Below are positions 1-64,000 of a stretch of 64,000 nt of DNA, one piece after another. The notes beneath the pieces are model-generated. The model made no database searches. It was given only the letters and a program-made list of their open reading frames with translations, and was not told where the DNA came from. Numbering within the stretch: position 1 is the first letter of the stretch; each line of letters begins with the position of its first letter. The position numbers and the translations under genes are program-made. The stretch comes from Lumbricus rubellus (lineage: Eukaryota; Annelida; Clitellata; Crassiclitellata; Lumbricidae), in NCBI GenBank assembly GCA_945859605.1, contig OX243814.1, positions 37,260,524 through 37,324,523 on the forward strand, in the 5' to 3' direction.

Positions 1-2
1 TG

Positions 3-1397
3 ACATCAGTGGCGACACAGACAACAGGCGACTGGGAACTTCCGACGAGTAGCATTGTAGGAACGAGAAAGGAATCGGAAACGACCGCGTCTACGACCGT
101 GAAAGCGGCCGAGGTCAAACCGTCGTCGGCTGCGCCTCCGAAACAAAGGCAATACACGAAACTTGGATCGTACAGCGGAAGGACGGATGTGGAAGTCTTT
201 TTGCGCAAATTCACCGTATGCGCAAGGAACAATGACTGGTCGGACGAAGAGAAATTTAATCAACTGGTCGTCTCCTTAGTCGAACCGGCGACCCATTTGC
301 TGAGCGAGTCGAACTTGGATACATGGACGGCTTTAGTCCAACGACTTCGGGAACGGTACGGTAATGCGGAGCAACAAACCCTGTTCCAGACGCAACTTAG
401 CACCCGGAAGCAGAAAGGCGACGAAGACCTGGGAGTATTGGTCGATGATATTCGGCTTTTGTCGTCGCGAGCGTATCCTGGCTCATCGACAGCGCACAGC
501 GAAGCCATTGCCATTCGGGCATTCGTGGATGCCCTGGGCGACCGAAATCTCGCTCTGAAGATTAGGGAACGAGAACCGAAGTCCCTTGACGAAGCGTACA
601 AGGTAGCTATGAGGTTGGACGGCTATCAGAAAGCGGAAGTTAGTAGCCATGAGCAGCACGAACGACGGCATGGACGAGTCAACGCTGTCAGAGAAGGACA
701 ATCGGAATTCGATAACCTAGAGCGACAGGTGAAGCAAATGAAGGAAGAGATGGAGCAAATGAAGAGACAATGGGGTCAACCGGTGTCGGCGCCACAATCC
801 AGAGACTATAATAATCGCGGGTCGTGGAGAGATCAGAACGGTTCAAACGGAAATAACTGGCGGAATAACCAACGCTGTTCGATCTGTAATAGAACAGGCC
901 ATGGGAGTTCCGCCTGCTGGTACCGACAGGCGGCGGAACCGGAAGTTGGACGAAACGAGCGGAGATGTTATGCCTGCAACCGAATTACAAATCATGTCGC
1001 GCGGGATTGTCCATTCCGACAACGGCAGCAGAACCCGCCTGGTGATAACCCCGGTCAAGGTGTGAGCGATAATCCCGACAATCCTAACGTTGGTCGGAAT
1101 TCGCCAAAGGAGGGTCGGCGCTGTTACTACTGCGACTCTAACTCGCACTTGCTAAGCAGATGTCCACTTCGGCAGCAGCAACAGAATCCACCTGACGCCA
1201 ATCCCGATCGACCGGTGGGCGATAATCAGGACAACCCTAGCACTGGTCGTGTGTTCGCCGCACGCGCGCCCACCCCGGATCATATCAGAGACCAGGTGGA
1301 TCGGTGGGAACAGTACGCACAACCGGAGGGGCGCCGCTGGTTCACTATGAGTGACAAAGCTCCCCGGTTGAAGTCTTGCCCACTACCCGATGGATAG
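3..1397 (+). CDS. Gag polyprotein of a gypsy-like LTR retroelement, 5' partial
   Basis: This is the structural capsid/nucleocapsid protein of a retrotransposon, not of the family that fills the right of the window. The frame is open to the left edge and has no ATG before about residue 200, so the start lies outside the window. A Retrotrans_gag-like helical region covers roughly residues 45-210 (WTALVQRLRERYG and AIRAFVDALGD are typical). A short coiled coil follows (ERQVKQMKEEMEQMKRQ), then three zinc knuckles: CSICNRTGHGSSAC and CYYCDSNSHLLSRC are CX2CX4HX4C, while the middle one (CYACNRITNHVARDC) has five residues before the His. Near-repeats of a Q/N/P-rich linker separate the knuckles. 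The stop at 1395-1397 comes where a protease would be expected, and no protease, RT or integrase follows. Family (gypsy-like) is inferred from the Gag style only. Confidence 0.75.
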   Translation, partial: TSVATQTTGDWELPTSSIVGTRKESETTASTTVKAAEVKPSSAAPPKQRQYTKLGSYSGRTDVEVFLRKFTVCARNNDWSDEEKFNQLVVSLVEPATHLLSESNLDTWTALVQRLRERYGNAEQQTLFQTQLSTRKQKGDEDLGVLVDDIRLLSSRAYPGSSTAHSEAIAIRAFVDALGDRNLALKIREREPKSLDEAYKVAMRLDGYQKAEVSSHEQHERRHGRVNAVREGQSEFDNLERQVKQMKEEMEQMKRQWGQPVSAPQSRDYNNRGSWRDQNGSNGNNWRNNQRCSICNRTGHGSSACWYRQAAEPEVGRNERRCYACNRITNHVARDCPFRQRQQNPPGDNPGQGVSDNPDNPNVGRNSPKEGRRCYYCDSNSHLLSRCPLRQQQQNPPDANPDRPVGDNQDNPSTGRVFAARAPTPDHIRDQVDRWEQYAQPEGRRWFTMSDKAPRLKSCPLPDG

Positions 1398-4300
1398 AAC
1401 TGAAGGTCAACTGGTGACCTTTGCTGAAAACCGCTTAATTTGCGGGGATTAACTGAATGCAGGAGCATCTGTAACATAGCTTAGTTCGATTCTGATGGAA
1501 ATGAGTTATTTTTTTTACATGTAATGGTTTTTACATGTGTGAGTTACTGTGTAAGAGCTGTAATGTTGTATTGTAGGTTGACTGAACTGTGTGAATTGCA
1601 TAGATTAACAATTGCATTGCATTGCATTATAACGATGGACAGGTTTTAATTTTGCTTCGGATGATACATATTGTGGTTTGGCGCTATATCAATTAGTAGG
1701 CGCTATATGAATGATTTTCTGACCTGAGGAGATATATATGTTATAATGGCTAAGGTCGCCTTGTTTTCATTAAGGCGTTGGCTAGGATGATAATAATTGT
1801 GTGACCTTAGATGTCCTGTTTTATAATTATAATAATAGGCTTATGTTTCGCTGCATATATATAAATAGCGTGATTAATTAATTCATTCATTATTAGGTTT
1901 TGATGCAGGGATAGGTCTACATAAGATTTCGTGGTCATAGCATAGCAGTTATATAATAATAAGTGATAGGTGCATTGATGATGATTTAAAATGGCGCTAG
2001 ATAAATGTTGCATAGGCCCCTCAGCGTCTTACTGCATCGCCGAAGACCGGTGATTTTTATCTGGCTGGCAGCGATAAGATTGTATATATAATTATATATA
2101 TAGGTTGCATGAATAACACTGAAACGTAGGCTATATACTATGTTCTGCTTTGCTCAGCTATTGTAATTATATTAATGTACATATCGCAAGGCGCCATATA
2201 AATATATGTTATAGGCCTAGGGTACACGCGATTATAGTATTAAATTGTAGGCTTATATCCTGAAGGGTGCTATATAAGTAAATTATAGGCTTAAGGTAGG
2301 CCTATAGATGATAATAATATACTGTGATTAACGGCTGATGAGCTCATATAATTTTTAGACGAAGATGTTTATAATAATATAGCAGGCTTGAATGACTTCA
2401 ACGTGCATAGGCCTATATATATATATATGTTGCTCGTTCAGAAATAATAATAGGAATTAGCATAGATCTACTGGAATGGATAATATTATATTGTTTGGCT
2501 TATATAGGCCTAATTAATATATATCGGCCGGAGCCCTACATAACAGCTGTACTGACTCCGGTTGGGTATTAAACCGGTAGGAGGAGGATTATAAATATAT
2601 AACATCTGCTTATAATAATATTGAGGCTTAAATGATTATATATAAATTGATAGGCTGTTGATAAACCGCTGCTTCTATGAATAATTATTCAGCCGTATAA
2701 TGTTTACATTAATTTGGTTGGTCAGCCTAATGATTGAAATTGAAGGTCTGATTATATTAACGGCTTAGAATATAATTTCGTGACATAAGCATTAGCGGGA
2801 CGATTTATATTGGCCTATAATTATACATTAATTCTGCAGGACGAATTTGTATTCGTAAGGTAGATTTTTGCCTTTTAATATTAATATTATTATTAATCGT
2901 TCTGTAAGAGTTTTAATACGGTGCAGGAGTGACCTAACTTTTCAGTTTGCTTATATGGACTAGTGTGTATATAATTATATTGTGTACGCTGTGTACGTAT
3001 CTATATTTGGACCAGCGTACGTGTCAATGAGAAAGGCGACCTCTAGTCAGTTGCACGTGTGACTTATAATTCTGTCAGCCTTGGCTAAACGCTTGCTGTT
3101 CTCACGTCGCCGTGTATCGATACGGTGGAGGGAGGCAGCGTCGGCGAGAGACGCTCAGACGCTTCAAAGAAGCCGGTGACGTAGATCAATGATTAGTTTC
3201 CCACGCGAGCGACTTCGTGTGGGTGGTCCTGTAGACTGTGCATTGGATTACTGATAGAGTGACTGAAGGAAAGAAGGATGACCTAGATACATTATTCATG
3301 CTAAGTTAACACATAATATTTTGATTAAAATATAGACGTAAAATAAGAAGACAGCAATGACTGTGGATTAATAATAATGTTATATAGATTCGTGCATAGA
3401 CTGTATGCTTAATTTTAGCCTTTTAATCATGATGAGCCTCTGATAATTACAGACATAGGCCTATGATAATTAACTTTGATTACGCTATCTCGTGAACGAG
3501 ATTACAGTGTAACCTTGTACTTTAGTGTAAACTGAACTATATTAAGTCGACCTAATTAACCTGATGTTACTGTAAGTGTTCTGTGCATTGGCTAATGGAG
3601 CCTATTAATTTAAATTAATATCGCTGGGACATAGACATGGCACGCATAGAATATAAACTTAGGTTACAGCCTACTATATTGTGCAGGGCTGTTTGTACAC
3701 ATTGCCTGTAGGGCCTATGGCTTAGGCCTAATAAGTCGGTTATTTTATTCTCGGTTACTAAATAGGATTAATGAGGAATGTTATATTAATATCAGGTCTC
3801 GGCCTACTGTTAGATGGATATTATGCTGATTTCTCTATGGCAAATTTTAATAGTAATACACGGACAGGCAGTTATAATCATTGGAGTTAGCTGTGGGCTA
3901 TTATAGGCTATGGTGTTAAAGGCCGTTATTAGGGAATAGAATTGTAATTAGGCGTTAACCGGAGGTTTTGGCGAACTGTTGGGTAAGCTTATATTCTGTA
4001 AACGCAGAATTTTACCACAGGATAAGCCTACGAAGACCTAGTGTGTTGAAACGCCGTTATAGGCCTACGGATAGGCTGGTAATAATATTCATGACCTCTG
4101 GGGTCAAGATTACACTGCTGTCTGTGATTTAAGTCGGGTTTGCCATAGAATATTCTGCATAGTATTGAACCGATGGAGGCTTGCAATAAAAATGGACCTA
4201 TATATAAGCTTATAAATGTTTACATTTTCTACGGAACTCGTAGCATCGGCGCTACATAAACGCAGTGACTCTTATTGATATTGAAAAGACAATTTACTCT

Positions 4301-6038
4301 GAGCTGCGAATCAGTGCAGATTGCTTATTGCTTAACGCTGTTCGATTCCACTGTTATAATTGTGCGTCGCATATTGGTTGATTTATGCATTTAATGTTTG
4401 AACTTTTGCTGTAACAGTCGGAACAGACATAAATTGTAGCCTTACTTTACAATTTCAGAGGCTGTTTTACCACTTAAACATCGTCTGAAATAAATCTCTT
4501 GGGCGGTGAGAGTGTAGCGTTTGCGTATAACTAGACGCTACGGAATTTTAGTTGCAATATTATATTATATATTCTTGAATTCTGCATGGCATTTTCGGGG
4601 TCCAATAATTATATATATATTTAATATTATTATTTTTGAGCTGCATTCGGTGACCTACATAATATTGGTGACCTAGATTTTAATGTTGAGCTCGTGTGTT
4701 GCCGACAGGGATGACGTAAGCGGTCGCCATAGCTACCAGGTTATTGATCGCTTCTTGCATACGCTCAGCGAATGGAGGGTCGGCCGAAAAGGAGGAAGAG
4801 GAGTCGGCCGATATGACAGGCGCAGCGCCAGAGCAGTACAGATAAACGGATAGGCAGACGGACGGAGCAATACGCCCTGCTGGCCGCTGTCATTGAATGC
4901 ATGTGTGGTATTTTTCCTTCACGCTGTACGAGGTGACCTGGTCTATTTTTAGCGCGGTTGACTCAGTGCAACTCGTGCGTACGGGTCAGAGCAAGAGGAA
5001 GAGAGAGAAAGACAGTGAGCTGCAGACAGACGCTTAGAGGGAGATAGGTGGTCGCAGCTGCATAGGAATTCAGCGCGCTTTATCTGATCACGCGGTACAT
5101 GCGTGATCACGGCTCGTGCAGTGTCTTCTGCGCATGCGTCGCGTTCCCTTGAGGCGTGATTATTAACTCAAGAACGGGCAATCGAGGGCAGATTCGCGAC
5201 GGACTCCGACGAGGATGGACGTGTAGCTCGGGAGAGCAAGTTACAAAATCAGAGTTTGATTATTTTAGAAAGATAATAGTTTATCTAAGTCAGCTTGGAT
5301 TCGTCGTCTGAGTTATTGCGTTGTCGCGTATTTACTTCACGGATCCTGTACGGAAGTTCTAAAACGGCAAGGAGCCGATTGCTGTGCGGTTTTGTGTTAC
5401 GAGCGAATCGTCAGCGTTGTGGTTCTGTTTCGCATCTTCGTAAAGGAGTTAAGTCTTTCGTTCTGGTTTTCGATCTTTCTGTCGTTTGGATCGAAACCGC
5501 TTGGGTTTTACGGAATTTCTTCTGTCGTCGATATCTTCTGCGCAATTTGCCTATGGGCGTCAATCTATTATTTAAATATCTTTTCGTGGATTCCCTGTTC
5601 TCGACGTGTCAACTCGGCCTTACCGCCCTGTCAGCGTCGATTGTTGCGGATTCCTCTGAGTCACTTATCGTCGACGCACGTCCTGGATTTGACGCTCCAT
5701 CTGCGCCTTTCCTCGCATAACGTCGGCCTTGTCCTGTGTCACTAATAGAAGGTACAGTTTTGCTGGGGTTTTCAATACAAAACTAAATTGATCTTTTGGG
5801 CGGAGAAATTAAGATTGGCATCTAAGTACAAAATTGGGGATTCATTTTGTCTGCTCCGATTGAAGTCTGTTTGAATTGTGTTGCATATTAATATCAGTTG
5901 CTTTAAACTGTAAGCTGTTGGTTAACATTGCGAATAATTATTGAATGTTTCTGATAATAATAAGATCCATTGATTAAACTTTCGGATTTACTTCTTGCTA
6001 GCGTTAGGATTTGACATAACCAGAACTTGTATAGCGCC
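1398..6038. other. AT-rich region without recognisable gene
   Basis: No convincing coding region was found in either strand. The left part (to about 4,680) is AT-rich with ATATAT runs and many copies of TAGGCCTA and its fragments. From about 4,690 to 5,760 base composition is more balanced, with pyrimidine-rich stretches; two overlapping open frames there (5295-5745) show no domain and no coding-like composition. The stretch just before 6039 could be a retroelement leader, perhaps with a long LTR before it, but I could not find a matching second LTR. Confidence 0.5.
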
Positions 6039-6839
6039 ATGGATAGAAGCGGAGCATCAACGCCCTCGCAGCCCTCTAGACCACCATCTGCGTTGGAGAT
6101 AGGCATTTTACTAGAGGCCATACAAACGAATTCGAAGTCCTCCCAAGAAGCCATGGTTTCTATGCAGACTAATGTGCAGGCAACCATACAGAATAATGCT
6201 AGAGATACACAGGAAGCGATTTCTGTCGTACAAAGCAATGTTGAAGAGGCTATCTCTGTCGTACAAAGCAATGTGGAAGAGGCTATTTCTGTCGTACAAA
6301 GCAATGTGGAAGAGGCTATTTCTTCTGTCCGAACGGATTTTCAAGCTAACGCTATAAATACACAAGAGGCAATTGCCTCAGTACAAGATAACGTTAGGGA
6401 AGCGCTGACTGAAGTCGTCGCGCGTATAGAACGTTTAGAAACGACGCCCAGGGCATCTCCGAAGCCGGTTGCAGGTTCGAACCCAGGAGCAATATTTCCC
6501 TTTGGTACCACCGCGGATAGACCTTACCACTCAGCCATCGGCCTGGGAAGAGCTTCGGGGGCTAGGCCTAAGGACCTTTCACTTCCGGTCAACCCCGGAA
6601 TCCTACGCCGGAGTGAAAGACTGGCCAGTAAGGCCCCAGTTTCATACGGAGAGCTAAGAGGTCGAGATACCTGGCCCTCCCGAACCCGACGGGATTCGAA
6701 CCCCGAAGCTACCGCCTCCCTTCCTCCGTCTATATCTCTGAACTACGACCTGCAACCGCACGCGGCCTTCTCACACGTTGGACCGGAAGTGGCGACTCCG
6801 GGAGTGTCCGAGGGGGCGGGCGTTACAAATGTAATGTAA
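6039..6839 (+). CDS. Gag-like coiled-coil protein, probably an internally deleted retroelement ORF
   Basis: A 266-codon ORF; I chose the ATG at 6039 because it has a good context (GCGCCATGG). Residues about 15-130 are a helical, Gln/Glu-rich region with a tandem 11-residue repeat (EEAISVVQSNV three times, then related EEAISSVRTDF), compatible with a long coiled coil. The second half is Pro/Arg/Ser-rich (LRRSERLASK) and without a known domain. The ORF ends in a G-rich run that looks like a polypurine tract overlapping the stop region. The head resembles Gag amino-termini and the tail resembles the basic end of some Pol proteins, so I infer a non-autonomous deletion derivative. It could instead be an unrelated host protein. 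Confidence 0.45.
   Translation: MDRSGASTPSQPSRPPSALEIGILLEAIQTNSKSSQEAMVSMQTNVQATIQNNARDTQEAISVVQSNVEEAISVVQSNVEEAISVVQSNVEEAISSVRTDFQANAINTQEAIASVQDNVREALTEVVARIERLETTPRASPKPVAGSNPGAIFPFGTTADRPYHSAIGLGRASGARPKDLSLPVNPGILRRSERLASKAPVSYGELRGRDTWPSRTRRDSNPEATASLPPSISLNYDLQPHAAFSHVGPEVATPGVSEGAGVTNVM
6810..6820 (+). promoter_or_regulatory. candidate polypurine tract of the 6039-6839 element
   Basis: A purine run (GAGGGGGCGGG, one C) lies at the end of the coding frame, where gypsy-type elements prime plus-strand DNA. The sequence after it (TTACAAATGTAATG) would then be a 3' LTR start, but I found no second copy of it in the window. Confidence 0.3.
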
Positions 6840-7386
6840 AGGCATAGACATAATTATGGCTAACGCTTTTAAATCATCCATAAGCTTATGCAAATTATCG
6901 AGACCCAGACAAACTCGGGTATAGCCTATCAGTTAAACACTGAGATCTAATGCCTTATGAACCATGAATTTGACTCAGATTAAAATACAGAAGAATGAAG
7001 GAACTTGCTTAATTGTGTAATCTGGAAGACTAAAGGAGCGAAAGACCCTTACCCCCCCCCCTACCCCACAAAAAACTCATCGGATCTGGAAAAATTACGT
7101 GGGTCATCTTTTTAGCCCTCGGGGTGCTCAAGCACCCCCCAGCACCCCCCTAGTTGCGCCACTGATTGGTACAACTCGATAGTCAGGGTTAAATGTTTTG
7201 TAGCAAGATGTTGAAAAATGCGATGCAGAAAATTCAGAACGACCATGTGTATTTTTCATGGAGGTTCCTTAATGTAATTAATTTCTCAGTTGAACTGTTT
7301 TGTAATTTTTGTGTGAATATTGTTTCTTTAGTGCATTCACAGAGGTATACATTCATTCCTGAGCGTGTATGAATAGCAGCTGAATC
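6840..7386. other. noncoding; contains a transposon-end-like segment
   Basis: No gene is seen. A perfect 8-bp hairpin (GGGGTGCT-CA-AGCACCCC) lies at 7121-7138. Read on the minus strand, the segment ending at 7164 begins CAGTGGCGCAACTAGG, which resembles the termini of hAT-like and other DNA transposons. No matching second terminus was found nearby. Confidence 0.4.
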
Positions 7387-7712
7387 TGACTGACAGACTG
7401 ACTGACTGACTCACTCACTCATTAACTCACTCACTCGCTCGCTGACTAAGTGACTGACTGACTGACCGACTGACTGATTGACCGACTGACTGACCGACTG
7501 ACTGACCGACTGACTGACTGACCGACTGACCGACTGACTGACTGACTGACCGACTGACCGACTGACTGACCGACCGACTGACTGACTGACTGACTGACTG
7601 ACCGACTGACCGACTGACTGACCGACTGACTGTCTGACCGACTGACCGACTGACCGACTGACTGACCGACTGACTGACTGACTGACTGACTGACTGACCG
7701 ACTGACCGACTG
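7387..7712. repeat. tetranucleotide microsatellite (GACT/GACC)n
   Basis: About 330 bp of 4-bp units, mainly GACT interspersed with GACC. The left end degenerates into CACT/CGCT units. All six frames are open over long stretches, giving artificial Ser-Gln-Ser-Val repeats. It lies immediately inside the intron that follows the GPCR exon. Confidence 0.95.
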
Positions 7713-7718
7713 ACTTAC

Positions 7719-8124
7719 CTGATAGCAGGTTGGACATGAGTGTGATGGGAAGACAGAAGAGACTGACGAGAATATCAGCGATGGCCAGGTTGACAATGAC
7801 GTAGTTGGTCACGTTGTGCATCTGTGGGTTGCACCAGACAACAGCAACGACGAGACTGTTGCCGACAACACCCAGCACGAAGACAACGAGATAGGCAATC
7901 GTGTAGATGACGATCATGTGCAACGGTTGCTTGACAACCGGAAAGAACTGCACGTCCGATGTCGTCATCATCATCGTCACGGTTGTTGCTGTCGTCAACA
8001 ACGACAACGGTGTCATCATCGTCTTTGTTGTTGTTGTTGTTGTTGTCAGGGTGTGAGTCGCATAGACGTCATCATCTGATGTGTCGGTCGTTGTTGTGTC
8101 GTTGTACATTGTTGCTAGATGCAT
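7719..8124 (-). CDS. first coding exon of a rhodopsin-family (neuropeptide-type) GPCR
   Basis: The exon encodes 135 codons plus one base. The ATG is at 8124-8122 (minus). Residues 1-60 are an extracellular, Thr-rich amino-terminus with one N-glycosylation sequon (NDT at residue 8) and no signal peptide. TM1 spans about 69-96 with the class A GN motif (N89), and TM2 about 106-130 with the LAxAD motif (LAIAD, D117). The exon ends at a strong donor (CAG|GTAAGT), splitting a Gly codon just after TM2. MHNVTNYVIVNLAIADILVS resembles NPFF/SIFamide-type receptors, whose ligands are RFamide-like peptides; that subfamily call is inference. The remaining TMs must lie on exons to the left (or off the window), and I did not find them in 1-7386. 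An alternative start is Met6. Confidence 0.75.
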
Positions 8125-11100
8125 TGTTCAATGTTCTCATTGGATGAAGTTCAGACTCAAAGAAGCGAAGGCGAATAGGGATTAGAGACTTCCTCTTCTC
8201 TAGAAACATTTGGACAATCAATAGCACACATAATCATAAAATTATGGCATAATATTCACATGACACAGCATGATTCACATGGCTAATATGATATTAACAA
8301 GGCATGTATTATATAAAATTCGCATGATAAAATATTCACATGACCTAAATTTAACACGACGCATAATCGAAAGAGAGAACATCATTTCAAATCGCTTGAA
8401 GCAGGTTTCTTCGTCAATGCATATTTAGCAATAATATTTAGATTATTTATTACGGAAATTTCATATAATGCTCCATCAAGGCTGCCTACTCAGGAGCGCT
8501 CCTAGACTCCTAGTGCCACCACGGTCTAATAGAACAGTCTTACGAACAGTGAAAAACGAGACAAAGATACCAGTAGTGGCAGTAGGTAGTACCGGTAGCT
8601 GTTATGTATGATTGTGTGATCACATGTAAAATCTGCTCCTGTCATATTTCGTTTTCAAATAATTATTAAAATGTTATCGCTGTGTACAATGCAATGCATG
8701 TGCTCCGATCAGATGCAATCAAAGACTGCTTACTCGCCTACTTACTTGTTTATAATTTAATATTCGCTTATACACGTGTGTCACGTTCTACGAATGGACA
8801 GGGATAGGAGAGCCAACCAGGTAGTTGAATGAGTTCCCGAGGGAAAAAGTGGGTGAGGAAGACCGAGGAGAAATTTGAATGAAACCATCCGAGAAGATCC
8901 ATAGAGCTTAGAGATGACGTGAGAGGACGCTGTAGATAGACGCTGCCAATTGGTCTTGCCTTAAACATCATAGAGGCTTTGTCAGAACTGAACATCGGGC
9001 AACGCAGCTTCTCCATTCTCCTCTGTCCATTGTGGTAATAATCGCAATTGTAAGAGACCAGTTAATTTACTGTAACAGTAGGCTACAGTTCACAGAGCAT
9101 TTCCAGTATGTCCAATCGTAGGCCCAATCATAAACTACAAATTCCTGAGACACCAAATAAAAGTTAAGCGCGGAGTGATAGCCGTTTGAAGAGCATAATA
9201 TGCTTTTGTATAATAATTATACAATTATTGTGCTGTAACAAACAGGAGACTACTCGTTTACATTGTATGCAAAAACAGTTAGTAGACCCATAGTTAGTCA
9301 CTGATTCCGTTTTATTTCGCTACATAATGTCTAACACAAAATATAAGTAGGCCTATCTTCAACAGGTAATAGACGAATCATAGACTAAGCTTACATGTAG
9401 CCTACACCATGCAGCGTATTGACTATTAAATTTAGAATTAGGCCTATTATAGGCCTACGCACTAATTCTTCGTTGCATGATGCATAGAAGTGCATACTTA
9501 CAGATGTGATGTGTCTACCGTGGAAAAATTTCTAAATAACATTATCAGCGAACTAACCTTGCCGAGATCCGCCACTCAAGAACTTCTGTGACTTCGCTAA
9601 GGAAACCCGATGGACTTTAAAGCGCACAGATCAACGCTCGCGCAGCAGTTAATTATCGGCCGATGACGCAAAACGCGTCCCGCTATCTGTGCATCGAGGA
9701 GAAGCAGACGGTCATCGAAAATTGACGATTGCTATTCTGGCTTTCCATAGAGCGCATTTTTAAGCCAAAGATCCTCTCTGGCTGAAGGACTGGAGAGCGA
9801 TGCTGCTGTCAGAAGGAAGAGGACAGTAGCGTGGTATGCCATCGAACGTCAATGCTTTCAATGTCTTAGATTGACGCCGCTGCTCCACGCTTGCAACATT
9901 TGAACGCACTCGACGCTTTCTTTGATGTTTTATTTCAAGGCGAAAGCTATGCAAGCAATCGAGGCGTATAGCCTACAAGCACCCACGGATTCATGCACAC
10001 ATCCTTCGTGTGTGCGCGCGCACACACACGAAGAAACCGCACGCACACGCACACATAGGCTATAATTATGATAGTCCATTCATTTATTCATCTGCCTATT
10101 ATAGTTGGTGCTTTTAATTTGTTACTTTCAAAGACAAATCATAGTTTTATGTTTTTCTTCTTGCCGCTCTTTCTCGCTCACCACTTCCTTGCATTCTCTT
10201 TACTTCCGACTTTCCGTCTCAGACTCTATTCTCGTTTAATGATTTTACAGACGCCCGAAATTAATCTGTCTCCACTCATTCACTTCATCTGTTTATATTG
10301 TATATCATCATTCATTCATTCATTGCTTTCGTCATCAGTTCAGCTGGGTTTTTTTTAAAATTTCTACGTTCATCTTCCCTTAACCTGTTTTGTAAAGCGA
10401 TATTGTAAAGGCATTACTGTCTTACAACGCCATATAAATAATTGTTGTAGTAATTTTTATTATTATTATCATCCGTCTATCCATTCGTCCACCAGTCTAT
10501 CTGTACGGCCAATTGCCCTCTCTATAGACCCTCTGTCCCTCTTTCCGTGCGCCTCATTCCGTGTCCATCCTCACTTTCTTTCCAATAAATCGCCCGTAAA
10601 AAATCCGCTGTTGATAAATTGCTAAATATAAACATTTTACTTGACCTATGTGCAATTAGACCGTGACCTCTTGATCACCACTGACGAAGTTTATATTGCT
10701 CTGACACGGAAACATATACATAGGCCTACATGTATATAGGAGTCGTCGGTCAATATATAATTCCATCTGCGTCACTCGAAATATTATATTTTGACAATAG
10801 CAATGGAAGTCGAGAAATGTTGACCAATGAGCTGACCTCCAGTCTCCAGATGACCGCCGTTCGTGATCTTGACCGGACAAAACCGAATTTGACAGCCGAT
10901 GATTGGCAAAACTGGAATTGTTAATCTGCGCTTTTTCTGACCGCCAAGACGGAACCGGTTTGCATGAAAAGCGGAGACGCCTGCTAAGTCCACTCGAACA
11001 GAAACGCTTCGGTGTGAGACGGAAATTTCTTCTTAATGCTTTTCTTCAATAAGCAAACTGTCAAGAGTTTCTCAAAATATTAGCTATGATTTCAGTTTAG

Positions 11101-11560
11101 TGCATGCACCGAATGTGCAAAGAGAGAAATTTGAGACTGTGTCCTCAGTTCAACAAGAAAAGTTTTCATGATAAGCTTAAATATTGACCTTACTCTGTAT
11201 ACACATAAAAAAATTGAAGACTGCAGAATCAAGGCCAATGAACTAACGCAATGGGACTAACTCACATGTGTTATTTAGACAAGAAAAAGTAGCTTTATCT
11301 ATGTATCAAGTGTGAAGCCACTTGCAAAAAATAATGCAACAACAATAGTTAGGCCTACATGTAACTCAGTAGGCCTATATACATAATCTCACTGATGTGT
11401 TCCATGATCTGTGGAAAGGGAGGAACGTTAGTATCGTCTGCAAATAACATTTAAGAAACATTGGCCAAATTACTCACTGTAGAAGTAAAAATATGTGTCC
11501 AAAGTTGAGGCCTTGGAGAACTCCATTTCCAATAAGACCCATGCATCTCGGGGGTCCAGG
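8125..11560. other. host intergenic or upstream sequence, no gene recognised
   Basis: This could be the promoter and upstream region of the GPCR gene, but no regulatory site could be assigned. TAGGCCTA-type words recur between about 9,340 and 11,380. An alternating purine-pyrimidine tract lies at 10008-10030. Open frames at 8768-9016 (minus), 9760-9954 (minus) and 10068-10358 (plus) have no domain, no coding signature and no splice context that I trust. Confidence 0.5.
10004..10033. repeat. alternating purine-pyrimidine inverted repeat
   Basis: Arms CTTCGTGTGTG and CACACACGAAG (11 bp) flank a GC-alternating centre. Bases 10008-10030 alternate purine and pyrimidine without a break, a pattern that can adopt Z-DNA or a cruciform. 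Confidence 0.7.
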
Positions 11561-11566
11561 ACTTTA

Positions 11567-11658
11567 CCCCCCGGCCCATTACCCCCTGACATTATATCCC
11601 TGCCATTACCCCCCGACCATTACCCCCCGTAGGACATTACCCCCTGCCATTACCCCCC
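11567..11658. repeat. C-run minisatellite (CCATTACCCCCC-like)
   Basis: Six runs of five or six C occur within 92 bp, spaced by variants of CCATTA. The minus strand therefore carries six G-runs and could form a G-quadruplex. Confidence 0.7.
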
Positions 11659-11684
11659 GGTCGTTTAATTTATGTCTAGTGTGT

Positions 11685-11792
11685 GTATGAATGTATGCGT
11701 GTATGCGTGTATGTGTGTATGTATGTATGTATGTATGTATGTATGTATGTATGTATGTATGTATGTATGTATGTATGTATGTATGTATGTAT
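11685..11792. repeat. (TGTA)n microsatellite
   Basis: Nearly pure TGTA/GTAT units, with TGCG variants on the left. It ends directly at the first LTR of the retrotransposon array, so it is the last host sequence in the window. Confidence 0.95.
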
Positions 11793-12054
11793 TTGTCGTG
11801 GTTATATTAAATGATTATCAAATTAAACACTTGCTATGCATGTATAATTATTAATTATAAGTAGAAGTTAAGCTAGGCAATTTAATTGGCGAGTTTAGGT
11901 AATATGTGTGGCAACATATAAAATATTAATACATAAAACCAATGACTGCAGCTAAGCGTAATAACGAGTGGTCAAGATTACCATGACAACAAAGGACGCT
12001 AATCCTATTCGTGATTGGTGCAAACTGGAGGCGAATGACGTGACGAGTTAAAAA

Positions 12055-12062
12055 TGACGTCA
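12055..12062 (+). promoter_or_regulatory. CRE (TGACGTCA) in LTR U3
   Basis: A perfect palindromic CREB/ATF consensus just downstream of a second half-site (TGACGTGACG). It is present at the same LTR position in the other copies read (for example 13547-13554). A role in LTR transcription is inferred from the motif alone. Confidence 0.45.
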
Positions 12063-12768
12063 GCGAAGTGGACGTTAAGTTTTTGACTCTCTACAGGTAT
12101 ATCTGGAAATGGTGGTTGATTCGCTGCGGTGATCAATCCAAAGTTGTGATTTCCAGAGTAGAGACGAAGGTAATTGAACTGTTCGGACGATCAACCGATA
12201 GTTCAAAGTATTGTGCATTAAGTGCAACGCAATTTAAATGAGAAATTTGCGTTAGTGCATAATAATCATCGTGTGAAGTGTGAGACACTTGCGAAGAAGA
12301 CGAACTCTTAGGCAACAGTCTGAAGAGTCGTGTAATTTGAATCGGCTAGCGAACAGCTGATTCGGCGTGTGAAGTACGAGGGACGTTTGGTCAACTGGAG
12401 AAGAGCTGTGAGGTGAATGCGACGATTCATCTTGTGTGCAACTGATTCACGGCAAGATACGAGTAAGGCGATTGGTGTGGTTGCTTCCATGACTGCATTT
12501 CAACCGTCTGATCAACATTCTTGACTGCGAAGAATCGGACGACGGAGAGAGCCGAAGACATTCGAGTTTCATACAACTCGACAGATAAGCGCAAATATAA
12601 TATTTCCTAAGTAACTCGCCACACTAGGTAAATAGGATTGTTATTTGTTTGTGCATATGAATGATATTGAATAACTTTATATTATATATATTTCATAAGA
12701 ACAGGGAGTTTGTTGAATTTGGAAGAATTTCTTGAGTAAGTTAAACCCAACCGATTAACCACTAGGAT

Positions 12769-12774
12769 AATAAA
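12769..12774 (+). promoter_or_regulatory. LTR polyadenylation signal AATAAA
   Basis: The hexamer lies in GGATAATAAAGTGCCC near the 3' end of the LTR and recurs in most copies. In the partial LTRs at 48270-48330 and 51765-51825 the same place reads GGATAAAAAGTG and the signal is lost. Confidence 0.5.
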
Positions 12775-12807
12775 GTGCCCTTTTACACGGGATACGACAA
12801 CCATAGT

Positions 12808-13815
12808 TGTCGTATCCCGTGTAAAAGGGGCACTTTATTATCCTAGTGGTTAATCGGTTGGGTTTAACTTACTCAAGAAATTCTTCCAAATTCAACGAAC
12901 TCCCTGTTCTTATGAAATATATATAATATAAAGTTATTCAATATCATTCATATGCACAAACAAATAACAATCCTATTTACCTAGTGTGGCGAGTTACTTA
13001 GGAAATATTATATTTGCTCTTATCTGTCGAGTTGTATGAAACTCGAATGTCTTCGGCTCTCTCCGTCGTCCGATTCGTCGCAGTCAAGAATGTTGATCAG
13101 ACGGTTGAAATGCAGTCATGGAAGCAACCACACCAATCGCCTTACTCGTATCTTGCCGTGAATCAGTTGCACACAAGATGAATCATCGCATTCATCTCAC
13201 AGCTCTTCTCCAGTTGACCAAACGTCCCTCGTACTTCACACGCCGAATCAGCTGTTCGCTAGCCGATTCAAAATTACACGACTCTTCAGACTGTTGCCTA
13301 AGAGTTCGTCTTCTTCGCAAGTGTCTCACACTTCACACGATGATTATTATGCACTAACGCAAATTTCTCATTTAAATTGCGTTGCACTTAATGCACAATA
13401 CTTTGAACTATCGGTTGATCGTCCGAACAGTTCAATTACCTTCGTCTCTACTCTGGAAATCACAACTTTGGATTGATCACCGCAGCGAATCAACCACCAT
13501 TTCCAGATATACCTGTAGAGAGTCAAAAACTTAACGTCCACTTCGCTGACGTCATTTTTAACTCGTCACGTCATTCGCTTCCAGTTTGCACCAATCACGA
13601 ATAGGATTAGCGTCCTTTGTTGTCATGGTAATCTTGACCACTCGTTATTACGCTTAGCTGCAGTCATTGGTTTTATGTATTAATATTTTATATGTTGCCA
13701 CACATATTACCTAAACTCGCCAATTAAATTGCCTAGCTTAACTTCTACCTATAATTAATAATTATACATGCATAGCAAGTGTTTAATTTGATAATCATTT
13801 AATATAACCACGACA
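12808..13815 (-). repeat. LTR2, 3' LTR of E1
   Basis: 1,008 bp, TGTCGTAT...CCACGACA as read on the plus strand. It is followed by the AATA spacer and the reversed polypurine tract (13820-13829), so it is the 3' LTR of the minus-strand copy E1. It carries private changes such as CGATTCGTCGCAG and an extra A in TTCAAAATTACAC. Confidence 0.95.
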
Positions 13816-13978
13816 AATACCCTTTCTTCAAAAGTCTGTACACAGGCTTTATCAACTTATCTAATTATCAAATTACAATAACTGCTTATGCCTATGCTTA
13901 TACTACTTTACACAACATCACAACCTAACACAACTACTTCTTATCTACCTATAGTATCACCATTGATTTACTTAAATC

Positions 13979-16900
13979 TTAGGTCAATCCTCTACTTAAA
14001 TAATCGGACATTACATTATTACATCCCTTAATGTAACGTATTGTAAAACAATAATTTTGAAGGGCGAGGCTCCACCTCATGACTCTTGCATTCTTCATCC
14101 TCCCTTCTTTCATATACTGTAGTCCACAATGGTCAGTCTCGATCACAAACTCTCTTCCACACAAATATCGATCAAATCTACTGATTCCCCACATTATGGC
14201 TAAACATTCTCTTTCCTCAACTGAATATCGCATCTCTCTTTCCAACAATTTTCTACTCGCATATGCAATCGGGTGGTTTATTCCTTCATACTGCTGAATA
14301 AGAACACAACCTATCCCTTTTCCTGATGCATCTGTCTGTATTATAAATTCTTTCTCCAAGTCTGGTAACCTAAGGATTGGTGTCTTAGCTAGTGCTTCTT
14401 TCAACTGCTTAAAACTTTCACCTAACTCTTGGTTCCATTCAATATTGTTAGGAGCTAACTTTTTAGTCAAGTCACTCAACGGTGCCATCAATTCTGCACA
14501 ATGTGGAATAAACTTTCGATAGTAATTTATCGCTCCTAAAAAGCTTCTCACTTGCTTCTTCGTCTTAGGCTGTGGCATTTCCACAATCTTGTCAATAGAT
14601 TCTCCCTTAGGGCTTATATCGTCGTTGTTCAATGTATGGCCTAGGAAATCTATCTTGCCATATCCTAGTGAACATTTCTTCGGTTTCAATGTCAAATGAG
14701 CTTTTCTCACTCTTGTGAAAAACTCTCTTAACGTCTTCATGTGTTCGTTCCATCCTTTCGTATGAGCAAGAATATCGTCGACATAACTTTCTAGATTTTC
14801 AGTTCCATGTAATATTTTCCGTATCAAGCGATTATAACTGGATGCGCTATTGACTAGTCCAAATGGTAACACATTGAACTTATATAATCCGCTTGCACAG
14901 ATGAATGTGGTTAAGTCTTTTGATTCTTCGCTCATTGGTATCTGCCAATACCCTTTACAGAAATCGAACTTGCTATAGATTTTACTTCCACTGAGTTTAT
15001 TGAAAATATCCTCATTCGACATCATCGGTTCTGGATCGAATACTGTCACTTTGTTGAGTTGTTTATAATTACAGCAAAGTCTGTTACTTCCATCTGACTT
15101 TTTAACAACTACAAGCGGCGCTGCATACGCTGCTTCCGATCTTTCTATAATTCCATTATCTAGCATCGTCTCTAATTCTTTGTTTATCTCCGCTTGAAGA
15201 TGATATGGCGTTGGATAAGCTCGTAACCGAATTGGCTCATCACTCGTCAGATGAATCTCATGCTTTACCATATCTGTCCTTCCTGGCTTATCACTGAATA
15301 TGTCCTCATGTTCTCTCAGTAGTTCCCTTAATTCTCTTTTCTGTTTTTCCGTCAATTTAGGATTGATATCCACATCTTTGTAAGTCTCCGTTTGTTTACT
15401 TACATATAAGCTCAATATCTCTTCTTCTTCATCTTCACCATCTTTACCATCATGTACTATCGCCGATATGTATGCTGACGTTTCTACATCATTACCTTCT
15501 CCATTTCTCTCGTAGTACTTCTTTAGTATATTGATGTGATATGTTTTGAGTTTTCCACCATCAATTTCCACCTTGTAATCATAATCTCCTATTTTGCCTC
15601 TGACCACAAATGGTCCTTGCCATTTTACAAGCATCTTATTGTTACAACTGGGTAACAGTAATAAAACTTTATCTCCTATCTTCAACTCTCTGTAACGTGC
15701 TTTCTTATCATAATACTTCTTGTTCTTTTCATTTGCTTTATGTATGGCCTTCTGTGCCATATCACATGTTTCTTCTATTCTTTCTCTCAAATCGGTCATG
15801 TATGTATAAACATCTTTTACTTCATCTTCCACTTTCTCATTTGTCCAGAGTTCCTTCAATATCTGTATTGGTCCTCTGCATGACCTTCCAAAAATTAATT
15901 CAAAGGGTGTGAACCCATGACTTTCGTGTACAGTGTCTCGTAACGCGAACAATAATGGTGCTAAGAACCTGTCCCATTCCTTGACCTGTTCTCCTATTAG
16001 CTTCCTCAACGTTGCTTTTATTGTTCCGTTAAGTCTCTCCACACATCCATTTCCCATAGCATGGTAAGGACTAGTGAAAGTGTGCTTGATCAACAACATC
16101 TTGTTAACATCAGCCATCAGTTCTGAAGTGAATTGGCTCCCTCTGTCAGTATGGATTTTCTGAGGAACACCCATGCGACAATAAAAATTGAACAAGGCTT
16201 CCGCCACCTCCTCTGTAGTTATTCCTTTCAGTGGAATCGCTTCTGGGTATCTGGTACTCAAATCCACTATCGTTAATATATAGCGATAACCTCTTGATGA
16301 CATAGGTTCTATCACTCCGATAATGTCTACACAGACATGTTTGAATGGTACATCCAGTACCGGAAGATGTCCCATCGGTGCTCTGTGGCTCACCTTTTTA
16401 TCCACCGACTTTTGGCATACATCACAACTCAGGACATACCTTTTAATTTCTTGTCCTATCGATGGCCAATAAAATTCATTCACAATTTTATCATGGGTCT
16501 TCTTCATACCCAAATGTGCTGACAATAGCGAGTTATGGGCCACGGCTAATACTTTACCTCTAAGTTCCTTCGGGACCATTAACTGCCACTTCGCATCATC
16601 TTCCGTTGTCTCCATGAATCTCCTATACAAAAATCCGTTCTTCTTCACATAAAGAACTTTCTCTGTTACACTGTCATCACCACTCCAATCAATTGCTTTA
16701 TCCCAAAACTTCTTCAAAGTCTCATCTTTGCTTTGTAACTCTTTAATTTCTTTTGTTGATACATTTAAATCCGGCATCTCAGTAACTTTCAACTGTTTGT
16801 ATTTTGTTACTTTCTTTGATTCCGCTCTGGTTTCAACTGCTGCTGTCGTTTGGCACACATCATCATTCTCGATGACGTCATCCGTTACATCATCATTTAA

Positions 16901-18805
16901 TTCACTTGTGATTTCACTCGCAAAATGAACTTTCTTTTTGTCACTTTGTCCTTGTGACTCAACACTTAAAGATTTCTGAATCTTTTTCAATCTATCCTCT
17001 CTATTCTCGTTATCATCTGTATCACTCCGATCACAGTTTATCATGTTATCTGTAGTTTCTTTCACTACCAGATATTTTAGTCCCTTCATCCTACCGATAA
17101 TTACTGGTTTCACCGGTTCTTCCATCACCATTGCTTCAACGTTTCCTGTAAAATACTCACTTTCAATATTAACCTTTGCTGTCGGAAAATTTCTCAATGT
17201 CCCATCGATTAATATGCATTGGGCTTCTCTTCCTGTGAAATCAACATCATTTACCAGTGATCTCTTGACAATACATGTGCTTGACCCAGAGTCATATAGA
17301 CAACTGGCATTCACACCGTTCACCTTTAGCTGACCTTCATTTTTATTCTCAAGGTCATCGCCATCATCTCTCCGATCAGTAACCATTGTACTTGCTGCCA
17401 ACTGTATCGGTAATTCCTTCTTACGTTCTTCCTCTTTTTCAACTTCATTTAGTTTCAACTCTTCATTTGCTTGCGCTATCTTGTACGCCCTATTCTCATA
17501 TACTTGTATAGCCGCCGCAGTATGTTTAACAACTCCTTTTTGTTTGTGTGAACAATCATATGACTTGTGTCCGGTTCGGCCACATGAGAAACAAGTTATC
17601 TTATGTTCAGCCGCCTGTTCTCTTTCTCTACTAAATCCTCTATTCATACTTCCATTATGATTCGTCTCCCTGTTCTGTTTCATGTCTCCTCGTCCTCTAT
17701 TTATGTTTCCATTAAACCTCTCTCTTGATTTATCGTCGAACGGTTTCATATTCGGCCTTTCGTTACTGAATTTCACTGGAGGCCTTAGATTACTTTCTGT
17801 GTATTTATATCCGTGCGCCTCGATATAAGACTCGGCACAGTTTAATGTGTCCTCTAGACTCATCTTGCCTCTTTCTTTGAGGAACATCTTAAGTTCATTG
17901 CTACACGTAAGGTAGAACTGATCTCTTAATAATAAGTTTTCCATTCCTTCGTAGGTTTTCTCGAATCCAGCTTGAAGTAGCCACTGCTGCATATATCTCC
18001 TCAATCTATGCACAAAATCTGTAGGTGTTTCACCTGACTCCATTTTACTCATCTTGAATTTGTTACGATATCCACCCTCTGTTAATTGAAACCTTTTTAA
18101 CAGATGTCTTTTCAAACACTCGTAATCTTGTGTCTCCTCAGATGACATTCTTTGATATACCTCTAAGGCTTTTCCTTCGAGATGCTTGGCTAGCATCAGA
18201 GACCAATTCTCTGTTGCTATCTCGTATGCCGTGCATGTCCTTTCAAATCTTAATAAATATGCATCCAAGCAATCTTTATTCTCATTGAATACAGGGAATT
18301 TTATATCTTTCATTCCTCTGTTATGGTTACTGTTTCCTTGATATGAACCATCACCAACCGTTGTGAATGTGGCCTCACCACGATTCTGATTATTCCGAGA
18401 ATCAATTTCTCTCATCCTCAATTCACACTCAAGCTTCTTGACCTCAAGATCCATTTCTCTCCTAGCTTGACATTCGGCCGCTTCACGAACTAATCTCGCA
18501 TCATTCGATTCTCGTTCCAGTCTGGCGTCATTCGCCTCTCTTTCAAGCCTTGCATTATTCGCTTGACTTTCTCGTTCTCGTTCAAGCCTAGCATCAGCTA
18601 TTCTTGCTAACTCTAATTCTTGTGCTCTGGCTGCTTTAATTTCTGCAGCCGCGGCCTCATCTTTAAGCCTTCGATCTTCTCGGTCCCGCAGTCTGTCGTC
18701 TCTTGCTTCCTGCTGTCTATCACGCACAAACGTCTTCAACTCATCACCATCCATCCCCATCTCTTTAGCGAGTTTAACGCACTGTTCATGTTCTCCAAGT
18801 GACAT
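13979..18805 (-). CDS. E1 Gag-protease-integrase-RT-RNase H polyprotein
   Basis: An intact 1,608-codon ORF. In order it has a charged coiled coil (to about 145), Gag, CCHC knuckle (CFSCGRTGHKSYDC), protease active site (YDSGSS), integrase HHCC finger, DDE core, GPF module, RT (YVDD) and RNase H. Gag and Pol are in one frame with no frameshift or stop between them. It differs from E3 in the amino-terminus (MSLGEHEQC and fewer Ala-rich repeats) and has one more Asp in ENDDVCQ. The start codon context is GACCATGTC. All catalytic residues are present; the break is outside the ORF, in the missing 5' LTR. Confidence 0.93.
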   Translation of the reverse strand: MSLGEHEQCVKLAKEMGMDGDELKTFVRDRQQEARDDRLRDREDRRLKDEAAAAEIKAARAQELELARIADARLERERESQANNARLEREANDARLERESNDARLVREAAECQARREMDLEVKKLECELRMREIDSRNNQNRGEATFTTVGDGSYQGNSNHNRGMKDIKFPVFNENKDCLDAYLLRFERTCTAYEIATENWSLMLAKHLEGKALEVYQRMSSEETQDYECLKRHLLKRFQLTEGGYRNKFKMSKMESGETPTDFVHRLRRYMQQWLLQAGFEKTYEGMENLLLRDQFYLTCSNELKMFLKERGKMSLEDTLNCAESYIEAHGYKYTESNLRPPVKFSNERPNMKPFDDKSRERFNGNINRGRGDMKQNRETNHNGSMNRGFSREREQAAEHKITCFSCGRTGHKSYDCSHKQKGVVKHTAAAIQVYENRAYKIAQANEELKLNEVEKEEERKKELPIQLAASTMVTDRRDDGDDLENKNEGQLKVNGVNASCLYDSGSSTCIVKRSLVNDVDFTGREAQCILIDGTLRNFPTAKVNIESEYFTGNVEAMVMEEPVKPVIIGRMKGLKYLVVKETTDNMINCDRSDTDDNENREDRLKKIQKSLSVESQGQSDKKKVHFASEITSELNDDVTDDVIENDDVCQTTAAVETRAESKKVTKYKQLKVTEMPDLNVSTKEIKELQSKDETLKKFWDKAIDWSGDDSVTEKVLYVKKNGFLYRRFMETTEDDAKWQLMVPKELRGKVLAVAHNSLLSAHLGMKKTHDKIVNEFYWPSIGQEIKRYVLSCDVCQKSVDKKVSHRAPMGHLPVLDVPFKHVCVDIIGVIEPMSSRGYRYILTIVDLSTRYPEAIPLKGITTEEVAEALFNFYCRMGVPQKIHTDRGSQFTSELMADVNKMLLIKHTFTSPYHAMGNGCVERLNGTIKATLRKLIGEQVKEWDRFLAPLLFALRDTVHESHGFTPFELIFGRSCRGPIQILKELWTNEKVEDEVKDVYTYMTDLRERIEETCDMAQKAIHKANEKNKKYYDKKARYRELKIGDKVLLLLPSCNNKMLVKWQGPFVVRGKIGDYDYKVEIDGGKLKTYHINILKKYYERNGEGNDVETSAYISAIVHDGKDGEDEEEEILSLYVSKQTETYKDVDINPKLTEKQKRELRELLREHEDIFSDKPGRTDMVKHEIHLTSDEPIRLRAYPTPYHLQAEINKELETMLDNGIIERSEAAYAAPLVVVKKSDGSNRLCCNYKQLNKVTVFDPEPMMSNEDIFNKLSGSKIYSKFDFCKGYWQIPMSEESKDLTTFICASGLYKFNVLPFGLVNSASSYNRLIRKILHGTENLESYVDDILAHTKGWNEHMKTLREFFTRVRKAHLTLKPKKCSLGYGKIDFLGHTLNNDDISPKGESIDKIVEMPQPKTKKQVRSFLGAINYYRKFIPHCAELMAPLSDLTKKLAPNNIEWNQELGESFKQLKEALAKTPILRLPDLEKEFIIQTDASGKGIGCVLIQQYEGINHPIAYASRKLLEREMRYSVEERECLAIMWGISRFDRYLCGREFVIETDHCGLQYMKEGRMKNARVMRWSLALQNYCFTIRYIKGCNNVMSDYLSRGLT

Positions 18806-19130
18806 GGTCTACTTACTTGTTTACTTAGTTAACAAGTATTTCAAATAGCTTTCGCTATATAAGAATTAAATTCTTCAAAAGATAATCTTTAAAATAAGAC
18901 TAATAAAATGTCTCCTCTTGAGATGCGTACTCTATGGTTACGCGAGGTTAATCGTACTAAACAATTCGCATCGAGTAAACGCTTATTAATAAAGTCGTTC
19001 TTTCGCAATCGCAAAAGCGATAACTTTAAAACTATACATTTTCAATACTTGAGATTATTGTTCGTTGTTATTTCGAGTGTTAGTTAAAATCCAGTTTTAA
19101 TATTCCGGAACGTAGGACCCCATAGTTGTC

Positions 19131-21274
19131 AACTGATGGCTGATGTTAACAAGATGTTGTTGATCAAGCACACTTTCACTAGTCCTTACCATGCTATGGG
19201 AAATGGATGTGTGGAGAGACTTAACGGAACAATAAAAGCAACGTTGAGGAAGCTAATAGGAGAACAGGTCAAGGAATGGGACAGGTTCTTAGCACCATTA
19301 TTGTTCGCGTTACGAGACACTGTACACGAAAGTCATGGGTTCACACCCTTTGAATTAATTTTTGGAAGGTCATGCAGAGGACCAATACAGATATTGAAGG
19401 AACTCTGGACAAATGAGAAAGTGGAAGATGAAGTAAAAGATGTTTATACATACATGACCGATTTGAGAGAAAGAATAGAAGAAACATGTGATATGGCACA
19501 GAAGGCCATACATAAAGCAAATGAAAAGAACAAGAAGTATTATGATAAGAAAGCACGTTACAGAGAGTTGAAGATAGGAGATAAAGTTTTATTACTGTTA
19601 CCCAGTTGTAACAATAAGATGCTTGTAAAATGGCAAGGACCATTTGTGGTCAGAGGCAAAATAGGAGATTATGATTACAAGGTGGAAATTGATGGTGGAA
19701 AACTCAAAACATATCACATCAATATACTAAAGAAGTACTACGAGAGAAATGGAGAAGGTAATGATGTAGAAACGTCAGCATACATATCGGCGATAGTACA
19801 TGATGGTAAAGATGGTGAAGATGAAGAAGAAGAGATATTGAGCTTATATGTAAGTAAACAAACGGAGACTTACAAAGATGTGGATATCAATCCTAAATTG
19901 ACGGAAAAACAGAAAAGAGAATTAAGGGAACTACTGAGAGAACATGAGGACATATTCAGTGATAAGCCAGGAAGGACAGATATGGTAAAGCATGAGATTC
20001 ATCTGACGAGTGATGAGCCAATTCGGTTACGAGCTTATCCAACGCCATATCATCTTCAAGCGGAGATAAACAAAGAATTAGAGACGATGCTAGATAATGG
20101 AATTATAGAAAGATCGGAAGCAGCGTATGCAGCGCCGCTTGTAGTTGTTAAAAAGTCAGATGGAAGTAACAGACTTTGCTGTAATTATAAACAACTCAAC
20201 AAAGTGACAGTATTCGATCCAGAACCGATGATGTCGAATGAGGATATTTTCAATAAACTCAGTGGAAGTAAAATCTATAGCAAGTTCGATTTCTATAAAG
20301 GGTATTGGCAGATACCAATGAGCGAAGAATCAAAAGACTTAACCACATTCATCTGTGCAAGCGGATTATATAAGTTCAATGTGTTACCATTTGGACTAGT
20401 CAATAGCGCATCCAGTTATAATCGCTTGATACGGAAAATATTACATGGAACTGAAAATCTAGAAAGTTATGTCGACGATATTCTTGCTCATACGAAAGGA
20501 TGGAACGAACACATGAAGACGTTAAGAGAGTTTTTCACAAGAGTGAGAAAAGCTCATTTGACATTGAAACCGAAGAAATGTTCACTAGGATATGGCAAGA
20601 TAGATTTCCTAGGCCATACATTGAACAACGACGATATAAGCCCTAAGGGAGAATCTATTGACAAGATTGTGGAAATGCCACAGCCTAAGACGAAGAAGCA
20701 AGTGAGAAGCTTTTTAGGAGCGATAAATTACTATCGAAAGTTTATTCCACATTGTGCAGAATTGATGGCACCGTTGAGTGACTTGACTAAAAAGTTAGCT
20801 CCTAACAATATTGAATGGAACCAAGAGTTAGGTGAAAGTTTTAAGCAGTTGAAAGAAGCACTAGCTAAGACACCAATCCTTAGGTTACCAGACTTGGAGA
20901 AAGAATTTATAATACAGACAGATGCATCAGGAAAAGGGATAGGTTGTGTTCTTATTCAGCAGTATGAAGGAATAAACCACCCGATTGCATATGCGAGTAG
21001 AAAATTGTTGGAAAGAGAGATGCGATATTCAGTTGAGGAAAGAGAATGTTTAGCCATAATGTGGGGAATCAGTAGATTTGATCGATATTTGTGTGGAAGA
21101 GAGTTTGTGATCGAGACTGACCATTGTGGACTACAGTACATGAAGGAAGGGAGGATGAAGAATGCAAGAGTCATGAGGTGGAGCCTCGCCCTTCAAAATT
21201 ATTGTTTTACAATACGTTACATTAAGGGATGTAATAATGTAATGTCCGATTATTTAAGTAGAGGATTGACCTAA
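19131..21274 (+). pseudogene. E2 partial Pol: integrase C-terminal part, RT, RNase H
   Basis: The frame opens between the second Asp and the Glu of the integrase DDE triad, so the first two catalytic Asp are missing. Present are the catalytic Glu (GCVERLNG), the GPF module (KWQGPFVV), the complete RT with YVDD, and the complete RNase H with its four acidic residues. The first ATG (19136) is an internal Met of the polyprotein, not a native start. The frame itself is free of stops to the natural end (YLSRGLT). Confidence 0.9.
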
Positions 21275-21423
21275 GATTTAAGTAAATCAATGGTGATACT
21301 ATAGGTAGATAAGAAGTAGTTGTGTTAGGTTGTGATGTTGTGTAAAGTAGTATAAGCATAGGCATAAGCAGTTATTGTAATTTGATAATTAGATAAGTTG
21401 ATAAAGCCTGTGTACAGACTTTT

Positions 21424-21433
21424 GAAGAAAGGG
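21424..21433 (+). promoter_or_regulatory. polypurine tract of E2
   Basis: GAAGAAAGGG lies four bases (TATT) upstream of the LTR TGTCG. The same arrangement occurs in every copy with an intact 3' end. Confidence 0.75.
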
Positions 21434-21437
21434 TATT

Positions 21438-22442
21438 TGTCGTGGTTATATTAAATGATTATCAAATTAAACACTTGCTATGCATGTATAATTATTAATT
21501 ATAAGTAGAAGTTAAGCTAGGCAATTTAATTGGCGAGTTTAGGTAATATGTGTGGCAACATATAAAATATTAATACATAAAACCAATGACTGCAGCTAAG
21601 CGTAATAACGAGTGGTCAAGATTACCATGACAACAAAGGACGCTAATCCTATTCGTGATTGGTGCAAACTGGAAGCGAATGACGTGACGAGTTAAAAATG
21701 ACGTCAGCGAAGTGGACGTTAAGTTTTTGACTCTCTACAGGTATATCTGAAAATGGTGGTTGTTTCGCTGCGGTGATCAATCCAAAGTTGTGATTTTCAG
21801 AGTAGAGACGAAGGTAATTGAACTGTTCGGACGATCAACCGATAGTTCAAAGTATTGTGCATTAAGTGCAACGCAATTTAAATGAGAAATTTGCGTTAGT
21901 GCATAATAATCATCGTGTGAAGTGTGAGACACTTGCGAAGAAGACGAACTCTTAGGCAACAGTCTGAAGAGTCGTGTAATTTTGAATCGGCTAGCGAACA
22001 GCTGATTCGGCGTGTGAAGTACGAGGGACGTTTGGTCAACTGGAGAAGAGCTGTGAGGTGAATGCGATGATTCATCTTGTGTGCAACTGATTCACGGCAA
22101 GATACGAGTAAGGCGATTGGTGTGGTTGCTTCCATGACTGCATTTCAACCGTCTGATCAACATTCTTGACTGCGACGATTGGACGACGGAGAGAGCCGAA
22201 GACATTCGAGTTCAAACAACTCGACAGATAAGCGCAAATATAATATTTCCTAAGTAACTCGCCACACTAGGTAAATAGGATTGTTATTTGTTTGTGCATA
22301 TGAATGATATTGAATCACTTTATATTATATATATTTCATAAGAACTGGGAGTTTGTTGAATTTGGAAGAATTTCTTGAGTAAGTTAAACCCAACCGATTA
22401 ACCACTAGGATAATAAAGTGCCCTTTTACACGGGATACGACA
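21438..22442 (+). repeat. LTR3, 3' LTR of E2
   Basis: 1,005 bp with TGTCGT/ACGACA ends. It is followed by ACTATTT and then another complete LTR in the same orientation, with no internal region between them. Confidence 0.95.
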
Positions 22443-22449
22443 ACTATTT

Positions 22450-23452
22450 TGTCGTGGTTATATTAAATGATTATCAAATTAAACACTTGCTATGCATGTA
22501 TAATTATTAATTATAGGTAGAAGTTAAGCTAGGCAATTTAATTGGCGAGTTTAGGTAATATGTGTGGCAACATATAAAATATTAATACATAAAACCAATG
22601 ACTGCAGCTAAGCGTAATAACGAGTGGTCAAGATTACCATGACAACAAAGGACGCTAATCCTATTCGTGATTGGTGCAGACTGGAAGCGAATGACGTGAC
22701 GAGTTAAAAATGACGTCAGCGAAGTGGACGTTAAGTTTTTGACTCTCTACAGGTATATCTGGAAATGGTGGTTGTTTCGCTGCGGTGATCAATCCAAAGT
22801 TGTGATTTTCAGAGTAGAGACGAAGGTAATTGAACTGTTCGGACGATCAACCGATAGTTCAAAGTATTGTGCATTAAGTGCAACGCAATTTAAATGAGAA
22901 ATTTGCGTTAGTGCATAATAATCATCGTGTGAAGTGTGAGACACTTGCGAAGAAGACGAACTCTTAGGCAACAGTCTGAAGAGTCGTGTAATTTGAATCG
23001 GCTAGCGAACAGCTGATTCGGCGTGTGAAGTACGAGGGACGTTTGGTCAACTGGAGAGGAGCTGTGAGGTGAATGCGACGATTCATCTTGTGTGCAACTG
23101 ATTCACGGCAAGATACGAGTAAGGCGATTGGTGTGGTTGCTTCCATGACTGCATTTCAACCGTCTGATCAACATTCTTGACTGCGACGATTGGACGACGG
23201 AGAGAGCCGAAGACATTCGAGTTCAAACAACTCGACAGATAAGCGCAAATATAATATTTCCTAAGTAACTCGCCACACTAGGTAAATAGGATTGTTATTT
23301 GTTTGTGCATATGAATGATATTGAATAACTTTATATTATATATATTTCATAAGAACTGGGAGTTTGTTGAATTTGGAAGAATTTCTTGAGTAAGTTAAAC
23401 CCAACCGATTAACCACTAGGATAATAAAGTGCCCTTTTACACGGGATACGAC
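22450..23452 (+). repeat. LTR4, solo, plus orientation
   Basis: A nearly complete LTR that lacks only the final A (it ends ATACGAC). It has no internal region on either side: LTR3 precedes it and LTR5, inverted, follows after 13 bp. Confidence 0.93.
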
Positions 23453-23465
23453 GAGCCCCCATAGT

Positions 23466-24468
23466 TGTCGTATCCCGTGTAAAGGGCACTTTATTATCCT
23501 AGTGGTTAATCGGTTGGGTTTAACTTACTCAAGAAATTCTTCCAAATTCAACAAACTCCCAGTTCTTATGAAATATATATAATATAAAGTTATTCAATAT
23601 CATTCATATGCACAAACAAATAACAATCCTATTTACCTAGTGTGGCGAGTTACTTAGGAAATATTATATTTGCGCTTATCTGTCGAGTTGTTTGAACTCG
23701 AATGTCTTCGGCTCTCTCCGTCGTCCAATCGTCGCAGTCAAGAATGTTGATCAGACGGTTGAAATGCAGTCATGGAAGCAACCACACCAATCGCCTTACT
23801 CGTATCTTGCCGTGAATCAGTTGCACACAAGATGAATCGTCGCATTCACCTCACAGCTCCTCTCCAGTTGACCAAACGTCCCTCGTACTTCACACGCCGA
23901 ATCAGCTGTTCGCTAGCCGATTCAAATTACACGACTCTTCAGACTGTTGCCTAAGAGTTCGTCTTCTTCGCAAGTGTCTCACACTTCACACGATGATTAT
24001 TATGCACTAACGCAAATTTCTCATTTAAATTGCGTTGCACTTAATGCACAATACTTTGAACTATCGGTTGATCGTCCGAACAGTTCAATTACCTTCGTCT
24101 CTACTCTGAAAATCACAACTTTGGATTGATCACCGCAGCGAAACAACCACCATTTCCAGATATACCTGTAGAGAGTCAAAAACTTAACGTCCACTTCGCT
24201 GACGTCATTTTTAACTCGTCACGTCATTCGCTTCCAGTTTGCACCAATCACGAATAGGATTAGCGTCCTTTGTTGTCATGGTAATCTTGACCACTCGTTA
24301 TTACGCTTAGCTGCAGTCATTGGTTTTATGTATTAATATTTTATATGTTGCCACACATATTACCTAAACTCGCCAATTAAATTGCCTAGCTTAACTTCTA
24401 CCTATAATTAATAATTATACATGCATAGCAAGTGTTTAATTTGATAATCATTTAATATAACCACGACA
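23466..24468 (-). repeat. LTR5, solo, minus orientation
   Basis: 1,003 bp. On its U5 side it keeps CCCCATAGT, that is part of the primer-binding site plus the ACTA spacer, showing that it was once attached to a leader. On its U3 side only AAT separates it from LTR6. Confidence 0.93.
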
Positions 24469-24471
24469 AAT

Positions 24472-25477
24472 TGTCGTATCCCGTGTAAAAGGGCACTTTA
24501 TTATCCTAGTGGTTAATCGGTTGGGTTTAACTTACTCAAGAAATTCTTCCAAATTCAACAAACTCCCTGTTCTTATGAAATATATATAATATAAAGTTAT
24601 TCAATATCATTCATATGCACAAACAAATAACAATCCTATTTACCTAGTGTGGCGAGTTACTTAGGAAATATTATATTTGCGCTTATCTGTCGAGTTGTAT
24701 GAAACTCGAATGTCTTCGGCTCTCTCCGTCGTCCGATTCTTCGCAGTCAAGAATGTTGATCAGACGGTTGAAATGCAGTCATGGAAGCAACCACACCAAT
24801 CGCCTTACTCGTATCTTGCCGTGAATCAGTTGCACACAAGATGAATCGTCGCATTCACCTCACAGCTCTTCTCCAGTTGACCAAACGTCCCTCGTACTTC
24901 ACACGCCGAATCAGCTGTTCGCTAGCCGATTCAAATTACACGACTCTTCAGACTGTTGCCTAAGAGTTCGTCTTCTTCGCAAGTGTCTCACACTTCACAC
25001 GATGATTATTATGCACTAACGCAAATTTCTCATTTAAATTGCGTTGCACTTAATGCACAATACTTTGAACTATCGGTTGATCGTCCGAACAGTTCAATTA
25101 CCTTCGTCTCTACTCTGGAAATCACAACTTTGGATTGATCACCGCAGCGAATCAACCACCATTTCCAGATATACCTGTAGAGAGTCAAAAACTTAACGTC
25201 CACTTCGCTGACGTCATTTTTAACTCGTCACGTCATTCGCCTCCAGTTTGCACCAATCACGAATAGGATTAGCGTCCTTTGTTGTCATGGTAATCTTGAC
25301 CACTCGTTATTACGCTTAGCTGCAGTCATTGGTTTTATGTATTAATATTTTATATGTTGCCACACATATTACCTAAACTCGCCAATTAAATTGCCTAGCT
25401 TAACTTCTACTTATAATTAATAATTATACATGCATAGCAAGTGTTTAATTTGATAATCATTTAATATAACCACGACA
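24472..25477 (-). repeat. LTR6, 3' LTR of E3
   Basis: 1,006 bp. I saw no difference from the 5' LTR of E3 (30794-31799) in the stretches compared, including several private markers (CTCCCTGTTC, GATTCTTCGCAG, CGCCTCCAG). That is the expected sign of a recent copy. Confidence 0.95.
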
Positions 25478-25481
25478 AATA

Positions 25482-25491
25482 CCCTTTCTTC
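25482..25491 (-). promoter_or_regulatory. polypurine tract of E3
   Basis: The complement reads GAAGAAAGGG, followed by TATT and the 3' LTR. It marks the expected start of plus-strand DNA, so linear cDNA would begin TATT-TGTCG. Confidence 0.75.
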
Positions 25492-25640
25492 AAAAGTCTG
25501 TACACAGGCTTTATCAACTTATCTAATTATCAAATTACAATAACTGCTTATGCCTATGCTTATACTACTTTACACAACATCACAACCTAACACAACTACT
25601 TCTTATCTACCTATAGTATCACCATTGATTTACTTAAATC

Positions 25641-28600
25641 TTAGGTCAATCCTCTACTTAAATAATCGGACATTACATTATTACATCCCTTAATGTAACG
25701 TATTGTAAAACAATAATTTTGAAGGGCGAGGCTCCACCTCATGACTCTTGCATTCTTCATCCTCCCTTCTTTCATATACTGTAGTCCACAATGGTCAGTC
25801 TCGATCACAAACTCTCTTCCACACAAATATCGATCAAATCTACTGATTCCCCACATTATGGCTAAACATTCTCTTTCCTCAACTGAATATCGCATCTCTC
25901 TTTCCAACAATTTTCTACTCGCATATGCAATCGGGTGGTTTATTCCTTCATACTGCTGAATAAGAACACAACCTATCCCTTTTCCTGATGCATCTGTCTG
26001 TATTATAAATTCTTTCTCCAAGTCTGGTAACCTAAGGATTGGTGTCTTAGCTAGTGCTTCTTTCAACTGCTTAAAACTTTCACCTAACTCTTGGTTCCAT
26101 TCAATATTGTTAGGAGCTAACTTTTTAGTCAAGTCACTCAACGGTGCCATCAATTCTGCACAATGTGGAATAAACTTTCGATAGTAATTTATCGCTCCTA
26201 AAAAGCTTCTCACTTGCTTCTTCGTCTTAGGCTGTGGCATTTCCACAATCTTGTCAATAGATTCTCCCTTAGGGCTTATATCGTCGTTGTTCAATGTATG
26301 GCCTAGGAAATCTATCTTGCCATATCCTAGTGAACATTTCTTCGGTTTCAATGTCAAATGAGCTTTTCTCACTCTTGTGAAAAACTCTCTTAACGTCTTC
26401 ATGTGTTCGTTCCATCCTTTCGTATGAGCAAGAATATCGTCGACATAACTTTCTAGATTTTCAGTTCCATGTAATATTTTCCGTATCAAGCGATTATAAC
26501 TGGATGCGCTATTGACTAGTCCAAATGGTAACACATTGAACTTATATAATCCGCTTGCACAGATGAATGTGGTTAAGTCTTTTGATTCTTCGCTCATTGG
26601 TATCTGCCAATACCCTTTACAGAAATCGAACTTGCTATAGATTTTACTTCCACTGAGTTTATTGAAAATATCCTCATTCGACATCATCGGTTCTGGATCG
26701 AATACTGTCACTTTGTTGAGTTGTTTATAATTACAGCAAAGTCTGTTACTTCCATCTGACTTTTTAACAACTACAAGCGGCGCTGCATACGCTGCTTCCG
26801 ATCTTTCTATAATTCCATTATCTAGCATCGTCTCTAATTCTTTGTTTATCTCCGCTTGAAGATGATATGGCGTTGGATAAGCTCGTAACCGAATTGGCTC
26901 ATCACTCGTCAGATGAATCTCATGCTTTACCATATCTGTCCTTCCTGGCTTATCACTGAATATGTCCTCATGTTCTCTCAGTAGTTCCCTTAATTCTCTT
27001 TTCTGTTTTTCCGTCAATTTAGGATTGATATCCACATCTTTGTAAGTCTCCGTTTGTTTACTTACATATAAGCTCAATATCTCTTCTTCTTCATCTTCAC
27101 CATCTTTACCATCATGTACTATCGCCGATATGTATGCTGACGTTTCTACATCATTACCTTCTCCATTTCTCTCGTAGTACTTCTTTAGTATATTGATGTG
27201 ATATGTTTTGAGTTTTCCACCATCAATTTCCACCTTGTAATCATAATCTCCTATTTTGCCTCTGACCACAAATGGTCCTTGCCATTTTACAAGCATCTTA
27301 TTGTTACAACTGGGTAACAGTAATAAAACTTTATCTCCTATCTTCAACTCTCTGTAACGTGCTTTCTTATCATAATACTTCTTGTTCTTTTCATTTGCTT
27401 TATGTATGGCCTTCTGTGCCATATCACATGTTTCTTCTATTCTTTCTCTCAAATCGGTCATGTATGTATAAACATCTTTTACTTCATCTTCCACTTTCTC
27501 ATTTGTCCAGAGTTCCTTCAATATCTGTATTGGTCCTCTGCATGACCTTCCAAAAATTAATTCAAAGGGTGTGAACCCATGACTTTCGTGTACAGTGTCT
27601 CGTAACGCGAACAATAATGGTGCTAAGAACCTGTCCCATTCCTTGACCTGTTCTCCTATTAGCTTCCTCAACGTTGCTTTTATTGTTCCGTTAAGTCTCT
27701 CCACACATCCATTTCCCATAGCATGGTAAGGACTAGTGAAAGTGTGCTTGATCAACAACATCTTGTTAACATCAGCCATCAGTTCTGAAGTGAATTGGCT
27801 CCCTCTGTCAGTATGGATTTTCTGAGGAACACCCATGCGACAATAAAAATTGAACAAGGCTTCCGCCACCTCCTCTGTAGTTATTCCTTTCAGTGGAATC
27901 GCTTCTGGGTATCTGGTACTCAAATCCACTATCGTTAATATATAGCGATAACCTCTTGATGACATAGGTTCTATCACTCCGATAATGTCTACACAGACAT
28001 GTTTGAATGGTACATCCAGTACCGGAAGATGTCCCATCGGTGCTCTGTGGCTCACCTTTTTATCCACCGACTTTTGGCATACATCACAACTCAGGACATA
28101 CCTTTTAATTTCTTGTCCTATCGATGGCCAATAAAATTCATTCACAATTTTATCATGGGTCTTCTTCATACCCAAATGTGCTGACAATAGCGAGTTATGG
28201 GCCACGGCTAATACTTTACCTCTAAGTTCCTTCGGGACCATTAACTGCCACTTCGCATCATCTTCCGTTGTCTCCATGAATCTCCTATACAAAAATCCGT
28301 TCTTCTTCACATAAAGAACTTTCTCTGTTACACTGTCATCACCACTCCAATCAATTGCTTTATCCCAAAACTTCTTCAAAGTCTCATCTTTGCTTTGTAA
28401 CTCTTTAATTTCTTTTGTTGATACATTTAAATCCGGCATCTCAGTAACTTTCAACTGTTTGTATTTTGTTACTTTCTTTGATTCCGCTCTGGTTTCAACT
28501 GCTGCTGTCGTTTGGCACACATCATTCTCGATGACGTCATCCGTTACATCATCATTTAATTCACTTGTGATTTCACTCGCAAAATGAACTTTCTTTTTGT

Positions 28601-30473
28601 CACTTTGTCCTTGTGACTCAACACTTAAAGATTTCTGAATCTTTTTCAATCTATCCTCTCTATTCTCGTTATCATCTGTATCACTCCGATCACAGTTTAT
28701 CATGTTATCTGTAGTTTCTTTCACTACCAGATATTTTAGTCCCTTCATCCTACCGATAATTACTGGTTTCACCGGTTCTTCCATCACCATTGCTTCAACG
28801 TTTCCTGTAAAATACTCACTTTCAATATTAACCTTTGCTGTCGGAAAATTTCTCAATGTCCCATCGATTAATATGCATTGGGCTTCTCTTCCTGTGAAAT
28901 CAACATCATTTACCAGTGATCTCTTGACAATACATGTGCTTGACCCAGAGTCATATAGACAACTGGCATTCACACCGTTCACCTTTAGCTGACCTTCATT
29001 TTTATTCTCAAGGTCATCGCCATCATCTCTCCGATCAGTAACCATTGTACTTGCTGCCAACTGTATCGGTAATTCCTTCTTACGTTCTTCCTCTTTTTCA
29101 ACTTCATTTAGTTTCAACTCTTCATTTGCTTGCGCTATCTTGTACGCCCTATTCTCATATACTTGTATAGCCGCCGCAGTATGTTTAACAACTCCTTTTT
29201 GTTTGTGTGAACAATCATATGACTTGTGTCCGGTTCGGCCACATGAGAAACAAGTTATCTTATGTTCAGCCGCCTGTTCTCTTTCTCTACTAAATCCTCT
29301 ATTCATACTTCCATTATGATTCGTCTCCCTGTTCTGTTTCATGTCTCCTCGTCCTCTATTTATATTTCCATTAAACCTCTCTCTTGATTTATCGTCGAAC
29401 GGTTTCACATTCGGCCTTTCGTTACTGAATTTCACTGGAGGCCTTAGATTACTTTCTGTGTATTTATATCCGTGCGCCTCGATATAAGACTCGGCACAGT
29501 TTAATGTGTCCTCTAGACTCATCTTGCCTCTTTCTTTGAGGAACATCTTAAGTTCATTGCTACACGTAAGGTAGAACTGATCTCTTAATAATAAGTTCTC
29601 CATTCCTTCGTAGGTTTTCTCGAATCCAGCTTGGAGTAGCCACTGCTGCATATATCTCCTCAATCTATGCACAAAATCTGTAGGTGTTTCACCTGACTCC
29701 ATTTTACTCATCTTGAATTTGTTACGATATCCACCCTCTGTTAATTGAAACCTTTTTAACAGATGTCTTTTCAAACACTCGTAATCTTGTGTCTCCTCAG
29801 ATGACATTCTTTGATATACCTCTAAGGCTTTTCCTTCGAGATGCTTGGCTAGCATCAGAGACCAATTCTCTGTTGCTATCTCGTATGCCGTGCATGTCCT
29901 TTCAAATCTTAATAAATATGCATCCAAGCAATCTTTATTCTCATTGAATATAGGGAATTTTATATCTTTCATTCCTCTGTTATGGTTACTGTTTCCTTGA
30001 TATGAACCATCACCAACCATTGTGAATGTGGCCTCACCACGATTCTGATTATTCCGAGAATCAATTTCTCTCATCCTCAATTCACACTCAAGCTTCTTGA
30101 CCTCAAGATCCATTTCTCTCCTAGCTTGACATTCGGCCGCTTCACGAACTAATCTCGCATCATTCGATTCTCGTTCCAGTCTGGCGTCATTCGCACGACT
30201 TTCCCGTTCTCGCTCAAGCCTAGCATCAGCTATTCTTGCTAACTCTAATTCTTGTGCTCTGGCTGCTTGTGCCTCTTCTCGTGCTCTGGCTGCTTGTGCC
30301 TCTTCTTGTGCTCTGGCTGCCTCTTCTTTAAGCTTTCGATCTTCTCGTTCACGCAGTCTGTCGTCTCTTGCTTCCTGCTGTCTATCACGCACAAACGTTT
30401 TCAAGTCATCACCTTCCATTCCCATCTCTTTAGCGAGTTTAACCCACTGTTCATGTTCTCCAAGTGACGACAT
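25641..30473 (-). CDS. E3 Gag-protease-integrase-RT-RNase H polyprotein (reference copy)
   Basis: 1,610 residues. Residues 1-145 form a charged Glu/Arg/Ala coiled coil with EEAQAARAR repeats; Gag is about 165-360. The zinc knuckle is C408-C411-H416-C421; the protease active site is D508-S-G. The integrase HHCC finger is H759, H766, C796, C799; the DDE core is D829, D889 and E925 with 35 residues between the last two; the GPF module is at 1066-1068. RT is about 1190-1390 with motif A D1283 and Y1343-V-D-D. RNase H has D1494, E1535, D1560 and D1603. The protein should be made as one precursor and cut by its own protease in cytoplasmic particles that copy the RNA and deliver cDNA to the nucleus. 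Integrase ahead of RT is a copia-like order, but GPF, HHCC and the RT sequence are gypsy-like, as in the Gmr1-like group. No stop or frameshift separates Gag and Pol. Confidence 0.95.
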   Translation of the reverse strand: MSSLGEHEQWVKLAKEMGMEGDDLKTFVRDRQQEARDDRLREREDRKLKEEAARAQEEAQAARAREEAQAARAQELELARIADARLERERESRANDARLERESNDARLVREAAECQARREMDLEVKKLECELRMREIDSRNNQNRGEATFTMVGDGSYQGNSNHNRGMKDIKFPIFNENKDCLDAYLLRFERTCTAYEIATENWSLMLAKHLEGKALEVYQRMSSEETQDYECLKRHLLKRFQLTEGGYRNKFKMSKMESGETPTDFVHRLRRYMQQWLLQAGFEKTYEGMENLLLRDQFYLTCSNELKMFLKERGKMSLEDTLNCAESYIEAHGYKYTESNLRPPVKFSNERPNVKPFDDKSRERFNGNINRGRGDMKQNRETNHNGSMNRGFSREREQAAEHKITCFSCGRTGHKSYDCSHKQKGVVKHTAAAIQVYENRAYKIAQANEELKLNEVEKEEERKKELPIQLAASTMVTDRRDDGDDLENKNEGQLKVNGVNASCLYDSGSSTCIVKRSLVNDVDFTGREAQCILIDGTLRNFPTAKVNIESEYFTGNVEAMVMEEPVKPVIIGRMKGLKYLVVKETTDNMINCDRSDTDDNENREDRLKKIQKSLSVESQGQSDKKKVHFASEITSELNDDVTDDVIENDVCQTTAAVETRAESKKVTKYKQLKVTEMPDLNVSTKEIKELQSKDETLKKFWDKAIDWSGDDSVTEKVLYVKKNGFLYRRFMETTEDDAKWQLMVPKELRGKVLAVAHNSLLSAHLGMKKTHDKIVNEFYWPSIGQEIKRYVLSCDVCQKSVDKKVSHRAPMGHLPVLDVPFKHVCVDIIGVIEPMSSRGYRYILTIVDLSTRYPEAIPLKGITTEEVAEALFNFYCRMGVPQKIHTDRGSQFTSELMADVNKMLLIKHTFTSPYHAMGNGCVERLNGTIKATLRKLIGEQVKEWDRFLAPLLFALRDTVHESHGFTPFELIFGRSCRGPIQILKELWTNEKVEDEVKDVYTYMTDLRERIEETCDMAQKAIHKANEKNKKYYDKKARYRELKIGDKVLLLLPSCNNKMLVKWQGPFVVRGKIGDYDYKVEIDGGKLKTYHINILKKYYERNGEGNDVETSAYISAIVHDGKDGEDEEEEILSLYVSKQTETYKDVDINPKLTEKQKRELRELLREHEDIFSDKPGRTDMVKHEIHLTSDEPIRLRAYPTPYHLQAEINKELETMLDNGIIERSEAAYAAPLVVVKKSDGSNRLCCNYKQLNKVTVFDPEPMMSNEDIFNKLSGSKIYSKFDFCKGYWQIPMSEESKDLTTFICASGLYKFNVLPFGLVNSASSYNRLIRKILHGTENLESYVDDILAHTKGWNEHMKTLREFFTRVRKAHLTLKPKKCSLGYGKIDFLGHTLNNDDISPKGESIDKIVEMPQPKTKKQVRSFLGAINYYRKFIPHCAELMAPLSDLTKKLAPNNIEWNQELGESFKQLKEALAKTPILRLPDLEKEFIIQTDASGKGIGCVLIQQYEGINHPIAYASRKLLEREMRYSVEERECLAIMWGISRFDRYLCGREFVIETDHCGLQYMKEGRMKNARVMRWSLALQNYCFTIRYIKGCNNVMSDYLSRGLT

Positions 30474-30771
30474 AGTCTACTTACTTGTTTACTCAGTTAA
30501 CAAGTATTTCCAATAGCTTTCGCTATACAAGAATTAAATTCTTCCAAAAGATAATCTTAAATAAGATTAATAAAATGTTCCCTCTTGAAATGCGTACTCT
30601 ATGGTTACGCGAGGTTAATCGTACTAAACAATTCGCATCGAGTAAACGCTTATTAATAAAGTCGTTCTTTCGCAATCGCAAAAGCGATAACTTTAAAACT
30701 ATACATTTTCAATACTTGAGATTATTGTTCGTTGATATTTCGAGTGTTAGTTAAAATCCAGTTTTAATATT
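30474..30771 (-). promoter_or_regulatory. E3 5' leader with serial hairpins
   Basis: About 300 nt between primer-binding site and ATG. It contains the same series of short perfect hairpins described for E9 (52939-53136). Here the AATCTT/AAGATT hairpin has loop ATTT where E9 has GTTT, while the stem is kept. No gene is seen in it; a small antisense open frame (from 30574) is probably accidental. Confidence 0.5.
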
Positions 30772-30789
30772 CCGGAACGTAGGACCCCA
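30772..30789 (-). promoter_or_regulatory. primer-binding site of E3
   Basis: The complement reads TGGGGTCCTACGTTCCGG, beginning with the TGG expected to pair with a tRNA CCA end, and lies four bases (ACTA) inside the 5' LTR. I could not match it to a particular tRNA. Confidence 0.6.
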
Positions 30790-30793
30790 TAGT

Positions 30794-31799
30794 TGTCGTA
30801 TCCCGTGTAAAAGGGCACTTTATTATCCTAGTGGTTAATCGGTTGGGTTTAACTTACTCAAGAAATTCTTCCAAATTCAACAAACTCCCTGTTCTTATGA
30901 AATATATATAATATAAAGTTATTCAATATCATTCATATGCACAAACAAATAACAATCCTATTTACCTAGTGTGGCGAGTTACTTAGGAAATATTATATTT
31001 GCGCTTATCTGTCGAGTTGTATGAAACTCGAATGTCTTCGGCTCTCTCCGTCGTCCGATTCTTCGCAGTCAAGAATGTTGATCAGACGGTTGAAATGCAG
31101 TCATGGAAGCAACCACACCAATCGCCTTACTCGTATCTTGCCGTGAATCAGTTGCACACAAGATGAATCGTCGCATTCACCTCACAGCTCTTCTCCAGTT
31201 GACCAAACGTCCCTCGTACTTCACACGCCGAATCAGCTGTTCGCTAGCCGATTCAAATTACACGACTCTTCAGACTGTTGCCTAAGAGTTCGTCTTCTTC
31301 GCAAGTGTCTCACACTTCACACGATGATTATTATGCACTAACGCAAATTTCTCATTTAAATTGCGTTGCACTTAATGCACAATACTTTGAACTATCGGTT
31401 GATCGTCCGAACAGTTCAATTACCTTCGTCTCTACTCTGGAAATCACAACTTTGGATTGATCACCGCAGCGAATCAACCACCATTTCCAGATATACCTGT
31501 AGAGAGTCAAAAACTTAACGTCCACTTCGCTGACGTCATTTTTAACTCGTCACGTCATTCGCCTCCAGTTTGCACCAATCACGAATAGGATTAGCGTCCT
31601 TTGTTGTCATGGTAATCTTGACCACTCGTTATTACGCTTAGCTGCAGTCATTGGTTTTATGTATTAATATTTTATATGTTGCCACACATATTACCTAAAC
31701 TCGCCAATTAAATTGCCTAGCTTAACTTCTACTTATAATTAATAATTATACATGCATAGCAAGTGTTTAATTTGATAATCATTTAATATAACCACGACA
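30794..31799 (-). repeat. LTR7, 5' LTR of E3
   Basis: 1,006 bp, the transcription start side of E3. Its outer (U3) end is separated from LTR8, which points the other way, by AATT only. Confidence 0.95.
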
Positions 31800-31803
31800 A
31801 ATT

Positions 31804-32806
31804 TGTCGTGGTTATATTAAATGATTATCAAATTAAACACTTGCTATGCATGTATAATTATTAATTATAGGTAGAAGTTAAGCTAGGCAATTTAATTGGC
31901 GAGTTTAGGTAATATGTGTGGCAACATATAAAATATTAATACATAAAACCAATGACTGCAGCTAAGCGTAATAACGAGTGGTCAAGGTCACCATGACAAC
32001 AAAGGATGCTAAGCCTATTCGTGATTGGTGCAAACTGGAAGCGAATGACGTGACGAGTTAAAAATGACGTCAGCAAAGTGGACGTTGAGTTTTTGACTCT
32101 CTACAGGTATATCTGGAAATGGTGGTTGTTTCGCTGCGGTGATCAATCCAAAGTTGTGATTTTCAGAGTAGAGACGAAGGTAATTGAACTGTTCGGACGG
32201 TCAACCGATAGTTCAAAGTATTGTGCATTAAGTGCAACGCAATTTAAATGAGAAATTTGTGTTAGTGCATAATAATCATCGTGTGAAGTGTGAGACACTT
32301 GCGAAGAAGACGAACTCTTAGGCAACAGTCTGAAGAGTCGTGTAATTTGAATCGGCTAGCGAACAGCTGATTCGGCGTGAGAAGTACGAGGGACGTTTGG
32401 TCAACTGGAGAGGAGCTGTGAGGTGAATGCGACGATTCATCTTGTGTGCAACTGATTCACGGCAAGATACGAGTAAGGCGATTGGTGTGGTTGCTTCCAT
32501 GACTGCATTTCAACCGTCTGATCAACATTCTTGACTGCGACGATTGGATGACGGAGAGAGCCGAAGACATTCGAGTTCAAACAACTCGACAGATAAGCGC
32601 AAATATAATATTTCCTAAGTAACTCGCCACACTAGGTAAATAGGATTGTTATTTGTTTGTGCATATGAATGATATTGAATAACTTTATATTATATATATT
32701 TCATAAGAACTGGGAGTTTGTTGAATTTGGAAGAATTTCTTGAGTAAGTTAAACCCAACCGATTAACCACTAGGATAATAAAGTGCCCTTTACACGGGAT
32801 ACGACA
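31804..32806 (+). repeat. LTR8, 5' LTR of E4
   Basis: 1,003 bp, a diverged type with markers such as GGTCAAGGTCACCATGAC and GGATGCTAAGCC. LTR10 of E5 shares several of these markers. Confidence 0.95.
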
Positions 32807-33118
32807 ACTATGGGGTCCTACGTTCCGGAATATTAAAACTGGATTTTAAACTAACACTCGAAATATCAACGAACAATAATCTCAAGTATTGAAAATGTAT
32901 AGTTTTAAAGTTATCGCTTTTGCGATTGCGAAAGAACGACTTTATTGATAAGCGTTTACTCGATGCGATTTGTTTAACCTCGCGTAACCATAGAGTACGC
33001 ATTTCAAGAGGGAACATTTTATTAATCTTGTTCAAGATTATCTTTTGAAGAATTTAATTCTTGTATAGCGAAAGCTATTGGGAAATACTTGTTAACTGAG
33101 TAAACAAGTAAGTAGACC

Positions 33119-36100
33119 ATGTCGTCATTTGGAGAACATGAACAGTGGGTTAAACTCGCTAAAGAGATGGGAATGGAAGGTGATGAGTTGAAGACGTATG
33201 TGCGTGATAGACAGCAGGAAGCAAGAGACGACAGACTGCGTGAACGAGAAGATCGAAAGCTTAAAGATGAGGCCGCGGCTGCAGAAGTTAAAGCAGTCAG
33301 GGCACGAGAAGAGGCACAAGCAGCCAGAGCACAAGAATTAGAGTTAGCAAAAATAGCTGATGCTAGGCTTGAACGAGAACGGGAAAGTCGTGCGAATGAA
33401 ATAAGAATTGAAGGAGAGGCGAATGACGCCAGAATTGAAAGAGAGGCGAATGATGCCAGGGTTCAACGAGAACGAGAGGCGAATGACGCCAGACTGGAAC
33501 GGGAAAGTCGTGAGAATGAGGCAAGATTGGTTCGTGAAGCGGCCGAATGTCAAGCTAGGAGAGAAATGGATCTTGAGGTCAAGAAGCTTGAATGTGAATT
33601 AAGAATGAGAGAAATTGATTCTAGGAATAATCAGAATAGAGGTGAAGCCACATTCACAATGGTTGGTGATGGTTCATATCAAGGAAACAGTAGCCATAAC
33701 AGAGGAATGAAAGATATAAAATTCCCTGTATTCAATGAGAATAAAGATTGCTTGGATGCATATTTATTAAGGTTTGAAAGGACATGCACGGCATACGAGA
33801 TAGCAACAGAAAATTGGTCTCTGATGCTAGCCAAGCATCTTGAAGGAAAAGCGTTAGAGGTGTATCAAAGAATGTCATCTGAGGAGACACAAGATTACGA
33901 GTGTTTGAAAAGACATCTGTTAAAAAGGTTTCAATTAACAGAGGGTGGATATCGTAACAAGTTTAAGATGAGTAAAATGGAGTCAGGTGAAACACATACA
34001 GATTTTGTGCATAGATTGAGGAGATATATGCAGCAGTGGCTACTTCAAGCTGGATTCGAGAAAACCTACGAAGGAATGGAGAACTTATTATTAAGAGATC
34101 AGTTCTACCTTACGTGTAGCAATGAACTTAAGATGTTCCTCAAAGAAAGAGGCAAGATGAGTCTAGAGGACACATTAAACTGTGCCGAGTCTTATATCGA
34201 GGCGCACGGATATAAATACACAGAAAGTAATCTAAGGCCTCCAGTGAAATTCAGTAACGAAAGGCCGAATGTGAAACCGTTCGACGATAAATCAAGAGAG
34301 AGGTTTAATGGAAACATAAATAGAGGACGAGGAGACATGAAACAGAACAGGGAGACGAATCATAATGGAAGTATGAATAGAGGATTTAGTAGAGAAAGAG
34401 AACAGGCGGCTGAGCATAAGACAAATTGCTTCGCGTGTAGCCGAAACGGACGCAGAGCGTATGATTGCGTTCACAAACAAAAGGGAGTTGTTAGACATAC
34501 AGCAGCAGCGGTGCAGGTGTGTGAAAAGCGTAAACACAGGGTAATGCAAGACCTAGAGACCGTGAGACCGAGTGAGTTTGATGAAATAGAGGAACGTAAG
34601 GAGAAGAAGAAGGACGTGGAATTACCTGTGCATATGGAGGTGAGTGCCATGGTAACGGTAATAAAAGGAGATGGTGATCCTGATTTGGAAAGTAGAAATG
34701 AGTTTCAAGCAAAAGTGAATGGTGTGAGTACTAGTTGTTTATACGACTCAGGGTCAAGCAAGTGCATTGTTAAGAGGTCACTAGTCGACGATAGCGATTT
34801 CACGGGAAAAGAAACACCATGCATATTAGTCGATGGGACAGTGAGAAATTTTCCGATAGCAAGGATCAATGTTGAAAGCGAGTATTTTACCGGGAACGTT
34901 GAAGCAATGGTGATGGAGGAACCGGCGAAACCAGTAGTTATCGGTCGGATCAAAGGATTAAAATATCTAGTAGTAAATGAAACTACACATAACACGATTA
35001 AATGTGATCGGAATAATAAAGATGATACCGAGAATAAGGATGAGAGAGTAGAAAAGATTGGGAATAAAGAAATAACTAAGAAATCCTTGAGCGTGGAATC
35101 ACAAGGACGAAGTGATAAAAAGAAAGTTCGTTTTGCGTGTGATGTCACGAGCGAATTAAATGATGATGTAATGGATGACGTCATGGAGAATGATGACGTA
35201 CGACAAACGACAGCAGCAGTTGAAACCAGAGCGGAATCAAAGAAAGTAACAAAATACAAACAGTTGAAAGTTACTGAGATGCCGGATTTAAATGTATCAA
35301 CAAAAGAAATTAAAGAGTTACAAAGCAAAGATGAGACTTTGAAGAAGTTTTGGGATAAAGCAATTGATTGGAGTGGTGATGACAGTGTAACAGAAAAAGT
35401 TCTTTATGTGAAAAAGAACGGATTATTGTATAGAAGGTTCAAAGAAATATCGAAAGATGATGAGAAATGGCAGTTAATGGTCCCGAAGGAACTTAGAAAT
35501 AAAGTGTTAGCCGTGGCCCATAACTCGCTATTGTCAGCACATCTGGGTATGAAGAAGACCTTTGATAAAATTGTGAATGAATTTTATTGGCCATGGATAG
35601 GACCAGATATTAGAAAGTATGTCCTGAGTTGTGACATATGCCGAGAGTCGGTGGACAAAAAAGTGAAAAGGAATTTCAAACGTGAGCCGTTTAAATTGGT
35701 TGCGACTCGAGCTAAATACATGATCACAAGAGATCGATGTGAGTCGAGTGATGTTGATGAGAGTAAGAAGATATATAGGAAACAGTTTATTGATTGGAAG
35801 AATCAAGAAAATAATTACAGGAGATATAAGGTCCAGTCTAAGAGACAAAATGGATGGATGCATAGAAGTGACACAGATGATAATGAAGTGATTAGGAGAA
35901 ATGTGAGTTGGAACGAGAGGAATGTAAACAATGATAATAGAAGAAATTATCGATATAAGTCGAGAGAGTGTAATAGGAACAATGGAATAGACAGTGATAG
36001 GTCTAATAGATTGAATTGGAGAAACAGAGATGATAGTAACATAGTTGAAACTATGGGAAGGCGTTATGAGAATAAACCATGGTGTAAAGAGATCTATGGT

Positions 36101-36442
36101 AATGAATCTGTAAGGAAACAGAGAGAGACTGGTGGAGTACACCATGATGAGAATAAGTGGAGAGATAGAACATGGAATGACAGAAAGAGGTCATATCCTG
36201 AAGTTGTTGTAAACAAAGAAGAGAATAGTGATAACTATTATAGGAGAGAAAATGAGTCACTGAAAGGAATCAGATGGAAGACTTATGGAGATCTGAATAG
36301 ACGCATAGGCGAAGAAATGAATAATAAAGATTCAGAGATCCGAAATGGTAGTACATTGAATACGATAAGAAAGCCAGAAGTAAAACATGGAACTCATGTG
36401 TGGACCAGACGAGTGGTCAAAACAAGAGAAGAATGGGTGTAA
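33119..36442 (+). CDS. E4 derivative polyprotein: Gag-protease-HHCC finger-Arg/Asn-rich tail
   Basis: 1,107 residues. It has the coiled coil with ANDARIERE-type repeats, Gag, and a zinc knuckle in which the His is Arg (C437, C440, R445, C450), so zinc binding by the normal CCHC set is lost. The protease active site is D543-S-G; the integrase HHCC finger ends at C838 and C841. Instead of the DDE core, a basic tail of about 259 residues follows, rich in Arg, Asn, Asp, Glu and with about ten Trp. It has no transmembrane segment, and RT and RNase H are absent. From the knuckle to about residue 700 the protein is clearly diverged from E3, while the flanking parts are close, so this copy is a mosaic. 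I do not recognise the tail. It may bind RNA, judging from its basic Arg/Asn character only. Confidence 0.85.
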   Translation: MSSFGEHEQWVKLAKEMGMEGDELKTYVRDRQQEARDDRLREREDRKLKDEAAAAEVKAVRAREEAQAARAQELELAKIADARLERERESRANEIRIEGEANDARIEREANDARVQREREANDARLERESRENEARLVREAAECQARREMDLEVKKLECELRMREIDSRNNQNRGEATFTMVGDGSYQGNSSHNRGMKDIKFPVFNENKDCLDAYLLRFERTCTAYEIATENWSLMLAKHLEGKALEVYQRMSSEETQDYECLKRHLLKRFQLTEGGYRNKFKMSKMESGETHTDFVHRLRRYMQQWLLQAGFEKTYEGMENLLLRDQFYLTCSNELKMFLKERGKMSLEDTLNCAESYIEAHGYKYTESNLRPPVKFSNERPNVKPFDDKSRERFNGNINRGRGDMKQNRETNHNGSMNRGFSREREQAAEHKTNCFACSRNGRRAYDCVHKQKGVVRHTAAAVQVCEKRKHRVMQDLETVRPSEFDEIEERKEKKKDVELPVHMEVSAMVTVIKGDGDPDLESRNEFQAKVNGVSTSCLYDSGSSKCIVKRSLVDDSDFTGKETPCILVDGTVRNFPIARINVESEYFTGNVEAMVMEEPAKPVVIGRIKGLKYLVVNETTHNTIKCDRNNKDDTENKDERVEKIGNKEITKKSLSVESQGRSDKKKVRFACDVTSELNDDVMDDVMENDDVRQTTAAVETRAESKKVTKYKQLKVTEMPDLNVSTKEIKELQSKDETLKKFWDKAIDWSGDDSVTEKVLYVKKNGLLYRRFKEISKDDEKWQLMVPKELRNKVLAVAHNSLLSAHLGMKKTFDKIVNEFYWPWIGPDIRKYVLSCDICRESVDKKVKRNFKREPFKLVATRAKYMITRDRCESSDVDESKKIYRKQFIDWKNQENNYRRYKVQSKRQNGWMHRSDTDDNEVIRRNVSWNERNVNNDNRRNYRYKSRECNRNNGIDSDRSNRLNWRNRDDSNIVETMGRRYENKPWCKEIYGNESVRKQRETGGVHHDENKWRDRTWNDRKRSYPEVVVNKEENSDNYYRRENESLKGIRWKTYGDLNRRIGEEMNNKDSEIRNGSTLNTIRKPEVKHGTHVWTRRVVKTREEWV

Positions 36443-36600
36443 AGGTGAGTTGATAAGTGTTTATGTAGGTAGGATGGATAGTTAAGAGGATTGTAAATAA
36501 ATAAAAGTTGAGTTTAAGTTAAGTTGAGTTGTTTAATTAAACAGTTGTGAAATTTATGAGTAGCTAAGAAGTGAAATGAAAATTAATTCCGCACAATGAG

Positions 36601-37553
36601 GTTTAACTTACTCAAGAAATTCTTCCAAATTCAACAAACTCCCAGTTCTTATGAAATATATATAATATAAAGTTATTCAATATCATTCATATGCACAAAC
36701 AAATAACAATCCTATTTACCTAGTGTGGCGAGTTACTTAGGAAATATTATATTTGCGCTTATCTGTCGAGTTGTATGAAACTCGAATGTCTTCGGCTCTC
36801 TCCGTCGTCCGATTCTTCGCAGTCAAGAATGTTGATCAGACGGTTGAAATGCAGTCATGGAAGCAACCACACCAATCGCCTTACTCGTATCTTGCCGTGA
36901 ATCAGTTGCACACAAGATGAATCGTCGCATTCACCTCACAGCTCTTCTCCAGTTGACCAAACGTCCCTCGTACTTCACACGCCGAATCAGCTGTTCGCTA
37001 GCCGATTCAAATTACACGACTCTTCAGACTGTTGCCTAAGAGTTCGTCTTCTTCGCAAGTGTCTCACACTTCACACGATGATTATTATGCACTAACGCAA
37101 ATTTCTCATTTAAATTGCGTTGCACTTAATGCACAATACTTTGAACTATCGGTTGATCGTCCGAACAGTTCAATTACCTTCGTCTCTACTCTGGAAATCA
37201 CAACTTTGGATTGATCACCGCAGCGAATCAACCACCATTTCCAGATATACCTGTAGAGAGTCAAAAACTTAACGTCCACTTCGCTGACGTCATTTTTAAC
37301 TCGTCACGTCATTCGCCTCCAGTTTGCACCAATCACGAATAGGATTAGCGTCCTTTGTTGTCATGGTAATCTTGACCACTCGTTATTACGCTTAGCTGCA
37401 GTCATTGGTTTTATGTATTAATATTTTATATGTTGCCACACATATTACCTAAACTCGCCAATTAAATTGCCTAGCTTAACTTCTACTTATAATTAATAAT
37501 TATACATGCATAGCAAGTGTTTAATTTGATAATCATTTAATATAACCACGACA
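36601..37553 (-). repeat. LTR9, truncated at its U5 end
   Basis: About 50 bp of the U5 end, including the polyadenylation signal, are missing; the rest is intact to ACGACA. It is separated from LTR10 in the same orientation by AATAGT. Confidence 0.93.
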
Positions 37554-37559
37554 AATAGT

Positions 37560-38563
37560 TGTCGTATCCCGTGTAAAAGGGCACTTTATTATCCTAGTGG
37601 TTAATCGGTTGGGTTTAACTTACTCAAGAAATTCTTCCAAATTCAACAAACTCCCAGTTCTTATGAAATATATATAATATAAAGTTATTCAATATCATTC
37701 ATATGCACAAACAAATAACAATCCTATTTACCTAGTGTGGCGAGTTACTTAGGAAATATTATATTTGCGCTTATCTGTCGAGTTGTTTGAACTCGAATGT
37801 CTTCGGCTCTCTCCGTCGTCCAATCGTCGCAGTCAAGAATGTTGATCAGACGGTTGAAATGCAGTCATGGAAGCAACCACACCAATCGCCTTACTCGTAT
37901 CTTGCCGTGAATCAGTTGCACACAAGATGAATCGTCGCATTCACCTCACAGCTCCTCTCCAGTTGACCAAACGTCCCTCGTACTTCACACGCCGAATCAG
38001 CTGTTCGCTAGCCGATTCAAATTACACGACTCTTCAGACTGTTGCCTAAGAGTTCGTCTTCTTCGCAAGTGTCTCACACTTCACACGATGATTATTATGC
38101 ACTAACGCAAATTTCTCATTTAAATTGCGTTGCACTTAATGCACAATACTTTGAACTATCGGTTGATCGTCCGAACAGTTCAATTACCTTCGTCTCTACT
38201 CTGAAAATCACAACTTTGGATTGATCACCGCAGCGAAACAACCACCATTTCCAGATATACCTGTAGAGAGTCAAAAACTCAACGTCCACTTCGCTGACGT
38301 CATTTTTAACTCGTCACGTCATTCGCTTCCAGTTTGCACCAATCACGAATAGGCTTAGCATCCTTTGTTGTCATGGTAACCTTGACTACTCATTATTACG
38401 CTTAGCTGCAGTCATTGGTTTTATGTATTAATATTTTATATGTTGCCACACATATTGCCTAAACTCGCCAATTAAATTGCCTAGCTTAACTTCTACCTAT
38501 AATTAATAATTATACATGCATAGCAAGTGTTTAATTTGATAATCATTTAATATAACCACGACA
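37560..38563 (-). repeat. LTR10, 3' LTR of E5
   Basis: 1,004 bp. Unlike the LTRs of E3, it has AGGCTTAGCATCC and CTTGACTACTC, markers nearer to LTR8, although the body of E5 is almost identical to E3. This points to template switching between lineages. Confidence 0.95.
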
Positions 38564-38726
38564 AATACCCTTTCTTCAAAAGTCTGTACACAGGCTTTAT
38601 CAACTTATCTAATTATCAAATTACAATAACTGCTTATGCCTATGCTTATACTACTTTACACAACATCACAACCTAACACAACTACTTCTTATCTACCTAT
38701 AGTATCACCATTGATTTACTTAAATC

Positions 38727-41700
38727 TTAGGTCAATCCTCTACTTAAATAATCGGACATTACATTATTACATCCCTTAATGTAACGTATTGTAAAACAAT
38801 AATTTTGAAGGGCGAGGCTCCACCTCATGACTCTTGCATTCTTCATCCTCCCTTCTTTCATATACTGTAGTCCACAATGGTCAGTCTCGATCACAAACTC
38901 TCTTCCACACAAATATCGATCAAATCTACTGATTCCCCACATTATGGCTAAACATTCTCTTTCCTCAACTGAATATCGCATCTCTCTTTCCAACAATTTT
39001 CTACTCGCATATGCAATCGGGTGGTTTATTCCTTCATACTGCTGAATAAGAACACAACCTATCCCTTTTCCTGATGCATCTGTCTGTATTATAAATTCTT
39101 TCTCCAAGTCTGGTAACCTAAGGATTGGTGTCTTAGCTAGTGCTTCTTTCAACTGCTTAAAACTTTCACCTAACTCTTGGTTCCATTCAATATTGTTAGG
39201 AGCTAACTTTTTAGTCAAGTCACTCAACGGTGCCATCAATTCTGCACAATGTGGAATAAACTTTCGATAGTAATTTATCGCTCCTAAAAAGCTTCTCACT
39301 TGCTTCTTCGTCTTAGGCTGTGGCATTTCCACAATCTTGTCAATAGATTCTCCCTTAGGGCTTATATCGTCGTTGTTCAATGTATGGCCTAGGAAATCTA
39401 TCTTGCCATATCCTAGTGAACATTTCTTCGGTTTCAATGTCAAATGAGCTTTTCTCACTCTTGTGAAAAACTCTCTTAACGTCTTCATGTGTTCGTTCCA
39501 TCCTTTCGTATGAGCAAGAATATCGTCGACATAACTTTCTAGATTTTCAGTTCCATGTAATATTTTCCGTATCAAGCGATTATAACTGGATGCGCTATTG
39601 ACTAGTCCAAATGGTAACACATTGAACTTATATAATCCGCTTGCACAGATGAATGTGGTTAAGTCTTTTGATTCTTCGCTCATTGGTATCTGCCAATACC
39701 CTTTACAGAAATCGAACTTGCTATAGATTTTACTTCCACTGAGTTTATTGAAAATATCCTCATTCGACATCATCGGTTCTGGATCGAATACTGTCACTTT
39801 GTTGAGTTGTTTATAATTACAGCAAAGTCTGTTACTTCCATCTGACTTTTTAACAACTACAAGCGGCGCTGCATACGCTGCTTCCGATCTTTCTATAATT
39901 CCATTATCTAGCATCGTCTCTAATTCTTTGTTTATCTCCGCTTGAAGATGATATGGCGTTGGATAAGCTCGTAACCGAATTGGCTCATCACTCGTCAGAT
40001 GAATCTCATGCTTTACCATATCTGTCCTTCCTGGCTTATCACTGAATATGTCCTCATGTTCTCTCAGTAGTTCCCTTAATTCTCTTTTCTGTTTTTCCGT
40101 CAATTTAGGATTGATATCCACATCTTTGTAAGTCTCCGTTTGTTTACTTACATATAAGCTCAATATCTCTTCTTCTTCATCTTCACCATCTTTACCATCA
40201 TGTACTATCGCCGATATGTATGCTGACGTTTCTACATCATTACCTTCTCCATTTCTCTCGTAGTACTTCTTTAGTATATTGATGTGATATGTTTTGAGTT
40301 TTCCACCATCAATTTCCACCTTGTAATCATAATCTCCTATTTTGCCTCTGACCACAAATGGTCCTTGCCATTTTACAAGCATCTTATTGTTACAACTGGG
40401 TAACAGTAATAAAACTTTATCTCCTATCTTCAACTCTCTGTAACGTGCTTTCTTATCATAATACTTCTTGTTCTTTTCATTTGCTTTATGTATGGCCTTC
40501 TGTGCCATATCACATGTTTCTTCTATTCTTTCTCTCAAATCGGTCATGTATGTATAAACATCTTTTACTTCATCTTCCACTTTCTCATTTGTCCAGAGTT
40601 CCTTCAATATCTGTATTGGTCCTCTGCATGACCTTCCAAAAATTAATTCAAAGGGTGTGAACCCATGACTTTCGTGTACAGTGTCTCGTAACGCGAACAA
40701 TAATGGTGCTAAGAACCTGTCCCATTCCTTGACCTGTTCTCCTATTAGCTTCCTCAACGTTGCTTTTATTGTTCCGTTAAGTCTCTCCACACATCCATTT
40801 CCCATAGCATGGTAAGGACTAGTGAAAGTGTGCTTGATCAACAACATCTTGTTAACATCAGCCATCAGTTCTGAAGTGAATTGGCTCCCTCTGTCAGTAT
40901 GGATTTTCTGAGGAACACCCATGCGACAATAAAAATTGAACAAGGCTTCCGCCACCTCCTCTGTAGTTATTCCTTTCAGTGGAATCGCTTCTGGGTATCT
41001 GGTACTCAAATCCACTATCGTTAATATATAGCGATAACCTCTTGATGACATAGGTTCTATCACTCCGATAATGTCTACACAGACATGTTTGAATGGTACA
41101 TCCAGTACCGGAAGATGTCCCATCGGTGCTCTGTGGCTCACCTTTTTATCCACCGACTTTTGGCATACATCACAACTCAGGACATACCTTTTAATTTCTT
41201 GTCCTATCGATGGCCAATAAAATTCATTCACAATTTTATCATGGGTCTTCTTCATACCCAAATGTGCTGACAATAGCGAGTTATGGGCCACGGCTAATAC
41301 TTTACCTCTAAGTTCCTTCGGGACCATTAACTGCCACTTCGCATCATCTTCCGTTGTCTCCATGAATCTCCTATACAAAAATCCGTTCTTCTTCACATAA
41401 AGAACTTTCTCTGTTACACTGTCATCACCACTCCAATCAATTGCTTTATCCCAAAACTTCTTCAAAGTCTCATCTTTGCTTTGTAACTCTTTAATTTCTT
41501 TTGTTGATACATTTAAATCCGGCATCTCAGTAACTTTCAACTGTTTGTATTTTGTTACTTTCTTTGATTCCGCTCTGGTTTCAACTGCTGCTGTCGTTTG
41601 GCACACATCATTCTCGATGACGTCATCCGTTACATCATCATTTAATTCACTTGTGATTTCACTCGCAAAATGAACTTTCTTTTTGTCACTTTGTCCTTGT

Positions 41701-43559
41701 GACTCAACACTTAAAGATTTCTGAATCTTTTCCAATCTATCCTCTCTATTCTCGTTATCATCTGTATCACTCCGATCACAGTTTATCATGTTATCTGTAG
41801 TTTCTTTCACTACCAGATATTTTAGTCCCTTCATCCTACCGATAATTACTGGTTTCACCGGTTCTTCCATCACCATTGCTTCAACGTTTCCTGTAAAATA
41901 CTCACTTTCAATATTAACCTTTGCTGTCGGAAAATTTCTCAATGTCCCATCGATTAATATGCATTGGGCTTCTCTTCCTGTGAAATCAACATCATTTACC
42001 AGTGATCTCTTGACAATACATGTGCTTGACCCAGAGTCATATAGACAACTGGCATTCACACCGTTCACCTTTAGCTGACCTTCATTTTTATTCTCAAGGT
42101 CATCGCCATCATCTCTCCGATCAGTAACCATTGTACTTGCTGCCAACTGTATCGGTAATTCCTTCTTACGTTCTTCCTCTTTTTCAACTTCATTTAGTTT
42201 CAACTCTTCATTTGCTTGCGCTATCTTGTACGCCCTATTCTCATATACTTGTATAGCCGCCGCAGTATGTTTAACAACTCCTTTTTGTTTGTGTGAACAA
42301 TCATATGACTTGTGTCCGGTTCGGCCACATGAGAAACAAGTTATCTTATGTTCAGCCGCCTGTTCTCTTTCTCTACTAAATCCTCTATTCATACTTCCAT
42401 TATGATTCGTCTCCCTGTTCTGTTTCATGTCTCCTCGTCCTCTATTTATATTTCCATTAAACCTCTCTCTTGATTTATCGTCGAACGGTTTCACATTCGG
42501 CCTTTCGTTACTGAATTTCACTGGAGGCCTTAGATTACTTTCTGTGTATTTATATCCGTGCGCCTCGATATAAGACTCGGCACAGTTTAATGTGTCCTCT
42601 AGACTCATCTTGCCTCTTTCTTTGAGGAACATCTTAAGTTCATTGCTACACGTAAGGTAGAACTGATCTCTTAATAATAAGTTCTCCATTCCTTCGTAGG
42701 TTTTCTCGAATCCAGCTTGGAGTAGCCACTGCTGCATATATCTCCTCAATCTATGCACAAAATCTGTAGGTGTTTCACCTGACTCCATTTTACTCATCTT
42801 GAATTTGTTACGATATCCACCCTCTGTTAATTGAAACCTTTTTAACAGATGTCTTTTCAAACACTCGTAATCTTGTGTCTCCTCAGATGACATTCTTTGA
42901 TATACCTCTAAGGCTTTTCCTTCGAGATGCTTGGCTAGCATCAGAGACCAATTCTCTGTTGCTATCTCGTATGCCGTGCATGTCCTTTCAAATCTTAATA
43001 AATATGCATCCAAGCAATCTTTATTCTCATTGAATATAGGGAATTTTATATCTTTCATTCCTCTGTTATGGTTACTGTTTCCTTGATATGAACCATCACC
43101 AACCATTGTGAATGTGGCCTCACCACGATTCTGATTATTCCGAGAATCAATTTCTCTCATCCTCAATTCACACTCAAGCTTCTTGACCTCAAGATCCATT
43201 TCTCTCCTAGCTTGACATTCGGCCGCTTCACGAACTAATCTCGCATCATTCGATTCTCGTTCCAGTCTGGCGTCATTCGCACGACTTTCCCGTTCTCGCT
43301 CAAGCCTAGCATCAGCTATTCTTGCTAACTCTAATTCTTGTGCTCTGGCTGCTTGTGCCTCTTCTCGTGCTCTGGCTGCTTGTGCCTCTTCTTGTGCTCT
43401 GGCTGCCTCTTCTTTAAGCTTTCGATCTTCTCGTTCACGCAGTCTGTCGTCTCTTGCTTCCTGCTGTCTATCACGCACAAACGTTTTCAAGTCATCACCT
43501 TCCATTCCCATCTCTTTAGCGAGTTTAACCCACTGTTCATGTTCTCCAAGTGACGACAT
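38727..43559 (-). CDS. E5 Gag-protease-integrase-RT-RNase H polyprotein
   Basis: An intact 1,610-codon ORF with the same domains and catalytic residues as the E3 protein. The only amino-acid difference I noticed is Lys to Glu at about residue 610 (REDRLEKIQ), in the spacer between protease and integrase finger. Such closeness means either a very recent common parent or duplicated assembly of one locus. The ORF is coding-competent but its copy lacks a 5' LTR. Confidence 0.93.
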   Translation of the reverse strand: MSSLGEHEQWVKLAKEMGMEGDDLKTFVRDRQQEARDDRLREREDRKLKEEAARAQEEAQAARAREEAQAARAQELELARIADARLERERESRANDARLERESNDARLVREAAECQARREMDLEVKKLECELRMREIDSRNNQNRGEATFTMVGDGSYQGNSNHNRGMKDIKFPIFNENKDCLDAYLLRFERTCTAYEIATENWSLMLAKHLEGKALEVYQRMSSEETQDYECLKRHLLKRFQLTEGGYRNKFKMSKMESGETPTDFVHRLRRYMQQWLLQAGFEKTYEGMENLLLRDQFYLTCSNELKMFLKERGKMSLEDTLNCAESYIEAHGYKYTESNLRPPVKFSNERPNVKPFDDKSRERFNGNINRGRGDMKQNRETNHNGSMNRGFSREREQAAEHKITCFSCGRTGHKSYDCSHKQKGVVKHTAAAIQVYENRAYKIAQANEELKLNEVEKEEERKKELPIQLAASTMVTDRRDDGDDLENKNEGQLKVNGVNASCLYDSGSSTCIVKRSLVNDVDFTGREAQCILIDGTLRNFPTAKVNIESEYFTGNVEAMVMEEPVKPVIIGRMKGLKYLVVKETTDNMINCDRSDTDDNENREDRLEKIQKSLSVESQGQSDKKKVHFASEITSELNDDVTDDVIENDVCQTTAAVETRAESKKVTKYKQLKVTEMPDLNVSTKEIKELQSKDETLKKFWDKAIDWSGDDSVTEKVLYVKKNGFLYRRFMETTEDDAKWQLMVPKELRGKVLAVAHNSLLSAHLGMKKTHDKIVNEFYWPSIGQEIKRYVLSCDVCQKSVDKKVSHRAPMGHLPVLDVPFKHVCVDIIGVIEPMSSRGYRYILTIVDLSTRYPEAIPLKGITTEEVAEALFNFYCRMGVPQKIHTDRGSQFTSELMADVNKMLLIKHTFTSPYHAMGNGCVERLNGTIKATLRKLIGEQVKEWDRFLAPLLFALRDTVHESHGFTPFELIFGRSCRGPIQILKELWTNEKVEDEVKDVYTYMTDLRERIEETCDMAQKAIHKANEKNKKYYDKKARYRELKIGDKVLLLLPSCNNKMLVKWQGPFVVRGKIGDYDYKVEIDGGKLKTYHINILKKYYERNGEGNDVETSAYISAIVHDGKDGEDEEEEILSLYVSKQTETYKDVDINPKLTEKQKRELRELLREHEDIFSDKPGRTDMVKHEIHLTSDEPIRLRAYPTPYHLQAEINKELETMLDNGIIERSEAAYAAPLVVVKKSDGSNRLCCNYKQLNKVTVFDPEPMMSNEDIFNKLSGSKIYSKFDFCKGYWQIPMSEESKDLTTFICASGLYKFNVLPFGLVNSASSYNRLIRKILHGTENLESYVDDILAHTKGWNEHMKTLREFFTRVRKAHLTLKPKKCSLGYGKIDFLGHTLNNDDISPKGESIDKIVEMPQPKTKKQVRSFLGAINYYRKFIPHCAELMAPLSDLTKKLAPNNIEWNQELGESFKQLKEALAKTPILRLPDLEKEFIIQTDASGKGIGCVLIQQYEGINHPIAYASRKLLEREMRYSVEERECLAIMWGISRFDRYLCGREFVIETDHCGLQYMKEGRMKNARVMRWSLALQNYCFTIRYIKGCNNVMSDYLSRGLT

Positions 43560-43849
43560 AGTCTACTTACTTGTTTACTCAGTTAACAAGTATTTCCAAT
43601 AGCTTTCGCTATACAAGAATTAAATTCTTCCAAAAGATAATCTTAAATAAGATTAATAAAATGTTCCCTCTTGAAATGCGTACTCTATGGTTACGCGAGG
43701 TTAATCGTACTAAACAATTCGCATCGAGTAAACGCTTATTAATAAAGTCGTTCTTTCGCAATCGCAAAAGCGATAACTTTAAAACTATACATTTTCAATA
43801 CTTGAGATTATTGTTCGTTGATATTTCGAGTGTTAGTTAAAATCCAGTT

Positions 43850-45898
43850 TTAATATTCCGGAACGTAGGACCCCATATTTTTATTCTCAAGGTCATCGCC
43901 ATCATCTCTCCGATCAGTAACCATTGTACTTGCTGCCAACTGTATCGGTAATTCCTTCTTACGTTCTTCCTCTTTTTCAACTTCATTTAGTTTCAACTCT
44001 TCATTTGCTTGCGCTATCTTGTACGCCCTATTCTCATATACTTGTATAGCCGCCGCAGTATGTTTAACAACTCCTTTTTGTTTGTGTGAACAATCATATG
44101 ACTTGTGTCCGGTTCGGCCACATGAGAAACAAGTTATCTTATGTTCAGCCGCCTGTTCTCTTTCTCTACTAAATCCTCTATTCATACTTCCATTATGATT
44201 CGTCTCCCTGTTCTGTTTCATGTCTCCTCGTCCTCTATTTATGTTTCCATTAAACCTCTCTCTTGATTTATCGTCGAACGGTTTCACATTCGGCCTTTCG
44301 TTACTGAATTTCACTGGAGGCCTTAGATTACTTTCTGTGTATTTATATCCGTGCGCCTCGATATAAGACTCGGCACAGTTTAATGTGTCCTCTAGACTCA
44401 TCTTGCNNNNNNNNNNNNNNNNNNNNNNNNNNNNNNNNNNNNNNNNNNNNNNNNNNNNNNNNNNNNNNNNNNNNNNNNNNNNNNNNNNNNNNNNNNNNNN
44501 NNNNNNNNNNNNNNNNNNNNNNNNNNNNNNNNNNNNNNNNNNNNNNNNNNNNNNNNNNNNNNNNNNNNNNNNNNNNNNNNNNNNNNNNNNNNNNNNNNNN
44601 NNNNNNCGGCCACATGAGAAACAAGTTATCTTATGTTCAGCCGCCTGTTCTCTTTCTCTACTAAATCCTCTATTCATACTTCCATTATGATTCGTCTCCC
44701 TGTTCTGTTTCATGTCTCCTCGTCCTCTATTTATGTTTCCATTAAACCTCTCTCTTGATTTATCGTCGAACGGTTTCACATTCGGCCTTTCGTTACTGAA
44801 TTTCACTGGAGGCCTTAGATTACTTTCTGTGTATTTATATCCGTGCGCCTCGATATAAGACTCGGCACAGTTTAATGTGTCCTCTAGACTCATCTTGCCT
44901 CTTTCTTTGAGGAACATCTTAAGTTCATTGCTACACGTAAGGTAGAACTGATCTCTTAATAATAAGTTCTCCATTCCTTCGTAGGTTTTCTCGAATCCAG
45001 CTTGAAGTAGCCACTGCTGCATATATCTCCTCAATCTATGCACAAAATCTGTAGGTGTTTCACCTGACTCCATTTTACTCATCTTAAACTTGTTACGATA
45101 TCCACCCTCTGTTAATTGAAACCTTTTTAACAGATGTCTTTTCAAACACTCGTAATCTTGTGTCTCCTCAGATGACATTCTTTGATACACCTCTAACGCT
45201 TTTCCTTCAAGATGCTTGGCTAGCATCAGAGACCAATTTTCTGTTGCTATCTCGTATGCCGTGCATGTCCTTTCAAACCTTAATAAATATGCATCCAAGC
45301 AATCTTTATTCTCATTGAATACAGGGAATTTTATATCTTTCATTCCTCTGTTATGGCTACTGTTTCCTTGATATGAACCATCACCAACCATTGTGAATGT
45401 GGCTTCACCTCTATTCTGATTATTCCTAGAATCAATTTCTCTCATTCTTAATTCACATTCAAGCTTCTTGACCTCAAGATCCATTTCTCTCCTAGCTTGA
45501 CATTCGGCCGCTTCACGAACCAATCTTGCCTCATTCTCACGACTTTCCCGTTCCAGTCTGGCGTCATTCGCCTCTCGTTCTCGTTGAACCCTGGCATCAT
45601 TCGCCTCTCTTTCAATTCTGGCGTCATTCGCCTCTCTTTCAATTCTGGCGTCATTCGCCTCTCTTTCCCGTTCAAGCCTAGCATCCGCTATTTTTGCTAA
45701 CTCTAACTCTTGTACTCTGGCTGCTTTAACTTCTGCAGCCGCGGCCTCATCTTTAAGCTTTCGATCTTCTCGTTCACGCAGTCTGTCGTCTCTTGCCTCC
45801 TGCTGTCTATCACGCACATACGTCTTCAACTCATCACCTTCCATTCCCATCTCTTTAGCGAGTTTAACCCACTGTTCATGTTCTCCAAATGACGACAT
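43850..45898 (-). pseudogene. E6 Gag fragment, interrupted by an assembly gap
   Basis: The amino-terminus has the derivative-type coiled coil (repeated ANDARIERE, then ANDARVQRERE), nearly identical to E9. Gag and the CCHC knuckle follow. The 292 bp covering the knuckle and the end of Gag appear twice, on both sides of the gap, which is probably an unmerged overlap. The frame leaves the element just before the protease active site and ends in antisense leader sequence of E5. No protease, integrase or RT is left. Confidence 0.8.
44407..44606. other. assembly gap (200 N)
   Basis: Exactly 200 undetermined bases. The 292 bp before it (44115-44406) recur after it (44607-44898) with equal length and no difference by eye, so the two contig ends probably overlap and the gap is not real missing sequence. 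Confidence 0.95.
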
Positions 45899-46210
45899 GG
45901 TCTACTTACTTGTTTACTCAGTTAACAAGTATTTCCCAATAGCTTTCGCTATACAAGAATTAAATTCTTCAAAAGATAATCTTAAACAAGATTAATAAAA
46001 TGTTCCCTCTTGAAATGCGTACTCTATGGTTACGCGAGGTTAAGCAAATCGCATCGAGTAAACGCTTATCAATAAAGTCGTTCTTTCGCAATCGCAAAAG
46101 CGATAACTTTAAAACTATACATTTTCAATACTTGAGATTATTGTTCGTTGATATTTCGAGTGTTAGTTAAAAATCCAGTTTTAATATTCCGGAACGTAGG
46201 ACCCCATAGT

Positions 46211-47214
46211 TGTCGTATCCCGTGTAAAGGGGCACTTTATTATCCTAGTGGTTAATCGGTTGGGTTTAACTTACTCAAGAAATTCTTCCAAATTCAACAA
46301 ACTCCCAGTTCTTATGAAATATATATAATATAAAGTTATTCAATATCATTCATATGCACAAACAAATAACAATCCTATTTACCTAGTGTGGCGAGTTACT
46401 TAGGAAATATTATATTTGCGCTTATCTGTCGAGTTGTTTGAACTCGAATGTCTTCGGCTCTCTCCGTCGTCCGATCGTCGCAGTCAAGAATGTTGATCAG
46501 ACGGTTGAAATGCAGTCATGGAAGCAACCACACCAATCGCCTTACTCGTATCTTGCCGTGAATCAGTTGCACACAAGATGAATCGTCGCATTCACCTCAC
46601 AGCTCCTCTCCAGTTGACCAAACGTCCCTCGTACTTCACACGCCGAATCAGCTGTTCGCTAGCCGATTCAAATTACACGACTCTTCAGACTGTTGCCTAA
46701 GAGTTCGTCTTCTTCGCAAGTGTCTCACACTTCACACGATGATTATTATGTACTAACGCAAATTTCTCATTTAAATTGCGTTGCACTTAATGCACAATAC
46801 TTTGAACTATCGGTTGATCGTCCGAACAGTTCAATTACCTTCGTCTCTACTCTGAAAATCACAACTTTGGATTGATCACCGCAGCGAAACAACCACCATT
46901 TTCAGATATACCTGTAGAGAGTCAAAAACTTAACGTCCACTTCGCTGACGTCATTTTTAACTCGTCACGTCATTCGCTTCCAGTCTGCACCAATCACGAA
47001 TAGGATTAGCGTCCTTTGTTGTCATGGTAATCTTGACCACTCGTTATTACGCTTAGCTGCAGTCATTGGTTTTATGTATTAATATTTTATATGTTGCCAC
47101 ACATATTACCTAAACTCGCCAATTAAATTGCCTAGCTTAACTTCTACCTATAATTAATAATTATACATGCATAGCAAGTGTTTAATTTGATAATCATTTA
47201 ATATAACCACGACA
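46211..47214 (-). repeat. LTR11, shared by E6 (as 5' LTR) and E7 (as 3' LTR)
   Basis: 1,004 bp. The primer-binding site of E6 flanks one end and the polypurine tract of E7 (47219-47228) the other. A single LTR between two internal regions is the usual product of LTR-LTR recombination or of a one-LTR circle. Confidence 0.93.
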
Positions 47215-47377
47215 AATACCCTTTCTTCAAAAGTCTGTACACAGGCTTTATCAACTTATCTAATTATCAAATTACAATAACTGCTTATGCCTATGCTTAT
47301 ACTACTTTACACAACATCACAACCTAACACAACTACTTCTTATCTACCTATATTATCACCATTGATTTACTTAAATC

Positions 47378-48004
47378 TTAGGTCAATCCTCTACTTAAAT
47401 AATCGGACATTACGTTATTACATCCCTTAATGTAACGTATTGTAAAACAATAATTTTGAAGGGCGAGGCTCCACCTCATGACTCTTGCATTCTTCATCCT
47501 CCCTTCCTTCATGTACTGTAGTCCACAATGGTCAGTCTCGATCACAAACTCTCTTCCACACAAATATCGATCAAATCTACTGATTCCCCACATTATGGCT
47601 AAACATTCTCTTTCCTCAACTGAATATCGCATCTCTCTTTCCAACAGTTTTCTACTCGCATATGCAATCGGATGGTTTATTCCTTCATATTGTTGAATAA
47701 GAACACAACCTATCCCTTTTCCTGATGCATCTGTCTGTATTATAAATTCTTTCTCCAAGTCTGGTAACCTAAGGATTGGTGTCTTAGCTAGTGCTTCTTT
47801 CAACTGCTTAAAACTTTCACCTAACTCTTGGTTCCATTCAACATTGTTAGGAGCTAACTTTTTAGTCAAGTCGCTCAACGGTGCCATCAATTCTTTTTAT
47901 TTACTCACATATAAACTCAATATTTCTTCCTCTTCATTCTCACCATCTTTATCGTCATGTATTATTGCCGATATGTATGCTGACGTTTCTACATCAACTC
48001 TCAT
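47378..48004 (-). pseudogene. E7 RNase H ORF of the derivative form, with a nonsense codon
   Basis: It corresponds to the 208-codon ORF of E9: a linker of about 35 residues starting MRVDVE, then RNase H with all four acidic residues (QTDAS, RECLA, ETDHC, MSDYL). A TAA at 47899-47897 replaces the Gln codon at the linker/RNase H border, so the RNase H part is separated from its start. The same in-frame linker-to-RNase H fusion in two copies shows that the fusion is old and not a private deletion of E9. Confidence 0.85.
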
Positions 48005-48334
48005 TAAATAAAACTCGTCTACTTAATCAATACTGTTCTTTTTTATTATAAATTGATGATTCACTCTCATCTCATTGTGCAGAATTAATTTCTTGTTCAC
48101 ATGAATGTTTGAATCACAACACACTCAAATAACAATATACTACTCACATGAACTAATTTCTGTTTCACTTCTTAACTACTCATTCACCTACTACTATATC
48201 ACTACACTATTTGACTATGCATTCCACTTAGTCAACTACTCTTAAATTTCACACTCTGGACAAATGAGAAAGTTAAACCCAACCGATTAACCAATAGGAT
48301 AAAAAGTGCCCTTTAACACGGGATACGACAACTA

Positions 48335-48352
48335 TGGGGTCCTACGTTCCGG
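48335..48352 (+). promoter_or_regulatory. primer-binding site of E8
   Basis: TGGGGTCCTACGTTCCGG, four bases after a truncated LTR end. The leader after it matches E9 closely, including the hairpin series. Confidence 0.55.
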
Positions 48353-48643
48353 AATATTAAAACTGGATTTTTTAACTAATACTCGAAATATCAACGAACA
48401 ATAATCTCAAGTATTGAAAATGTATAGTTTTAAAGTTATCGCTTTTGCGATTGCGAAAGAACGACTTTATTGATAAGCGTTTACTCGATGCGATTTGTTT
48501 AACCTCGCGTAACCATAGAGTACGCATTTCAAGAGGGAACATTTTATTAATCTTGTTTAAGATTATCTTTTGAAGAATTTAATTCTTGTATAGCGAAAGC
48601 TATTGGGAAATACTTGTTAACTGAGTAAACAAGTAAGTAGACC

Positions 48644-51600
48644 ATGTCGTCATTTGGAGAACATGAACAGTGGGTTAAACTCGCTAAAGAGATGGGAATG
48701 GAAGGTGATGAGTTGAAGACGTATGTGCGTGATAGACAGCAGGAAGCAAGAGACGACAGACTGCGTGAACGAGAAGATCGAAAGCTTAAAGATGAGGCCG
48801 CGGCTGCAGAAGTTAAAGCAGCCAGAGCACAAGAATTAGAGTTAGCAAAAATAGCTGATGCAAGGCTTGAACGAGAAAATCAAGCGAATAATGCAAGAAT
48901 TGAAAGAGAGGCGAATGACGCCCGAATTGAAAGAGAGGCGAATGATGCCAGGATTCAACGAGAACGAGAGGCGAATGACGCCAGAATTGAAAGAGAGGCG
49001 AATGACGCCAGAATTGAAAGAGAGGCGAATGATGCCAGGGTTCAACGAGAACGAGAGGCGAATGACGCCAGACTGGAACGGGAAAGTCGTGAGAATGAGA
49101 CAAGATTGGTTCGTGAAGCGGCCGAATGTCAAGCTAGGAGAGAAATGGATCTTGAGGTCAAGAAGCTTGAATGTGAATTAAGAATGAGAGAAATTGATTC
49201 TAGGAATAATCAGAATAGAGGTGAAGCCACATTCACAATGGTTGGTGATGGTTCATATCAAGGAAACAGTAGCCATAACAGAGGAATGAAAGATATAAAA
49301 TTCCCTGTATTCAATGAGAATAAAGATTGCTTGGATGCATATTTATTAAGGTTTGAAAGGACATGCACGGCATACGAGATAGCAACAGAAAATTGGTCTC
49401 TGATGCTAGCCAAGCATCTTGAAGGAAAAGCGTTAGAGGTGTATCAAAGAATGTCATCTGAGGAGACACAAGATTACGAGTGTTTGAAAAGACATCTGTT
49501 AAAAAGGTTTCAATTAACAGAGGGTGGATATCGTAACAAGTTTAAGATGAGTAAAATGGAGTCAGGTGAAACACCTACAGATTTTGTGCATAGATTGAGG
49601 AGATATATGCAGCAGTGGCTACTTCAAGCTGGATTCGAGAAAACCTACGAAGGAATGGAGAACTTATTATTAAGAGATCAGTTCTACCTTACGTGTAGCA
49701 ATGAACTTAAGATGTTCCTCAAAGAAAGAGGCAAGATGAGTCTAGAGGACACATTAAACTGTGCCGAGTCTTATATCGAGGCGCACGGATATAAATACAC
49801 AGAAAGTAATCTAAGGCCTCCAGTGAAATTCAGTAACGAAAGGCCGAATGTGAAACCGTTCGACGATAAATCAAGAGAGAGGTTTAATGGAAACATAAAT
49901 AGAGGACGAGGAGACATGAAACAGAACAGGGAGACGAATCATAATGGAAGTATGAATAGAGGATTTAGTAGAGAAAGAGAACAGGCGGCTGAACATAAGA
50001 TAACTTGTTTCTCATGTGGCCGAACCGGACACAAGTCATATGATTGTTCACACAAACAAAAAGGAGTTGTTAAACATACTGCGGCGGCTATACAAGTATA
50101 TGAGAATAGGGCGTACAAGATAGCGCAAGCAAATGAAGAGTTGAAACTAAATGAAGTTGAAAAAGAGGAAGAACGTAAGAAGGAATTACCGATACAGTTG
50201 GCAGCAAGTACAATGGTTACTGATCGGAGAGATGATGGCGATGACCTTGAGAATAAAAATGAAGGTCAGCTAAAGGTGAACGGTGTGATTGCCAGTTGTC
50301 TATATGATTCTGGATCAAGCACATGTATTGTCAAGAGATCGCTGGTAAATGATGTTGATTTCACGGGAAGAGAAGCCCAATGCATATTAATCGATGGGAC
50401 ATTGAGAAATTTTCCGACAGCAAAGGTTAATATTGAAAGTGAGTATTTTACAGGAAACGTTGAAGCAATGGTGATGGAAGAACCGGTGAAACCAGTAATT
50501 ATCGGTAGGATGAAGGGACTAAAATATCTGGTAGTGAAAGAAACTACAGATAACATGATAAACTGTGATCGGAGTGATACAGATGATAACGAGAATAGAG
50601 AGGATAGATTGAAAAAGATTCAGAAATCTTTAAGTGTTGAGTCACAAGGACAAAGTGACAAAAAGAAAGTTCATTTTGCGAGTGAAATCACAAGTGAATT
50701 AAATGATGATGTAACGGATGACGTCATCGAGAATGATGATGTGTGCCAAACGACAGCAGCAGTTGAAACCAGAGCGGAATCAAAGAAAGTAACAAAATAC
50801 AAACAGTTGAAAGTTACTGAGATGCCGGATTTAAATGTATCAACAAAAGAAATTAAAGAGTTACAAAGCAAAGATGAGACTTTGAAGAAGTTTTGGGATA
50901 AAGCAATTGATTGGAGTGGTGATGACAGTGTAACAGAGAAAGTTCTTTATGTGAAGAAGAACGGATTTTTGTATAGGAGATTCATGGAGACAACGGAAGA
51001 TGATGCGAAGTGGCAGTTAATGGTCCCGAAGGAACTTAGAGGTAAAGTATTAGCCGTGGCCCATAACTCGCTATTGTCAGCACATTTGGGTATGAAGAAG
51101 ACCCATGATAAAATTGTGAATGAATTTTATTGGCCATCGATAGGACAAGAAATTAAAAGGTATGTCCTGAGTTGTGATGTATGCCAAAAGTCGGTGGATA
51201 AAAAGGTGAGCCACAGAGCACCGATGGGACATCTTCCGGTACTGGATGTACCATTCAAACATGTCTGTGTAGACATTATCGGAGTGATAGAACCTATGTC
51301 ATCAAGAGGTTATCGCTATATATTAACGATAGTGGATTTGAGTACCAGAAACCCAGAAGCGATTCCACTGAAAGGAATAACTACAGAGGAGGTGGCGGAA
51401 GCCTTGTTCAATTTTTATTGTCGCATGGGTGTTCCTCAGAAAATCCATACTGACAGAGGGAGCCAATTCACTTCAGAACTGATGGCTGATGTTAACAAGA
51501 TGTTGTTGATCAAGCACACTTTCACTAGTCCTTACCATGCTATGGGAAATGGATGTGTGGAGAGACTTAACGGAACAATAAAAGCAACGTTGAGGAAGCT

Positions 51601-51811
51601 AATAGGAGAACAGGTCAAGGAATGGGACAGGTTCTTAGCACCATTATTGTTCGCGTTACGAGACACTGTACACGAAAGTCATGGGTTCACACCCTTTGAA
51701 TTAATTTTTGGAAGGTCATGCAGAGGACCAATACAGATATTGAAGGAACTCTGGACAAATGAGAAAGTTAAACCCAACCGATTAACCAATAGGATAAAAA
51801 GTGCCCTTTAA
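48644..51811 (+). CDS. E8 truncated polyprotein: Gag-protease-integrase core
   Basis: 1,055 codons. It has a long coiled coil with more ANDARIERE/ANDARVQRERE units than any other copy, Gag, an intact CCHC knuckle, protease (YDSGSS), HHCC finger and a DDE core with both Asp and the Glu. One Tyr-to-Asn change occurs in STRNPEA. After ELWTNEKV the frame runs into LTR sequence and adds about 13 foreign residues before the stop, so the GPF module, RT and RNase H are lost. The protease region shares Ile in GVIASCLYD with E9, linking these two copies. The product might assemble with full-length proteins; it is not autonomous. Confidence 0.88.
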   Translation: MSSFGEHEQWVKLAKEMGMEGDELKTYVRDRQQEARDDRLREREDRKLKDEAAAAEVKAARAQELELAKIADARLERENQANNARIEREANDARIEREANDARIQREREANDARIEREANDARIEREANDARVQREREANDARLERESRENETRLVREAAECQARREMDLEVKKLECELRMREIDSRNNQNRGEATFTMVGDGSYQGNSSHNRGMKDIKFPVFNENKDCLDAYLLRFERTCTAYEIATENWSLMLAKHLEGKALEVYQRMSSEETQDYECLKRHLLKRFQLTEGGYRNKFKMSKMESGETPTDFVHRLRRYMQQWLLQAGFEKTYEGMENLLLRDQFYLTCSNELKMFLKERGKMSLEDTLNCAESYIEAHGYKYTESNLRPPVKFSNERPNVKPFDDKSRERFNGNINRGRGDMKQNRETNHNGSMNRGFSREREQAAEHKITCFSCGRTGHKSYDCSHKQKGVVKHTAAAIQVYENRAYKIAQANEELKLNEVEKEEERKKELPIQLAASTMVTDRRDDGDDLENKNEGQLKVNGVIASCLYDSGSSTCIVKRSLVNDVDFTGREAQCILIDGTLRNFPTAKVNIESEYFTGNVEAMVMEEPVKPVIIGRMKGLKYLVVKETTDNMINCDRSDTDDNENREDRLKKIQKSLSVESQGQSDKKKVHFASEITSELNDDVTDDVIENDDVCQTTAAVETRAESKKVTKYKQLKVTEMPDLNVSTKEIKELQSKDETLKKFWDKAIDWSGDDSVTEKVLYVKKNGFLYRRFMETTEDDAKWQLMVPKELRGKVLAVAHNSLLSAHLGMKKTHDKIVNEFYWPSIGQEIKRYVLSCDVCQKSVDKKVSHRAPMGHLPVLDVPFKHVCVDIIGVIEPMSSRGYRYILTIVDLSTRNPEAIPLKGITTEEVAEALFNFYCRMGVPQKIHTDRGSQFTSELMADVNKMLLIKHTFTSPYHAMGNGCVERLNGTIKATLRKLIGEQVKEWDRFLAPLLFALRDTVHESHGFTPFELIFGRSCRGPIQILKELWTNEKVKPNRLTNRIKSAL
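48882..49095 (+). repeat. coding minisatellite in the Gag coiled coil
   Basis: Tandem 27- and 33-bp units (GCGAATGACGCCAGAATTGA and relatives) encode 9- and 11-residue helical repeats. E8 has roughly seven ANDAR units, E4 and E9 about four, and E1 and E3 about two. Confidence 0.8.
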
Positions 51812-51825
51812 CACGGGATACGACA
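51765..51825 (+). repeat. partial LTR (last 61 bp) closing E8
   Basis: It reads TAAACCCAACCGATTAACC and on to ATACGACA, with changes shared only with 48270-48330 (CCAATAGG, ATAAAAAG, CCTTTAACAC). The polyadenylation signal is destroyed in both. ACTT then leads into LTR13. Confidence 0.9.
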
Positions 51826-51829
51826 ACTT

Positions 51830-52832
51830 TGTCGTGGTTATATTAAATGATTATCAAATTAAACACTTGCTATGCATGTATAATTATTAATTATAGGTAG
51901 AAGTTAAGCTAGGCAATTTAATTGGCGAGTTTAGGTAATATGTGTGGCAACATATAAAATATTAATACATAAAACCAATGACTGCAGCTAAGCGTAATAA
52001 CGAGTGGTCAAGATTACCATGACAACAAAGGACGCTAATCCTATTCGTGATTGGTGCAGACTGGAAGCGAATGACGTGACGAGTTAAAAATGACGTCAGC
52101 AAAGTGGACGTTAAGTTTTTGACTCTCTACAGGTATATCTGGAAATGGTGGTTGTTTCGCTGCGGTGATCAATCCAAAGTTGTGATTTTCAGAGTAGAGA
52201 CGAAGGTAATTGAACTGTTCGGACGATCAACCGATAGTTCAAAGTATTGTGCATTAAGTGCAACGCAATTTAAATGAGAAATTTGCGTTAGTGCATAATA
52301 ATCATCGTGTGAAGTGTGAGACACTTGCGAAGAAGACGAACTCTTAGGCAACAGTCTGAAGAGTCGTGTAATTTGAATCGGCTAGCGAACAGCTGATCGG
52401 CGTGTGAAGTACGAGGGACGTTTGGTCAACTGGAGAGGAGCTGTGAGGTGAATGCGACGATTCATCTTGTGTGCAACTGATTCACGGCAAGATACGAGTA
52501 AGGCGATTGGTGTGGTTGCTTCCATGACTGCATTTCAACCGTCTGATCAACATTCTTGACTGCGACGATTGGACGACGGAGAGAGCCGAAGACATTCGAG
52601 TTCAAACAACTCGACAGATAAGCGCAAATATAATATTTCCTAAGTAACTCGCCACACTAGGTAAATAGGATTGTTATTTGTTTGTGCATATGAATGATAT
52701 TGAATAACTTTATATTATATATATTTCATAAGAACTGGGAGTTTGTTGAATTTGGAAGAATTTCTTGAGTAAGTTAAACCCAACCGATTAACCACTAGGA
52801 TAATAAAGTGCCCTTTTACACGGGATACGACA
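51830..52832 (+). repeat. LTR13, 5' LTR of E9
   Basis: 1,003 bp. It shares with LTR14 a one-base deletion (GCTGATCGGCG) and CAGCAAAGTGG; no difference between the two was seen. Confidence 0.95.
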
Positions 52833-52836
52833 ACTA

Positions 52837-52854
52837 TGGGGTCCTACGTTCCGG
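52837..52854 (+). promoter_or_regulatory. primer-binding site of E9
   Basis: Identical to that of E3 and also four bases (ACTA) from the LTR, so both forms use the same primer. Confidence 0.6.
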
Positions 52855-52938
52855 AATATTAAAACTGGATTTTTAACTAACACTCGAAATATCAACGAAC
52901 AATAATCTCAAGTATTGAAAATGTATAGTTTTAAAGTT

Positions 52939-53136
52939 ATCGCTTTTGCGATTGCGAAAGAACGACTTTATTGATAAGCGTTTACTCGATGCGATTTGTT
53001 TAACCTCGCGTAACCATAGAGTACGCATTTCAAGAGGGAACATTTTATTAATCTTGTTTAAGATTATCTTTTGAAGAATTTAATTCTTGTATAGCGAAAG
53101 CTATTGGGAAATACTTGTTAACTGAGTAAACAAGTA
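52939..53136 (+). promoter_or_regulatory. 5' leader with six short perfect hairpins before the ATG
   Basis: ATCGC-TTTT-GCGAT (52939-52952), GCGTA/TACGC (53008-53026), TAATCTT-GTTT-AAGATTA (53049-53066), AAGAATT/AATTCTT (53074-53088), ATAGC-GAAA-GCTAT with a GNRA-type tetraloop (53091-53104), and TACTTGTT/AACAAGTA (53112-53136), nine bases before the ATG at 53145. The series recurs in the other leaders. A role in packaging, dimerisation or translation is inference. Confidence 0.6.
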
Positions 53137-53144
53137 AGTAGACC

Positions 53145-56100
53145 ATGTCGTCATTTGGAGAACATGAACAGTGGGTTAAACTCGCTAAAGAGATGGGAAT
53201 GGAAGGTGATGAGTTGAAGACGTATGTGCGTGATAGACAGCAGGAAGCAAGAGACGACAGACTGCGTGAACGAGAAGATCGAAAGCTTAAAGATGAGGCC
53301 GCGGCTGCAGAAGTTAAAGCAGCCAGAGCACGAGAAGAGGCACAAGCAGCCAGGGTACAAGAATTAGAGTTAGCAAAAATAGCGGATGCTAGGCTTGAAC
53401 GAGAACGAGAGGCGAATGACGCCAGAATTGAAAGAGAGGCGAATGACGCCAGAATTGAAAGAGAGGCGAATGATGCCAGGGTTCAACGAGAACGAGAGGC
53501 GAATGACGCCAGACTGGAACGGGAAAGTCGTGAGAATGAGGCAAGATTGGTTCGTGAAGCGGCCGAATGTCAAGCTAGGAGAGAAATGGATCTTGAGGTC
53601 AAGAAGCTTGAATGTGAATTAAGAATGAGAGAAATTGATTCTAGGAATAATCAGAATAGAGGTGAAGCCACATTCACAATGGTTGGTGATGGTTCATATC
53701 AAGGAAACAGTAGCCATAACAGAGGAATGAAAGATATAAAATTCCCTGTATTCAATGAGAATAAAGATTGCTTGGATGCATATTTATTAAGGTTTGAAAG
53801 GACATGCACGGCATACGAGATAGCAACAGAAAATTGGTCTCTGATGCTAGCCAAGCATCTTGAAGGAAAAGCGTTAGAGGTGTATCAAAGAATGTCATCT
53901 GAGGAGACACAAGATTACGAGTGTTTGAAAAGACATCTGTTAAAAAGGTTTCAATTAACAGAGGGTGGATATCGTAACAAGTTTAAGATGAGTAAAATGG
54001 AGTCAGGTGAAACACCTACAGATTTTGTGCATAGATTGAGGAGATATATGCAGCAGTGGCTACTTCAAGCTGGATTCGAGAAAACCTACGAAGGAATGGA
54101 GAACTTATTATTAAGAGATCAGTTCTACCTTACGTGTAGCAATGAACTTAAGATGTTCCTCAAAGAAAGAGGCAAGATGAGTCTAGAGGACACATTAAAC
54201 TGTGCCGAGTCTTATATCGAGGCGCACGGATATAAATACACAGAAAGTAATCTAAGGCCTCCAGTGAAATTCAGTAACGAAAGGCCGAATGTGAAACCGT
54301 TCGACGATAAATCAAGAGAGAGGTTTAATGGAAACATAAATAGAGGACGAGGAGACATGAAACAGAACAGGGAGACGAATCATAATGGAAGTATGAATAG
54401 AGGATTTAGTAGAGAAAGAGAACAGGCGGCTGAACATAAGATAACTTGTTTCTCATGTGGCCGAACCGGACACAAGTCATATGATTGTTCACACAAACAA
54501 AAAGGAGTTGTTAAACATACTGCGGCGGCTATACAAGTATATGAGAATAGGGCGTACAAGATAGCGCAAGCAAATGAAGAGTTGAAACTAAATGAAGTTG
54601 AAAAAGAGGAAGAACGTAAGAAGGAATTACCGATACAGTTGGCAGCAAGTACAATGGTTACTGATCGGAGAGATGATGGCGATGACCTTGAGAATAAAAA
54701 TGAAGATCAGCTAAAGGTGAACGGTGTGATTGCCAGTTGTCTATATGATTCTGGATCAAGCACATGTATTGTCAAGAGATCGCTGGTAAATGATGTTGAT
54801 TTCACGGGAAGAGAAGCCCAATGCATATTAATCGATGGGACATTGAGAAATTTTCCGACAGCAAAGGTTAATATTGAAAGTGAGTATTTTACAGGAAACG
54901 TTGAAGCAATGGTGATGGAAGAACCGGTGAAACCAGTAATTATCGGTAGGATGAAGGGACTAAAATATCTGGTAGTGAAAGAAACTACAGATAACATGAT
55001 AAACTGTGATCGGAGTGATACAGATGATAACGAGAATAGAGAGGATAGATTGAAAAAGATTCAGAAATCTTTAAGTGTTGAGTCACAAGGACAAAGTGAC
55101 AAAAAGAAAGTTCATTTTGCGAGTGAAATCACAAGTGAATTAAATGATGATGTAACGGATGACGTCATCGAGAATGATGATGTGTGCCAAACGACAGCAG
55201 CAGTTGAAACCAGAGCGGAATCAAAGAAAGTAACAAAATACAAACAGTTGAAAGTTACTGAGATGCCGGATTTAAATGTATCAACAAAAGAAATTAAAGA
55301 GTTACAAAGCAAAGATGAGACTTTGAAGAAGTTTTGGGATAAAGCAATTGATTGGAGTGGTGATGACAGTGTAACAGAAAAAGTTCTTTATGTGAAAAAG
55401 AACGGATTATTGTATAGAAGGTTCAAAGAAATATCGAAAGATGATGCGAAATGGCAGTTAATGGTCCCGAAGGAACTTAGAAATAAAGTGTTAGCCGTGG
55501 CCCATAACTCGCTATTGTCAGCACATCTGGGTATGAAGAAGACCTTTGATAAAATTGTGAATGAATTTTATTGGCCATGGATAGGACCAGATATTAGAAA
55601 GTATGTCCTGAGTTGTGACATATGCCGAGAGTCGGTGGACAAAAGAGTGAAAAGGAATTTCAAACGTGAGCCGTTTAAATTGGTTGAGACTCGAGCTAAA
55701 TACATGATCACAAGAGATCGATGTGAGTCGAGTGATGTTGATGAGAGTAAGAAGATATATAGGAAACAGTTTATTGATTGGAAGAATCAAGAAAATAATT
55801 ACAGGAGATATAAGGTCCAGTCTAAGAGACAAAATGGATGGATGCATAGAAGTGACACAGATGATAATGAAGTGATCAGGAGAAATGTGAGTTGGAACGA
55901 GAGGAATGTAAACAATGATAATAGAAGAAATTATCGATATAAGTCGAGAGAGTGCAATAGGAACAATGGAATAGACAGTGATAGGTCTAATAGATTGAAT
56001 TGGAGAAACAGAGATGATAGTAACATAGTTGAAACTATGGGAAGGCGTTATGAGAATAAACCATGGTGTAAGGAGATCTATGGTAATGAATCTGTAAGGA

Positions 56101-56426
56101 AACAGAGAGATACTGGTGGAGTGCAACATGATGAGAATAAGTGGAGAGATAGAACATGGAATGACAGAAAGAGGTCATATCCTGAAGTTGTTGTAAACAA
56201 AGAAGAGAATAGTGATAACTATTATAGGAGAGAAAATGAGTCACTGAAAGGAATCAGATGGAAAACTTATGGAGATCTGAATAGACGAATAGGCGAAGAA
56301 ATGAATAATAAAGATTCAGAGATCCAAAATGGTAGTACATTGAATACGATAAGAAAGCCAGAAGTAAAACAGGGAACTCATGTGTGGACCAGACGAGTGG
56401 TCAAAACAAGAGAAGAATGGGTGTAA
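53145..56426 (+). CDS. E9 ORF1: Gag-protease-HHCC finger-Arg/Asn-rich tail
   Basis: 1,093 residues. It has the coiled coil (1-170) with ANDARIERE repeats, Gag, a normal CCHC knuckle (C435 to C448), protease YDSGSS, and the integrase HHCC finger ending in CDIC at about 824-827. Similarity to integrase stops about eight residues later (DNA about 55651), where the tail unique to the derivative starts. The tail is about 259 residues, basic and Trp-containing (GWMHR, NWRNRDD, KWRDRTWNDRKR), without a hydrophobic segment. Unlike E4, the Gag-protease part is E3/E8-like. Particle and protease functions are likely kept; the tail may replace a nucleic-acid-binding function, which is a guess. The ATG has a good context (GACCATGTC). 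Confidence 0.88.
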   Translation: MSSFGEHEQWVKLAKEMGMEGDELKTYVRDRQQEARDDRLREREDRKLKDEAAAAEVKAARAREEAQAARVQELELAKIADARLEREREANDARIEREANDARIEREANDARVQREREANDARLERESRENEARLVREAAECQARREMDLEVKKLECELRMREIDSRNNQNRGEATFTMVGDGSYQGNSSHNRGMKDIKFPVFNENKDCLDAYLLRFERTCTAYEIATENWSLMLAKHLEGKALEVYQRMSSEETQDYECLKRHLLKRFQLTEGGYRNKFKMSKMESGETPTDFVHRLRRYMQQWLLQAGFEKTYEGMENLLLRDQFYLTCSNELKMFLKERGKMSLEDTLNCAESYIEAHGYKYTESNLRPPVKFSNERPNVKPFDDKSRERFNGNINRGRGDMKQNRETNHNGSMNRGFSREREQAAEHKITCFSCGRTGHKSYDCSHKQKGVVKHTAAAIQVYENRAYKIAQANEELKLNEVEKEEERKKELPIQLAASTMVTDRRDDGDDLENKNEDQLKVNGVIASCLYDSGSSTCIVKRSLVNDVDFTGREAQCILIDGTLRNFPTAKVNIESEYFTGNVEAMVMEEPVKPVIIGRMKGLKYLVVKETTDNMINCDRSDTDDNENREDRLKKIQKSLSVESQGQSDKKKVHFASEITSELNDDVTDDVIENDDVCQTTAAVETRAESKKVTKYKQLKVTEMPDLNVSTKEIKELQSKDETLKKFWDKAIDWSGDDSVTEKVLYVKKNGLLYRRFKEISKDDAKWQLMVPKELRNKVLAVAHNSLLSAHLGMKKTFDKIVNEFYWPWIGPDIRKYVLSCDICRESVDKRVKRNFKREPFKLVETRAKYMITRDRCESSDVDESKKIYRKQFIDWKNQENNYRRYKVQSKRQNGWMHRSDTDDNEVIRRNVSWNERNVNNDNRRNYRYKSRECNRNNGIDSDRSNRLNWRNRDDSNIVETMGRRYENKPWCKEIYGNESVRKQRDTGGVQHDENKWRDRTWNDRKRSYPEVVVNKEENSDNYYRRENESLKGIRWKTYGDLNRRIGEEMNNKDSEIQNGSTLNTIRKPEVKQGTHVWTRRVVKTREEWV

Positions 56427-56646
56427 AGGTGAGTTGATAAGTGTTTATGTAGGTAGGATGGATAGTTAAGAGGATTGTAAATAAATAAAAGTTGAGTTTA
56501 AGTTAAGTTGAGTTGTTTAATTAAACAGTTGTGAAATTTATGAGTAGCTAAGAAGTGAAATGAAAATTAATTCCGCACAATGAGGAGAGTGAATCATCAA
56601 TCTATAATAAAAAAACAGTATTGATTAAGTAGATGAGTTTTATTTA
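56427..56646 (+). other. E9 intercistronic spacer
   Basis: 220 bp between the two ORFs, AT-rich and noncoding. It opens with a splice-donor-like AAAG|GTGAGT right after the ORF1 stop. Related sequence lies in E4 (36443-36600) and E7 (48005-48252). Confidence 0.6.
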
Positions 56647-57273
56647 ATGAGAGTTGATATAGAAACAGTAGCATGCATATCGGCAATAGTACATGACGAT
56701 AAAGATGGTGAGAATGAAGAGGAAGAAATATTGAGTTTATATGTGAGTAAACAAAAGGAATTGATGGCACCGTTGAGCGACTTGACTAAAAAGTTAGCTC
56801 CTAACAATGTTGAATGGAACCAAGAGTTAGGTGAAAGTTTTGAGCAGTTGAAAGAAGCACTAGCTAAGACACCAATCCTTAGGTTACCAGACTTGGAGAA
56901 AGAATTTATAATACAGACAGATGCATCAGGAAAAGGGATAGGTTGTGTTCTTATTCAAAAATATGAAGGAATAAACCATCCGATAGCATATGCGAGTAGA
57001 AAACTGTTGGAAAGAGAGATGCGATATTCAGTTGAGGAAAGAGAATGTTTAGCCATAATGTGGGGAATCAGTAGATTTGATCGATATTTTTGTGGAAGAG
57101 AGTTTGTGATCGAGACTGACCATTGTGGACTACAGTACATGAAGGAAGGGAGGATGAAGAATGCAAGAGTCATGAGGTGGAGCCTTGCCCTTCAGAATTA
57201 TTGTTTTACAGTACGTTACATTAAGGGATGTAATAACGTAATGTCCGATTATTTAAGTAGAGGATTGACCTAA
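56647..57273 (+). CDS. E9 ORF2: linker fused to RNase H, RT deleted
   Basis: 208 codons in a different frame from ORF1. Residues 1-36 (MRVDIE...LYVSKQ) match the acidic linker that follows the integrase GPF module in E3. The next residues (ELMAPLSDL) match the start of the connection/RNase H region, so about 300 residues containing all of RT are removed in frame. RNase H is complete: QTDAS, RECLA, ETDHC and MSDYL carry the four metal-binding acidic residues. RNase H normally degrades the RNA strand during cDNA synthesis. A free RNase H without RT is unusual and may act in trans, or the region may be kept only for RNA signals next to the polypurine tract. How it would be translated is unclear. 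Confidence 0.85.
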   Translation: MRVDIETVACISAIVHDDKDGENEEEEILSLYVSKQKELMAPLSDLTKKLAPNNVEWNQELGESFEQLKEALAKTPILRLPDLEKEFIIQTDASGKGIGCVLIQKYEGINHPIAYASRKLLEREMRYSVEERECLAIMWGISRFDRYFCGREFVIETDHCGLQYMKEGRMKNARVMRWSLALQNYCFTVRYIKGCNNVMSDYLSRGLT

Positions 57274-57422
57274 GATTTAAGTAAATCAATGGCGATACTA
57301 TAGGTAGATAAGAAGTAGTTGTGTTAGGTTGTGATGTTGTGTAAAGTAGTATAAGCGTAGGCATAAGCAGTTATTGTAATTTGATAATTAGATAAGTTGA
57401 TAAAGCCTGTGTACAGACTTTT

Positions 57423-57432
57423 GAAGAAAGGG
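57423..57432 (+). promoter_or_regulatory. polypurine tract of E9
   Basis: GAAGAAAGGG followed by TATT and the 3' LTR, as in the autonomous copies. Confidence 0.75.
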
Positions 57433-57436
57433 TATT

Positions 57437-58439
57437 TGTCGTGGTTATATTAAATGATTATCAAATTAAACACTTGCTATGCATGTATAATTATTAATTA
57501 TAGGTAGAAGTTAAGCTAGGCAATTTAATTGGCGAGTTTAGGTAATATGTGTGGCAACATATAAAATATTAATACATAAAACCAATGACTGCAGCTAAGC
57601 GTAATAACGAGTGGTCAAGATTACCATGACAACAAAGGACGCTAATCCTATTCGTGATTGGTGCAGACTGGAAGCGAATGACGTGACGAGTTAAAAATGA
57701 CGTCAGCAAAGTGGACGTTAAGTTTTTGACTCTCTACAGGTATATCTGGAAATGGTGGTTGTTTCGCTGCGGTGATCAATCCAAAGTTGTGATTTTCAGA
57801 GTAGAGACGAAGGTAATTGAACTGTTCGGACGATCAACCGATAGTTCAAAGTATTGTGCATTAAGTGCAACGCAATTTAAATGAGAAATTTGCGTTAGTG
57901 CATAATAATCATCGTGTGAAGTGTGAGACACTTGCGAAGAAGACGAACTCTTAGGCAACAGTCTGAAGAGTCGTGTAATTTGAATCGGCTAGCGAACAGC
58001 TGATCGGCGTGTGAAGTACGAGGGACGTTTGGTCAACTGGAGAGGAGCTGTGAGGTGAATGCGACGATTCATCTTGTGTGCAACTGATTCACGGCAAGAT
58101 ACGAGTAAGGCGATTGGTGTGGTTGCTTCCATGACTGCATTTCAACCGTCTGATCAACATTCTTGACTGCGACGATTGGACGACGGAGAGAGCCGAAGAC
58201 ATTCGAGTTCAAACAACTCGACAGATAAGCGCAAATATAATATTTCCTAAGTAACTCGCCACACTAGGTAAATAGGATTGTTATTTGTTTGTGCATATGA
58301 ATGATATTGAATAACTTTATATTATATATATTTCATAAGAACTGGGAGTTTGTTGAATTTGGAAGAATTTCTTGAGTAAGTTAAACCCAACCGATTAACC
58401 ACTAGGATAATAAAGTGCCCTTTTACACGGGATACGACA
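57437..58439 (+). repeat. LTR14, 3' LTR of E9
   Basis: 1,003 bp, same type as LTR13. The 10-bp palindrome ACTATATAGT joins it to LTR15 in inverted orientation, giving a palindrome of about 2 kb. Confidence 0.95.
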
Positions 58440-58449
58440 ACTATATAGT

Positions 58450-59455
58450 TGTCGTATCCCGTGTAAAAGGGCACTTTATTATCCTAGTGGTTAATCGGTT
58501 GGGTTTAACTTACTCAAGAAATTCTTCCAAATTCAACAAACTCCCTGTTCTTATGAAATATATATAATATAAAGTTATTCAATATCATTCATATGCACAA
58601 ACAAATAACAATCCTATTTACCTAGTGTGGCGAGTTACTTAGGAAATATTATATTTGCGCTTATCTGTCGAGTTGTATGAAACTCGAATGTCTTCGGCTC
58701 TCTCCGTCGTCCGATTCTTCGCAGTCAAGAATGTTGATCAGACGGTTGAAATGCAGTCATGGAAGCAACCACACCAATCGCCTTACTCGTATCTTGCCGT
58801 GAATCAGTTGCACACAAGATGAATCGTCGCATTCACCTCACAGCTCTTCTCCAGTTGACCAAACGTCCCTCGTACTTCACACGCCGAATCAGCTGTTCGC
58901 TAGCCGATTCAAATTACACGACTCTTCAGACTGTTGCCTAAGAGTTCGTCTTCTTCGCAAGTGTCTCACACTTCACACGATGATTATTATGCACTAACGC
59001 AAATTTCTCATTTAAATTGCGTTGCACTTAATGCACAATACTTTGAACTATCGGTTGATCGTCCGAACAGTTCAATTACCTTCGTCTCTACTCTGGAAAT
59101 CACAACTTTGGATTGATCACCGCAGCGAATCAACCACCATTTCCAGATATACCTGTAGAGAGTCAAAAACTTAACGTCCACTTCGCTGACGTCATTTTTA
59201 ACTCGTCACGTCATTCGCCTCCAGTTTGCACCAATCACGAATAGGATTAGCGTCCTTTGTTGTCATGGTAATCTTGACCACTCGTTATTACGCTTAGCTG
59301 CAGTCATTGGTTTTATGTATTAATATTTTATATGTTGCCACACATATTACCTAAACTCGCCAATTAAATTGCCTAGCTTAACTTCTACTTATAATTAATA
59401 ATTATACATGCATAGCAAGTGTTTAATTTGATAATCATTTAATATAACCACGACA
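58450..59455 (-). repeat. LTR15, 3' LTR of E10
   Basis: 1,006 bp of the E3 LTR type (CTCCCTGTTC, GATTCTTCGCAG, CGCCTCCAG), followed by the polypurine tract of E10 (complement at 59460-59469). Confidence 0.95.
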
Positions 59456-59618
59456 AATACCCTTTCTTCAAAAGTCTGTACACAGGCTTTATCAACTTAT
59501 CTAATTATCAAATTACAATAACTGCTTATGCCTATGCTTATACTACTTTACACAACATCACAACCTAACACAACTACTTCTTATCTACCTATAGTATCAC
59601 CATTGATTTACTTAAATC

Positions 59619-62600
59619 TTAGGTCAATCCTCTACTTAAATAATCGGACATTACATTATTACATCCCTTAATGTAACGTATTGTAAAACAATAATTTTGA
59701 AGGGCGAGGCTCCACCTCATGACTCTTGCATTCTTCATCCTCCCTTCTTTCATATACTGTAGTCCACAATGGTCAGTCTCGATCACAAACTCTCTTCCAC
59801 ACAAATATCGATCAAATCTACTGATTCCCCACATTATGGCTAAACATTCTCTTTCCTCAACTGAATATCGCATCTCTCTTTCCAACAATTTTCTACTCGC
59901 ATATGCAATCGGGTGGTTTATTCCTTCATACTGCTGAATAAGAACACAACCTATCCCTTTTCCTGATGCATCTGTCTGTATTATAAATTCTTTCTCCAAG
60001 TCTGGTAACCTAAGGATTGGTGTCTTAGCTAGTGCTTCTTTCAACTGCTTAAAACTTTCACCTAACTCTTGGTTCCATTCAATATTGTTAGGAGCTAACT
60101 TTTTAGTCAAGTCACTCAACGGTGCCATCAATTCTGCACAATGTGGAATAAACTTTCGATAGTAATTTATCGCTCCTAAAAAGCTTCTCACTTGCTTCTT
60201 CGTCTTAGGCTGTGGCATTTCCACAATCTTGTCAATAGATTCTCCCTTAGGGCTTATATCGTCGTTGTTCAATGTATGGCCTAGGAAATCTATCTTGCCA
60301 TATCCTAGTGAACATTTCTTCGGTTTCAATGTCAAATGAGCTTTTCTCACTCTTGTGAAAAACTCTCTTAACGTCTTCATGTGTTCGTTCCATCCTTTCG
60401 TATGAGCAAGAATATCGTCGACATAACTTTCTAGATTTTCAGTTCCATGTAATATTTTCCGTATCAAGCGATTATAACTGGATGCGCTATTGACTAGTCC
60501 AAATGGTAACACATTGAACTTATATAATCCGCTTGCACAGATGAATGTGGTTAAGTCTTTTGATTCTTCGCTCATTGGTATCTGCCAATACCCTTTACAG
60601 AAATCGAACTTGCTATAGATTTTACTTCCACTGAGTTTATTGAAAATATCCTCATTCGACATCATCGGTTCTGGATCGAATACTGTCACTTTGTTGAGTT
60701 GTTTATAATTACAGCAAAGTCTGTTACTTCCATCTGACTTTTTAACAACTACAAGCGGCGCTGCATACGCTGCTTCCGATCTTTCTATAATTCCATTATC
60801 TAGCATCGTCTCTAATTCTTTGTTTATCTCCGCTTGAAGATGATATGGCGTTGGATAAGCTCGTAACCGAATTGGCTCATCACTCGTCAGATGAATCTCA
60901 TGCTTTACCATATCTGTCCTTCCTGGCTTATCACTGAATATGTCCTCATGTTCTCTCAGTAGTTCCCTTAATTCTCTTTTCTGTTTTTCCGTCAATTTAG
61001 GATTGATATCCACATCTTTGTAAGTCTCCGTTTGTTTACTTACATATAAGCTCAATATCTCTTCTTCTTCATCTTCACCATCTTTACCATCATGTACTAT
61101 CGCCGATATGTATGCTGACGTTTCTACATCATTACCTTCTCCATTTCTCTCGTAGTACTTCTTTAGTATATTGATGTGATATGTTTTGAGTTTTCCACCA
61201 TCAATTTCCACCTTGTAATCATAATCTCCTATTTTGCCTCTGACCACAAATGGTCCTTGCCATTTTACAAGCATCTTATTGTTACAACTGGGTAACAGTA
61301 ATAAAACTTTATCTCCTATCTTCAACTCTCTGTAACGTGCTTTCTTATCATAATACTTCTTGTTCTTTTCATTTGCTTTATGTATGGCCTTCTGTGCCAT
61401 ATCACATGTTTCTTCTATTCTTTCTCTCAAATCGGTCATGTATGTATAAACATCTTTTACTTCATCTTCCACTTTCTCATTTGTCCAGAGTTCCTTCAAT
61501 ATCTGTATTGGTCCTCTGCATGACCTTCCAAAAATTAATTCAAAGGGTGTGAACCCATGACTTTCGTGTACAGTGTCTCGTAACGCGAACAATAATGGTG
61601 CTAAGAACCTGTCCCATTCCTTGACCTGTTCTCCTATTAGCTTCCTCAACGTTGCTTTTATTGTTCCGTTAAGTCTCTCCACACATCCATTTCCCATAGC
61701 ATGGTAAGGACTAGTGAAAGTGTGCTTGATCAACAACATCTTGTTAACATCAGCCATCAGTTCTGAAGTGAATTGGCTCCCTCTGTCAGTATGGATTTTC
61801 TGAGGAACACCCATGCGACAATAAAAATTGAACAAGGCTTCCGCCACCTCCTCTGTAGTTATTCCTTTCAGTGGAATCGCTTCTGGGTATCTGGTACTCA
61901 AATCCACTATCGTTAATATATAGCGATAACCTCTTGATGACATAGGTTCTATCACTCCGATAATGTCTACACAGACATGTTTGAATGGTACATCCAGTAC
62001 CGGAAGATGTCCCATCGGTGCTCTGTGGCTCACCTTTTTATCCACCGACTTTTGGCATACATCACAACTCAGGACATACCTTTTAATTTCTTGTCCTATC
62101 GATGGCCAATAAAATTCATTCACAATTTTATCATGGGTCTTCTTCATACCCAAATGTGCTGACAATAGCGAGTTATGGGCCACGGCTAATACTTTACCTC
62201 TAAGTTCCTTCGGGACCATTAACTGCCACTTCGCATCATCTTCCGTTGTCTCCATGAATCTCCTATACAAAAATCCGTTCTTCTTCACATAAAGAACTTT
62301 CTCTGTTACACTGTCATCACCACTCCAATCAATTGCTTTATCCCAAAACTTCTTCAAAGTCTCATCTTTGCTTTGTAACTCTTTAATTTCTTTTGTTGAT
62401 ACATTTAAATCCGGCATCTCAGTAACTTTCAACTGTTTGTATTTTGTTACTTTCTTTGATTCCGCTCTGGTTTCAACTGCTGCTGTCGTTTGGCACACAT
62501 CATTCTCGATGACGTCATCCGTTACATCATCATTTAATTCACTTGTGATTTCACTCGCAAAATGAACTTTCTTTTTGTCACTTTGTCCTTGTGACTCAAC

Positions 62601-64000
62601 ACTTAAAGATTTCTGAATCTTTTTCAATCTATCCTCTCTATTCTCGTTATCATCTGTATCACTCCGATCACAGTTTATCATGTTATCTGTAGTTTCTTTC
62701 ACTACCAGATATTTTAGTCCCTTCATCCTACCGATAATTACTGGTTTCACCGGTTCTTCCATCACCATTGCTTCAACGTTTCCTGTAAAATACTCACTTT
62801 CAATATTAACCTTTGCTGTCGGAAAATTTCTCAATGTCCCATCGATTAATATGCATTGGGCTTCTCTTCCTGTGAAATCAACATCATTTACCAGTGATCT
62901 CTTGACAATACATGTGCTTGACCCAGAGTCATATAGACAACTGGCATTCACACCGTTCACCTTTAGCTGACCTTCATTTTTATTCTCAAGGTCATCGCCA
63001 TCATCTCTCCGATCAGTAACCATTGTACTTGCTGCCAACTGTATCGGTAATTCCTTCTTACGTTCTTCCTCTTTTTCAACTTCATTTAGTTTCAACTCTT
63101 CATTTGCTTGCGCTATCTTGTACGCCCTATTCTCATATACTTGTATAGCCGCCGCAGTATGTTTAACAACTCCTTTTTGTTTGTGTGAACAATCATATGA
63201 CTTGTGTCCGGTTCGGCCACATGAGAAACAAGTTATCTTATGTTCAGCCGCCTGTTCTCTTTCTCTACTAAATCCTCTATTCATACTTCCATTATGATTC
63301 GTCTCCCTGTTCTGTTTCATGTCTCCTCGTCCTCTATTTATATTTCCATTAAACCTCTCTCTTGATTTATCGTCGAACGGTTTCACATTCGGCCTTTCGT
63401 TACTGAATTTCACTGGAGGCCTTAGATTACTTTCTGTGTATTTATATCCGTGCGCCTCGATATAAGACTCGGCACAGTTTAATGTGTCCTCTAGACTCAT
63501 CTTGCCTCTTTCTTTGAGGAACATCTTAAGTTCATTGCTACACGTAAGGTAGAACTGATCTCTTAATAATAAGTTCTCCATTCCTTCGTAGGTTTTCTCG
63601 AATCCAGCTTGGAGTAGCCACTGCTGCATATATCTCCTCAATCTATGCACAAAATCTGTAGGTGTTTCACCTGACTCCATTTTACTCATCTTGAATTTGT
63701 TACGATATCCACCCTCTGTTAATTGAAACCTTTTTAACAGATGTCTTTTCAAACACTCGTAATCTTGTGTCTCCTCAGATGACATTCTTTGATATACCTC
63801 TAAGGCTTTTCCTTCGAGATGCTTGGCTAGCATCAGAGACCAATTCTCTGTTGCTATCTCGTATGCCGTGCATGTCCTTTCAAATCTTAATAAATATGCA
63901 TCCAAGCAATCTTTATTCTCATTGAATATAGGGAATTTTATATCTTTCATTCCTCTGTTATGGTTACTGTTTCCTTGATATGAACCATCACCAACCATTG
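59619..64000 (-). CDS. E10 Gag-protease-integrase-RT-RNase H polyprotein, N-terminus off the window
   Basis: About 1,460 residues are visible, from just before Gag to the natural end. Knuckle, protease, HHCC, DDE, GPF, YVDD and RNase H residues are all present. It matches E3, including ENDVCQ and REDRLKKIQ. The Met at 63998 is internal (FTMVGDG), not the start. Confidence 0.93.
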   Translation of the reverse strand, partial: MVGDGSYQGNSNHNRGMKDIKFPIFNENKDCLDAYLLRFERTCTAYEIATENWSLMLAKHLEGKALEVYQRMSSEETQDYECLKRHLLKRFQLTEGGYRNKFKMSKMESGETPTDFVHRLRRYMQQWLLQAGFEKTYEGMENLLLRDQFYLTCSNELKMFLKERGKMSLEDTLNCAESYIEAHGYKYTESNLRPPVKFSNERPNVKPFDDKSRERFNGNINRGRGDMKQNRETNHNGSMNRGFSREREQAAEHKITCFSCGRTGHKSYDCSHKQKGVVKHTAAAIQVYENRAYKIAQANEELKLNEVEKEEERKKELPIQLAASTMVTDRRDDGDDLENKNEGQLKVNGVNASCLYDSGSSTCIVKRSLVNDVDFTGREAQCILIDGTLRNFPTAKVNIESEYFTGNVEAMVMEEPVKPVIIGRMKGLKYLVVKETTDNMINCDRSDTDDNENREDRLKKIQKSLSVESQGQSDKKKVHFASEITSELNDDVTDDVIENDVCQTTAAVETRAESKKVTKYKQLKVTEMPDLNVSTKEIKELQSKDETLKKFWDKAIDWSGDDSVTEKVLYVKKNGFLYRRFMETTEDDAKWQLMVPKELRGKVLAVAHNSLLSAHLGMKKTHDKIVNEFYWPSIGQEIKRYVLSCDVCQKSVDKKVSHRAPMGHLPVLDVPFKHVCVDIIGVIEPMSSRGYRYILTIVDLSTRYPEAIPLKGITTEEVAEALFNFYCRMGVPQKIHTDRGSQFTSELMADVNKMLLIKHTFTSPYHAMGNGCVERLNGTIKATLRKLIGEQVKEWDRFLAPLLFALRDTVHESHGFTPFELIFGRSCRGPIQILKELWTNEKVEDEVKDVYTYMTDLRERIEETCDMAQKAIHKANEKNKKYYDKKARYRELKIGDKVLLLLPSCNNKMLVKWQGPFVVRGKIGDYDYKVEIDGGKLKTYHINILKKYYERNGEGNDVETSAYISAIVHDGKDGEDEEEEILSLYVSKQTETYKDVDINPKLTEKQKRELRELLREHEDIFSDKPGRTDMVKHEIHLTSDEPIRLRAYPTPYHLQAEINKELETMLDNGIIERSEAAYAAPLVVVKKSDGSNRLCCNYKQLNKVTVFDPEPMMSNEDIFNKLSGSKIYSKFDFCKGYWQIPMSEESKDLTTFICASGLYKFNVLPFGLVNSASSYNRLIRKILHGTENLESYVDDILAHTKGWNEHMKTLREFFTRVRKAHLTLKPKKCSLGYGKIDFLGHTLNNDDISPKGESIDKIVEMPQPKTKKQVRSFLGAINYYRKFIPHCAELMAPLSDLTKKLAPNNIEWNQELGESFKQLKEALAKTPILRLPDLEKEFIIQTDASGKGIGCVLIQQYEGINHPIAYASRKLLEREMRYSVEERECLAIMWGISRFDRYLCGREFVIETDHCGLQYMKEGRMKNARVMRWSLALQNYCFTIRYIKGCNNVMSDYLSRGLT

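Follow-up and report, generated by a model that had tools for sequence, protein, structure and literature searches.

An array of Gmr1-like retrotransposon copies in Lumbricus rubellus, probably formed by end joining of unintegrated reverse transcripts

The locus raises the question of how many copies of an LTR retrotransposon came to be joined end to end, in mixed orientation and with hardly any other sequence between them. The window, i.e. the whole stretch of 64,000 nt that was analyzed, shows no match to either of two reference copies at positions 1–11793. From 11794 to its end at 64000, LTR and block mapping identified 13 blocks of one Gmr1-like LTR retrotransposon family in mixed orientations, confirming the array recognized in an earlier, sequence-only reading of this DNA. 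The ten copies and about fifteen LTRs counted there are revised: nine blocks contain internal sequence and four are LTR-only, and the 16 LTR matches in the window comprise 13 full LTRs (1003–1008 nt), one truncated LTR of 954 nt in block H, and two short pieces of the U5 end that form part of two 78-bp mini-LTRs. The same reading had placed no host DNA between copies. Nearly all of the array is indeed element: apart from an assembly gap, the two reference copies leave 175 nt uncovered, 161 of them in a single piece (48092–48252) and the remaining 14 at spacers or joints. Besides the spacers, non-element sequence in the array is limited to this 161-bp piece and the 200-N gap. The blocks and boundaries are as follows.

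11680–11793: left host boundary, a (TGTA)n microsatellite to which block A is attached by its U3 end
11794–12799, plus strand: block A, a lone LTR with the same sequence as those of F and N
12808–19130, minus strand: block B, 3' LTR and full internal region without 5' LTR, starting 8 nt before the PBS (GACAACTA-PBS)
19131–22442, plus strand: block C, 5'-truncated copy (from reference position 4016), 3' LTR intact
22450–23453, plus strand: block D, LTR only
23466–24468, minus strand: block E, LTR only, with a partial PBS at its U5 end
24472–31799, minus strand: block F, complete element of 7328 bp, LTRs identical
31804–36600, plus strand: block G, 5' LTR and M-related internal region, 3'-truncated
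36600–37553, minus strand: block H, LTR from the U3 start to reference position 954, final 52 nt missing
37560–43877, minus strand: block I, 3' LTR and full internal region without 5' LTR, starting 1–2 nt before the PBS
43878–48252, minus strand: block J/K, single LTR (46211–47214) flanked by both internal ends
44407–44606: assembly gap of 200 N; 44115–44406 and 44607–44898 are identical (292 bp)
48253–51825, plus strand: block L, defective copy with identical 78-bp terminal repeats (48253–48330 and 51748–51825)
51830–58439, plus strand: block M, element of the second subfamily, both LTRs present and identical
58450–64000, minus strand: block N, LTR and internal region, running off the window

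The family has the characters of an LTR retrotransposon: a 1006-bp LTR (TGTCGT...ACGACA), a PBS-like sequence (TGGGGTCCTACG) and a PPT (GAAGAAAGGG). A search for the PBS primer found no tRNA gene in the window, and Rfam gave no matches at the gathering score. The pol domains are ordered as integrase zinc finger (746–802), integrase core (822–917), RVT_1 (1236–1394) and RNase H (1484–1587). In Ty3/gypsy elements of the Gmr1 type, the integrase is encoded upstream of the reverse transcriptase in a gypsy-like pol. This order, together with a SCAN-like gag domain, suggests that the family belongs to that type. The gag domain (PF02023, cut-off 27 bits) scores above the cut-off in I (28.3), L (28.8) and M (29.1) and below it in G (25.9); according to the accessible text of one report, the SCAN domain is present in over half of Gmr elements only (PMC4131045). 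Protein relatives of the reverse transcriptase number 2094, and the named hosts among the 120 listed are a pseudoscorpion, shrimp, sea cucumber, scallops, a crinoid and a brachiopod; 18 stretches in viral contigs matched a search pattern for relatives and none was confirmed. The array blocks come from at least two subfamilies and have mosaic LTRs. Block F has an open gag-pol frame of 1610 aa (25641–30473). The 1093-aa frame of block M has no match to the reverse transcriptase or integrase core, with RNase H in a separate frame, and M is probably non-autonomous.

The joints between LTRs carry most of the information on how the array formed. Eight of them contain short spacers, which include all those quoted in the sequence-only reading.

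12800–12807: A/B, U5-U5, ACCATAGT; the B side is ACTATGG, i.e. 2–3 nt of the PBS
22443–22449: C/D, U5-U3, ACTATTT, with the unique blunt parse ACTAT/TT
23454–23465: D/E, U5-U5; ACTATGGGG on the E side, including 5 PBS nucleotides
24469–24471: F/E, U5-U3, ATT
31800–31803: F/G, U3-U3, AATT, compatible with AA/TT
37554–37559: I/H, U5-U3, ACTATT
51826–51829: L/M, U5-U3, ACTT
58440–58449: M/N, U5-U5, ACTATATAGT, with the unique blunt parse ACTAT/ATAGT

Together, 52 of the 54 spacer nucleotides continue the element's own LTR flanks (ACTA plus the first PBS bases at U5, TT at U3), and seven of the eight spacers are accounted for completely; 2–4 nt in the D/E spacer are unexplained. Random spacers have on average 6.5 nt explained and within-spacer shuffled ones 8.8 nt, with none of 100,000 sets reaching 52 nt under either model. 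Chance origin of the spacer bases is excluded. The principle that the spacers are made of LTR flank bases had been stated earlier, with ends of TATT and ACTA; these are slightly off, explaining 42 nt, compared to 47 nt for ACTAT/TT and 52 nt when read-through into the PBS is allowed. The U3 end is thus better read as TT than as TATT, and the U5 end extends at least one base into the PBS. We infer that the linear cDNA ended in TT at U3 and in ACTAT (ACTA plus one PBS base) at U5, as if the final base of the tRNA primer had stayed attached. The cDNA end of HIV-1 likewise keeps the terminal base of its tRNA primer. The A/B spacer can also be parsed as ACTA/TAGT with one substitution, which would remove the evidence for PBS bases at the 3' LTR of B.

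These joints probably reflect host end joining of unintegrated reverse transcripts, both finished and unfinished, which were likely captured at a break in (TGTA)n. The nucleotides at the joints are expected only in cDNA and presumably absent from integrated copies, and the hallmarks of end joining are present as overlaps of 0–3 nt (2 nt at G/H) and one insertion of 2–4 nt. Where block A meets the microsatellite, one or more T of the U3-side TT is present, but no more than one is proven, as the rest overlaps with the repeat. Capture into the chromosome, and in a single event, is probable. If so, a single repair event would be able to bring numerous retrotransposon copies into a genome without integrase.

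The elements encode integrase domains, and ordinary insertion of copies into one another (nested or auto-integration) would be one way to pack them together. As noted in the sequence-only reading, target duplications are lacking: none of 4–8 nt flanks any of the five LTR-bounded blocks. Block F has AAT in common on both flanks, and the same 3 nt are produced by the cDNA-end model. Bases beyond the terminal TG and CA are retained at the spacers, which argues against integrase-trimmed ends, since trimming would leave none of the flank bases. Integrase insertion is therefore scarcely credible as the origin of the array, and the concatemer of end-joined cDNA proposed at the outset is supported by the 52 spacer nucleotides and the missing duplications.

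Known tandem LTR arrays are explained by homologous recombination between LTRs or unequal crossing over between neighboring integrated copies. Such a process could account for the single LTR common to two internal regions in J/K and for the LTR-only blocks A, D and E. However, LTR-LTR recombination alone makes neither U5-U5 or U3-U3 joints nor spacers with PBS and PPT bases, and no inter-block joint occurs twice within the window, so that we regard it as highly improbable. Unequal crossing over or tandem unit duplication was also rejected as the main process, given that joints are non-recurrent, LTRs are identical within copies and the copies differ. Recombination between LTRs after capture may be an alternative source of the LTR-only blocks.

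End joining could also have occurred in several steps, with independent cDNA insertions accumulating over time at one fragile site. The presence of at least two subfamilies and mosaic LTRs would agree with this, and cDNA capture at breaks is described in the accessible parts of two reports (PMC10802722, PMC4516963). On the other hand, the window contains no block whose two halves, in the same orientation, enclose another block: for five truncated ends (the positions for G and K are estimates), a counterpart of like orientation from which a copy could be restored was sought within 60 nt, and none was present. No copy in the window thus looks split by a later insertion. Blocks F, N and I, moreover, look to be of one age, with N matching F at every position over 5552 aligned nt (58449–64000) and I differing from F at one of 5314 internal sites. 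Repeated capture is thus unlikely. The LTR pairs of F (0 differences in 1006) and M (0 in 1003) are identical, whereas 11 sites distinguish the LTRs of F from those of M, as if each element had come from its own reverse transcription.

Alternatively, an extrachromosomal concatemer, or pieces of a repeat tangle, may have been misjoined to host sequence during assembly. The left boundary lies in a microsatellite, the right boundary is beyond the window and the array contains the 200-N gap with its duplicated sides. Two contigs with overlapping ends were probably scaffolded at this gap, since the same 292 bp is found on both sides; the order of the array therefore rests on scaffolding there. However, misassembly is not expected to put joints at cDNA termini, and a concatemer lying outside the chromosome would likewise consist of end-joined cDNA. 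The arms of the inverted joints differ, with mismatches per about 900 nt of 6 (A/B), 18 (F/G) and 10 (M/N), though D/E has just 1 mismatch and 1 gap. An assembly product is accordingly quite improbable. The same differences disfavor a fold-back sequencing artefact, weakly so for D/E.

A more specific version of the end-joining explanation, for which we see roughly an even chance, is that one concatemer, captured as a unit, preserves the state of reverse transcription in the particles of one germ cell, including stalled and mis-transferred molecules, which were then joined by alternative end joining. The sequence-only reading had derived the joints from linear cDNA with an LTR at each end. In the end-joining explanation as a whole, F and M would be complete linear cDNAs; several other blocks are not, and resemble reverse-transcription intermediates. 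Blocks B and I, both without a 5' LTR, begin 1–8 nt from the PBS, where molecules that have yet to undergo second-strand transfer should start. Among the eight block ends other than LTR termini, two are within 8 nt of the PBS start (chance 2.6e-4, with n set to 9). We propose that B and I have no 5' LTR because they were halted before second-strand transfer; the 3' LTR of B may still end in copied PBS bases. Block C could be a 5'-incomplete minus strand. Block E is similar to plus-strand strong-stop DNA, and blocks A and D would be LTR-only products. In J/K, PPT-side internal sequence (47215–48252) adjoins one side of the LTR and PBS-side internal sequence extends from the other side down to 43878; the N gap and the 161 bp that match neither reference copy also fall within this block. 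Its form recalls a 1-LTR circle that has been opened, or the product of LTR-LTR recombination, and under the scheme proposed here it would be an opened 1-LTR product. Joining of this cDNA pool would have used microhomologies of 0–3 nt. If the single-concatemer reading is correct, the array holds complete cDNAs, second-strand-transfer stalls, strong-stop-like LTRs, a 1-LTR product and a mis-transfer product with new 78-bp LTRs, and would document failed second-strand transfer at the level of the genome. The model does not predict how G and H are truncated or where J/K ends.

Both multimers of Ty1 and the capture of cDNA at breaks have precedents. The multimeric Ty1 arrays of Weinstock and others (1990) are reportedly tandem direct repeats for the most part, sharing one LTR, made by recombination and with some copies rearranged. 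The array described here is similar in that many LTR retrotransposon copies, from a cDNA intermediate, are joined without host DNA. However, the form sharing a single LTR is found in only one of 13 blocks (J/K), while eight joints are LTR-LTR, in all orientations and with cDNA-end bases, the others being at truncated ends. Effects of Sgs1 and Rad27 bear on the yeast arrays, as outlined in the accessible text of PMC4378997. Capture at breaks, to the extent described in the available portions of the reports on Ty1 (PMC10802722) and mouse RMDR (PMC4516963), shares cDNA-only nucleotides (noted for Ty1 inserts in PMC10802722), possible replication intermediates, short microhomologies and the lack of an integrase duplication. 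The inserts described there are fragments, or are complex and made up of two to four fragments, in contrast to at least 13 units over 52 kb here, complete elements included. HIV-1 concatemers after CRISPR excision also arise by LTR end joining, sense-sense or sense-antisense, but according to the accessible text (PMC8577360) consist of excised proviral DNA studied as circles in cultured cells, rather than natural reverse transcripts in a genome. The tandem LTR arrays of plants and yeasts likewise form without integrase; the accessible part of a review (PMC12786077) ascribes them to Rad52 recombination or single-strand annealing, whereas the LTR-LTR joints here look end-joined.

The novelty lies in an array of natural origin that is mixed in orientation and holds reverse-transcription intermediates. 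Among the literature matches listed (at most 20 per search, of up to 1,787), titles and abstract starts showed no comparable natural array of LTR-retrotransposon cDNAs, most subscription papers being outside reach. Work on such intermediates usually relies on DNA taken from particles or cells. Their preservation as sequence in an array would make cDNA termini, primer use, and strand-transfer jumps and failures readable per base in an uncultured element. Joints of PBS and PPT bases provide a simple screen of long-read assemblies for gauging the frequency of such events. The same review, in its accessible part, mentions a recent report that second-strand transfer depends on alternative end joining (PMC12786077), and this proposed link becomes testable.

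Block L differs from the other candidate intermediates in its termini. Each terminal repeat consists of an internal piece (reference positions 4287–4307) fused via a common AAGT to R-U5 (from 945), and the two 78-bp repeats share three differences missing from the 13 full LTRs. Minus-strand strong-stop DNA may have jumped to the internal AAGT match (4304–4307) instead of the 3' R. Plus-strand synthesis would then have begun at a cryptic purine tract, generating new terminal repeats.

51742–51748, plus strand: purine tract GAAGGA(A), proposed cryptic plus-strand primer, directly upstream of the right-hand repeat of L

The left end of the repeat follows GAAGGA or GAAGGAA. This tract was noticed post hoc and is only moderately rare, as 3.6% of internal positions directly follow a run of at least seven purines and 6.2% a run of at least six. 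A simple tandem duplication or small circle is a possible origin of L; a complete cDNA with new LTRs fits the ends better. The proposed jump point (945–948) is about 55 nt below a TATA-like site at 890, farther than the usual start site, and R may therefore begin upstream, in which case the jump would have been made from inside R. With most of U3 and the TATA-like site missing, L is unlikely to propagate itself.

Host-like DNA occupies the first ~11.8 kb of the window, with no match to either of our reference copies within 1-11793, and from 11794 to the window end the sequence belongs almost exclusively to one family of LTR retrotransposons. LTR matching across the window found 16 places, comprising 13 full LTRs, one truncated LTR, and two short pieces of the U5 end. 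With two uninterrupted copies as references, F (24472-31799) and M (51830-58439), this stretch resolves into 13 successive blocks (A to N, J/K being a single block). The end-to-end array described in the sequence-only reading is upheld, and it runs on past the right end of the window. Positions marked "ref" are numbered from the first base of the 5' LTR of F. Internal sequence is present in nine blocks (B, C, F, G, I, J/K, L, M, N), while four (A, D, E, H) contain LTR sequence only. Of the 13 blocks, six (A, C, D, G, L, M) are in plus orientation and the other seven (B, E, F, H, I, J/K, N) in minus. Besides a gap of 200 N, the references leave 175 nt of 11794-64000 uncovered. The 161 of these at 48092-48252, in block K, have no F or M counterpart by blastn; parts resemble the subfamily of G and M by eye, so they are probably a longer variant of that subfamily rather than host DNA.

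The LTR is ~1006 bp long (TGTCGT...ACGACA). The primer-binding site (PBS) follows 5' LTRs as ACTA-TGGGGTCCTACG, and the polypurine tract (PPT) precedes 3' LTRs as GAAGAAAGGG-TATT. A 1610-aa frame in block I contains a SCAN-like gag domain, an integrase, and then a reverse transcriptase with RNase H, all above cut-off; a zinc knuckle is marginally below it (20.4 vs 20.8 bits). Among gypsy-like elements, a SCAN-like gag combined with an integrase encoded ahead of the reverse transcriptase is the Gmr1 arrangement, and on domain order and gag the element is Gmr1-like. SCAN domains have been described in Gmr elements (PMC4131045). In a second subfamily, made up of G and M (33119-36442 and 53145-57436), the long frame contains gag and, as its sole pol domain, an integrase zinc finger, with neither a reverse transcriptase nor an integrase-core match, and the RNase H of block M lies in a separate frame. 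This domain content suggests that the subfamily probably depends on other elements and is mobilised in trans.

The gag leader region carries 27-bp minisatellites whose copy number differs between array members:
18494-18562, 27-bp minisatellite, gag leader
30249-30320, 27-bp minisatellite, gag leader
43335-43406, 27-bp minisatellite, gag leader
45557-45667, 27-bp minisatellite, gag leader
48884-49072, 27-bp minisatellite, gag leader
53403-53513, 27-bp minisatellite, gag leader

At eight joints, one LTR meets another. Followed outward from each LTR, the PBS-side or PPT-side sequence of the element itself accounts for 52 of the 54 spacer nucleotides, and seven of the eight spacers are fully explained. 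With flank sequences taken from the internal sides of the LTRs, and not from the joints, none of 100,000 random sets and none of 100,000 sets shuffled within spacers matched this fit. Joining of unintegrated cDNA ends, as first proposed from the sequence, is well supported, with corrected termini. The original TATT (U3) and ACTA (U5) explain 42 of the 54 nucleotides and leave over the extra TA of joint M/N. Since C/D (ACTAT|TT) and M/N (ACTAT|ATAGT) each have a single parse, and the AATT of F/G is consistent with TT against TT, the preferred reading of the cDNA termini is TT for U3 and ACTAT for U5. These account for 47 nucleotides, as do ACTAT with TATT; TT is preferred because only it fits at C/D and L/M. 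Allowing PBS read-through brings the total to 52, with five PBS bases at the U5 end of block E and two or three at that of block B, where A/B may alternatively be ACTA|TAGT with one substitution. Two to four bases of the D/E spacer are unexplained. In HIV-1, the last base of the tRNA primer is left behind; by analogy, the single PBS base at the U5 end would be expected if the last base of the tRNA remains. The remaining four joints (B/C, G/H, I/J, K/L) show overlaps of 0-2 nt by inspection.

Insertion by integrase would involve trimmed ends, which by construction leave all 54 spacer bases unpredicted. No flank duplication of 4-8 nt was found at the five LTR-bounded blocks checked (A, D, E, F, M); AAT is common to both flanks of block F, and the cDNA-end model yields AAT as well.

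Several joined units resemble unfinished reverse transcripts. Blocks B and I retain the whole interior and the 3' LTR but lack a 5' LTR. Block B starts eight bases ahead of the PBS and block I one to two bases ahead of it, roughly the point that a minus strand reaches prior to second-strand transfer. In total, eight block ends do not coincide with an LTR terminus (B, C, G, H, I, J, K, and the left end of L); under random placement of nine ends, two would lie within 8 nt of the start of the PBS with a probability of 2.6e-4 (n=9 being used for the eight ends counted). Block J/K has a single LTR between PPT-side and PBS-side interior, as would an opened 1-LTR circle. Block C has lost its 5' part but keeps its 3' LTR intact. 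The truncations of G and H are unexplained by intermediates and may represent broken DNA.

Block L is a defective copy with identical 78-bp terminal repeats (48253-48330 and 51748-51825), in each of which a short interior piece (ref 4287-4307) is fused to R-U5 from ref 945 through a common AAGT. The repeats carry three differences absent from all 13 full LTRs compared, and GAAGGA(A) immediately precedes the right-hand one. Such a product would be expected had minus-strand strong-stop DNA jumped to an interior match and plus-strand synthesis begun at the GAAGGA(A) tract; 3.6% of interior positions lie immediately after at least seven consecutive purines, and 6.2% after at least six. Lacking nearly all of U3, L could hardly propagate itself. 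The end of block H (block at 36600-37553) and both fused repeats of block L (block at 48253-51825) give three breakpoints inside ref 945-954 of the LTR, which suggests that this position is special, e.g. the start of R.

Amplification of an existing unit is countered by LTR pairs that are identical within F (0 of 1006 differences) and within M (0 of 1003), yet differ between these copies at 11 sites, and by the finding that no joint between blocks recurs within the window. No difference separates F from N across 5552 nt, which bounds later divergence at ~5e-4. Several blocks are mosaic. Block I combines an interior of the F type, with 1 difference in 5314, and an LTR that has 16 differences, and block B matches F exactly in segments of 680 and 1628 nt, with 23 differing sites in the leader and 6 on the gag side. 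Such mosaicism is consistent with template switching between co-packaged RNAs, although it could have arisen earlier.

Later insertion of cDNA into existing members would have split some copies into two same-orientation halves. No such partner was found within 60 nt for any of the five ends that are clearly truncated (C, G, H, J, K), with positions entered by hand and those of G and K being estimates. The lack of split copies favours a single concatemer, without proving it.

The 200-N gap (44407-44606) lies inside block J and is flanked on both sides by the same 292 bp, gap and flanks together spanning 44115-44898. Two contigs thus probably meet and overlap here, scaffolded but unmerged, and the order of blocks across the gap depends on scaffolding. 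Fold-back artefacts are disfavoured because the arms of inverted joints differ, with 6 (A/B), 1 (D/E), 18 (F/G), and 10 (M/N) mismatches per ~900 nt; this argument is least convincing for D/E.

Capture of cDNA at breaks and Ty1 multimers are already known. Ty1 inserts at breaks contain bases present only in cDNA and may come from replication intermediates (PMC10802722), mouse breaks take up retrotransposon sequence and cDNA (PMC4516963), Ty1 multimers form in yeast without Sgs1 (PMC4378997), and excised HIV-1 forms intermolecular concatemers (PMC8577360). A review attributes tandem arrays to Rad52-type recombination and states that second-strand transfer at the PBS requires alternative end joining (PMC12786077). 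No similar natural, multi-copy cDNA array of mixed orientation was present among the literature matches listed, which comprised titles and abstract openings, most subscription journals being outside their scope. What is new is that the joined units likely include reverse-transcription intermediates.

On the host side, a short tandem repeat of TTACCCCCCGACCA type (11564-11659) lies immediately left of a (TGTA)n tract and the array. Further upstream, a frame at 7411-8127 matches positions 1-56 of the rhodopsin-type receptor family (PF00001) and continues in reading frame into a long CTGA-type repeat.
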